A stretch of 40,096 nt of DNA from Saprospirales bacterium (GTDB lineage Bacteria > Bacteroidota > Bacteroidia > Chitinophagales > Saprospiraceae). Of the stretch, positions 1 to 40,096 are shown piece after piece. The stretch covers positions 1 through 40,096 of the forward strand of contig PAAY01000073.1 of assembly GCA_002698985.1 (NCBI GenBank), in the 5' to 3' direction. The position numbers and the translations under genes were made by a program. Numbering within the stretch: position 1 is the stretch's first letter; each line of letters starts with the position of its first letter. The notes beneath the pieces are model-generated. The model was not told the origin of the DNA. It saw only the letters and a program-made list of their open reading frames with translations, and searched no databases.

Positions 1-257
1 AGTTGTCTGAATCACGGATTTTCACGGATTGTGGGATTGCCCGGAATGGGAATTACATTGTCAACCGGCGAAATCGGATAATCCGTTACTTCAGCGATTC
101 TGACGAAAGATAGTTGTCTGAATCACGGATTGTGGGATTGCACGGAATGGGACGAGCTTCCTCTATACCTAGGACAGCAGCTCGGAACCAAAAACCCAAA
201 AAAAACTCACAATTACCTTCAAAAAATACCATTCAAAAACCTCATCAAAATCCTCCC
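1..257. repeat. Direct repeat pair upstream of the aminotransferase
   Basis: Two copies of a roughly 40-base sequence beginning AGTTGTCTGAATCACGGATT lie at about 1-51 and 112-152. The first copy carries an extra 10 bases (TTCACGGATT), itself a duplication of the end of the motif. No convincing gene lies here. An open frame runs from 114 into the aminotransferase, but its first 48 codons are this repeat plus low-complexity lysine/asparagine-rich sequence and are unlike the family N-terminus. Confidence 0.7.
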
Positions 258-1400
258 ATGAAAATTCCCGGATTTTCCATAGACAAAGTGGCAGCAGCAG
301 CGGGCACGGATCCCAAAGTGCTCCGCATGGAAAACCTGGATACCGACCTGGCGCCGCCCCATGCTGCCATAGAGGCTACCAAAGCCATTTTGGGGGTGGA
401 TGATTTCAACAGTTACCTGCCATTCACGGGGCAAAGGCCGTTGCGGGAGGCGGTTGCCGAAAAGCTGCACAAACAAACAGGAAAAGCTTACGAGGCCGAT
501 CAGGTCATCATTACCTGCGGTGGCACGGAGGCCATGCTCAATGCCTTGCTGGCGACTATCAATCCGGGTGATGAGGTCATCCTCACCGATCCCACCTATG
601 CCGGAATGATCGGCCGGGTTCAGCTGGTGCGGGGGGTACCCCGGCTGGTGCCCTGGCTCCCCATTAATGGTGAATGGCGGCTGGACCTGGTGGCTTTGCA
701 AAAAGCTGTCAACAAGAAAACCAGGGCCGTTTTCCTGATGAACCCATCCATGCCCACCGGCGCCGTGATGACCCTTGCCGAATGGCAGGCCGTAGCTGAA
801 TGCTGCCGTGAGCACGATCTGTGGTTGATCTAGAATGCGGCCATGGAGCGCATCCTTTTCGACAACCGCAGTGTCATCCATCCGGCAGCGCTGGAGGGTA
901 TGCACGAGCGCACCATCGTCATCGGCTCAGTTTCGAAGGAGTACCGGATGATAGGCTGGCGTGTGGGCTGGTTGGTGGTTCCCAAACCATTGGTAGAAGC
1001 CATGACGACCACCCATGTTTACAATGTGGTGACGCCCGTGGGTATTGCCCAGATGGGGGCGCTTGCAGCCTTGCAATACGGTGAGCGGGGAGTGGAGCAG
1101 GCCGTGCAGATATGGCAGGAAAGAAGGGATGTGCTCAACAAACAACTGGAAGGACTCGGCTCTATTCCCGCTGCCGGTGGCTGGTCGCAGATCCTCGATG
1201 TGTCGCAATGGGGGCTCACGGCCGACCAGGCTTCGGAAATGCTGCTGGCAAAGTCCAAAATAGCAGCCACCCCCATGACCAACTGGGGCGGCCCCGAGGC
1301 ACAGCGCTATGTACGCCTCGTCTTCAGCAATGAGCCGGTTGCACGCCTGCGAACAGTCGGCTCCCGCATCCGCAATCTGCTTTCCGGTCTGGGAGCTTAG
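258..1400 (+). pseudogene. PLP-dependent class I/II aminotransferase interrupted by an in-frame TAG
   Basis: A fold-type I pyridoxal-phosphate aminotransferase split by one nonsense codon at 831-833. The halves are in the same frame with no gap: the sequence reads ...HDLWLI, stop, NAAMERILFDNR.... The family normally has an aromatic residue at this point, usually Tyr (TAT/TAC to TAG needs one base change). The upstream half carries the N-terminal arm and the cofactor-ring region (VIITCGGTEAML, DPTYAGM, NPSMPTG). The Schiff-base lysine lies after the stop, in GSVSKEYRMIGWRVGW, so neither fragment alone should be active. A restart at ATG 843 would lack the first half. I chose ATG 258 (MKIPGFSID) because upstream residues are repeat-derived. 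TAG is an ordinary stop in this window, so recoding is unlikely. It is either a real pseudogene or a sequencing error. The substrate cannot be told from sequence alone. Confidence 0.85.
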
Positions 1401-1432
1401 CTTTTCTTCGGCAATACTTCGGCGCAAGTCCA

Positions 1433-1440
1433 TACATTTG
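1433..1440 (+). promoter_or_regulatory. Bacteroidota -7 element (TACATTTG) directly before the methyltransferase ATG
   Basis: Matches TAnnTTTG exactly and ends only four bases before ATG 1445, so transcription would start at or beside the start codon, giving a leaderless or nearly leaderless mRNA. No clear -33 TTTG is seen. Confidence 0.5.
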
Positions 1441-1444
1441 CCGC

Positions 1445-2362
1445 ATGGCGAAAAAGCGAAAAGGTACAACGACCAGTTCTTTCGGAGTGAACGGCCGGAT
1501 CAATCACGATTCCAGCAAGTTCTACAATTCCCGTTTGTACACCGAGTTGGGCATCAAGGCCAGCAAAAAAGGCGAGCCCGATCAGCCATTCCCGGAAAAA
1601 TACCTCAACAAGGTCATCAAGGCCAGTGCAGAAAACATGAAGCACCTGCCCGATAATTCGGTGCACCTGATGATCACCTCTCCGCCCTACAACGCCGCCA
1701 AAGATTACGATGAAGACCTCTCCCTCAAAGAATACCTGGCCCTGCTGGAGCAGGTGTTCCGGGAGACCTACCGGGTGCTGGTGCACGGAGGCCGGGCCTG
1801 CATAAACGTGGCCAACCTGGGCCGCAAGCCCTACATACCGCTCACCACTTTCATCACGAAAATGATGATGGACATCGGCTTTCTGATGCGGGGGGAAATC
1901 CTTTGGGACAAAGGTGCCAGCGCAAGTTCATCCACGGCCTGGGGCTCCTGGAAAAGCGCCTCCAACCCCATCCTCAGGGACGTGCACGAGTACATCCTCA
2001 TTTTCTCAAAAGGGGACTACAAACGCCATTTGACGAAGGAGCAAAAAACCGTAAAGAAGAACAGCATCGGCAGGGACGAATTCCTGGAATGGACCAAAAC
2101 CGTCTGGCAAATGCCCGCCGAATCCGCCCGTAGGGTAGGGCACCCGGCACCCTTCCCGGAAGAACTGCCCCGTCGCCTCATTCACCTCTATTCCTTTGAA
2201 ACGGACATCGTGCTGGACCCCTTCATGGGCAGCGGCACCACCGCCGTGGCAGCCCTGAAATCCGGCCGCAATTTCGTCGGCTACGAAATCATGCCTGATT
2301 ACCTTAAACTGGCCCGAAAACGCATTGCGCAAGCGAGGAAAGGCGTGACACGTAACTCGTGA
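1445..2362 (+). CDS. Orphan DNA methyltransferase (beta-class N4-cytosine/N6-adenine type)
   Basis: S-adenosylmethionine-dependent DNA amino-methyltransferase of 305 residues. Catalytic motif IV is SPPY at residues 79-82, and the AdoMet-binding motif I region is DPFMGSGTT at 258-266. The order IV before I, with the variable recognition region between, is the beta-class arrangement. SPPY is commoner in N4-cytosine enzymes and DPPY in N6-adenine enzymes, so m4C is a reasonable but unproven guess. No restriction endonuclease, specificity subunit or Vsr gene is adjacent, so it is probably a solitary methylase with a regulatory or protective role. The N-terminus is basic (MAKKRKG). The last residues (VTRNS) and the TGA stop are encoded by the intergenic TCGTGAC-type repeat, so the original C-terminus may have been replaced. 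Confidence 0.88.
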   Translation: MAKKRKGTTTSSFGVNGRINHDSSKFYNSRLYTELGIKASKKGEPDQPFPEKYLNKVIKASAENMKHLPDNSVHLMITSPPYNAAKDYDEDLSLKEYLALLEQVFRETYRVLVHGGRACINVANLGRKPYIPLTTFITKMMMDIGFLMRGEILWDKGASASSSTAWGSWKSASNPILRDVHEYILIFSKGDYKRHLTKEQKTVKKNSIGRDEFLEWTKTVWQMPAESARRVGHPAPFPEELPRRLIHLYSFETDIVLDPFMGSGTTAVAALKSGRNFVGYEIMPDYLKLARKRIAQARKGVTRNS

Positions 2363-2446
2363 CTCGTGACTCGTAACACGTGACTCGTGACAACCATGAC
2401 GTTCATGGCAGGTGATGGCAGCGCCTCCAACTCTACTCCCTACTCT
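2344..2446. repeat. TCGTGAC and CTACTCC tandem repeats between methyltransferase and SDR genes
   Basis: Positions 2344-2391 hold tandem variants of GTGACTCGTGACTCGTAACA, and 2430-2468 hold five to six copies of the 7-mer CTACTCC (GGGAGTA on the other strand). The two genes are convergent, and each runs into its own repeat: the first family encodes the methyltransferase tail, the second the SDR tail. The same TCGTGAC family recurs at 36070-36117. No hairpin-T terminator is visible. Confidence 0.85.
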
Positions 2447-3445
2447 CTACTCCCTACTCCCTACTCCCACCAGCCATTCCACCGTTTTTCGTAGCCCTTC
2501 GGGCAATGGGGTAGGTTGGTAGCCCAGTTCCCGTTCCGCCTTTTCGGTGGAGAGCTGCCAGTTGTAGAGGTATTTGCGGACCCAGGGCGGCGTCAGCAGC
2601 GGGTCCTTGTTGGTGAGGTCGGCTCGTATTTCCATCAGCCTGGCGGCAAAATTGATGACCGGGATGGGGATTTTGAAGAGGCGCTGTTCTTTGCCAGTGA
2701 CTTGGGCGAGCAGTTGGAAAAATTCATTGAAAGAAGCGTTGTCGCCACCCAGTATGTAACGTTCACCGGGGCGGCCTTTCTCCATGGCCTTCAGGTGGCC
2801 TTCCACCACATCGTCGATGTAAACATAGTTGCCGATGCTGGAGCCATCTCCGGGGATGAGCCTGAATTTTCCTTCCAGGTACATCTTCACCATGCGGGTG
2901 ACGCCGTTGCTGTCGCTGAGCAAACCGGGGCCGTAAACCCGGGTGGGATTCACCGTGATGATCTCCAGCCCTTCTTTCGAGACCAGTTTCTGCACCTCTT
3001 TTTCGGCTTTGGCTTTGGAGCGCTCGTAATGGGTAAAATGCTCCACCCACCTGGGAGTGGTCTCATCCGAAGGTACGCCGTCTTTGCTGGGACTGATGAC
3101 CCCGGCGGTGGAGGTAAAAACGATTTTGCTGACTCCGGCCTCCAGTGCGGCGTGAAATACATTCAGCGCCCCGTCAACATTCAGCCGGTAAAAGGTCTGG
3201 TCGTCTTTGGCCCAGGGCTTGGCGAAGGCCGCCACATGGAATACCGCATCAGTGCCTTTGACGGCCTTTTTGAGGCTGTCGGGGTCCAGCAAGTCACCTT
3301 TGAACAGGTGTACGCCTTCCTTCGGTAAACCCCCGGTTTTCTTCTCACTCCGGTAAAGGGCATGCACCTCATGCCCGCCAGCAACCAACTGCTCCGTCAA
3401 TTGCTGACCGATGTATCCTGTGGCTCCTGTGATGAAATACTTCAT
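2447..3445 (-). CDS. NAD(P)-dependent epimerase/dehydratase (extended SDR)
   Basis: 332-residue extended short-chain dehydrogenase/reductase. The Rossmann dinucleotide motif TGATGYIG is at residues 6-13 (Gly7, Gly10, Gly13). The catalytic Tyr140 and Lys144 are in HYERSKAK, preceded by the serine-containing strand TSTAGV. NPTRVYGPG near 167 is the usual post-catalytic segment. It resembles the dihydroflavonol-4-reductase/3-beta-HSD-like group, which act on ketones or NDP-sugar-like substrates; the real substrate is not evident. It is monocistronic, with a repeat array on each side. The final residues (VGVGSRE) and the TAG stop are read from GGGAGTA repeat units, so the C-terminal tail is repeat-derived. 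Confidence 0.85.
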   Translation of the reverse strand: MKYFITGATGYIGQQLTEQLVAGGHEVHALYRSEKKTGGLPKEGVHLFKGDLLDPDSLKKAVKGTDAVFHVAAFAKPWAKDDQTFYRLNVDGALNVFHAALEAGVSKIVFTSTAGVISPSKDGVPSDETTPRWVEHFTHYERSKAKAEKEVQKLVSKEGLEIITVNPTRVYGPGLLSDSNGVTRMVKMYLEGKFRLIPGDGSSIGNYVYIDDVVEGHLKAMEKGRPGERYILGGDNASFNEFFQLLAQVTGKEQRLFKIPIPVINFAARLMEIRADLTNKDPLLTPPWVRKYLYNWQLSTEKAERELGYQPTPLPEGLRKTVEWLVGVGSRE

Positions 3446-3454
3446 GTGGTTTAA

Positions 3455-3775
3455 GCACCTGCGGTGCGTTTAGGCTCGGCTTCGCCATTGCGTTTACACT
3501 TGGCTTCGCCTTCGTGTTTAGGCACCTACTGTGCGTTTACACTTGGCTTCGCCTTCGTGTTTAAACCTGCGGTGTTTACAGTAGCGCAGCCTTTAGGCTG
3601 CGCAAGTCCGGCGACCTTCAGGTTGCCGGAAGATGATGTGGCAAATCCTGTTAACGACCTGAAGGTCGTATTACCTGCACAGCCTAAAGGCTATGCTACT
3701 GGCACAACCTGAAGGTCGTATTACCTGCACAGCCTGAAGGCCATGCTACTGGCACAACCTGAAGGTCGTGCTACT
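3455..3775. repeat. Array of small CC-loop-GG hairpins with GTTTA spacers
   Basis: This 320-base region upstream of the SDR and downstream of the metalloprotease holds no gene. It is a run of short hairpins with 3-5 base loops: GCACC-TGC-GGTGC (about 3455), GGC-TTC-GCC nested in CAC/GTG, GCGCAGCC-TTTA-GGCTGCGC (about 3585-3604), GGCGACC-TTCA-GGTTGCC, ACGACC-TGAA-GGTCGT and AGCC-TAAA-GGCT. The left part (3455-3578) is punctuated by GTTTA; the right part repeats CTGGCACAACCTGAAGG with period about 54-55 bases. The final unit supplies the TAG stop of the metalloprotease at 3771-3773. Confidence 0.85.
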
Positions 3776-6700
3776 TCTGAACCACGATCCTGCTTCCGAA
3801 AACACCCTCATCGGTGTGGATGCGGAGCAGGTACACACCGGCGGGCAGTTCACTGGTCAAAACGTTCATCCGCTCGGTGTTTTGCGAAGCGACGACCGTA
3901 TTCATCAGCTTTCCGGTGATGCTGTACAGTTGCACCTGGCTGATGCTCTTGGGCGTACCTACCGATTCAACGGTGAAACTGCCACTGGCCGGGTTCGGGA
4001 ATATCTTCACGGCGCCAGCTGCGGACAGGTCCTTTGTGGCTGATGGCGGTGCATCCGGGTCGATGACGATGTTGAACCTTGGTGTACCAAAGAATCCACC
4101 CGTACCATCTTCAATGCTGAAAGTAAAGTAGTCGCTGGTGGCACTGCCGTCTGTATTGGTGTAGGTGATCTGGCTGGCTGCGATGTCCAGCATGGTGAAG
4201 CTGTCGCCGGTGCCCAGTTGCATGCCGCCTTTGCTCACGAATCCGTGCTCCGTGTTTTTGACGATGGTGAAAACCAGCTCATCGGCGCCGTTGTCGGCGT
4301 CGGTGGCTTCCAGCTTGTCGGTGTAGATCAGCCTGAAATCGTTGGGCGGACAGGCCAGGGTATCGTTTTTCACGAGGGTGGGGCTGTTGGGGATGCTCTC
4401 GGCGCAGTATTCAAAAGCCCAGCTGTTGAAGGTTCCCCCTTCTCCCTGGGTGTTGATCACCTCCAGAATCAGCTTCCAGTCGCCCTGCACGTTTTTGCCG
4501 GCGAAGGCGGCGAGGGGCTCTTCAGGCTTGTACAGGAGTCCTGTATTCGGCGGGCATGGGATGTCGGCAGACGGCGCCAGATCGGAGAATCCCAGGTCGA
4601 TCTGATTGCTGCCGCAAAGCAGGGCCGTCATCAGCGCAACGGAGTCGCCGTCGGGGCTTTTCAATCGCAGGGCAATGTGGGCTACGGCGGTGTGGGTGCC
4701 CTTCACGTTGTTGACCCGAACTTCGCTCACGGTGCCGTTTTGCGGGATGTTGATGGGCGCCTGGATGTACGGCAGCCCGATGCCGGAGATGTTGATGTTG
4801 CCGCCGTTGTACTGTTTCGATTCACATACCTGGGTTTTGGTGTGGAAGCTGCCCGGATCGGCCCAATCGCCGGTGCTGCATTCATTGTTGCCACGAATGC
4901 GCCAGAAGTAGGCGGTGTTGTCTTCCAGGGTGGCAGCCGGTGTGTAGGTGGTGCCGGTCAGTCCGCTGGCTTGTTCCACCACATCAGCGCCGAAATTGGG
5001 GCTGGTGGCGATTTCAATGTCATAGGAAGTAGCATTTGGTGAGCCGGTCCACTCAAAGGTGGGCAAGGCAGATACACCGGCCGTGCCGTTCGGGCTGTTT
5101 GCGACGATGGCCGAAAAGTCGCTGCTGACAACTGTGATGAGCAGCGGGCGCTCCTGTGCCGGCAGGGTGTCGGCGGTGGCCACGATGGTGACCGGAAAAT
5201 CGCCGCTGTCGGTTACCCCGCTCATGTCAATGGTGATGGTGGCGTTTTCGCCTGCGGCAACGGGGTTGGTGGAATAGTTGGCCACGGCACCGGCAGGCAA
5301 GCCCTGTACGTCGAGGTTGACCATGCCAGCGTAGCCGAGGAGAGAACCGGTTTCAACCTGCACCTCGAGGCTGCCCGGCAGGCATACCCGGCCGTTCTCT
5401 GGCGAGGTCTGGAGGGAGAAGCCCGGTTGTGCCGCAGGCACGATGGAAAAATCTTCGTTGGAAATGTCGAAAAAGATGTTGTCGGCGGCTTCCACCCGCA
5501 CCCTGGCGCTGGTGGATTCCAGGTCCGGCACCACCACGAAAGCGCTGCCATCGTTGGCAGTTTCGCTCAGCAGGGTGTAGGGGTAGGTGAATCCACCGTC
5601 AACGGACAGGCGGATGTTCACCTTCTGGCAATTGACAGGGGCCTGGTCGGTGTTGGCCACATCCCAGCTCACCTCCACATACTGGCCGGCCTCCCAGGTG
5701 GTGGCGGTGTTGGGTTCCGTCACCAGAAACGGCCCCGCCTGATCGGTGGCGTTGAAGGCTATTTCGCTGTACATCCATGCGCCGGCGCCGAGGTTGTTGT
5801 CGCGGGCCGTGAAGCGGAAAGTGAGCACCCGGCTATAGGTGGGCAGTACCTCCTGCGGGTCGGAGGCATTGTTGATGATGGTCTGTATCTTCGGAAAAAC
5901 CCGGGTTGGCGAAGCTCCCGGAATCAAGGAGCGGAAGGCCGGGGCTGTGCCCGTTGGCGAACCCAGCGGGCTGGGCGGTCCCAGGTCGTATTCTTCCCAA
6001 ACGTAAGTCAGGTTGCTGTTGTCGGGGTCGGTGGCATTGCCGGTCAGCTCAAAAGGTGTGCTGATGGGGATGTAGAATCCGCCGGTCAGTGGCAGGTCGG
6101 TGGTGGGCATTTCATTGCCGATGGTAATGACCTGGGCGCAGGAGGCACCGCCGCCGTTGCGACTGAAGTTGCGGATGCGCTCCATGCTGTTGATGTGGAA
6201 GTAGTCGTCGGTTACGTCCTGCAAGTGGTTGCTTCCGCAAACGCCGTTTCCGTTGTAACACATGATGGAACTGCCGCTGCCCGGCTCATAAGCCGTCGAG
6301 GGCGTTTCGTTCTCGTCGTCGCATTTGTTGAAGGTGTGGGTGGCGCTGAACTGGTGCCCCATCTCGTGGCCCACCACGATGTAAAACAGTGATCCCACAT
6401 AAGGCCCGAACATACAGGACACGCCTCTTCCCTTCGGAAAGGGGGCGGGTGGGGTACTGGAACCATTGCAGACTGAGCCGAGCTGAGCAAGACCCCCGCC
6501 GTTGGTGCCGAAAACATGGCCAATGTCATAACCATCCAGGCCGTAAGCACCATTGAGCACCGGTGGGTTCTCGCTGATCATTTCGGAGGTGTTGCCATTG
6601 GTGTAGGGGTCGCCGCTGTTGGGCGGAAAGAAGAAGGTCTGGTCGGTGTTGTCAATGAGCACCAGGCGGATGGCATTGTCTTTTTCGAAAACGCTGTTCA

Positions 6701-7436
6701 CCTGGTTGACGACGCTAACCACCGCCGACATGACGGAAGCTACGGTGCCGCCATTGGCGGAGGAATACTCAGCAGTGGTGGCAATGGCCAGCCGGTAAGT
6801 GTACAGATCAACGGCCGTGCTGCTTCTCCGAAAGCTTTCGGGGCCAAGTTTAGCATCAACAGGGCCTGCAAGGTCTTGTGGCAACTCGTCGTCGTGCAGG
6901 CCGCAGAAGGCTGCCACCTGCGATGCGTCGAAACCGGCTTTTCTCAGTTCGTAACTCATGTACTGGTCCACTTCACCTTCCACAACCGGGCTGATGAGAA
7001 CGGTGCCGCCCACCGTCTGAACGATGGCGTGAAAACCCCGCAGGGTGTGGTCCATGCGCATGGTCACAGCCGGATTGCTGATGCTGCGGCCGGCATAGGT
7101 CTTTATCATCGGAAACCTTTCGGCCAGTCCCGGTTCCATGATGGGTGATTCCACCACTTCGAACAGCTCCATGCTGCCATCGGGCATGGGCAGGCTGACC
7201 TGCAGCGGCTGGCTGGCTTGAGCGCTGAACTCCATTGGGGCGTAGCGCAGGTAGTTGCGGATGCCGTCGAAGTCGAGTTGTAAGCTGCGGAATTCATCGG
7301 GCTGCACATCCCATTCGCCTGCGGCAACGGAGTTGACGGCGCTGGCCGGAATGTCTGTCCAGAAATTGCCCGACTGGGCGAAGAGGCCAATGGCCAAAAA
7401 GAGGGAAGCAAGGGTGGTAAATGTTCTTTTCATCAT
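3771..7436 (-). CDS. Secreted multidomain reprolysin-like metalloprotease with T9SS sorting domain
   Basis: Secreted zinc metalloprotease of 1221 residues. The start is the MMKRTF methionine at 7436, which opens a clean signal peptide ending ...LFAQS. The open frame extends to 7682, but that part lies in repeats and spans the -7 promoter box. Domains in order: signal peptide; propeptide to about 190; metzincin-type catalytic domain with HEMGHQFSATH (His357, Glu358, His361, His367); Ig/FN3-like segments at about 560-870, one ending in YFWRIRG; a P/Homo B-like domain at about 887-1015; a cadherin/CSPG-like repeat at about 1022-1125; and a C-terminal Por sorting domain at about 1140-1221 (FPNPASGSF ... 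LPAGVYLLRI ... IVVQK). The metzincin glycine (HExxHxxGxxH) is Ser364 here. It should be exported by Sec and then T9SS, and may cleave extracellular protein. The gene is probably monocistronic. Confidence 0.9.
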   Translation of the reverse strand: MMKRTFTTLASLFLAIGLFAQSGNFWTDIPASAVNSVAAGEWDVQPDEFRSLQLDFDGIRNYLRYAPMEFSAQASQPLQVSLPMPDGSMELFEVVESPIMEPGLAERFPMIKTYAGRSISNPAVTMRMDHTLRGFHAIVQTVGGTVLISPVVEGEVDQYMSYELRKAGFDASQVAAFCGLHDDELPQDLAGPVDAKLGPESFRRSSTAVDLYTYRLAIATTAEYSSANGGTVASVMSAVVSVVNQVNSVFEKDNAIRLVLIDNTDQTFFFPPNSGDPYTNGNTSEMISENPPVLNGAYGLDGYDIGHVFGTNGGGLAQLGSVCNGSSTPPAPFPKGRGVSCMFGPYVGSLFYIVVGHEMGHQFSATHTFNKCDDENETPSTAYEPGSGSSIMCYNGNGVCGSNHLQDVTDDYFHINSMERIRNFSRNGGGASCAQVITIGNEMPTTDLPLTGGFYIPISTPFELTGNATDPDNSNLTYVWEEYDLGPPSPLGSPTGTAPAFRSLIPGASPTRVFPKIQTIINNASDPQEVLPTYSRVLTFRFTARDNNLGAGAWMYSEIAFNATDQAGPFLVTEPNTATTWEAGQYVEVSWDVANTDQAPVNCQKVNIRLSVDGGFTYPYTLLSETANDGSAFVVVPDLESTSARVRVEAADNIFFDISNEDFSIVPAAQPGFSLQTSPENGRVCLPGSLEVQVETGSLLGYAGMVNLDVQGLPAGAVANYSTNPVAAGENATITIDMSGVTDSGDFPVTIVATADTLPAQERPLLITVVSSDFSAIVANSPNGTAGVSALPTFEWTGSPNATSYDIEIATSPNFGADVVEQASGLTGTTYTPAATLEDNTAYFWRIRGNNECSTGDWADPGSFHTKTQVCESKQYNGGNINISGIGLPYIQAPINIPQNGTVSEVRVNNVKGTHTAVAHIALRLKSPDGDSVALMTALLCGSNQIDLGFSDLAPSADIPCPPNTGLLYKPEEPLAAFAGKNVQGDWKLILEVINTQGEGGTFNSWAFEYCAESIPNSPTLVKNDTLACPPNDFRLIYTDKLEATDADNGADELVFTIVKNTEHGFVSKGGMQLGTGDSFTMLDIAASQITYTNTDGSATSDYFTFSIEDGTGGFFGTPRFNIVIDPDAPPSATKDLSAAGAVKIFPNPASGSFTVESVGTPKSISQVQLYSITGKLMNTVVASQNTERMNVLTSELPAGVYLLRIHTDEGVFGSRIVVQK

Positions 7437-7486
7437 GGAAACGGAAAGTTTTATAGGCCCTGACTGGGCCGGTTTTGCATACCGGG

Positions 7487-7494
7487 CAAAGCTA
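7487..7494 (-). promoter_or_regulatory. -7 element TAGCTTTG for the metalloprotease
   Basis: Exact TAnnTTTG on the minus strand, 50 bases before ATG 7436. It supports the 7436 start over upstream in-frame ATGs. The same octamer precedes the DUF255 gene at 30253-30260. No good -33 box is seen. Confidence 0.5.
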
Positions 7495-7539
7495 AGGAAC
7501 GCCAACTGGACTGCCAGCAGGAAATTGCCGGGCAGGGCA

Positions 7540-7905
7540 GGAGGGTGACATTTGGGGGAGGAACTGAGGATTTGAAGAATCGAGGAACTGAGCCCCGAAA
7601 GCTTTCGGGGGAAGAACTGAGCCCCGAATCCCAAAATCCTTCGGGATCGGGGGAGGAACTGAGCGCACTGGAAAAAGGCCATATTCTGGTTAGTGCTTGT
7701 TTGAATCCCGAGGCAATCTCGGGATCAAAAACATGAGTCTTTCGTGAATTAGGGGTTTTGAAGTGTACTCAGATTTCTGATGTAAAATTTCTGATTGGTG
7801 ATTTGCCAGAGTCTACTAACATTAATCATGCAAAGCTCTTTTGGCCAATGGGCGACAAGGTGCGAGGGAGACTTGGCGAAAAAAATGGATGTATCTTAAC
7901 TTCGG
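7540..7905. repeat. GAGGAACTGAG repeats and CCCGA palindromes; then AT-rich leader
   Basis: From 7556 to about 7670 there are degenerate repeats of GAGGAACTGAG/GAGGAATCGAG. An 18-bp perfect palindrome CCCCGAAAGCTTTCGGGG lies at 7593-7610, and ATCCCGAG-n5-CTCGGGAT hairpins lie at about 7637-7728. The same combination occurs in the other orientation at 28040-28125. From about 7741 composition becomes AT-rich and continues into the next gene; no gene or clear promoter is seen in 7741-7905. Confidence 0.7.
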
Positions 7906-7926
7906 ATGAAACAAAACAATTGGGTC

Positions 7927-9612
7927 ATGAAAAATTTACTGCTACTCGTCGTTTCACTTTTTTGTTTCTCTTCGGTAAATGGGCAGTTGTGGATAGGCTT
8001 TACCTCAACAGTCGATGTGATTAGCCCTTGTGATTCTTCTTCAACTATTACAGTATTTAAGGATTGGGATGTTTATCAAACTATCAATGACCAATGGGAT
8101 GCGCCTGTAGATTCGAGCAGATGTTTTGGAGTGGAAAAGGAAGTCATTAGCTCAAATCTTCTTCTTTCCGATTTGGATTACAACAGGCCTTTGTTCATTA
8201 GGGCCAAATTTAGTCCTATACAACTTCTACCAAATACCCTTTATAGGTTTAATATGATTGGTGGGGATCCGTTTTGGGATGATTTTCCCATTGACTATGG
8301 TACGAGTTGTAGTAATTCTGTTTGCACAGGATTTCTGGTTGGGATGGAAATTCCAAATGAATCAGGAACGGGAGATACATTGAGATGGTATCCAATGAAT
8401 CAGACACCTGAAAACAACGGACTTTTTCAATTTTGTTTTCTTTCAGAAAATTTTGGGGGCCTTCTCAAGTATTTGATAATCCAATTCAAATTCAAGGAAG
8501 AATTACCAGCCGGATCCAAATTGAATCTTGGCTATTCCTCTGTAGTGGAATTTACTTTAGCTAACAATTTAGTGGTACCAAATCCATTAGTGGTAACAGA
8601 AGACTTTTTCGATGGTACATCCTACAATGCAACTCTTGGTGATTTACTGGGTGTCGGATATATAGACAATTATCTTTTTGTTTATTCGGATTCGACCTAC
8701 CCTTCTTCACAAAACCTGAGTTACTATGATGTTCATATCGATCCTAATAAATCTGAGCCTCAGGATATCAACATATTTGGCGATGAATATTCGTCTGTTG
8801 TATTCCAGCCTTATGTAAGTATAAGAGGAGGATTTGTTGATGGCGATACCCAAAGACACAATTTGAATCTGATAACCAATGGAATGACATTTTGTATGAA
8901 CCAACTCACCGACCTCGTCTTCGACGACGGCACCAGCTTCATTTACAATTACGGCGATATCCACTTCGGAAGTTACAACGCCTGCTTTATGTTCCGCAAA
9001 GGCAGCCGCCTGAAGATAGGTGATGGGGCCACCTTCAATTATGGCAACTACGGCCTGGGGATTCTGGCCATGTTTCCTGACTCAAAGCTGGAATTCGGTG
9101 AGGATGCCACCCTCATCGTGGATGGCCGCATGATGCTGATGGGCTATCCGGAGGCACCGGAGAAAGAACTGCACATCGAGTTGAAGCCCGGCCAAAAACT
9201 GGTTTTCAGCGAGCGCTCCAGGTTGATGAGGGTGCCCTGGGCCAATGCCCCCGTCCATCTGAACGTGCACATGCTGGGCGGTGAACTGGACGACTCCAAC
9301 CTAAGACCAGAAGATCGGGAGTTGATACGGCGCATCTATCCGGAGGTGAAAGGCAGCCTGAAAGACAACCTGGCGGTCAGCCCCAATCCAAATTCCGGAA
9401 CATTCGAAGTTCGGATAACAGCCAATGAGCCTGGCCAGGCCGGTTTTCAGCTCTTTACCCTCGACGGAAAAGCGGCTGGCGCTCCCATCCAAATAGCGCT
9501 GGAGAAGGGCATCAACCCCATCCCGCTTTCGTGGTCAGTGGCTCCCGGCGTTTACCTGCTCCGGGTGAACACAGGCAAGGACATTGCGACGAAAAAAATA
9601 CTGGTGCAGTAA
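7927..9612 (+). CDS. Secreted T9SS-sorted protein of unknown function, mosaic composition
   Basis: Probable surface or secreted protein, 561 residues from ATG 7927, chosen because MKNLLLLVVSLFCFSSVNG is a textbook signal peptide; ATG 7906 would add seven polar residues. I recognise no catalytic domain. The middle third (about residues 320-450) has short beta-strand-like repeats around LVFDDGTSF, RLKIGDGATF and KLEFGEDATLIVDG, resembling a beta-helix of the kind that often contains recurring G-N/D-G-x-x-L/F units. The end is a Por sorting domain: VSPNPNSGTF ... APGVYLLRV ... KKILVQ. The 5' two-thirds (to about 8885) is visibly AT-rich with A/T-ending codons, while the 3' third uses the GC-rich codons typical of the neighbours. 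That suggests a recombined gene. Convergent with the S9 peptidase. Confidence 0.75.
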   Translation: MKNLLLLVVSLFCFSSVNGQLWIGFTSTVDVISPCDSSSTITVFKDWDVYQTINDQWDAPVDSSRCFGVEKEVISSNLLLSDLDYNRPLFIRAKFSPIQLLPNTLYRFNMIGGDPFWDDFPIDYGTSCSNSVCTGFLVGMEIPNESGTGDTLRWYPMNQTPENNGLFQFCFLSENFGGLLKYLIIQFKFKEELPAGSKLNLGYSSVVEFTLANNLVVPNPLVVTEDFFDGTSYNATLGDLLGVGYIDNYLFVYSDSTYPSSQNLSYYDVHIDPNKSEPQDINIFGDEYSSVVFQPYVSIRGGFVDGDTQRHNLNLITNGMTFCMNQLTDLVFDDGTSFIYNYGDIHFGSYNACFMFRKGSRLKIGDGATFNYGNYGLGILAMFPDSKLEFGEDATLIVDGRMMLMGYPEAPEKELHIELKPGQKLVFSERSRLMRVPWANAPVHLNVHMLGGELDDSNLRPEDRELIRRIYPEVKGSLKDNLAVSPNPNSGTFEVRITANEPGQAGFQLFTLDGKAAGAPIQIALEKGINPIPLSWSVAPGVYLLRVNTGKDIATKKILVQ

Positions 9613-9791
9613 GTGTAGCGCCCTCAGTAAAAAGTCATTCCACGTTGGAGTTGACTGCAAATGTCGTTGGCTGATCCCGGGCCATGTCCGGCAAGTTGAG
9701 AGCAGCCTGTTCCGGGAATCGGGATGCATCCCGGCATTCGCCAGGAGGTTTTGAGCCATACTCTCAACCCTCTCAACCCCTTTCAACCTCA
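9613..9791. other. Intergenic space between convergent genes
   Basis: Holds no gene. There is a 14-bp perfect palindrome, CGGGATGCATCCCG, at 9720-9733. Adjacent to the S9 peptidase stop are degenerate CTCTCAACCC/TTTCAACC repeats (9758-9790); on the coding strand of that gene these read GGTTGAGAGG and begin immediately after its TAG. No T-tract terminator is visible. Confidence 0.6.
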
Positions 9792-11834
9792 CTACTTCTT
9801 ATGCTTCTCAAACCAGCCCAGCACGTAAAGCACTTTCGACATCAGGTAGCTCGGTTTCCTTGCAATGCCGTGTGAGGCCTCCGGAAAACGAACCATGGCC
9901 GCATCCACCCCCGCCAGTTTCAGGGCGGTGTAAAACTGCTCCGATTCCTCGATGGGGGTCCGGTAATCCACCTCGCCGGTGAGCAGCATGGTGGGTGTTT
10001 TCACATTGCCGGCATAGGTGATGGGAGAGCGCTTCATGTAGTGCTCCAGGTGGTCCCAGGGCAGGCCGGGGAACCAGTAGCGGTAGAAAAATGCCGGGTT
10101 GTCGGCGGTGAGCACAAAGCTGTACCAGTTGATGACGGGCTTGGCCACCACTGCGGCCCGGAAGCGGTCGGTGTGGCCAACGATCCAGGCGGTGAGCACG
10201 CCGCCGCCGCTGCCGCCGGTCACAAAGAGGTTTTCTTCGTCAACATTGCCGGAGGCGATGACGGCATCCACCACGCTCATCAGGTCGTCGAAATCGTGGT
10301 TGGGGTAGTTGTGGTGGATCTCGTTGCCAAAATCGCTGCCATAGCCGGAGCTGCCCCGTGGATTGGCATACACCACGATGTTGCCGGAAGCAGCATAGAG
10401 CTGGATTTCGGCAGCGAAGTGGTCACCGTACATGGCAAAGGGCCCGCCGTGGATTTCAAGAATGAGCGGGTATTTTTTCGAAGGGTCAAAACCCGGCGGG
10501 TAACAGACCCAGTATTGAATTTTCAGGTCGTCGTAGCTGCTGTTGCACCAGTGCTCTTCCACTTTGCCGAGGCTTTTGTGCCCAAACAAATCTTCATTGA
10601 AGCGGGTGATGCGGTTGACTTTGCCATCGGCAGAGCAGGTGGCCAGGTCGGCAGGGTGGGTGGCATCGCCGTGGGTGAAGGCAATGCGCCCGTTCCGGGA
10701 AACGGAGTAATCGCCGCCGCTGTATGGACGGCCAATGGACAGGCCGCTGACTTTACTGGTGATGTCACGACTTTTGCCGTCGAGGGTCATAAAGGCCACT
10801 TTTGTTTGGCCCCGGTCGTCGTATTGGAAGTAGATTCCTTTCCCATCGCCGCTCCAATGAATGTTTTCGATGCTCCGGTCAAAATCACCGCTGATGAGGC
10901 GGGGATTGGAGCCGTCCCGGTTCATGACGTACAGCCGGCTGATCTGGTAGCCGAGGTATTGCTCGTCGTGGCCGGTATAGGCGATCAGCTTCCCGTCGGG
11001 TGACAACACGGGATTGCTGTCGGGGCCCTTTCTGTTGGTCAGGGCCTTTGGCTCGCCACCGTTCAGGCTCACTTCGTAGATCTCGCTGTTGGCGGGTTCG
11101 GTTTCAGCGTCGGGGTGGCGGTTGGAGGAAAAGATCAGGCCCTGCCCGTCGGCACTCCATACCGGATTGCCACAGTCGTAAGGCCCTTCGGTCAATTGCC
11201 GTGGGGTGCCACCCTCCACCGGCAGCACAAAGAGCTGACGATGACCGGGCCGCAGGTAGCCGGCGCCGTCGCTGCGGTACTTCAGGTCGTCGATGTATTT
11301 GGGGGCCTCGGCCCATTTGGCGCCCTTGGGCGCTGGGGGCAGCTTCACCAGGCTGCTTTTTTCTTCGGAAACGAATAGGGTGAAAGCCAGCCACTTGCCG
11401 TCCGGCGACCACACCGGCTGGCCGGGGGACTCGGTCAGGTTGGTGAGCATGGCCTCCTCACCGCTGGCCACCCAGCGAAGGTAGAGTTGGGTTTTGCCCG
11501 ATTTGTCAGAACGGTATGCCAGCATGCTGCCGTCCGGTGACCAGGCCGGGGAACTGTCGTTGTGCAGGCCGGAACTCAGTGGCCGGACTTCGGTGCCGTC
11601 AAAATTGGCCATCCACAGGTTGCCCAATGTCCGGTCGGTCATCACGTCCCGGTAGTTGCGGATGAAGGCCACTTTCGATCCGTTCGGCGAAATGCTGGGG
11701 TGGGAGACGTGCTCCAGCTCGAAAATGTCCATCGGCTGGAAGGTGGACACCGTGGCCTGCTGCCCTTTTGCCGAAGGAAATGAAAGCAGGAAGGTGCAGA
11801 ATAGTGCGGTGATGAGGGTTGGGATGCGAATCAT
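9792..11834 (-). CDS. S9-family serine peptidase (prolyl oligopeptidase/acylaminoacyl-peptidase type)
   Basis: Exported peptidase of 680 residues that should cleave short peptides. A signal peptide covers residues 1-24 (MIRIPTLITALFCTFLLSFPSAKGQ). Residues about 35-410 form a beta-propeller of PD40/TolB-like blades with recurring S-PDG motifs (PSISPNGSKVAF, PAWSPDGSMLAY, PVWSPDGKWLAF, PVLSPDGKLIAY). Residues about 430-680 are the alpha/beta-hydrolase domain. The triad is visible: Ser542 in GGSGGG, Asp623 in GEVDYRTP and His655 in EASHGIA. EIHGGPFAMYGD is the oxyanion-side HGGP motif. Length and order are typical of DPP IV/acylaminoacyl peptidase-like enzymes of Bacteroidota. A composite repeat lies upstream and a GGTTGAGAGG repeat begins at its stop codon. 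Confidence 0.92.
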   Translation of the reverse strand: MIRIPTLITALFCTFLLSFPSAKGQQATVSTFQPMDIFELEHVSHPSISPNGSKVAFIRNYRDVMTDRTLGNLWMANFDGTEVRPLSSGLHNDSSPAWSPDGSMLAYRSDKSGKTQLYLRWVASGEEAMLTNLTESPGQPVWSPDGKWLAFTLFVSEEKSSLVKLPPAPKGAKWAEAPKYIDDLKYRSDGAGYLRPGHRQLFVLPVEGGTPRQLTEGPYDCGNPVWSADGQGLIFSSNRHPDAETEPANSEIYEVSLNGGEPKALTNRKGPDSNPVLSPDGKLIAYTGHDEQYLGYQISRLYVMNRDGSNPRLISGDFDRSIENIHWSGDGKGIYFQYDDRGQTKVAFMTLDGKSRDITSKVSGLSIGRPYSGGDYSVSRNGRIAFTHGDATHPADLATCSADGKVNRITRFNEDLFGHKSLGKVEEHWCNSSYDDLKIQYWVCYPPGFDPSKKYPLILEIHGGPFAMYGDHFAAEIQLYAASGNIVVYANPRGSSGYGSDFGNEIHHNYPNHDFDDLMSVVDAVIASGNVDEENLFVTGGSGGGVLTAWIVGHTDRFRAAVVAKPVINWYSFVLTADNPAFFYRYWFPGLPWDHLEHYMKRSPITYAGNVKTPTMLLTGEVDYRTPIEESEQFYTALKLAGVDAAMVRFPEASHGIARKPSYLMSKVLYVLGWFEKHKK

Positions 11835-11837
11835 GAT

Positions 11838-12147
11838 TTGAGGATTATTAGGATTATGGAGGATTATGAAGATTATGAAGGATTATGAGGATTATGGGGA
11901 TTATGCGGTTTAGCAGGAATACGCTGCTCAACGCTGTTTTTTAAAATGTTTAGAGTGTAGGGTTGAGGGTGTAGGGTTTGGGCGCTAGCTCAGTGAAACT
12001 CTGTGTTCAAACTCTGTGAAATAACTCTGTTTAACTCTGCGGTTAAAAAAAGTGTAGGGTTTAGAGTTTGGAGGAGCTAGCTCTGGCTACGAGCCACAGC
12101 CTGCCCCGAGCACTCGGGGAGCCACGAGCAAAACCAGGAGCTATGAC
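11838..12147. repeat. Composite intergenic repeat, copy 1
   Basis: A modular element of about 300 bases. In plus-strand order: GGATTAT units (11838-11903); TTTAGCAGGAATACGCTGCT (about 11909-11928); TTTAGAG/GTGTAGGG units; GGGCGCTAGCTCAGTGAAAC; AACTCTGTG units ending GCGGTTAAAAA; more TTTAGAG; then CTAGCTCTGGCTACGAGCCA and GAGCCACGAGC units. All modules recur in the same order at 13150-13460 on the other side of the CDF gene. No gene is present. The minus-strand CDF gene ends directly against this element. Confidence 0.85.
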
Positions 12148-13116
12148 CTAAACAAGGCTACCCTCCGAGTGCCGCTCGTTGGAGGAGATGTTTTCCACCG
12201 TCCAGACGAGGGTTTTTACGAATGGTTTTTTGCGTTCGGGGCAGTTGGCTTTTTGGCAGATGGGGCAGGCCGCCGGGCGGCAGGGATCGGTGTGAACGAA
12301 CATTTCCACGCTATCGCCGAACTGTTTTTGCACCGTGCTTTCGATGGCATCCAGTTCGGTGTGGGCATCTTTCACGCTCATGTACCAGGGCACGGTGAGG
12401 TGGAAGTCCAGGTGCAGCACCGCTCCGTATTTGATGATGCGGAGGTTGTGGATGTCGATCCAGTTTTCCTTGCGGTTTTTTTGGAGCCAGTCCACCAGTT
12501 TGGCCAGGAGTTGCTCATCGGCTTCGTCCATCACACCTGCTATGGAGCTCCGGACTATCCTGTAGCCCGTGAAAATAATGACAATGGCAAAAATGATGGC
12601 CACGAGGCTGTCGATCCACAGCCAACCGGTGAAACGCAGCAGAATCAGCCCGCCCACGATGCCGACAGTGGTCCAGGTGTCGGATTGGAGGTGGCTGCCA
12701 CTGGCCACGAGTGCCAGGCTGTTGTTTTTGCGGCCTTGCCGGATGGCGATCCAACCCACGATGAAATTGGCCACCGCCGATATTGCGACGAGAATGATTC
12801 CCTCATCGAGGTTCCCAATGGGTTCGGGACTTCGCAGGCGCTTTAGCGCTTCGTAAATGATGAGGACACCGGCAATGGTAATGAGCGCCCCCTCGATACC
12901 GGCAGAGATGAATTCCACTTTACCGTGGCCGTAAGGATGCTCCCGGTCACGGGGTTTGGCGGAGACGTACAGGCTGTAAAGCCCAATGAACCCCGCAGCT
13001 ACATTCACCGTGCTTTCCATGGCATCCGTCAGCACGGCCACGGAGTCCGTCAGCAACCAGGCCACCACTTTGATGGCAAACAGCGCCAGCCCCACGCCGA
13101 CGACGAGCCATTGCAC
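12148..13116 (-). CDS. Cation diffusion facilitator (CDF) family metal/proton antiporter
   Basis: Inner-membrane exporter of a divalent metal such as Zn2+, Fe2+ or Mn2+, 322 residues from GTG 13116. Six hydrophobic segments fill residues about 1-190, followed by a cytoplasmic ferredoxin-like domain with PWYMSVKDAHTELD and FVHTDPC. Aligned by eye to E. coli FieF, the transport-site pairs are Glu34/Asn38 in TM2 (FieF Asp45/Asp49) and His142/Asp146 in TM5 (FieF His153/Asp157). The E/N pair is unusual beside FieF. A Cys cluster near the C-terminus (C-x4-C-x2-C-x4-C within PCRPAACPICQKANCPERK) may bind metal. No ATG exists upstream before a TAA near 13150, although the intervening codons (IKTAKQNIKV) look family-like, so the 5' end may have been altered by the repeat. 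Confidence 0.88.
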   Translation of the reverse strand: MQWLVVGVGLALFAIKVVAWLLTDSVAVLTDAMESTVNVAAGFIGLYSLYVSAKPRDREHPYGHGKVEFISAGIEGALITIAGVLIIYEALKRLRSPEPIGNLDEGIILVAISAVANFIVGWIAIRQGRKNNSLALVASGSHLQSDTWTTVGIVGGLILLRFTGWLWIDSLVAIIFAIVIIFTGYRIVRSSIAGVMDEADEQLLAKLVDWLQKNRKENWIDIHNLRIIKYGAVLHLDFHLTVPWYMSVKDAHTELDAIESTVQKQFGDSVEMFVHTDPCRPAACPICQKANCPERKKPFVKTLVWTVENISSNERHSEGSLV

Positions 13117-13149
13117 TTTGATATTTTGTTTGGCGGTTTTGATGGGTGT

Positions 13150-13460
13150 GGATTATGAGGGTTATAAGGATTATGGAGGATTATGGAGGATTATGGAGGA
13201 TTATGGAGGATTATGGGGTTTAGCAGGAATGCTCTGTTCAACGCTGTTTTTCAAAAAGTTTAGAGTGTGGGGTTTAGAGTGTAGGGTTTGGGCGCTAGCT
13301 CCGTGAAACTCCGTGTTCTAACTCTGTTTAACTCTGCGGTTTAAAAAAGTTTAGGGTTTAGGGTTTAGGGTGTAGGGTTTAGAGTTTGGAGGAGCTAGCT
13401 CTGACTACGAGCCATGAGCTACGAGCTACGAGCTCTGACTACGAGCTACGAGCCACTTCA
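13150..13460. repeat. Composite intergenic repeat, copy 2
   Basis: Same module order as copy 1: GGATTATGGA units (about 13152-13216, nearly perfect), TTTAGCAGGAATGCTCTGTT, TTTAGAGTG/GTAGGG, GGGCGCTAGCTCCGTGAAAC, AACTCTG units, four clean TTTAGGG units near 13350, GGAGGAGCTAGCTCTGACTA, then CTACGAGC units to 13453. The last units overlap the coding end of the AlkD-like gene and provide its TAG stop. With copy 1 it brackets the CDF gene as a direct repeat. Confidence 0.85.
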
Positions 13461-14118
13461 CTGCTTCCTTTTTTGTCAGCTTCGGCAAATCGGGGTGTTG
13501 GTCCAGGAAATCCATGACCTCGTCCGGGTTGGTTTTTGTGTACTGCCGCAATGCCCATCCAGCGGCTTTTTGGAGGAAGAACTCTTTGGTGGGCATCACG
13601 GCCAGGATGTACTTTTTCATCAAGTCGAAATCCGTCTTTTCCCGGTAGGTGAGCTGGAAGATGATACAGGTTCGCTGCAGCCAGCTATTGCCGGAGGCGA
13701 TCCATTTTTCAGTCATGGGCAAGCGCAACTCCGGGAAACGACTGAAATGCTTGCCGGCCAGCTTGGCCAGCCAGTCCACCGTATCCCACCAGCTTTTGGT
13801 GGTGATGAGGTACTCGATGAGGGCGATGTCCCCGGCACTCAGCTTGCGCATGGATTTTTCCAGCATTTGCACGGCAAGGTAGTGCAGTTCTCTTTCTTCT
13901 TCGGCAAAAGCCAGGCGGCAAAAACTTTCCAGCTCTGCCGGCGGCAACAGGCCGTGGCGGGTATAGAGCTGCTTGGCCAGGCTCTTCCACTCGGCTGACT
14001 TCAGTCCGAAATAGCGGAATTTGTTGCGCATGTATTTCGACTGAGTCTCAGCCCGCTGAGGGTCGCCGTGGGATTCAAAAAGTGTTTTTGCAGCCTCGAG
14101 GTATTCTTTGGCATTCAT
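13426..14118 (-). CDS. AlkD-like DNA alkylation repair glycosylase
   Basis: 230-residue HEAT-like-repeat DNA glycosylase of the AlkC/AlkD superfamily, which removes positively charged alkylated bases (3-methyladenine, 7-methylguanine). Residues known to matter in Bacillus AlkD have clear equivalents: Trp111 and Asp115 (SWWDTVDWLA), Arg149 (WLQRTCIIFQL) and Trp188 (AAGWALRQY). The length is usual for the family. It starts five bases after the stop of the 14124-16064 gene, so it is probably the last cistron of a three-gene operon with two envelope proteins of unknown role. After KKEAVKWL the frame enters the CTACGAGC repeat, which encodes the tail VARSQSS and the stop; the native end may have been slightly different. 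Confidence 0.9.
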   Translation of the reverse strand: MNAKEYLEAAKTLFESHGDPQRAETQSKYMRNKFRYFGLKSAEWKSLAKQLYTRHGLLPPAELESFCRLAFAEEERELHYLAVQMLEKSMRKLSAGDIALIEYLITTKSWWDTVDWLAKLAGKHFSRFPELRLPMTEKWIASGNSWLQRTCIIFQLTYREKTDFDLMKKYILAVMPTKEFFLQKAAGWALRQYTKTNPDEVMDFLDQHPDLPKLTKKEAVKWLVARSQSS

Positions 14119-14123
14119 GAAGA

Positions 14124-16064
14124 TCAGGTTCTCGCTCCTCCGGAATTTTCAAGGTAAAATTCGTTCACGATTTGCAAAAGCTTTATCAGGAAGTTCTCCG
14201 ATTCATCGAAGAGGTGCAGGTGCATTTCGCCGTTTAGCGAACTGCCCTGGAATTTATCGCTGTAAGCTTCCAGGCTCTTGATTTCACTGGCCATGCGCTC
14301 CAGCATAGGCTGCACACTCGGTGATTGTCCAAGTTCTGAGCCGGCAATGGTGCGGAGGGTGTGGGAGATGTCCCAATACATCACCGAGCCGCTCTTGCAC
14401 AGGGTTTTCCGGTGGGCCTTGTCCAGCCGCTGCGATTTGGGATAACCGGTTGAGAGCTTGCGCTGTACCAGGTTTCTGTCGTTCGTCAAAATGAACAACC
14501 CGCTCTCGAGGGCCAAGTAGAACTCGATGCCCACCTCCGGAACGGTCACAGCGTAATACCTTCCTTGCTGCTGCAGTGCACCGCTGTGCACACCCAGGTC
14601 GATGAATTTCATCAGATCGTTTTTGCTGCCGTAAGACATCAGCATGGTCACGATGGGCAGATCCTGCAGGACGGTGGTGTCTTTTGTGATCATGTTGAAA
14701 TCTTCATCAAAGTCGTAGGTCTTTTGCGTCACAGGCATGCTCTGCATACCGGATATGGCCAGCATCACGTCGCCTTTCAGCACATTGCCGATGGCTTTCT
14801 CGTCAATGATGATACCCAGGATCTTCACGGCATCCTTGGCCAGGTTGCCGTACTCAGGCGTGTTGTCGAGGACTTTGTACAGCAGTTTTTTACCTTCCTC
14901 GATGGAGTTTTCGATGCTGAGGTTCATGTAGTAATAGCCGAACAGTTCGCCGTCGTCTTTCACATAGCGGAGCATTCGCTTGTTGAGTTTGGTGTCGAAG
15001 GCTTTTTTGTAAAACGAAGTGATGTCTTCGTTGTAATACATGTTGGATTTGAACTCCATCATGCCGTTTTTGAAATTGCCGGAGAAAGAGATGTAGGTGT
15101 CGGCGTAAAACATTTCCAGCATGGGCATGATCACATTGGCAATCTTCTGAGCATCCCGGTCAACCATTCCCATCTGGTTGGACAAACCCTTTCCGTACAG
15201 GCCCATGAACCAGTCGTAATTCATCCACAGGTGCATGTCGCTCCGGTCTTTCACAGCTTTGCGGAAATTCTCATCAGAAGAGATGGCCATGAGGTATTTT
15301 CGGTTCATGAGCTTGTCCACCCACTCACCCAACTGCTCGTAATTTCTGGCTTGTTTGGCCAGGTGCTCCGCAACGGGGTCGTAAGCTTCCGGTTCCTCAA
15401 CAACCGCCGGCTCTTCAGCTTCTTCAATTTCTTCCGTCGGCAATTCAGGAATTTCCATCGGTTCCTCTTCGGTAATTTCTTCTTCCGGCCAGCCTGGTCC
15501 TTCATCCATGTCTTCATAGCCATCCAGTGTGGTGCCGGAACTGTTGAGGAAACCCATGTCTATCATGAAGGTCCAGGCCAGGATGTCCTTGTTCCAGGCG
15601 ATGGCCTGCTCGCTGCGGTCATTCATGAACAGCTTGTAGTTGTCGTTTTCAATGAGGACATCGTTGGGGCTCTTCAGGGTGTTGAAGACCATCTGTTCAA
15701 ATGTGTTGCTGCTGGTCAGTTTGACCAGGAAGTTGAAATAGGCAAGGTCACCTTTTTTACTTACGAACATGCACACCGGCTGGGTAATGTCCAGGCCGAG
15801 TTTAGCCGGGTCGTCGAAAAGGTCACGAATCATTTCGCCTTCCTTTCCCGGCACTGACAGTACTTCTTCCTGCATGAAATGTTCGATGAAGTCGATGCTT
15901 CGCAGGTCCTTCATGGTCACCTTTTTGCCCAGGTGATCGAAATCGGTGGTGATGACAAAACCGGCGTCGGCGGGTACATAGCTCCACACCGATTGCGCAG
16001 CGAGCTGAGAAAAAAGGCAGAGGGTCAGAAAGAGGGTAAAGGAAAGTTTGCAGATCGTTTTCAT
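14124..16064 (-). CDS. Exported protein of unknown function (possibly DUF4836-like)
   Basis: 646-residue exported protein starting MKTICKLSFTLFLTLCLFSQLAAQ, a clear signal peptide. The mature N-terminus (VWSYVPADAGFVITTDFDHL) and the general layout resemble Bacteroidota proteins of the DUF4836 type, but I am not certain of that family. Residues about 181-232 are a Glu/Pro-rich low-complexity linker (repeated EEP, PEE, TEEIEE), probably disordered, separating two globular parts. No catalytic motif is recognised. It lies 24 bases after a lipoprotein gene and five bases before alkD, all on the same strand, so it is likely co-transcribed and may work with the lipoprotein at the envelope. Confidence 0.75.
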   Translation of the reverse strand: MKTICKLSFTLFLTLCLFSQLAAQSVWSYVPADAGFVITTDFDHLGKKVTMKDLRSIDFIEHFMQEEVLSVPGKEGEMIRDLFDDPAKLGLDITQPVCMFVSKKGDLAYFNFLVKLTSSNTFEQMVFNTLKSPNDVLIENDNYKLFMNDRSEQAIAWNKDILAWTFMIDMGFLNSSGTTLDGYEDMDEGPGWPEEEITEEEPMEIPELPTEEIEEAEEPAVVEEPEAYDPVAEHLAKQARNYEQLGEWVDKLMNRKYLMAISSDENFRKAVKDRSDMHLWMNYDWFMGLYGKGLSNQMGMVDRDAQKIANVIMPMLEMFYADTYISFSGNFKNGMMEFKSNMYYNEDITSFYKKAFDTKLNKRMLRYVKDDGELFGYYYMNLSIENSIEEGKKLLYKVLDNTPEYGNLAKDAVKILGIIIDEKAIGNVLKGDVMLAISGMQSMPVTQKTYDFDEDFNMITKDTTVLQDLPIVTMLMSYGSKNDLMKFIDLGVHSGALQQQGRYYAVTVPEVGIEFYLALESGLFILTNDRNLVQRKLSTGYPKSQRLDKAHRKTLCKSGSVMYWDISHTLRTIAGSELGQSPSVQPMLERMASEIKSLEAYSDKFQGSSLNGEMHLHLFDESENFLIKLLQIVNEFYLENSGGART

Positions 16065-16088
16065 AAAGCTGAATTAGTGAGATGAAGA

Positions 16089-16751
16089 TTATTGGAAAGT
16101 GATTTCGGTGGCCGGTTTCACCTTGCCTGTGGCAATGTCGGCCGGGGTCGTTTGCAGCATGACGGCTTTGCGGCTGGGGCTCAACTGAAAAGCCTGGTTG
16201 CTGTAATGGTCGATGGCTTTTTCAAAGCGGTAAATTACCATGTATTTCGCCTGTTCCAGCATGACTTTTCTGGAGGTGGGTAAATTCTGGAAATCTACCG
16301 GATCCGGACTGTATTCAAAGAGCCTTCGGAAAATTCCGTTCTGGTAGCGGTAGTTGGGTTTGAGTTCCCATTTTTTTTCGCTGTTGGAGGAGGCTTTCCC
16401 GGCAAGTTCGTACATGGCATTGTCGAGGTCCTCCACCTTGCTGAAGCGGCAACGCACCTTGAAGATGAAGCTGCTCCAGTTGCGCTGAATGTCCACACCC
16501 GACAGGCCCGGCATGGCTGCAAGGTCATCTTCAAGGTCGTCGAGAAAGGACTCCATCTGGCTTTGGCTGGGGATTTCTTTTCCTTCCACAACACCGGCAT
16601 CGAGGTAGCCCTGTACTTTTTCCATGCTCTGGCTCATGTCGAGCGTCAAAACCATCTCGCCGGAGCCGTCGGCTTTCATGTTGATCTCTTCGATGATCTG
16701 AAAGCATCCGGTGAACAAGGTGGCGGAAAGGAGGAGAATTATTGATTTCAT
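16089..16751 (-). CDS. Lipoprotein of unknown function
   Basis: 220-residue predicted lipoprotein with lipobox LFTGC, lipidated Cys16. The mature start FQIIEEINMKADGSGEMVLTL has the look of a protein that begins with a beta-hairpin domain. No known enzyme motif is seen. It is the first gene of the probable operon lipoprotein - exported 646-residue protein - alkD. No TAnnTTTG box is found just upstream. Its start follows the TAGAGACC/GCATGC repeat and a small hairpin CGTTGC-ACC-GCAACG at 16775-16789, so it may be read through from the gene at 16863-17165. Confidence 0.72.
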   Translation of the reverse strand: MKSIILLLSATLFTGCFQIIEEINMKADGSGEMVLTLDMSQSMEKVQGYLDAGVVEGKEIPSQSQMESFLDDLEDDLAAMPGLSGVDIQRNWSSFIFKVRCRFSKVEDLDNAMYELAGKASSNSEKKWELKPNYRYQNGIFRRLFEYSPDPVDFQNLPTSRKVMLEQAKYMVIYRFEKAIDHYSNQAFQLSPSRKAVMLQTTPADIATGKVKPATEITFQ

Positions 16752-16820
16752 TTAACAGGATTTGAACGTGGAAACGTTGCACCGCAACGCCTTTTGACCA
16801 CGGGGATGATTTTGTTTGCA

Positions 16821-16866
16821 GAAGACCTTGCATGCAAGGTTTCTACTGGGCATGTAAGGTCTCTAC
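16821..16866. repeat. Palindromic GCATGC repeat at the 3' end of the 100-residue gene
   Basis: On the minus strand it reads TAGAGACCTTACATGC, then TAGAAACCTTGCATGCAAGG. The 16-bp perfect palindrome ACCTTGCATGCAAGGT is at 16825-16840. The first TAG is the stop codon of the neighbouring gene. The same unit recurs at 20220-20288 after the TonB receptor. Confidence 0.8.
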
Positions 16867-17165
16867 TGACGGGTGTACATCAATATGGCTCCCAGTGCGG
16901 TAATGAGTACGATCAGCCCGGTGGCCAGTTTTACGGAGTATTGGATGTGGCTGCAGAAGGTGCGGATTTCAGCTTGCATGTTGGGGTAGCGGGGGATGAT
17001 CTCAGCTTCCAGCTTTTGCTTGTTGAAGAGGTGGGCGGCTCCGAATTCAACCCGGTTTTCCACCAGTTTCTTGTAGAGCTTGAAGACTTTTATTCTGAAA
17101 TAAAAATTCAGGAAGAGCAAAGCCACAAAAAGTGCGGCTATGATCACCATGAGCAGTTTGGTCAT
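16863..17165 (-). CDS. Small membrane protein, two predicted transmembrane segments
   Basis: 100 residues, unrecognised family. Hydrophobic helices are at residues about 3-24 (MVIIAALFVALLFLNFYF) and about 78-96 (VKLATGLIVLITALGAILMY), joined by a charged loop with a likely amphipathic helix. The -7 box TATCTTTG at 17185-17192 lies 19 bases upstream of the ATG and supports expression and start. The stop codon TAG belongs to the repeat unit TAGAGACC. The function is unknown. Confidence 0.68.
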   Translation of the reverse strand: MTKLLMVIIAALFVALLFLNFYFRIKVFKLYKKLVENRVEFGAAHLFNKQKLEAEIIPRYPNMQAEIRTFCSHIQYSVKLATGLIVLITALGAILMYTRQ

Positions 17166-17184
17166 CGGAAGTACAGGTTTTGGG

Positions 17185-17192
17185 CAAAGATA
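17185..17192 (-). promoter_or_regulatory. -7 element TATCTTTG for the small membrane protein
   Basis: Exact TAnnTTTG on the minus strand, 19 bases before ATG 17165. No clear -33 element. Confidence 0.5.
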
Positions 17193-17247
17193 ATGGCTTA
17201 GCCCCTAGCTGTTCAGAATTTTCTGCCTCTCAATGACCACAAAAACG

Positions 17248-17279
17248 ACAACCGGCCAGGCATCCACCCGGCCGGTTGT
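17248..17279 (-). terminator. Probable intrinsic terminator downstream of the TonB receptor
   Basis: Perfect 10-bp stem ACAACCGGCC (17248-17257) with GGCCGGTTGT (17270-17279) and a 12-base loop. On the minus strand the stem is followed by CGTTTTTG. It lies about 240 bases past the end of the TonB receptor gene at 17518. Confidence 0.5.
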
Positions 17280-17517
17280 TTGCGATTCCTCAGATCCTCA
17301 GCGCACTCCAAAAGTGCGCTCAGTGGTTGAGAAGGGTTGAGAGAGGTTTAGAGAAGTTGAGAGGGGTTGCGCTCGATCGCCCCTATATCTCAAAAATCAA
17401 GACTTTAGGATGAGCTCAACTTCTTTTAATTCACGGAACTTGCGCCAATTCCAACAAAAAAAGACTTTTTGCAGTGTCCTCAGATCCTCAGATCCTCAGA
17501 TCTTCAGATCCTCACCC
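17280..17517. repeat. TGAGGATC and GGTTGAGAGG repeats after the TonB receptor
   Basis: The region holds CAGATCCTCAG units (17288-17303 and 17476-17516) and GGTTGAGAAGGGTTGAGAGA-type units (17322-17370). Between them, 17380-17475 has no recognisable gene. On the receptor coding strand the repeat begins at its stop: TGA, GGG, TGAGGATCTGAAG. Confidence 0.75.
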
Positions 17518-19977
17518 TCAATCATTCGTCTTGATCCGCTTCTGCTCATCTTCCAGGCCGGTAGAGCGGCGGCGGGCGCTTTTAACCTGCTGGTTACCGA
17601 AGTTCCAGGTCAGGTTCAGTTTGAGGCGTTGGCTGTCCCAGTAACCATTGCCGCGGATGTGCAGAACGCCGAGGGTGCTGCTTCCCGACCATTTTTGCGA
17701 GTGGAAGATATCGCTGACGCTCAATTTCAGGGCCAGGGCGTTGTCGAGGAATTTCTTTTGCACACCTGCGTCGATGCTCCACATGTCATCCGTTTCGAAT
17801 GTTCCTTCCCAAACCGCCGGTGAATTGTACCAGCCGGAGATCTCTGCAACGAAGCCTTTCGGCAAGGTGAAAGAATGTTGCATGTAGATGTTGAAGGCAT
17901 AAACGGTGATGTCCACCGTTTTGTCGTCACCGAAATCGGCCACGTTGTGGGTGCGGTAGGCGTTGAGGTTGGCGTAGCTGTTCCACCACTTGGCGAGGGA
18001 AACAGGTGCGCTGAAGGTCAGGCTGAGGTTCTTCTGGCTGGCCAGGTTGTCGGTGGTCAGGAAAGCTGCTGATGAATCCCTTGAATCCACATCGGTGATA
18101 TTGGCAATCAGGTCTGTGGTCTTGCTGTACGAAATGGAGGTGTTGTACATGTACTTGTAAGTGTGGGTCAGTTGCACACTGTTGGTGTACTGCGGATTCA
18201 GGAAAGGATTGCCCTTCTGAAAAGTCAGCTCGTCCACCCGGCCCTCGAAAGGGTTGAGGTCCTGGTAGGAGGGGCGGTCCAGCCTGCGGCTGTAAGTGGC
18301 CTGCAGCATGTTCATGTCGTTGACCTGCCAGGTGATGCCGGCAGAGGGGAAGAAGTCCAGGTAGTTGCGTTTGACGTTTTGGTCGTTAACGGTCTTGAGC
18401 GCCGTAAGGTCGCCTTCGGAGCTGGTGTGCTCCACCCGCAGGCCAGCCTGGAAACCCACTTTGCCCATCTGGCGCTGGTAGTTCACATAGCCAGCTTTGA
18501 TCCACTCGGTGTAGATGAAATGGTTGGTGCGGTCAGGGTCCACAATGGGATCATCCTCGATCACATTGAAAAATTGAAAATCATTGTCGGTTTTTACATA
18601 GCTGGTCTTCAGTCCCGTGGATAATTTACCCTTGCCTATGTTGCGCTCATGGTCAACTTTGAAAGAGTAAATGTCGATTTCCGTAGGAGCAATGGTCTTG
18701 TAGATGTACTCGCCCAACACGGCTGAAGGATCGCTGCCGTCGCCGGCCAGGTAGGTGTTGGGCAAGTCCTGCAGGTTGTTGTTTTTGAAGAAACCGTAGT
18801 CAGCGTCCACGTTCCATATCACACCTTGCCCGTCGTCAAAACGGTAGTTCAGGTTGGCGTTGTAATTGTCCCGGTCGCCGGAAGAATTGGCCAGGGCCCG
18901 CAAGGTGCTGTCAACCCCTGTACTCGTCGGGCTCGACAGGAATGCCGTACCATCAGAGTTGTCGGTGTAGTTGTTTTTGTTGCCGGTTAGCAGGAAGCCA
19001 ATGGTGGATTTTTTATTGAGGAAAAAATCCGTGCCCAAACGCAGGTTGTGCGATTGCCAGTTGCTGTTGTTCCCAAATGTTTGGTCCACAATGAGGTCGT
19101 ACTGCTCCCGGTACAGGTTGTTTTCGTTGAAATTGGCCCCGTCGTAATAATTATAGCTGCCAAAAATATTCACCACTTTGTTGCGGTAGTTGCCGCTGAG
19201 GCCACCGTTGTAGCGCTCTTTGATGCCATGCGAATAACCCAGGTTCACCGTACCGTTGGCACCCAGCCGTTTGTCCTTTTTCAGTTTGATGTTGATGATG
19301 CCCGCATTGCCCTCTGCCTCGTATTTTGACGAAGGGTTGGTGATAACCTCGATGCGCTCAATGTCGCTGCTTTGCAGAGTGCGCAGGTAGTTGGCCAGGT
19401 CCTCACTGCTCAGGTAGGTGGGCTTGTTGTTGATGAACACCCGGACGCCGTTCTTGCCGCTGAGGATGATGTTGTCGTTGTTGTCAACGATGACACCAGG
19501 TGCTTTTCTGAGCAGTTCCATGGCATCGCTGCCGGTGGCATTGATGCTGCCCTCTACGTTGAAAACGGTCTTGTCGGGATGCACCTCCACCAGGGGCTTG
19601 CGGGCGGTCACGGTGGCTTGCGCCAGGTCCACACTGGCATCTGCCATTATGATAGTTTCCAGCCTTTTTATTTCACCTTCGGCAAAACGGAACGGCTGCG
19701 TAGTTTTTTCAGGCAAGCCCACATAGCTCACCTGAATGAAATACTCGCCCGGCAATACGGCAGGAATTTCAAAGGCTCCGTCTTCGGTGGTGTATTCTGC
19801 TTTCAGCAAGCTGGTGTCAGCGGCATTCAGCAGCAAGACATTTGCGAAGGAAAGTGGCTGTTGAGATGCGTCGAGCACCAATCCTGATATGGAACCCATT
19901 GTCTGGGAGGATTGCGCCCACGTGAGGGTGGTGCACAGCAGGAGCATGCCTGCCATGAGGAAGGTTTTGGTCTTCAT
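17518..19977 (-). CDS. TonB-dependent receptor, outer membrane beta-barrel family
   Basis: Outer-membrane receptor of 819 residues from ATG 19977 (MKTKTFLMAGMLLLCTTLTWAQ, signal peptide); an upstream ATG at 20001 adds an atypical extension. A carboxypeptidase-regulatory-like beta-sandwich covers about 27-110 (ISGLVLDASQQPLSFANVLL). A TonB plug-like domain follows at about 115-230 (SDAMELLRKAPGVIVD, NGVRVFINNKPTYL, IERIEVITNPSSKYEAEGNAGIINI), then a long barrel. The C-terminus carries a basic tail (RRRSTGLEDEQKRI) commonly seen in this subfamily rather than ending in the barrel strand. The substrate is unknown: no SusD, siderophore or metal genes are adjacent. Transcribed from a -7 box at 20015. 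Confidence 0.9.
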   Translation of the reverse strand: MKTKTFLMAGMLLLCTTLTWAQSSQTMGSISGLVLDASQQPLSFANVLLLNAADTSLLKAEYTTEDGAFEIPAVLPGEYFIQVSYVGLPEKTTQPFRFAEGEIKRLETIIMADASVDLAQATVTARKPLVEVHPDKTVFNVEGSINATGSDAMELLRKAPGVIVDNNDNIILSGKNGVRVFINNKPTYLSSEDLANYLRTLQSSDIERIEVITNPSSKYEAEGNAGIINIKLKKDKRLGANGTVNLGYSHGIKERYNGGLSGNYRNKVVNIFGSYNYYDGANFNENNLYREQYDLIVDQTFGNNSNWQSHNLRLGTDFFLNKKSTIGFLLTGNKNNYTDNSDGTAFLSSPTSTGVDSTLRALANSSGDRDNYNANLNYRFDDGQGVIWNVDADYGFFKNNNLQDLPNTYLAGDGSDPSAVLGEYIYKTIAPTEIDIYSFKVDHERNIGKGKLSTGLKTSYVKTDNDFQFFNVIEDDPIVDPDRTNHFIYTEWIKAGYVNYQRQMGKVGFQAGLRVEHTSSEGDLTALKTVNDQNVKRNYLDFFPSAGITWQVNDMNMLQATYSRRLDRPSYQDLNPFEGRVDELTFQKGNPFLNPQYTNSVQLTHTYKYMYNTSISYSKTTDLIANITDVDSRDSSAAFLTTDNLASQKNLSLTFSAPVSLAKWWNSYANLNAYRTHNVADFGDDKTVDITVYAFNIYMQHSFTLPKGFVAEISGWYNSPAVWEGTFETDDMWSIDAGVQKKFLDNALALKLSVSDIFHSQKWSGSSTLGVLHIRGNGYWDSQRLKLNLTWNFGNQQVKSARRRSTGLEDEQKRIKTND

Positions 19978-20014
19978 AAGTCGGATGATTTTACAGTTCA
20001 AAAAAGGTGATGCG

Positions 20015-20022
20015 CAAATGTA
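20015..20022 (-). promoter_or_regulatory. -7 element TACATTTG for the 17518-19977 receptor
   Basis: Exact TAnnTTTG on the minus strand, 37 bases before ATG 19977. It favours ATG 19977 over 20001, which would lie only 13 bases from the box. Confidence 0.5.
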
Positions 20023-20170
20023 GATGGCACCAAACCGCAGAAAGACATTTTTCGATTAACAGCCGGTTTTACACCTATCGAATCTGTCTTCCCCGGCTCA
20101 GACGATTGTTCCTGATTTTTGGTTACACCTTGTCAGCGCAGACCCATCACCCTGATGATGCCTCCAAATG

Positions 20171-20203
20171 AAAAATCCCCCTACCTGTGGAAGGGGGATT
20201 TTT
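20171..20203 (-). terminator. Intrinsic terminator after the 20289-22652 receptor
   Basis: Perfect 12-bp stem AAAAATCCCCCT (20171-20182) and AGGGGGATTTTT (20192-20203) with a 9-base loop. A U-run follows the GC core in either direction, so it can work both ways. It is placed between the two receptor genes, insulating the downstream one. Confidence 0.8.
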
Positions 20204-20219
20204 CGTGAGCGGGATTTAT

Positions 20220-20288
20220 GAAGACGTTTGCTGTCTTGTACAGACGTTGCATGCCTTGTACAGACGTTGCATGCAAGGTCTCTACGGG
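20220..20288. repeat. GCATGC repeat after the second TonB receptor
   Basis: On the minus strand: TAGAGACCTTGCATGCAA, then two copies of CGTCTGTACAAGGCATGCAA-like sequence. It begins four bases after the TAA stop of the receptor. Shares TAGAGACCTTGCATGCAA in part with 16821-16866. Confidence 0.8.
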
Positions 20289-22652
20289 TTAAAACCTGTA
20301 ATCCACCCGGAGGGTGAAATTCCTCGGGTTTTCCAGTTTGCCCGGTCTTGCGCTGTATTCCCTGTTGAGGGCATTGTCAATCAGGAAAGAGCCTTTCAGG
20401 TTTTCCGTAAGGTGCCAGGCTGCCCTGAATCCCAGGATCACATCTCCTTTGTTGTGTTTTGCTCTGAACTCCCGCAAGCCCGGTACGATCACTGCTTCGA
20501 AAATCTCGTCGATGTTTTTCATGAAACTGTTGTAGTTGCAGGACACACCAAGGCTGAACGATCGGATGGTGGTTTCAAAGTCGAGCTTGACGGAGTGCTT
20601 GAAGCGGTATTTGAGGATGTTTTCACAGTTTTCTAGCGGGTTGCAAATGCTGGAGTTGAGGGCGTTTTTATAGGCCTGGGTCTGTTTGAAAGCAGGGGAG
20701 GGGTTTTTCATTGAATCAATGGAAGGCCAGTCTTTGAACTGCGGATCAATGAAAGTGTAGCCCGCCAATATGTTGAAATCGGCTCCGAATATTTTTCCCC
20801 TTCCGGTAATGCTGGCCTCGATGCCCCGGATGCGGGTGTCACCCACATTTTGCGACTGGAAGTAAAGCGGCAGGGCCAGCACGACATTGAACTCCATCAT
20901 GTCCTGGTATTCCGACCAAAAAGCGGCCAGGTCCAGAAAACCGTTGAAGCCATCCACTGCAAAACCCTGGCGGAGGCCCAGTTCTGCCGTCCATCCTGTT
21001 TCCGATTTCAAATCGAAATTGGGCCGGATCGGCGTTCCTCCAAACACCGTGAAAATGAACTTCTCTGCAATGGTCGGAAAGCGGTAGCCCTGTCCCCAGG
21101 ATGCCCGCAGGTAGGTGGCTTTGCTCAGTTCATAGCTGGTGCCTATTCGCAATACAGGCCGTGATTCACGAATTTCACCGTTTGGAATGGTGTCGATGAT
21201 GGTGATGTTTCCATTGGTCAGGTTGATGACCTCGGGAGTCAACACCGTGTTGTGCTCAAACCGAAAGCCGGCAGAAACATTCAGCCGGTTGAAAAAGCGC
21301 TTTTCGAGTTGCAGGTAGCCGGCAAAGTTTCTCGAAGTAAAAGTGGTGTCACCGTACAGTGGTGCCCTCACTTTGGTGCCGGTATAAACGATGCCCGCAG
21401 TCGACACCAGGTCAAACCGGGTGATTTTCCGTTGGAACTGGTATTCGGCATAATAGACGTCGGAAATGTTGGATTGATCTGCCTCATCGGTGCCGGTGTC
21501 GTTGTTCACACTGAAATAGCGCCCCTGAAAACGGTGGCGGTTGTTGGATGGGTCAAAATAGACTACGAACGGATCAACGTTGTAGCGCAGGTTTTCCGAA
21601 GAAGAAACCACCCCGGGGGCAGGCCTGTAGATGAGGCTGTCGATGCCCCTCCAGAAAAAGAAAGAAGTCCCTTTTGACTTGTTCACATTGGCGTTGACAC
21701 CCACTGAGAGCCTGTCGGTGATTCGGTAACGGGTACTCAGGTTGAAGCGGCCCCGGCGAGACATGGTGCTGTCCTGCACACTGTTGTTACGGAAGTAATA
21801 ACCCCCCAGCACCACGTCCAGCTTGCCGGCTTTGCGCTTGTGCGAAAAGCTCAGGCCGGAGGTGTAGCGGGGATCTGTCCACCATTTGGCTGCCTTGTTT
21901 TTTGGTGCGTCGTAAAACTTGTAGAAGGGGGCCAGTTTCGTTTCGGGTTCGCTTTTGGCATAGGCCGTCCGCACGTTGATGATGCCATTCAATGCCGATG
22001 AGCCGTAAAGGGCGGAAGCAGCTCCTTTCACCACCTCAATCTGCTCCACGTTTTCGAGGGGCACATCCTCCCATTGCGGAAAGCCGGCATCGGCCTGGTA
22101 AATGGGCATGTCGTCGATCAGCAAGAGCACACGGCTGCCGGCACCATAGCTGAAGCCCGAACCTCCCCGGATGTTGGCCTGATCTCCCACCAGGCTGACA
22201 CCCGGCACTTTTTCCAGCAGACCATCGAGACTTGTCTGGTTGGTATTTTCCAACAGGGCTGGTTTGATCACGTCCAATGAGACCGTTACCTCCCCTAAAG
22301 CCCTTTCGTGCTTGCCACTGGTCACAGTTGCGGTCTGCAAAAGGTTGGCACTCTCTCTGAGTTCAATTTCCAGTTCCAGGGTTTGGCCTGAAGATAGATT
22401 GACAGACTGTTGGAACGGTTCGTACCCCACATAAGTAACCATCAGATCGTAGGTGCCGGCGGGTAACTTCAGTTCAAAGGATCCGTCGAGGTCGGAGATG
22501 GTTCCATTGTCACCCAGCAGAATGGTGGCTGAAACCAAAGGTGTTTTGTCTTTGGCATCCACCACCCGTCCCTTTAACACGGCATCCTGTGCCTCCGCAG
22601 CGGTGAGGACAGCTAACAACACAACCAGCAGTACAAAATTTTTTCTCAGCAT
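20289..22652 (-). CDS. TonB-dependent receptor with carboxypeptidase-regulatory-like domain
   Basis: Outer-membrane receptor of 787 residues. Signal peptide MLRKNFVLLVVLLAVLTAAEAQ; carboxypeptidase-regulatory-like domain about 25-110 (LKGRVVDAKDKTPLVSATI ... YVGYEPF). The plug covers about 118-240 (LDGLLEKVPGVSLVG, NIRGGSGFSYGAGSRVLLLIDDMP, VEQIEVVKGAASALYGSSALNGIINVRT). The barrel ends NFTLRVDYRF with the terminal Phe expected of an outer-membrane protein. The plug is a classic siderophore/cobalamin-receptor type, unlike the neighbouring receptor. The ligand is unknown: no riboswitch or substrate genes are nearby. It has its own promoter with a leader hairpin and its own terminator, so it is a single-gene transcript. 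Confidence 0.92.
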   Translation of the reverse strand: MLRKNFVLLVVLLAVLTAAEAQDAVLKGRVVDAKDKTPLVSATILLGDNGTISDLDGSFELKLPAGTYDLMVTYVGYEPFQQSVNLSSGQTLELEIELRESANLLQTATVTSGKHERALGEVTVSLDVIKPALLENTNQTSLDGLLEKVPGVSLVGDQANIRGGSGFSYGAGSRVLLLIDDMPIYQADAGFPQWEDVPLENVEQIEVVKGAASALYGSSALNGIINVRTAYAKSEPETKLAPFYKFYDAPKNKAAKWWTDPRYTSGLSFSHKRKAGKLDVVLGGYYFRNNSVQDSTMSRRGRFNLSTRYRITDRLSVGVNANVNKSKGTSFFFWRGIDSLIYRPAPGVVSSSENLRYNVDPFVVYFDPSNNRHRFQGRYFSVNNDTGTDEADQSNISDVYYAEYQFQRKITRFDLVSTAGIVYTGTKVRAPLYGDTTFTSRNFAGYLQLEKRFFNRLNVSAGFRFEHNTVLTPEVINLTNGNITIIDTIPNGEIRESRPVLRIGTSYELSKATYLRASWGQGYRFPTIAEKFIFTVFGGTPIRPNFDLKSETGWTAELGLRQGFAVDGFNGFLDLAAFWSEYQDMMEFNVVLALPLYFQSQNVGDTRIRGIEASITGRGKIFGADFNILAGYTFIDPQFKDWPSIDSMKNPSPAFKQTQAYKNALNSSICNPLENCENILKYRFKHSVKLDFETTIRSFSLGVSCNYNSFMKNIDEIFEAVIVPGLREFRAKHNKGDVILGFRAAWHLTENLKGSFLIDNALNREYSARPGKLENPRNFTLRVDYRF

Positions 22653-22714
22653 GAGTTCACAGTGTTTTGGTGCCCGGTAACGCTTCAGAATAGAAGTTCT
22701 GCAGTGCTCCGGCG

Positions 22715-22763
22715 GGCAGTTGTTTTTTTGCTGTCAGCAATAAGGACAGCAAAACCAACTGCC
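22715..22763 (-). promoter_or_regulatory. Long hairpin at the 5' end of the TonB receptor transcript
   Basis: Two perfectly paired 8-bp arms, GGCAGTTG (22715-22722)/CAACTGCC (22756-22763) and TTGCTGTC (22728-22735)/GACAGCAA (22745-22752), are separated by a 5/3-base internal loop and a 9-base apical loop. The promoter -7 box overlaps its outer edge by one base, so the mRNA would begin within or just inside the hairpin. It may stabilise the 5' end or be a protein operator. Confidence 0.6.
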
Positions 22764-22791
22764 AAATTTAGCAATCGGATCGTCTTTCAAA
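22763..22791 (-). promoter_or_regulatory. Promoter of the 20289-22652 receptor
   Basis: -7 box TAAATTTG (22763-22770, minus strand) with TTTG 17 bases upstream (22788-22791). This is the only promoter here with both Bacteroidota elements. It lies 110 bases before ATG 22652. Confidence 0.6.
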
Positions 22792-23009
22792 AGAAAACCT
22801 TGATTGGGTGGATCTCTCAGGAATACAGGTGGTGGGTGGATTGACTCCTTAGTGGGGGGCAAAGGTAGAACATGGTTTGGGAAGAAAAAATCTGAATCCA
22901 CAGGCGTTAAATTTTGGATTCACTTGTGCTTTTTTCATCAGATTATTCTCAGCCTTCGGAAAATTCACCATCTTCGAACTTTCAAACCACTCAAAAACTG
23001 CTTGCAACT
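22792..23009. other. Intergenic region between divergent genes
   Basis: No gene or repeat array is visible. It lies between the minus-strand receptor promoter and the T9SS protein gene. TTAAATTTTGG at about 22907 is one base off the -7 consensus for the forward gene. An open frame starting at 22914 is simply the 5' extension of the next gene. Confidence 0.4.
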
Positions 23010-23819
23010 ATGCTGAAATCTGTACTTCCCATTTTGATGTTTCTTTTTACTGCGGCTGCTGCCTTCGGCCAAATGTGTGAACCGGATCAAATGTACGCTG
23101 ACTCCTCTTCAGGTGTCTATCCCGCTCCTTACGATCCCGATCTTTCTCCCGATGGCGGTATTACGGAATGCGCCATCATAGGTCAGCCTTTCAGTTTTGA
23201 TTTTACCATCGTTGTGGGTGATACCATCACTTTCGGTGCCTTTTCTTTTCCGTTGGACAGCATCAAGATCAACGAGGTGCAGGGGCTGCCGGTGGGACTG
23301 AATTACATCTGCAATCCTCCTAATTGCACCTTTGAGAAAAACACCCTGAGCTGTGCAGGACTCTTTGGTACACCGACTTCGGCAAACACACCGGGTGAAT
23401 ACGAATTGACCATTGTGGGGGCAGCGTTCGTGAATGGCTCTCCGCTTCCGTTCCCGATTTCATTTCCCGATGACAACCTGGCTCCGGGAAGCTATGCCAT
23501 CAACCTGTTGGCAGACGACACGACACCCTGTCCGCTGACCGCCGTTTCTGAATCATTTCAGGGCCGCATGAGCATGGAGGTAATGCCCAATCCTGCTTCC
23601 GGAGTGGCCACATTAGAAATTTCTTCCATATTTTCAGGGAATTTTGAACTCCGTGTATTAGATTTGCTGGGCCGGACGGTACACCAGGAACAAGTTGAAG
23701 TGCTTGCCGGCAAGCAAAACCTGCAAATCGACTGCACTGAATTTTCCGAAGGAATGCACCTCGTTTTTCTGAGCAACCAGGAGGGCTTTCTGACGCAAAA
23801 GCTGATGATTCAACGTTGA
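23010..23819 (+). CDS. Small secreted protein with T9SS sorting domain
   Basis: 269 residues from ATG 23010 (MLKSVLPILMFLFTAAAAFGQ), a clear signal peptide; the in-frame ATG 22914 adds 32 polar, non-hydrophobic residues and is rejected. The mature part (about 22-185) is cysteine-containing (CEPDQMY, CNPPNCTF, LSCAGLFG), probably disulfide-bonded, with no recognised enzyme motif. The C-terminus is a Por sorting domain (VMPNPASGVATLEI ... LDLLGRTV ... QKLMIQR). Exported by Sec then T9SS; role unknown. It is followed by a strong terminator, so it is monocistronic. Confidence 0.78.
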   Translation: MLKSVLPILMFLFTAAAAFGQMCEPDQMYADSSSGVYPAPYDPDLSPDGGITECAIIGQPFSFDFTIVVGDTITFGAFSFPLDSIKINEVQGLPVGLNYICNPPNCTFEKNTLSCAGLFGTPTSANTPGEYELTIVGAAFVNGSPLPFPISFPDDNLAPGSYAINLLADDTTPCPLTAVSESFQGRMSMEVMPNPASGVATLEISSIFSGNFELRVLDLLGRTVHQEQVEVLAGKQNLQIDCTEFSEGMHLVFLSNQEGFLTQKLMIQR

Positions 23820-23859
23820 TCGAAGATATATTCATTGCTTTTTTACAAACCTATGAACA

Positions 23860-23892
23860 AACGCTTGACGCCTTTCGTCAGGCGTTTTTTTT
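23860..23892 (+). terminator. Intrinsic terminator after the small T9SS protein
   Basis: Arms AACGCTTGACG (23860-23870) and CGTCAGGCGTT (23876-23886), one T-G wobble, 5-base loop, followed by a run of eight T. Confidence 0.85.
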
Positions 23893-24027
23893 ATGCCTGT
23901 TTGAACATTTGCGCAACTCTTCCATTTTTATCCGGTCAGTAACAGATGTTTTGCCGCCTTTTGTCACCGGTTGGCAGGCGGTGGTCTAATAGCTTTCAAC
24001 CAAGCTTTCTTATGACCTTAAAAGCAC

Positions 24028-24035
24028 TACATTTG
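24028..24035 (+). promoter_or_regulatory. -7 element TACATTTG for the subtilisin-like protease
   Basis: Exact TAnnTTTG, 32 bases before ATG 24068. The leader TTTTTTTCATTAAAAATTTA is AT-rich, as usual for well-translated Bacteroidota genes that lack a Shine-Dalgarno. Confidence 0.55.
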
Positions 24036-24067
24036 CCTGCTTTTTTTCATTAAAAATTTATAGAACA

Positions 24068-25750
24068 ATGAAGTTGAAACTCCTTTTGAACACTTTCATC
24101 CTAACGATACCGATGTTGGTCATGGCCCAGTCTGCTGCGCCACCTGAAAACTGGCAGCACCTCGATAAACTGGCGGATGGTTACATGGGCGTCAGTTCCG
24201 AACAGACTTACAACAACCTCCTCAAAGGAAAAGAATCAGTTCCGGTGGTTGTTGCGGTAATCGATGGAGGTGTGGACTATATGCACGAAGACCTCAAAGA
24301 TGTAATGTGGCACAACCCCGGCGAAATCCCCGACAACAACATCGATGACGATGGCAATGGCTATGTGGACGATGTTTACGGCTGGAACTTCATCGGTGGA
24401 AAAGACGGCAAAAACGTTCACCAGGACCAGTTGGAGATCACCCGCCTGGTCGCCTGGTACAAGACCCGCTTCGACGGTGTTGATCGCGACAAATTGTCGA
24501 AGAAAGAAAAGAAGGAATACGACCGCTACTTGAAGCTCAAAGAGACCGTTGAGGAAGAGCATCACAAGGCGGAAAACAACATGAAGATGTACACCGGCAT
24601 TCTGGAATCGGTAAACAAGGTGCTCGAGCAAATTGGAAAGGAAGAGCCTACTTCTGAAGATCTGAGCAACTTTGAATCTACCGACCCTTCATTGATTCAG
24701 GCCTCAAAGATTCTGGCCTCTATGGTGGACGACGGTGCCACCATTGAAGAAGTCAAGGAACAGATCCAGGGTGGTATTGACTATTTCGGCAGTCAGGCCA
24801 ACTACCACTACAATGTGGACCTGAACGTGCGCACCATCGTTGGTGACAACTACGCCAACTCCTATGAGCGCTACTATGGCAATAAAGACGTGAAAGGCCC
24901 GGATGCCAGTCACGGCACCCACGTTGCAGGTATCATCGGTGCCACCCGCGGCAATGGCATTGGCATGGACGGCATCGCAGACAATGTGCAGATCATGGCC
25001 ATCCGCTGTGTTCCCGACGGCGATGAGCGCGACAAGGATGTGGCAAATGCTATCATTTACGCTGTTGACAACGGTGCTTCTATCATCAACATGAGCTTTG
25101 GAAAAGGTTATTCCTGGGACAAAGAAGCCGTTGACAAAGCCGTCAGGTATGCCGAAAAGCACGACGTGCTTTTGGTACACGCTGCCGGAAACTCCCACCA
25201 GAACAATGATGTCGAGCCGAACTATCCCAATGACAAGTACCAGAAGCGCGGCCTGTTTGGTCCAAAAAAGGCCAAGAACTGGATTGAAGTAGGAGCCCTG
25301 TCGTGGAAGGGTGGTGAAGATGCAGCAGCCACTTTCTCCAATTACGGAAAAGAAAACGTTGACCTTTTCGCTCCGGGTGTGGCCATCTATTCAACCACTC
25401 CTGAAAACAACTACGCAAAATTCCAGGGTACCAGTATGGCCTCTCCGGTGGTTGCCGGCGTGGCTGCCATGCTCCGTTCCTACTATCCAGACCTGACTGC
25501 CCGCCAGGTGAAAGACATCCTGATGAGCACCACCGTGCGCAGCAAGGACATGGAAAAAGTGAAGTTGCCGGGAGGCGATGGGAAAGTTGTTCCCTTTACC
25601 GACCTGTGTGTAACCGGCGGTGTCGTGAATGCTTTCGAAGCCGTCAAAAAAGCCGAAACCGTAAAAGGCAAGAAGAAAGGCAAGAAAGGTGGCAAGGGCT
25701 ACAATGGTGGCGGAAAAGCCCCTAAAAGCAAAAAATCACCGAGGGTGTAA
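24068..25750 (+). CDS. S8 (subtilisin-like) serine protease with large insertion between Asp and His
   Basis: Exported protease of 560 residues. Signal peptide MKLKLLLNTFILTIPMLVMAQ. Triad: Asp66 (VAVIDGGVDYMHEDL), His282 (HGTHVAGIIGA), Ser456 (GTSMASPVVAGVAAML), with oxyanion Asn375 (HAAGNSHQNN). In ordinary subtilisins Asp and His are about 30 residues apart; here they are 216 apart. The insertion (about 105-270) is charged and probably helical (DKLSKKEKKEYDRYLKLK ... KAENNMKMY ... VNKVLEQIGKEEP), and may act as a coiled-coil or prodomain-like cap. The C-terminus is Gly/Lys-rich (KGKKKGKKGGKGYNGGGK) and lacks a Por domain, so it may be periplasmic or held at the surface. Codons are strongly biased, suggesting good expression. 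Confidence 0.92.
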   Translation: MKLKLLLNTFILTIPMLVMAQSAAPPENWQHLDKLADGYMGVSSEQTYNNLLKGKESVPVVVAVIDGGVDYMHEDLKDVMWHNPGEIPDNNIDDDGNGYVDDVYGWNFIGGKDGKNVHQDQLEITRLVAWYKTRFDGVDRDKLSKKEKKEYDRYLKLKETVEEEHHKAENNMKMYTGILESVNKVLEQIGKEEPTSEDLSNFESTDPSLIQASKILASMVDDGATIEEVKEQIQGGIDYFGSQANYHYNVDLNVRTIVGDNYANSYERYYGNKDVKGPDASHGTHVAGIIGATRGNGIGMDGIADNVQIMAIRCVPDGDERDKDVANAIIYAVDNGASIINMSFGKGYSWDKEAVDKAVRYAEKHDVLLVHAAGNSHQNNDVEPNYPNDKYQKRGLFGPKKAKNWIEVGALSWKGGEDAAATFSNYGKENVDLFAPGVAIYSTTPENNYAKFQGTSMASPVVAGVAAMLRSYYPDLTARQVKDILMSTTVRSKDMEKVKLPGGDGKVVPFTDLCVTGGVVNAFEAVKKAETVKGKKKGKKGGKGYNGGGKAPKSKKSPRV

Positions 25751-25769
25751 GCCCCGTGTTCAAAAGATA

Positions 25770-25803
25770 AAAAGGGCGGCATCAGTAATGGTGCCGCCCT
25801 TTT
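25770..25803. terminator. Bidirectional intrinsic terminator
   Basis: Perfect 12-bp stem AAAAGGGCGGCA (25770-25781) and TGCCGCCCTTTT (25792-25803) with a 10-base loop. It has A/T flanks on both sides and serves the convergent protease and DUF721 genes. Confidence 0.9.
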
Positions 25804-25806
25804 GTG

Positions 25807-26091
25807 TTAACGGATGATGATGTCTTTGATCACCTCGTCACCCAGCAGCTGATTCAGGGTTTTCCGGAGTTTTTCCCTTTCGTATGAGAGCTCCTGCTTC
25901 ACCGGAGAAGATTCCAGGGTAATGAACAGTTTGCCTCCTCTCAATTTCAGCTCTTTGGTGTACTGGTTGATGGTGGTACCCATTTTTTTGGTCCAGAATT
26001 CCTTGATGCGGGTTTCACTCAGTTTGTGATCCCACTTCATTTCCGACACCATCATCCTCAACACTTCTTTCAGGCTTTGTTCTTTTTCCAT
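25807..26091 (-). CDS. DUF721/DciA-like protein
   Basis: 94 residues from ATG 26091 (MEKEQSLKEVLRMMV); the open frame extends to 26193, but the extra residues are not family-like. The pattern SLKEVLRMMV ... KLSETRIKEFWTKKMGTTINQYTKELKLRGGKL ... LESSPVKQELSYEREKL fits DUF721, whose member DciA assists replicative-helicase loading in bacteria lacking DnaC. Bacteroidota members are short single-domain forms like this one. Function in replication is inferred from the family only. It stands alone, with a terminator downstream and repeats upstream. Confidence 0.75.
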   Translation of the reverse strand: MEKEQSLKEVLRMMVSEMKWDHKLSETRIKEFWTKKMGTTINQYTKELKLRGGKLFITLESSPVKQELSYEREKLRKTLNQLLGDEVIKDIIIR

Positions 26092-26280
26092 CTTCGTAAA
26101 ATTTCCATGAAAATTCTCCGGATACATTGCGAAAGTAATACCTTCGCCCCACACAAGCTCCACGAGTTTACCCACACCTTTATCCCAATCCAAAGCTGAT
26201 CAAGATTTCTTCCGCATGGCCGGATAAAAAGCCACACACCATGCCCGCCCCTTTCACGATGTATTTGTGAAGGGGGCACC

Positions 26281-26610
26281 TTTTTTTCTGCCTTCGGCAG
26301 AGTTTAGTCGCCTTCGGCGAGTTTAGTCCGCCTTTGGCGGAGTTTAAAACCTTTGGTTGGTTTAGTCGCCTTCGGCGAGTTTAGTCCGCTTTTGGCGGAG
26401 TTTAAAAACCTGCGGTTGGTTTAGTCGCCTTCGGCGAGTTTAGTTCGCCTTTGGCGGAGTTTAAAAACCTTTGGTTGGTTTAGTCGCCTTTGGCGAGGCT
26501 AGCCCGCCTGCGGCGGAGTTTAAAAACCTGCGGTTGGTTTAGTCGCCTTCGGCGAGGCTAGTCCGCCTGCGGCGGAGTTTAGACGGCTTCGCCGTGTTTA
26601 GGTGGGTGTA
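26281..26610. repeat. Tandem 58-59-bp repeat made of three mini-hairpins
   Basis: Units start at 26303, 26361, 26420, 26479 and 26538 (the last partial). Each contains CGCC-TTC-GGCG, CCGCC-TTT-GGCGG and AACC-TTT-GGTT hairpins with 3-base loops, separated by GTTTA (or the variant GGCTA). Substitutions between copies preserve pairing. The flanks continue the same style (CTGCC-TTC-GGCAG at about 26288, ACGGC-TTC-GCCGT at about 26582). No open frame of interest is present. Confidence 0.92.
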
Positions 26611-26825
26611 CGTATAGTTGATATGTTGACCTTGCCCCCCAAACTCTAAACCCTACACCCTAAACTTCTTAACCACAGAGTTTAATAGAGTTGTTTCACG
26701 GAGTTGCACATAGTTTTGACACGGAGTTCCACGGAGCTAGCGCCCAAGCCCTAAACCCTACACCCTACACCCTAAACCCTAAACTCTACACCCTAAACTC
26801 TAAACTTACTTGCAGTGCAACTGCT
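26611..26825. repeat. Composite repeat copy in inverse orientation with CCCTAAA units
   Basis: On the minus strand this matches the 3' half of the composite element: GTAGGGTTTAGGGCTTGGGC, GCTAGCTCCGTGGAACTCCG, several AACTC(C/T)GTG units, CTGTGGTTAAGAAGTTTAGG and GTAGGGTTTAGAGTTTGG. Plus-strand CCCTAAAC/CCCTACAC units fill 26643-26666 and 26747-26812. There is no GGATTAT module and no gene. Confidence 0.8.
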
Positions 26826-27923
26826 CTACTTTCTTCTGCGCTTGTTGTTTTTGTAATCGAGGAAGATGAACTCTCCGAGGCTGTCGAGGCGGCTGTAGAA
26901 GGCCTTTCCGTTGTTGGCACGGGTGAACTGATCAACGAAACGGACCAGGTAGGGGTCGGTGGCGATCATGAAAGTGGTGATGGGGATGTGCATCCGCCGG
27001 CATTTGACGGCCAGGGTGAGGGTTCGGTTCAGGATTTGGCGATCCAGGCCGAAAGCATTTTTGTAATAGCGCTTGCCCCTTTTGATGCAGGTGGGTTTGC
27101 CGTCGGTGATCATGAAGATCTGTTTGTTGGGATTGCGGCGTTTGCGCAGCAGATCGATGGCCAGTTCCAGGCCGGCGACGGTATTGGTATGGTAAGGACC
27201 CACTTCCAGGTAAGGGAGGTCGCGTATTTGGATCTGCCAGGCGTCATTGCCGAAGACGATGATGTCGAGTGTGTCCTTCGGATAACGGGTGGTGATGAGT
27301 TCCGACAGGGCCATGGCCACCTTTTTGGCCGGGGTTATGCGGTCCTCGCCGTAAAGGATCATGCTGTGCGAGATATCGATCATCAGCACGGTGCTGGTTT
27401 GGCTCTGGTAGTGCGTTTCCCGTACTTCGAGGTCGTCGGGGGTGAGCCGGAAGTTGTCGATACCGTGGTTGATGTGGGCATTTTTCATGGTTTCCGACAT
27501 GGCGATGCTTTCCAGGTCGTCACCGAATTCATAGGGGCGCAGGTCAGAGGTGTATTCGTCGCCTTTGCCTTCGAAGCGGGCGTTGTGGTTGCCCAGGCGG
27601 GTTTTCTTCAGTTGTCCGAAAATATCGTCGAGGGCATTTCTCCGAAGGGCGATTTCCATTTTTGATGTCGGAATGAAACCCGGCTTGCCGCGCCGCTCGC
27701 CTTCCTCGATCAGGCCCTTGTCGATGAGGTCCTGAATGAAGTCGGCCATGCCGTAATCATCGGTGGTGATATTGTACTGCCGGTCCAGCTCGGTGAGCCA
27801 GGAAAGGGCTTCGGTAACATCTCCGGAAATGTACAGGAGCAGTTCCTGAAACAATTTGAGCAGCTGGTCAAAGACCGAGCCTGCTGATTCCGGGTCGTAT
27901 TCTGAAAAGTTCCAGCCGATCAT
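26826..27923 (-). CDS. VWA-domain protein with intact MIDAS
   Basis: 365 residues. The N-terminal helical half (1-170) contains DDYGMADFIQDLIDKGLI, RRNALDDIFGQLKKT and DLRPYEFGDDLESIAMSETM. The von Willebrand A domain (about 175-350) has a complete metal-ion-dependent adhesion site: Asp183-x-Ser185-x-Ser187 (DISHSM), a threonine at 246 or 248 (HTNTVAG) and Asp274 (ITDGKP). No signal peptide, so it is cytoplasmic. Such stand-alone VWA proteins commonly work with a MoxR/RavA-type AAA+ ATPase to remodel or activate a target; no ATPase gene is next to it, so the partner is unknown. It is bounded by repeats on both sides. Confidence 0.85.
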   Translation of the reverse strand: MIGWNFSEYDPESAGSVFDQLLKLFQELLLYISGDVTEALSWLTELDRQYNITTDDYGMADFIQDLIDKGLIEEGERRGKPGFIPTSKMEIALRRNALDDIFGQLKKTRLGNHNARFEGKGDEYTSDLRPYEFGDDLESIAMSETMKNAHINHGIDNFRLTPDDLEVRETHYQSQTSTVLMIDISHSMILYGEDRITPAKKVAMALSELITTRYPKDTLDIIVFGNDAWQIQIRDLPYLEVGPYHTNTVAGLELAIDLLRKRRNPNKQIFMITDGKPTCIKRGKRYYKNAFGLDRQILNRTLTLAVKCRRMHIPITTFMIATDPYLVRFVDQFTRANNGKAFYSRLDSLGEFIFLDYKNNKRRRK

Positions 27924-27939
27924 TGAGATGTGTTTTTGA

Positions 27940-28124
27940 TTGGTTTATAGGGATTATGGAGGATTATAAAGGATTATAAAGGATTATGGAGGATTATGGA
28001 GGATTATGGAGGATTATGGAGGGCCAAGGGTATAGGCTGCTGCTCCTCGATTCCTCAAATCCTCCCCCGATCCCGAAGGATTTCGGGATTCGGGGCTCGA
28101 TTCCTCGATTCTTCAGTTCCTCAT
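27940..28124. repeat. GGATTATGGA array and GAGGAACTGAG/CCCGA repeat
   Basis: About seven GGATTATGGA/GGATTATAAA units lie at 27948-28023, upstream of the VWA gene. After them come ATTCCTCAAATCCTC-type units and the palindromic segment ATCCCGAAGGATTTCGGGAT (28071-28090) up to 28124. On the coding strand of the DUF255 gene this starts just after its TAG as ATGAGGAACTGAAGAATCG. Confidence 0.85.
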
Positions 28125-30230
28125 CTACTTCATTAATTCAAGCGCCCTGTCCACCTCTTCCACAGGCAACTTACAGACCTTGTTCTGACAAACGTAAATG
28201 TAAGTGGCGCCATCCTGCAGCTTGTCCTTCAACAACTCGAGGCTGCCTTCGGTTTCACCGCCCAGCAACATGGCGTTGGGCAAATAGTTCGTCAGTAGGG
28301 CATCCCGTTTTTGTTGGGCCTCTGGCCCGACGATGGCCACTTCATAAGGCATGCGCAGACAATCCATGTACACCTGGCACCACATGGAGTAGTAATCCGG
28401 AGCGTTTGACTGGTGAATTTGCCCGGCCATGGCGGCCATCAGACCACGGGCCTTGTCCATCCACTCCTGATTGTAGAAATAGTCACCCAAAATGAGCAGG
28501 TTGTGGGTCATGACCGAATTGGAACCCGGGATGACGTTGTCGGTGATTTCCTTCTTGCGGGTCACCAGCGGCGGGTCCAGGTCGGAGGTGTAAAAGAAGA
28601 AGCCCGTCTCGTCATCGGTAAAGTGGGTGAGGGCGTATTCGGTGAGGTCTTTGGCGTCGTAGAGCCACTTTTCATCAAAGGTCACTTCGTAAAGTGCGGT
28701 GAAGGCTTGTGCCGTCAGTGCATAGTCGTCCAGGAAAGCGTTGATGGAAGATTTGCCGTCTTTGAAATTGCGGTTCAAGCGGTGGTCTTCCTGCATCATG
28801 TTTTGCCGAAGGAAATTACCGTTTTTGAGCGCCATGTCGAGGTAGGCTTTTTCTCCGAAGGCACGCCAGGCATCCACCAGGCCTTTCAGCATCAGGGCGT
28901 TCCAGGAGGTGAGCACCTTGTCGTCGAGGCGGGGACGGATGCGCTTGCTGCGTGCTTCGAACAGTTTCTCTTTCGACTTCGCAATGGAGGCCTCCGCATC
29001 CGTCAGGCTCATGTTGTGCTTTTGGGCCACACTCGCCAGGTCTTTCCGTATGTGCAGGATGTTTTTGCCCTCTTCCCAGTTACCTTTTTCTGTCACTTCG
29101 TAAAAATCGCAAAACAAGGCAGCGGCGGCCGGGTCTGCCAGCACCTGGTCTATCTCTGCCTTCGTCCAAACGTAGAACTTGCCTTCTACCCCCTCGCTTT
29201 GGGCATCCAGCGAGGAGTAAAAGCCGCCTTCCGGTGAGGTCAATTCCCTTTTTACGAATTCAATGGTTTGGGCAGCTATGTTGCGATACAGTTCTTTGCC
29301 GGTTACTTGGTAAGCATGGGCATAGAGGCTGACCAACTGGCCGTTGTCATAGAGCATTTTTTCAAAGTGTGGAATCTGCCAGCGTTCATCGGTGGCATAG
29401 CGGGCAAAACCACCGCCCAGGTGGTCGTAAATGCCGCCGGCAGCCATTTGATCCAGGGTGGTTGTCACTGCTTCGAGGGCTTTCAGGTTGCCGTTGTAGT
29501 GGTGGTATTCCAACAGGAACTCGTAGTTGGCAGGCATGGGGAATTTGGGTGCTCCCTGGCGACCTCCCCAGCGGTAGTCGATCTTCTGGAGCAAAGCCTC
29601 CGCCACGTCATTCATCACCTCATCCTCAAAAGCTGCATTGGGTGATGCTCCCGGCACTTCATCGCTCTGACCGATGCCGGCGGTCAGGTCGTTGGCGTAT
29701 TGGGTGACCTTTTGCGGATCGTTTTGCCACTCGTTTTTGAAGTATTCCAGAATTTCCATCCAGTTTTTCTTCGGAAAATAGGTGCCGGCCCAAACCGGAC
29801 GTCCGTCGGGCAGGGCAAAGGCGTTGAGGGGCCAGCCACAACCACCCTGTGCCGCCAGTTGGCAGGCGGTCATGTAGATGTCGTCCACATCGGGGCGTTC
29901 TTCACGGTCCACTTTTATTGCGACGAAATGCTCATTCATGATGGCGGCCACGGTGGAGTCCGAAAAGGATTCTTTTTCCATCACATGGCACCAGTGGCAG
30001 CTGGAATAGCCGATGCTGATGATGAGCAGCTTGTTTTCTTCCTTTGCCTTTTTCAGGGCTTTTTCGCCCCAGGGGTACCAGTTGACGGGGTTGTGGGCGT
30101 GTTGCAGCAGGTAGGGGCTGCTTTCGTGGATGAGCTCGTTGGTGTAAGCGTGCTGGCCATCCGAAGAAGTGGTTTTGCACGCTGCTAGGCTGATTATTGC
30201 GACGAAAAAGAAAAAGCGAAAAATGTACAT
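28125..30230 (-). CDS. DUF255 thioredoxin-domain lipoprotein (YyaL/SSP411 family)
   Basis: 701 residues. Predicted lipoprotein: [18 protein letters not shown] with lipidated Cys18. A thioredoxin-like DUF255 domain follows (about 28-190): [20 protein letters not shown], redox CxxC at Cys78/Cys81 (SSCHWCHVM), [11 protein letters not shown] and [15 protein letters not shown]. The remainder is an (alpha/alpha)6-barrel-like glycosidase fold seen in YyaL/spermatogenesis-associated protein 20 homologues ([47 protein letters not shown]). Length and order match the family; the biochemical role of the family is poorly defined. The lipid anchor places this one outside the cytoplasm. Its promoter is in the divergent region shared with lysA. 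Confidence 0.9.
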
Positions 30231-30252
30231 GCCAGAGAGTTTGATAAGGCCC

Positions 30253-30260
30253 CAAAGCTA
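30253..30260 (-). promoter_or_regulatory. -7 element TAGCTTTG for the DUF255 lipoprotein
   Basis: Exact TAnnTTTG on the minus strand, 22 bases before ATG 30230. It is divergent from the lysA box 75 bases away. Confidence 0.5.
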
Positions 30261-30334
30261 AGGGAACATTTGAAGTCTAAAGTGCCCCCGCTTCATTGAA
30301 CCCTTCGGGGCAAGCTACAAAGCCGCCAAAAGCC

Positions 30335-30342
30335 TATCTTTG
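30335..30342 (+). promoter_or_regulatory. -7 element TATCTTTG for the lysA-valS operon
   Basis: Exact TAnnTTTG, 72 bases before ATG 30415. It overlaps the in-frame ATG-like start at 30340, so that longer frame cannot be the translated form. Confidence 0.5.
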
Positions 30343-30414
30343 CGGGCATTTTTGAAACCCGGTGCTACTGGTTGGTTCACTACCATTGAAAAGGCGCCCG
30401 CAAGTCATTTAGAA

Positions 30415-31686
30415 ATGAAGCTTCAAAACGACCGCTACCTCTTTTCGGGGGGCATCGATCCGCTGCAACTGGTTGAAAAATACGGCACTCCGCTGTACGT
30501 CTACAATGCCGAAACCATCCAGGCACAATACAAGCGGATGGTGAGCGCTTTTTCAGTGCCCCGCCTTCACATCAATTACGCCTGCAAAGCCAACAGCAAC
30601 ATCAACATCATGAAATTGCTGAAAAACCTGGGTGCGGGACTCGACGCTGTGTCCATCCAGGAGGTGCAGACAGGCCTTAAAGTGGGCTTCGCTCCGCAAC
30701 ACATAACTTTTACCCCCAACAGCGTGGCGCTGGATGAACTGGAAGAAGCTCACAAGCTGGGCGTCCGGATCAACATCGACAACATTTCCATTCTGGAACA
30801 ATTCGGCCATGCCTTTCCGGGGGTGCCGGTGGGCATCCGCATCAACCCCCACATCATGGCGGGTGGCAACACCAAAATATCCACCGGACACATCGACAGC
30901 AAGTTTGGCATTTCCATCCACCAGATGCCCCACGTGCTCAAGATTGTTGAAGCCATTGGAATTCCCATCGATGGGCTGCACATGCACACCGGTTCTGACA
31001 TCCTGGATGCCGAGGTGTTCCTGCAGGCCGCAGAAATCCTGCTCAATACGGCCACCCATTTCGACCAACTGGACTACATCGATTTCGGCAGTGGCTTCAA
31101 AGTGCCTTACAAACCCGACGACTTCGAGACCGACATCGAGGATTTTGGGGAGAAGCTGTCGGCACGCTTCAGGGAATTCTGCCGGGAGTACGGCAAGGAC
31201 CTCGCACTGGTCTTTGAGCCGGGCAAGTTTCTGGTGAGCCAGTCAGGTTATTTCCTGGCACGGGTCAATGTGGTTAAGCCCACACCTTCCACGCTTTTTG
31301 CAGGACTGGATACGGGCCTCAACCACCTCATCCGCCCCATGTTCTACAACTCCTATCACCACATCGAGAACATCAGCAACCCCGGTGGCAAGCCCCGCAT
31401 TTACACGGTGGTGGGTTACGTTTGCGAGACGGACACTTTCGGCTCCAACCGCAAAATTGCCGAGATTCACGAAGGGGATATTCTCTGTTTCCACAATGCC
31501 GGGGCTTATGGTTTTGCCATGGCCAGCAATTACAACTCCCGGCCCCGCCCGGCGGAAGTGCTGCTCATGGATGGCAAAGACTACCTCATCCGGCGGCGAG
31601 AGACCCTGGATGACATCCTGCGCAACCAGGTGGAACTGGATTTTGACGAAGCAAAAGAACACCAACAAAATGTGCTCAATGCCTGA
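30415..31686 (+). CDS. lysA: Diaminopimelate decarboxylase
   Basis: PLP-dependent fold-type III (alanine-racemase-like barrel) enzyme that decarboxylates meso-diaminopimelate to L-lysine, the last step of lysine synthesis. 423 residues from ATG 30415 (MKLQNDRYLFSGGIDPLQL); the upstream extension to 30340 overlaps the promoter. PLP lysine Lys58 in YACKANSN; HMHTGSDI; phosphate-binding region DFGSGFKVPY; Arg/Glu active-site segment VFEPGKFLV; Cys337 in YVCETDTF, where many LysA proteins have CESGD; and FHNAGAYGFAMASNYN near the C-terminus. These changes are seen in the Bacteroidota branch and do not suggest loss of function. First gene of an operon with the histidine-phosphatase-like lipoprotein and valS. 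Confidence 0.92.
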   Translation: MKLQNDRYLFSGGIDPLQLVEKYGTPLYVYNAETIQAQYKRMVSAFSVPRLHINYACKANSNINIMKLLKNLGAGLDAVSIQEVQTGLKVGFAPQHITFTPNSVALDELEEAHKLGVRINIDNISILEQFGHAFPGVPVGIRINPHIMAGGNTKISTGHIDSKFGISIHQMPHVLKIVEAIGIPIDGLHMHTGSDILDAEVFLQAAEILLNTATHFDQLDYIDFGSGFKVPYKPDDFETDIEDFGEKLSARFREFCREYGKDLALVFEPGKFLVSQSGYFLARVNVVKPTPSTLFAGLDTGLNHLIRPMFYNSYHHIENISNPGGKPRIYTVVGYVCETDTFGSNRKIAEIHEGDILCFHNAGAYGFAMASNYNSRPRPAEVLLMDGKDYLIRRRETLDDILRNQVELDFDEAKEHQQNVLNA

Positions 31687-31687
31687 G

Positions 31688-32353
31688 ATGAATACAACAA
31701 CGAAGCTTTTCCGGGCTTTGCCCGGCTTGTTTTTTTTCGTCGCAATGGCGGTGCTGCTGCCGGCTTGCGGCCAGGATAAAGATGTCAGAGAGCAAGCCAC
31801 TAAAATGGCCATCGAGGAGTCCATTCCGGAAATGCTGCCCGCTGCCAAAGCGGAAGGGAAGATCGTCAGCCTCGACACCACCAAGATTGTGCTGGACAAT
31901 ACTTCCGTGATTGATTTGCCGAAGGACAAAGACGTGGCAACCATCTTTCTGGTGCGCAACGCCGAAACCAAAGAGGGCAGCACCGCACTGAGCGAAAAGG
32001 GTATGGCACGGGCCGGTTTTCTGGCCACCCAGTTGCAGAAAGCCCACCTCCTGCAGGTGTTTTGCAGCAAAGACAACGCCTCCCTTCAGACGGCCAACTT
32101 CGTGGCACGCTCCAATGAGGCCGAGCTGAACTACCTGAACACCTGGGACAGCCGAGAGATGGCAGCCACCCTCATTAGCTCTTACCGGGGCAAACGGGTG
32201 CTGCTGGTGGCTACTCCAGACCTGGTGTCCAAGCTGCTCCAGCACTACCTGGGCAACAAAAAGCTGAAAACTCCGGATAACGAGTACGAGAACATCTATG
32301 TCATCTTCGCAAAAGACCTGGGCGATGTAGAATTGCACCACCTTTTGTTTTGA
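31688..32353 (+). CDS. Histidine-phosphatase-like lipoprotein lacking catalytic residues
   Basis: 221 residues from ATG 31688, one base after the lysA stop (ATG 31679 overlaps it by eight bases). Lipobox LLPAC, Cys27. Residues about 83-215 follow the histidine phosphatase (SixA/phosphoglycerate mutase) pattern: VATIFLVRNAE, LSEKGMARAGFLATQL, VFCSKDNASLQTANFVA, VLLVATPDLVSKLL. But the phospho-accepting histidine of the RHG motif is Asn91 (RNA), the second arginine (S-x3-R-A-x-Q-T-A) is Ala131, and the second histidine (usually GH) is Thr176. Arg90 alone remains. It should therefore not be a phosphatase; a binding or structural role is possible. Transcriptionally and translationally coupled to lysA; valS follows after 43 bases. 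Confidence 0.8.
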   Translation: MNTTTKLFRALPGLFFFVAMAVLLPACGQDKDVREQATKMAIEESIPEMLPAAKAEGKIVSLDTTKIVLDNTSVIDLPKDKDVATIFLVRNAETKEGSTALSEKGMARAGFLATQLQKAHLLQVFCSKDNASLQTANFVARSNEAELNYLNTWDSREMAATLISSYRGKRVLLVATPDLVSKLLQHYLGNKKLKTPDNEYENIYVIFAKDLGDVELHHLLF

Positions 32354-32396
32354 TCCTGCAATCCCAAACGAACGATAAAAAATCAAGCTGAACAGT

Positions 32397-35147
32397 ATGT
32401 CTGCAAACCATTACGATCCGTCGAAGACTGAAGAGAAGTGGTACCGGCACTGGGAAACCAAGAAGTATTTCAGAAGTGTACCCGATGAGCGTGAACCCTA
32501 CACCATTGTGATTCCGCCTCCCAACGTTACCGGGGTGTTGCACATGGGGCACATGCTCAACAACACCATCCAGGACGTGCTCATCCGCCGTGCACGAAAG
32601 AAAGGCTACAACGCCTGCTGGGTGCCCGGAACCGACCATGCCTCCATTGCGACGGAAGCCAAAGTGGTGCAGATGCTGCGCAAGCAAGGCATCAAAAAGA
32701 GCGATATCTCCCGTGAGAAGTTCCTCGAATACGCCTTTGAATGGAAGGAAAAATACGGCGGTATCATTCTGGAGCAGCTCAAAAAACTCGGTGCCTCCTG
32801 CGATTGGGACCGCACCCGCTTTACCATGGAGCCGAGCCTCAGCAGGGCAGTGATCCATGTGTTCGTGGACCTCTACAAAAAGGGCAAACTCTACCGGGGC
32901 CTGCGCATGACCAACTGGGACCCTGAGGCCAAAACCGCTCTCTCCAACGAAGAGGTGATCTACCGGGATGAGCCTTCACAGCTCTTCCACATCCGGTATC
33001 CACTGGCCGATGACCCCTCCAAAGGCATCGTAATCGCTACGCAACGGCCGGAGACCATCATGGCGGACACCGCCATCTCCGTGCACCCTGAAGATGAACG
33101 CTACAAAGACTGGGTTGGCAAAACGGTGCTGATCCCGCTGATCAACAAGCCCATTCCGATCATTGCCGACGAATACGTGGACCGTGAATTCGGTACCGGT
33201 GCCTTGAAGATCACCCCGGCACACGACCCCAATGACTACGAAATCGGGCTGCGCCACGGGCTGCCGGTTGTGGACATCCTCACCGAAGACGGCAAACTGA
33301 ACGAACAGGCGCAAATCCTCGTTGGCGAAGACCGCTTCGAGGCCAGAAAGAAAATCAAGGGCCTGCTGAAGGAAGCCGGAGCACTGGTGAAACTGGAAGA
33401 CTATGTTACCAGCATCGGCCATTCGGAGCGCACCGATGCCGTTGTGGAACCACGGCTGACGATGCAGTGGTTCCTCGAGATGAAGGATTTTGCGCAGGTA
33501 GCCCTGGATGCCGTTAAATCAGGCGAAGTGAAGTTCTTCCCCGAAAGCATGTGGAACATCTACTACCAGTGGTTGCGTCCGGAAAACGTGCGTGACTGGT
33601 GCATCAGCCGCCAGCTGTGGTGGGGGCAGCGCATCCCGGCCTGGTACCTCAAAACCGAGGATGGCCGCTGGACGGTGGACGGCGAAGAAGTGCCTTTCGT
33701 AGCCGAAACGGCCGAAGAGGCCCTGGCCATTGCGAAGGAAAAAACCGGTAACCCCAACCTGACCCTCGCAGACCTGGAACAAGACGAAGACGTGGTGGAC
33801 ACCTGGTTCTCTTCCTGGCTGTGGCCCATCTCCGTTTTCGACGGTTTCGAGCGGCAGGATGAGCTGAAATACTACTACCCGACCAATGCCCTTGTAACGG
33901 GCTGGGACATCATGTTCTTCTGGGTGGCCCGGATGATCATGTCGGGTTACGAATACGCTGAAGAATTGCTCGGCGAGGACTGCAAAGGCCGCCAGCCGTT
34001 TTACGATGTGTATTTCACCGGCATGGTGCGGGACAACAAGCGCCGCAAGATGTCCAAGTCGCTGGGCAACTCTCCCGATGCGCTGGAACTGCTGGCCAAA
34101 TACGGGGCCGACGGCGTTCGCTTCGGTCTGCTGCTGTCAACCTCTGCGGGCAACGACATCATTTTCGACGCACCTTTCGATCCGAAAACGAATGCTGTTC
34201 TCAACGAAAGCAAGATCTGCGAGCAGGGCCGCAACTTCTGCAACAAGATCTGGAATGCCCTGCAACTGGTGAAAAGCTGGGAAGTGGCAGACAGCCCGCA
34301 ACCCGAAACCAACCGCCTGGCCGTGCAGTGGCTGGAAAACAAGTTCAACCGCATGCTGGCGGAAGCCGAATCCAACTTCAAGCAGTACCGCCTCTCTGAT
34401 GTGCTGATGAGTTTCTACCAGCTCTTCTGGGTGGATTTCTGCTCCTGGTTCCTGGAGGTCATCAAACCGGCTTTCGACGATAACGGCAAGCGCCTGCCCG
34501 TGGACCAGGCCACCTACGAGTTCACGCTGAAAACTTTTGAGAAATTCATGTCCGTGCTGCATCCGTTCATGCCTTTTGTGACGGAAGAAGCCTGGCATGC
34601 ACTTCGTGACAGGGCCGAAGGTGATGACGTGATCGTAAGCCCCTGGCCGGAAGCTGCTGCCTTCGACGAAGCTGTGATTCGACCATTCGAACAGGCCAAA
34701 GACATCATCAGCAAGGTGCGTGAGGCTCGTCAGGGTCGTGGCATTTCACCGAAGGAAGCCCTGAACCTTTTCGTCGATGCCAGTGAGGATGGGAAACAAC
34801 TGCTCGCTGTTCCAGGAGTGTTGGATCTCCTTCGGAAAATGGCCAACCTGGATGCCGTAGAGCTCACCTCCGATGAGCCTGCTTCCACAGTTTCTTTCCT
34901 CTCAGGTAAGGTCAAGCTGTACCTCGAAATCGCTTCGGCCATCGATGCTGAGGAGGAAAAAGCCCGCATCCAAAAAGAGCTGGACTACTACCGTGGTTTC
35001 GTGGAGAGCGTCAGGCGCAAGCTGAGTAACGAGCGCTTCGTCAACAACGCCCCGGAAGCAGTGGTCAACAAAGAGCGCCAGAAACTGGCCGACGGAGAAG
35101 AAAAAATCCGCCTGCTGGAAGAGAGCTTGGAAAGACTCGGGAGTTGA
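32397..35147 (+). CDS. valS: Valine--tRNA ligase
   Basis: Class Ia aminoacyl-tRNA synthetase charging tRNA-Val, 916 residues, normal length. Signature His49-Met-Gly-His52 (PPPNVTGVLHMGH); CP1 editing domain about 190-345 (TQRPETIMADTAI, GTGALKITPAHDPND); tryptophan-rich segment WCISRQLWWGQRIPAW; second signature Lys551-Met-Ser-Lys-Ser555 (RRKMSKSLGN); anticodon-binding helical domain about 600-790; C-terminal coiled-coil arm about 850-916. Last gene of the lysA operon. No T-box or attenuator is seen in the 43-base gap. The TGA stop falls inside a GAGTTGAAGAACTCAAGAAT repeat, so the transcript ends in repeat sequence instead of a terminator. Confidence 0.97.
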   Translation: MSANHYDPSKTEEKWYRHWETKKYFRSVPDEREPYTIVIPPPNVTGVLHMGHMLNNTIQDVLIRRARKKGYNACWVPGTDHASIATEAKVVQMLRKQGIKKSDISREKFLEYAFEWKEKYGGIILEQLKKLGASCDWDRTRFTMEPSLSRAVIHVFVDLYKKGKLYRGLRMTNWDPEAKTALSNEEVIYRDEPSQLFHIRYPLADDPSKGIVIATQRPETIMADTAISVHPEDERYKDWVGKTVLIPLINKPIPIIADEYVDREFGTGALKITPAHDPNDYEIGLRHGLPVVDILTEDGKLNEQAQILVGEDRFEARKKIKGLLKEAGALVKLEDYVTSIGHSERTDAVVEPRLTMQWFLEMKDFAQVALDAVKSGEVKFFPESMWNIYYQWLRPENVRDWCISRQLWWGQRIPAWYLKTEDGRWTVDGEEVPFVAETAEEALAIAKEKTGNPNLTLADLEQDEDVVDTWFSSWLWPISVFDGFERQDELKYYYPTNALVTGWDIMFFWVARMIMSGYEYAEELLGEDCKGRQPFYDVYFTGMVRDNKRRKMSKSLGNSPDALELLAKYGADGVRFGLLLSTSAGNDIIFDAPFDPKTNAVLNESKICEQGRNFCNKIWNALQLVKSWEVADSPQPETNRLAVQWLENKFNRMLAEAESNFKQYRLSDVLMSFYQLFWVDFCSWFLEVIKPAFDDNGKRLPVDQATYEFTLKTFEKFMSVLHPFMPFVTEEAWHALRDRAEGDDVIVSPWPEAAAFDEAVIRPFEQAKDIISKVREARQGRGISPKEALNLFVDASEDGKQLLAVPGVLDLLRKMANLDAVELTSDEPASTVSFLSGKVKLYLEIASAIDAEEEKARIQKELDYYRGFVESVRRKLSNERFVNNAPEAVVNKERQKLADGEEKIRLLEESLERLGS

Positions 35148-35614
35148 AGAACTCAAGAATTGAGGAACTGAAGATCTGAGGAACTGAGGGACACATGGTA
35201 CGGTGTTTCGGGACTCAGCCATCCGTTCGATTTTCCTCAGTAGCGGCCAGAGGCCGCAACTTAGATGCGTCACCGAGCAAAGCTCGGGACGAGCCGCAGG
35301 TTCATCTTGGTAATTTTGTACAATGATTGTCCGGAGAGAACCGGGGGCCGAATGCGCTCGGATCGTCGCCAGCGGGGAGTGCTAGTTCCTCGATTCCTGA
35401 AACCACTGCAAAAAGTCATTTTCGATTTGAGTGGGGCAAGTTCCGTTTTTTTGGAAGTTGAATTATTCTAAAATTTTGGTTTAGAGCTATTTAGGTTCAT
35501 CAGAGCGCAACCCCTCTCAACTTCTCTAAACAACTCTAAACCCCTCTAAACGAATGAGGGCACTCATTCCTCGATTCCTCCCTGCCTGTCGGCAGACAGG
35601 GATTCCTCATTAAA
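35140..35614. repeat. Mixed repeats downstream of valS
   Basis: A gene-free stretch. 35140-35190 holds GAGGAACTGAAGATCTGAGG-type units starting at the valS stop. Hairpins GCGGCC-AGA-GGCCGC (35243-35257) and CCGAGC-AAA-GCTCGG (35273-35287) follow. 35300-35500 has no recognised feature. 35505-35560 carries CCCCTCTCAACTTCTCTAAA units, and CCTGTC-GGCA-GACAGG is at 35585-35600. ATTCCTCGATTCCTCC units reach the lipoprotein gene end. Confidence 0.7.
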
Positions 35615-36055
35615 TCACTGCGGAGCAACAATCTCCCCGTCCTTTGAAAGCACCATCACCGTTTCAAAATCAGCGGGTGCTTCCATGCTTTCATCTTCAG
35701 CTTTGTACATGATGCGGTAGTTTTCACCGTCGGCAATTAGGAAAAAGTAGTCGCCGCCTCCGGCCCACCAGCCACCCACGGCTGATAAGGCTGTGTCCGG
35801 GATGTTTTGCGAAGCGTATTCACTTTTATCCATGCTCATGCAAATGGTGACGTCTGCCACTTTGAGCTGGTAGTCGCCCATTCGCACGTACACTTCGCTC
35901 AGCGGAGAATCCGGGTGTTCATCTGCATTGCGGACTTCCTTGCAAATGAGTTCCGGTGTTTCGGATACTCCGTTTTCGGTCTGTTGCTGCTCCCCATCTG
36001 CAGGTTGAGAGCATGCACCGATTATCACCAACAAAGAAAAGATCAGGTATTTCAT
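35615..36055 (-). CDS. Small lipoprotein of unknown function
   Basis: 146 residues. Lipobox IIGAC with lipidated Cys15, then a polar linker (SQPADGEQQQTENGVSETPE). The globular part has LICKEVRNADEHPD, MGDYQLKVADVTICMSMDKSEY and GGWWAGGGDYFFLIADGENYRIMYK, probably an all-beta domain. No family recognised. It sits alone between two repeat blocks; no -7 box is visible, and its upstream sequence is wholly repeat. Confidence 0.7.
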   Translation of the reverse strand: MKYLIFSLLVIIGACSQPADGEQQQTENGVSETPELICKEVRNADEHPDSPLSEVYVRMGDYQLKVADVTICMSMDKSEYASQNIPDTALSAVGGWWAGGGDYFFLIADGENYRIMYKAEDESMEAPADFETVMVLSKDGEIVAPQ

Positions 36056-36061
36056 GGTTCA

Positions 36062-36266
36062 GTTTTTTTCGTGACTCGTGACTCGTGACTCGTAACACGT
36101 GACGCGTAGCTCGTAGCAAGCTCTGCTAAAAATCCTCAATTAACCACAGAGGACCAGGAGTTAAAGACAGAGTTGAACAGAGTGATCCTGCGTCAACCTA
36201 CAACCTACAACCTACAACCTACAACAACCTCCATAATCCCTATAATCCTCATAATCCTCATAATCC
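36062..36266. repeat. Composite repeat, inverse orientation, between FG-GAP gene and lipoprotein
   Basis: Plus-strand order: GTGACTCGTGACTCGTAACA units (36070-36101), GTAGCTCGTAGC, AATTAACCACAGAGGACCAG, CAGAGTTGAACAGAGTGATC, CTGCGTCAACCTACAACC units (36189-36225), then CTCATAATC units (36235-36270). This is the mirror of the GGATTAT-first order at 39700-40010. The last GGATTATGAG units abut the TGA of the FG-GAP gene. Confidence 0.85.
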
Positions 36267-39200
36267 TCATCTCCCCACCAACACCACCGGCGTGTCATTG
36301 TTCCTTGCAACGATGAGGAGAGGAGTGTTGCCATTTTCCAGCAAAGCAAAATCACGGATTTCGCCTTTTATTTTGATGCCGCTTTGGGCTGGTGGCAGCC
36401 ATGTAAAGGTGCCGTTGCCATTGCCTTTCAGGTAGCAGCCGAAGCTGGCGTCGTACTGGCCCATTTCCGGTTTTACATTGAGCAGGTTGCCGCCGAGCAG
36501 CAGGTCTATGTTTCCATCTCCATCGAAGTCATTGGGAAGGATGGCGTAAACGGGGGAGAGTTGCGCCTCCAGCGGCAGGTTCTGCACTTTGAAGTTGCCG
36601 TTGCCGTCGTTGATGAGGAGGCTGCTTTGCAGGCGCACAACCTCGTGTACGATGCTGTTTTTCAATTGCTCCAGCGTGAAAAGGTCTTCGATGGTCTGGC
36701 CTTTGTAGCTCTCGTATTTCAGGTATTTCTTCTTCATTTCCGTCATCTGTGAGATGAGGTCGTGGCGCAGCACCAGGGGGTAGGACTTTTCGCCGTTGTA
36801 CTGGCAGATGATCTGCTCCACGGAGCCGTTCTGGTCGAAGTCATTGATGTAACAGGAGATGGGTTTTTCTTCGGAAGCCCTGAACCTGGAATTGAGGCCG
36901 TGGCCACCGGCTATCAGGTCCATGTCGCCGTCGTTGTCCACATCTGCGGCTTCCAGGCAATTCCACCAGCCGCTGGTCTGTTGGAGGGCAGGGTAGGGGT
37001 GTTCGTTCAGTTTTCCGCCCTCATTCAGGAACAATTTGACAGGCATCCACTCTCCGGTCAGGGCCAGGTCCTGGTCGCCATCGCCATCGGCATCCAGCCA
37101 GACGGCGTCGGTCACCATGCCCACTTTGCGCAGCGACGGAGCCAACTGGTCGGTGACATCGGTAAAGTTGCCCTTGCCGTCGTTTTGGAGCAGGTAGCTG
37201 TTTGGCGGAACGCCGTAATAAAAAGGCAGCACCCGCACCCCGACGAAGAGGTCCAGATCGCCATCGCCATCGAAATCGGCGGCCTTCACGCAACTGCTGC
37301 TTTCCAGCCGGCCGGCGGGCTGCACGGTTTTGGTATCGGTGAAATTACCACGGCCATCGTTGAGGTAAAGGCGATCTTTGAGGGCGAAGTTGCCCGCCGA
37401 AAATTCGTTGCCTCCGCTGGCCACATAGAGGTCCAAATCGCCGTCGCCATCGGCATCGAAAAAGGAGGCGCCGAGGTCCTCAGCTCCGGCACTCTCCTCC
37501 CAAAGTTTCTGGTTGGTTGGCCGGAAGCTGCCGCCCGGAAGTTGGACGAACAGCGCGGCCGGACTGTCTTTGGCATTGCCGAAGAAAACATCTGTCAGGC
37601 CGTCGCCATTTACATCGCCGGTGGCAATTTTTGGCCCTTCCGTTGAAATCATGTGGTAGATCAGGCGGTCGCGGTCAAAGTCCACGAAGAGGTTTTCCTT
37701 GTGCCGCCATTGCGCCAGCGAAGAAGAAAAAGGCTGGAAAAGGGGATTGCCGATACTGTGCTGTTGTTTGCACATGGCCAGGTATGCTTCCCCACCAGCA
37801 ACGGCATCCTGCTCTTTCAGGCTCAGCTGCTGGTTGACGGGCACAGCAGTGAGGCGGCTCATTTTTCCGGAGTACCAGATGACGGCCAGGCTGTCTATGA
37901 CGGTGGCATCGCCAAGTCCGAGGTGGGCCCGGTAGTCCATGGAGGATTCAAAGCCACGGATGGGGTTGTGTTCCAGGTAGAAGCAGTTGCCGCCAGCCCA
38001 GGCGTAAATTTTGGCGCCGACGGCATAGTTGTTCGGTGCTTCCCCGGTCAGGGTCAGTTCCAGCCAGTTGCGTTCGGGGTGGAAGGTTTCCGTGTTATTG
38101 CGGTAGAGGAAGGGCGGCATGTTGAGGTTGTTGACCACCAGGTCCAGGTCGCCGTCGTTGTCGAGGTCGGCATAGGCGCTGCCGTTGCTGAAGCCGGGTT
38201 TTGCAATGCCCCATTCTTCTGCACGGTTCACGAAAGGGCGTTGCAGGGAGGTGTCTGAAGGATCCCAGTTGCCGGTGTTTTCGAAGATGTAATTGGGTAC
38301 CGGTTCCGAGGGAATGAATTCCACCAGTTTGCGGAAGTCCACCCCTTCCCGGCTGATGACGGCCTTTTTGGTTTCATCGGCAGCGATGAACTGGAGGAAA
38401 TCCTGGTCGGTGAGGTCCTGGTAGATACCGTTTGCGACGAAAATGTCTTTGTGGCCGTCGTTGTTGAAATCCTGTATGAGGGCGCCCCAGCTCCAGTCTG
38501 TGGCTTCCACACCGGATAGGCGGCCAATTTCACTGAAGGTACCGTCGCCGTTGTTGCGTTGCAGCATGTTGCGGGTGAACTGGCGGTAGTAGTCGCTTTT
38601 GATACTCAGTTGGAGGCGGTTCCAGTTGTCGAAGGTGGTTTTGGTTTTGATGCGGTCTTCGTCCTGTGGCAGCATTTCCGTAACGAAGATTTCCGGCCAG
38701 CCGTCGCCGTTCATATCTGCACAGTCGGCGCCCATGCTGGCAGCGCTGATGCTGGCCATCTGTTGTGGCAGCTCTTCACGGAAGGTGCCGTCGTGGTTGT
38801 TGATGTAGAGGTAGTCCCGCTCGAAAAAGTCATTGGAAACGTAGATGTCCTGCCAGCCGTCGAGGTCCACATCGCCGATGGTGACGCCGAGACCGAAGCC
38901 GACGATGCTGCCGTAAATGCCGGCCGCTTCGCTGACGTCTGTAAATTTATTCCCGTCGTTGCGGAACAGCTTGTCGCCGCCCACGGAATCCCTTTCCAGG
39001 CGCTCGTTGACTTCAAAATCAAAGCTGCCGATGGCTCGGAATGAGTTGTTGAGAAGGTACATGTCCAGGTCGCCGTCTTTGTCGTAATCAAAGAAAGCGG
39101 CGTGGGTGCTGAGGCCGTGGTCGGCAAGGCCGTATTCGGCGGCTTTTTCTTCGTAAACAGGAATGCCTTTTTCATCGCCTTCGGCAACGCCATTGCTGAT

Positions 39201-39650
39201 GAACAGCTCGTTCTGACGGCCGTCACCTTCCACATCGCCGGAGTTGCAAACGTAGATATCGAGCCAGCCATCGCCGTTCACATCGGCCATGGCCACGCCC
39301 GTGCTCCAGCTGTGTTGTCCGGCCACACCGGCTGCTTCGGTCACGTCTTCAAACTTCCAGTTGCCCCGGTTGAGGTAGAGGCGGTTGGGCAGCATGTTGC
39401 CGGTGAAATAGATATCCGGCAGACCGTCCTTGTTGACATCGCCAATGGCTACGCCGCCGCCGTTGTAAAAATTCCGGTAGGTGTAAATGTTGAAGTCCTG
39501 CCGGAATTCGAGTTTGTTCTCGAAATCAATACCGGTGTATGAAGCCGGCATTTCTGAAAAGAGCTTGTCAGGGGCAGGTGGGTTCTCTGTGCAGGCTGAC
39601 AGGATCAGCAGCCCTCCGGCAAGGATCAAAGCGTGTTTTCTCCAATTCAT
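36267..39650 (-). CDS. FG-GAP/VCBS-repeat lipoprotein with ASPIC/UnbV domain
   Basis: 1127-residue lipoprotein from ATG 39650 (MNWRKHALILAGGLLILSAC, lipidated Cys20). The longer frame from 39677 overlaps the -7 box and adds a non-signal extension. About a dozen FG-GAP/VCBS-type blades carry calcium-loop motifs such as GDVNKDGLPDIYF, YDKDGDLDMYL, FNNDGHKDIFVAN and DFDGDGNIDLLLGG, forming one or two beta-propellers. An ASPIC/UnbV domain sits mid-protein (about 530-610: NWLELTLTGEAPNNYAVGAKIY ... MDYRAHLGLG) between two propeller halves. Proteins of this class are surface-exposed in Bacteroidota and often accompany TonB/SusD systems; none is adjacent here. Function unknown, likely ligand or carbohydrate binding. 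Its TGA stop is the first triplet of a GGATTATGAG array. Confidence 0.88.
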   Translation of the reverse strand: MNWRKHALILAGGLLILSACTENPPAPDKLFSEMPASYTGIDFENKLEFRQDFNIYTYRNFYNGGGVAIGDVNKDGLPDIYFTGNMLPNRLYLNRGNWKFEDVTEAAGVAGQHSWSTGVAMADVNGDGWLDIYVCNSGDVEGDGRQNELFISNGVAEGDEKGIPVYEEKAAEYGLADHGLSTHAAFFDYDKDGDLDMYLLNNSFRAIGSFDFEVNERLERDSVGGDKLFRNDGNKFTDVSEAAGIYGSIVGFGLGVTIGDVDLDGWQDIYVSNDFFERDYLYINNHDGTFREELPQQMASISAASMGADCADMNGDGWPEIFVTEMLPQDEDRIKTKTTFDNWNRLQLSIKSDYYRQFTRNMLQRNNGDGTFSEIGRLSGVEATDWSWGALIQDFNNDGHKDIFVANGIYQDLTDQDFLQFIAADETKKAVISREGVDFRKLVEFIPSEPVPNYIFENTGNWDPSDTSLQRPFVNRAEEWGIAKPGFSNGSAYADLDNDGDLDLVVNNLNMPPFLYRNNTETFHPERNWLELTLTGEAPNNYAVGAKIYAWAGGNCFYLEHNPIRGFESSMDYRAHLGLGDATVIDSLAVIWYSGKMSRLTAVPVNQQLSLKEQDAVAGGEAYLAMCKQQHSIGNPLFQPFSSSLAQWRHKENLFVDFDRDRLIYHMISTEGPKIATGDVNGDGLTDVFFGNAKDSPAALFVQLPGGSFRPTNQKLWEESAGAEDLGASFFDADGDGDLDLYVASGGNEFSAGNFALKDRLYLNDGRGNFTDTKTVQPAGRLESSSCVKAADFDGDGDLDLFVGVRVLPFYYGVPPNSYLLQNDGKGNFTDVTDQLAPSLRKVGMVTDAVWLDADGDGDQDLALTGEWMPVKLFLNEGGKLNEHPYPALQQTSGWWNCLEAADVDNDGDMDLIAGGHGLNSRFRASEEKPISCYINDFDQNGSVEQIICQYNGEKSYPLVLRHDLISQMTEMKKKYLKYESYKGQTIEDLFTLEQLKNSIVHEVVRLQSSLLINDGNGNFKVQNLPLEAQLSPVYAILPNDFDGDGNIDLLLGGNLLNVKPEMGQYDASFGCYLKGNGNGTFTWLPPAQSGIKIKGEIRDFALLENGNTPLLIVARNNDTPVVLVGR

Positions 39651-39674
39651 CGTCTGTGCAAGTGTTTGTGCGGG

Positions 39675-39682
39675 CAAATGTA
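39675..39682 (-). promoter_or_regulatory. -7 element TACATTTG for the FG-GAP lipoprotein
   Basis: Exact TAnnTTTG on the minus strand, 24 bases before ATG 39650. It decides the start, because ATG 39677 lies inside it. Confidence 0.55.
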
Positions 39683-39694
39683 GTGGATTTGGGA

Positions 39695-40010
39695 GTTGAT
39701 GGAGATTATTGGGATTATGGAGGATTATGGAGGGTTATGGAGGTTGTAAGTTGTAGGTTGGGCAGGAATACTCGGTTCAACTCTGTTTCAAACTCCTAAA
39801 ACTCTGTGGTTAAAGAAGGTTTATGAGGATTATGGAGGATTATGGAGGTTGTAGGTTGTAGGTTGGGCAGGAATACTCGGTTAAACTCTGTTTCAAACTC
39901 CTAAAACTCTGTGGTTAAAGAAGGTTTATGAGGATTATGGAGGATTATGGAGGATTATGGAGGATTATGAGGGTTGTAAGTTGTAAGTTGTAGGTTGACG
40001 CAGGAGAGAG
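39695..40010. repeat. Composite repeat with 105-bp tandem duplication
   Basis: GGATTATGGA units (39703-39737) are followed by two near-identical 105-bp copies, 39741-39845 and 39846-39950. Each contains GGTTGTA units, GGGCAGGAATACTCGGTT, AACTCTGTTTCAAACTCC, AAAACTCTGTGGTTAAAGAA and GGATTATGGA. Then come more GGATTATGGA and GTTGTAAGTTGTAGG with GACGCAGGAG. The core words match the elements beside the CDF gene and at 36062-36266. Confidence 0.88.
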
Positions 40011-40046
40011 TGTTCATTAAAGTGTGTCTGCTTAACTTACCGCATT

Positions 40047-40096
40047 ATGGCAAAGAAACAAAAGAAAGAGACACTTGAGGACCTCATTCCGGATGC
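40047..40096 (+). CDS. Start of a gene cut by the window end
   Basis: ATG 40047 opens a frame reading MAKKQKKETLEDLIPD and runs off the window. The basic start followed by an acidic helix looks like a real N-terminus, and it lies just past the end of a repeat block. Too short to name. Confidence 0.45.
   Translation, partial: MAKKQKKETLEDLIPD

Follow-up and report, generated by a model that had tools for sequence, protein, structure and literature searches.

Short tandem-repeat arrays adjoin genes in this genome with a consistent orientation, in which the G-rich strand reads outward from the gene at both gene ends. We analyzed the window, meaning the whole stretch of 40,096 nucleotides, together with further sequence from the same 4.83 Mb genome, its sister species (G003) and eight congeners. 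Our preferred explanation, to which we assign a probability of roughly one half, is that the arrays are high-turnover short tandem repeats of the known heptamer or long simple sequence repeat kind, with a polarity limited to gene edges and filtered by purifying selection.

Placement and polarity of arrays at gene edges

Arrays were called with Tandem Repeats Finder (score ≥30) in 822 kb of the genome, comprising set A (the window and 20 stretches, 440 kb) and a hold-out set B (20 further stretches, 382 kb), all drawn from contigs with prior repeat-search matches, a choice that may favor repeat-rich contigs. Array orientation was defined as G minus C with stop codons as tie-breaker, a rule set after viewing set A and then used on set B. 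It replaced orientation by stop count alone, which was dropped since in the GGATTATGGA family TAA lies on the opposite strand. Gene calls came from an in-house hexamer score and are less certain for start codons than for stops.

The G-rich strand was sense in 69 of 75 orientable arrays with an edge at -80 to +10 nt of a stop (set A, 35 sense and 5 antisense; set B, 34 sense, 1 antisense and one tie, or 34/35); the polarity counts omit arrays lying >60% within a called gene (31/183 in set A), including two from the window (SDR and AlkD). The same polarity was obtained in the sister species (21 sense, 3 antisense) and in the eight congeners (44/47). At score 30, an outward array stood at the stop of 88 of the 524 sampled genes. 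The sequence-only reading had predicted a genome-wide enrichment of repeat edges at stop codons, and this was borne out, with 76 edges at -25 to +10 versus 47.7 (sd 5.3) under random placement in the same intergenic regions, a count reached in 0/2000 permutations (254 arrays, two of them counted twice owing to a 1-kb overlap of stretches L098 and L122). Equal frequency at starts, named there as a possible refutation, was not seen; starts were depleted (15 edges, 26.7 expected). The stop-side observation is thus confirmed as real. Control valS flanks of other Bacteroidota (1.2 Mb, 84 arrays, genes called by length only) gave 7 sense, 5 antisense and 2 ties, and Saprospirales-like valS flanks (8 arrays; locus L001 is probably G007 contig 25) gave 3 sense and 0 antisense. 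Ten genomes from other genera of the family (212 kb, 11 arrays) yielded 2 sense and 1 antisense near stops, too few for judgement.

In the window, repeats had been read at the stop codons of about thirteen genes; arrays were called at 11 of the 13 (Table 1), 9 of the 11 with outward polarity, while the CDF gene (12148-13116) and 35615-36055 have only degenerate units below the Tandem Repeats Finder threshold. Pfam backs the names given to 11 of the 13, with no match for the 100-residue protein or the 35615 protein. Array edges lay at -19 (methyltransferase), -22 (SDR), +1 (metalloprotease), +3 (S9 peptidase), -30 (AlkD), +3 (TonB receptor 1), +2 (DUF255), -3 (valS) and -4 nt (FG-GAP) from the stop. 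As for the arrays of palindromic units, that of gene 16863-17165 scored as inward and that of TonB receptor 2 (20289-22652) as a tie. One extra window gene, 26826-27923, also has an array past its stop. In the 1303-residue metalloprotease, the last Pfam domain (Por_Secre_tail) runs to completion at residue 1301.

Table 1. Tandem-repeat arrays of the window and their position relative to neighboring genes
Array	Position	Strand	Relation to genes
TCGTGAC/TCGTAAC heptamers	2344..2392	+	overlaps methyltransferase stop 2360-2362; same family at the sister-species (G003) stop
GGAGTAG heptamers	2433..2468	-	overlaps SDR stop 2447-2449; codes last residues
25/50-nt units, palindromic CCTTCAGG parts	3657..3775	-	begins at metalloprotease stop 3771-3773
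GGTTGAGAG	9761..9788	-	3 nt past S9 peptidase stop 9792-9794
GAGGATTATG	11840..11905	+	adjoins S9 peptidase start 11834; G-rich strand outward
GGATTATGGA	13150..13216	+	near cation-efflux gene start 13116; outward
CTCGTAG	13405..13455	-	overlaps AlkD stop 13426-13428; GGGATGA units in sister species
AGACCTTGCATGC palindromic 20-nt units	16823..16868	-	overlap stop of 16863-17165; not outward by G content
TCTGAGGA octamers	17477..17514	-	3 nt past TonB receptor 1 stop 17518-17520
AGACGTTGCATGC palindromic units	20222..20285	-	past TonB receptor 2 stop
GTTTAGG/GTGTAGG	26749..26806	-	19 nt past stop of 26826-27923 (VWA protein)
GGATTATGGA	27951..28022	+	upstream of 26826-27923 (start 27923); outward
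GAATCGAG/GAACTGAG octamers	28096..28122	-	2 nt past DUF255 stop 28125-28127
TGAAGAAC octamers	35145..35187	+	first triplet is valS stop 35145-35147
TCGTGAC	36069..36114	+	adjoins start 36055 of 35615-36055; outward
TAGGTTG heptamers	36194..36225	-	follows GGATTATGA array 36232..36270
GGATTATGA	36232..36270	-	overlaps FG-GAP stop 36267-36269; GGAGTAG/GTGTAGG units in sister species
GGATTATGGA	39699..39743	+	adjoins FG-GAP gene start 39677; outward; more copies to 39969

The suggestion that such repeats form a 3'-end-specific class did not hold, because arrays near starts show the mirror polarity (27/30 here and 27/32 in the eight congeners). Arrays separated from both genes by over 100 nt have no polarity (27 vs 26). 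With the doubly counted arrays removed, we found 20 in 33 kb of divergent, 169 in 79 kb of tandem and 63 in 17 kb of convergent intergenic sequence. In regions with at least two arrays, taken from the set of 254, the first and last faced each other in 58 of 76 and showed the reverse arrangement in 1. Plus-before-minus orders numbered 68 of 75, versus 38.7 after shuffling. Where arrays are absent, leaders are poor in G (G 0.176, C 0.258; n=341) and 3' flanks are unskewed (G = C = 0.230; n=253).

Terminators, hairpins and recurrence at orthologous stops

The remark that genes with a hairpin-T terminator lack a stop repeat extended to the larger sample: such a terminator was found in 2/73 genes whose stop carries an array versus 39/209 array-less genes (Fisher p = 0.0004), and in 13/81 genes whose array lies elsewhere within 250 nt. 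These counts omit 152 gene ends that face an intergenic region shorter than 60 nt. This mutual exclusion suggests a 3'-end role that our preferred explanation does not need. In the congeners, hairpins with tandem-repeat arms occupied 17 of 318 intergenic regions of 40-350 nt and came from five of the eight species. They began -15 to +13 nt from 22/22 adjoining stops, compared with 47/97 for plain strong hairpins, and carried a purine-rich 5' arm in 15/17 cases; a T-run followed 0/22 of their ends versus 17/97 plain hairpins, so that neither these nor the arrays here (2/73) resemble intrinsic hairpin-T terminators. Strong congener hairpins occurred in 29/49 convergent and 3/50 divergent regions.

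For this genome, a terminator function through hairpins is unsupported, because the complementarity of facing arrays does not exceed that obtained on re-pairing (57 pairs, one region counted twice; -20.3 observed vs a re-paired mean of -21.0, with 62/100 re-pairings at or below the observed value) and in silico inversion of the right-hand array does not weaken folding (47 regions; -80.4 real vs -82.8 kcal/mol inverted, real lower in 20/47). On these re-pairing and inversion tests, hairpin formation as the cause of polarity here was rejected for now.

Comparison with the sister species over 62 stops gave arrays at the same stop in both species in 14 cases, only here in 9, only in the sister in 4 and in neither in 35; in the count used for the significance test the figures were 13, 10, 4 and 36 (p = 0.0002). 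The family label, assigned with our own regular expressions to 180/254 arrays, differed in 9/17 cases, although three of the nine differences are weak (GGGAGTAG and GTGTAGG are near relatives) and a fourth, DUF255, looks by eye to be one family in both species. At the TonB receptor 2 stop the sister species is without the AGACGTTGCATGC units, and a hairpin-T sequence common to both species lies directly 3'. Across the genus, arrays did not preferentially recur at the same genes (3/14 vs 11/69, p = 0.70); positional conservation is limited to the sister species and is not genus-wide. This genus-wide non-recurrence counts against our preferred explanation. Distinct consensus units numbered 75 in 175 arrays of this genome and 71 in 77 of the congeners.

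These data bear on a tentative alternative, namely that the arrays, and the hairpins of the congeners, are selected stop-anchored 3'-end elements for transcript termination or protection from 3' exonucleases. Selection would then act on architecture (an element that begins at the stop and leads with its purine-rich arm) and not on sequence. The near absence of hairpin-T terminators at stop arrays, the anchoring, arm composition and convergent bias of the congener hairpins, and the report that transcripts began or ended more often at quadruplex-forming than at control repeats (PMC4692102) all point this way; against it stand the missing T-runs, the chance-level complementarity and polarity-independent folding here, the mirror-polarity arrays at starts, and a recurrence at orthologous stops confined to the sister species. 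More doubtful is the broader proposal that the genus rebuilds its 3' gene edges by architecture, whereby region-private 7-10 nt units laid out as a purine-first inverted pair from the stop would end transcripts arriving from either side and act as an insulator, and sister species would swap families while keeping position and polarity.

Stop codons within the repeat units

The claim that most units contain TGA or TAG was correct as a count (174/221 outward units), but the property is only partly special, since letter-shuffled units gave 140.4; in the congeners, 71/104 units equaled the shuffled value of 71.0. Where arrays overlapped a stop, the stop-richer strand was sense in 73/74 decided cases over all ten genomes, and where G and stop criteria were at odds (7 arrays) stop content was right in 6. 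This supply of stop codons is mostly a reading-frame consequence, because an ORF can end only in an array with stops on its sense strand, an argument already made for TAACTGA repeats (PMC4679880). By contrast, polarity in arrays beginning 0-9 nt past the stop was predicted by G content rather than stop content in 12/15 discordant cases. Array-less valS orthologues terminate no more than a few residues from the corresponding position, as was the case for all 8 genes with readable array-less orthologues.

That arrays are born at stops, either seeded by a duplication that includes the stop or through mobile insertion there, is improbable. Besides the excess of edges at stops, it draws on the recurrence of the stop triplet one period on in 43/79 overlapping arrays, compared with 0-3 at neighboring offsets, and on the rarity of TAA as the stop of genes with arrays (7/88, versus 160/436 elsewhere). 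However, this register is trivial under overlap and was missing in arrays 0-9 nt past the stop (3/55), and arrays also occur at starts and in mid-region; on unsystematic inspection, no terminal inverted repeats or target-site duplications came to notice. Insertion targeted to stops, as had been proposed, is likewise unsupported, because 55/134 outward stop arrays begin 0-9 nt past the stop, out of register. Stop-codon seeding of all arrays was discarded, being unsupported for those past the stop. Least probable by far is a two-ended telomere-like addition, in which both 3' ends at an intergenic break would gain G-rich repeats and then be rejoined, leaving the G-rich strands facing each other; the facing order of first and last arrays and the TTTAGGG-type units, which we take to be telomere-like, count toward it, but the lack of mid-region polarity and the avoidance of divergent regions disfavor it.

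Preferred explanation and comparison with known systems

We return to high-turnover short tandem repeats filtered by purifying selection. Slippage and template switching would supply the repeats, with units mostly of 7-10 nt, and purifying selection would exclude them from coding sequence and divergent promoter regions. Three rules could then set polarity. First, an array over a gene end would have its stop-carrying strand in sense, since the ORF ends only there. Second, leaders are G-poor and C-richer even when array-free, which would place the C-rich strand in sense in arrays before starts. Third, congener arrays are often an inverted pair, forming the two arms of a hairpin that takes up the intergenic region, such that a polarity set at one gene edge would be mirrored at the other. 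The congener hairpins are presumably linked to the arrays of this genome; here and in the sister species some units may have spread as shared families, leaving arms that are no longer complementary and a polarity that persists only near genes. The G-rich sense strand of arrays just past the stop is covered by the third rule only indirectly: the first fails there because G content predicts polarity, and the third must be historical here because facing arrays lack excess complementarity.

If the arrays are merely tolerated, they provide a natural record of permitted gene-edge sequence, in which gene ends take the strand with stops, leaders take the G-poor strand and neither is preferred between. 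If they act, they represent many independent inventions of 3'-end elements with unrelated sequences, in which selection on architecture is separable from selection on sequence.

Cyanobacterial STRR heptamers are tandem and intergenic. REP elements mobilized by RAYT transposases form one palindromic family linked to a gene for a Y1 transposase; this genome has one weak PF01797 match (E = 3.4e-7). The sequence-only reading knew of no described system like the stop-codon repeats, yet PMC4692102 and PMC4679880 report such repeats. REP/BIME elements within 15 nt of stops, said to stall ribosomes (Liang, Rudd and Deutscher 2015, per PMC12306157), resemble the arrays as repeated intergenic elements near stop codons, but REPs are single palindromes of 20-40 nt from one family, whereas the arrays are private and tandem. 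Long simple sequence repeats (Mrazek et al. 2007, per PMC4679880) have units of 5-11 nt, most frequently heptamers, are sporadic in bacteria and are ascribed to slippage; the summary in PMC4679880, as far as it is drawn on here, mentions neither gene-edge polarity nor stop anchoring.

TAACTGA direct repeats occur in Beggiatoaceae, Cyanobacteria and some Bacteroidetes, and Bacteroidetes intergenic regions also hold long arrays and other heptamers (PMC4679880). Their forward strand carries stops in all frames, so that overlap with a gene end can reach no more than 18 nt, and 13 sets overlap the stop of the upstream gene, much as the stop-carrying strand overlaps gene ends in sense here. They nevertheless lie mostly just before starts, in forward orientation, as one conserved unit discussed in terms of translational control (PMC4679880). 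TAACTGA was not among our 12 most frequent consensus units; one AACTGAC array was present in the sample.

The closest match is the intergenic tandem heptamers of Xanthomonas (GGGAATC) and Anabaena/Nostoc (GGGGA(C/T)T), described in PLoS One in 2015 (PMC4692102), whose layout is near-identical to that of the arrays here. Those heptamers are scarce inside coding sequence and in the gaps separating divergent ORFs, and their G-rich strand is sense within 50 bp of stops, including all stop-overlapping repeats, and antisense within 50 bp before starts (PMC4692102). The arrays here are likewise short, mainly intergenic and few between divergent genes, with the same strand preference at stops and starts. 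Xanthomonas and Nostoc have one unit family per genome with quadruplex potential, and the published Xanthomonas unit contains no stop triplet on either strand; here, a single genome-wide G-quadruplex unit was not found, and units such as TCGTGAC and TGAAGAAC by inspection lack long enough GG runs. What looks new is that many unit families, at least 12 of 7-10 nt plus longer palindromic ones, obey this polarity layout within one genome, and that related species keep it with mostly private units, sometimes as hairpin pairs. Whether the arrays act or are tolerated, the polarity published for Xanthomonas and Nostoc is independent of any particular unit.

Stop-side arrays in the window and across the genome

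The stop-side arrays named for 13 window genes in the sequence-only reading are present: nine have clear outward polarity, with the G-rich strand reading away from the gene, two are palindromic, and two are degenerate and below threshold. Pfam backs 11 of the 13 gene names. In the two proteins whose final domain allows a judgement, the metalloprotease (Por_Secre_tail reaches residue 1301 of 1303) and valS (the C-terminal arm reaches residue 915 of 916), nothing is missing from the protein where the array begins.

Side features and one sister-species comparison (G003, sister species; G006 and G012, other relatives; L numbers, sampled stretches)
Location	Feature	Remarks
Window 258-1400	Aminotransferase class I/II frame broken by a single in-frame stop (831-833)	PF00155 matches both pieces; possible pseudogene or sequencing error
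Window 11898-12034 and 13208-13344	137-nt composite module in two successive intergenic regions, 85% identical	Orientation to genes identical; pieces with AACTCTGTGG-type units found again elsewhere in the genome
Window 26302-26581	59-nt unit x5 (GTTTAG plus CGCC-TTCGG-CG-type palindromes)	Resembled by composite arrays of 51-58 nt in L097 and L085
L085:5733-6824	Array family GGGATGA here, GAACTGAG in G003	Clear switch
L145:10794-10942 (G006) and L154:7253-7509 (G012)	Long inverted repeats with common ends GCGAGGAGGAT/ATCCTCCTCGC	Inner units differ; possibly a small mobile element

The source genome, a 4.83-Mb draft of 102 contigs in which the window is contig 79, was sampled through the window and 40 further 20-kb stretches (822 kb once overlaps were trimmed), with genes called by hexamer score and arrays by Tandem Repeats Finder (score 40). 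Near stops (-80..+10), the sense strand was the G-rich one in 35/40 cases in set A (window and 20 stretches) and 34/35 in the hold-out set B. Arrays were enriched at stops (76 vs 47.7, sd 5.3, when positions were randomised within the same intergenic regions) and fell below random at starts (15 vs 26.7 expected). Beyond 25 nt from a stop, inward arrays prevailed (set A, 38 outward and 71 inward; set B, 29 and 67) because arrays so placed tend to lie close to the neighbouring gene; for those over 100 nt away from either gene, the split was 27 vs 26. Window and sample together confirm the observation of stop-side repeats as a whole. Its interpretation as a 3'-end-specific class is partly supported: sense polarity and enrichment at stops stand, but specificity for the 3' end does not, given the mirror polarity at starts, where the antisense strand is G-rich (13/16 in set A, 14/14 in set B).

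This genome carries 115 copies of the unit GGATTATGGAGGATTATGGA (54 forward, 61 reverse) and none of its pattern read backwards. G003 has 10 copies of the unit, which is absent from all 38 further relatives searched; the exact 20-nt pattern of that search is absent from eight congeners.

What fixes the polarity

Polarity was also scored across all ten genomes by two criteria, G minus C and stop triplets. The sense strand of stop-overlapping arrays is the stop-richer one in 73/74 decided cases. The supply of stop codons by units thus largely reflects frame logic. Arrays beginning 0-9 nt after the stop follow the G-rich strand in 55/61 cases, and in 12/15 even when stops point the other way; this rule is explained only in part. 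Before starts, the sense strand is C-rich in 58/66 cases, regardless of stops. Leaders without arrays are also G-poor, so in leaders the arrays obey a constraint that is general; 3' flanks without arrays are not G-poor.

Hairpin-T terminators accompany 2/73 genes whose stop has an array, 13/81 with an array elsewhere and 39/209 without any, which fits either substitution for terminators by arrays or their displacement.

Related species and tandem-repeat hairpins

Among 62 orthologues with readable 3' ends, outward arrays occur in both species at 14, only here at 9, only in G003 at 4 and in neither at 35. Where both carry an array of any polarity (n=17), family labels differ in nine, with clear switches at AlkD (CTCGTAG here vs GGGATGA in G003) and the FG-GAP gene (GGATTATG vs GGAGTAG/GTGTAGG). 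Eight of the genes with arrays also have orthologues beyond G003; wherever the orthologous stop could be read, its position agrees to within a few residues. Over the genus as a whole, arrays did not recur significantly at corresponding genes (3/14 vs 11/69). In many G003 arrays (L132-L138, L125-L131), palindromes such as TCCCGACATTCGTCGGGA interrupt the units, as though REP-like elements were entering them.

In the eight congeners (684 kb in all), array polarity held at 44/47 near stops and 27/32 near starts, and 77 arrays yielded 71 distinct units. Several intergenic regions there are taken up by a single long hairpin of tandem units, loop and inverted tandem units. With the criteria fixed (shuffle z no higher than -3.5, 18 or more pairs, periodic arm), 318 regions of 40-350 nt yielded 17 hairpins of this type, spread over five of the eight species; the stem lies within -15..+13 nt of 22/22 adjoining stops, G exceeds C in the first arm in 17/17, and a T-run follows 0/22 hairpin ends. 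Plain strong hairpins come that close at 47/97 stops, with a T-run in 17/97. In this genome only seven tandem hairpins were found, with 2/9 stops in that range, and its facing arrays are no more complementary than re-paired arrays. Because the folding evidence fails here, we rank a reading without function slightly above a 3'-end function; an element selected for its architecture at 3' ends would be the boldest of the remaining readings.

Comparison with known repeats

A literature search covering mainly non-subscription journals turned up no report of private tandem-repeat hairpins at stop codons. Passages of PMC12306157 cite ribosome stalling for REPs within 15 nt of stops, and passages of PMC4679880 already give the stop-codon logic for TAACTGA repeats. 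The claim that no such system had been described is contradicted by passages of PMC4692102 on Xanthomonas and Anabaena, where single heptamer families overlap stops, are depleted in coding and divergent regions, and share the polarity seen here at stops as well as at starts. The arrays belong to this already known kind of repeat, as a variant new here.
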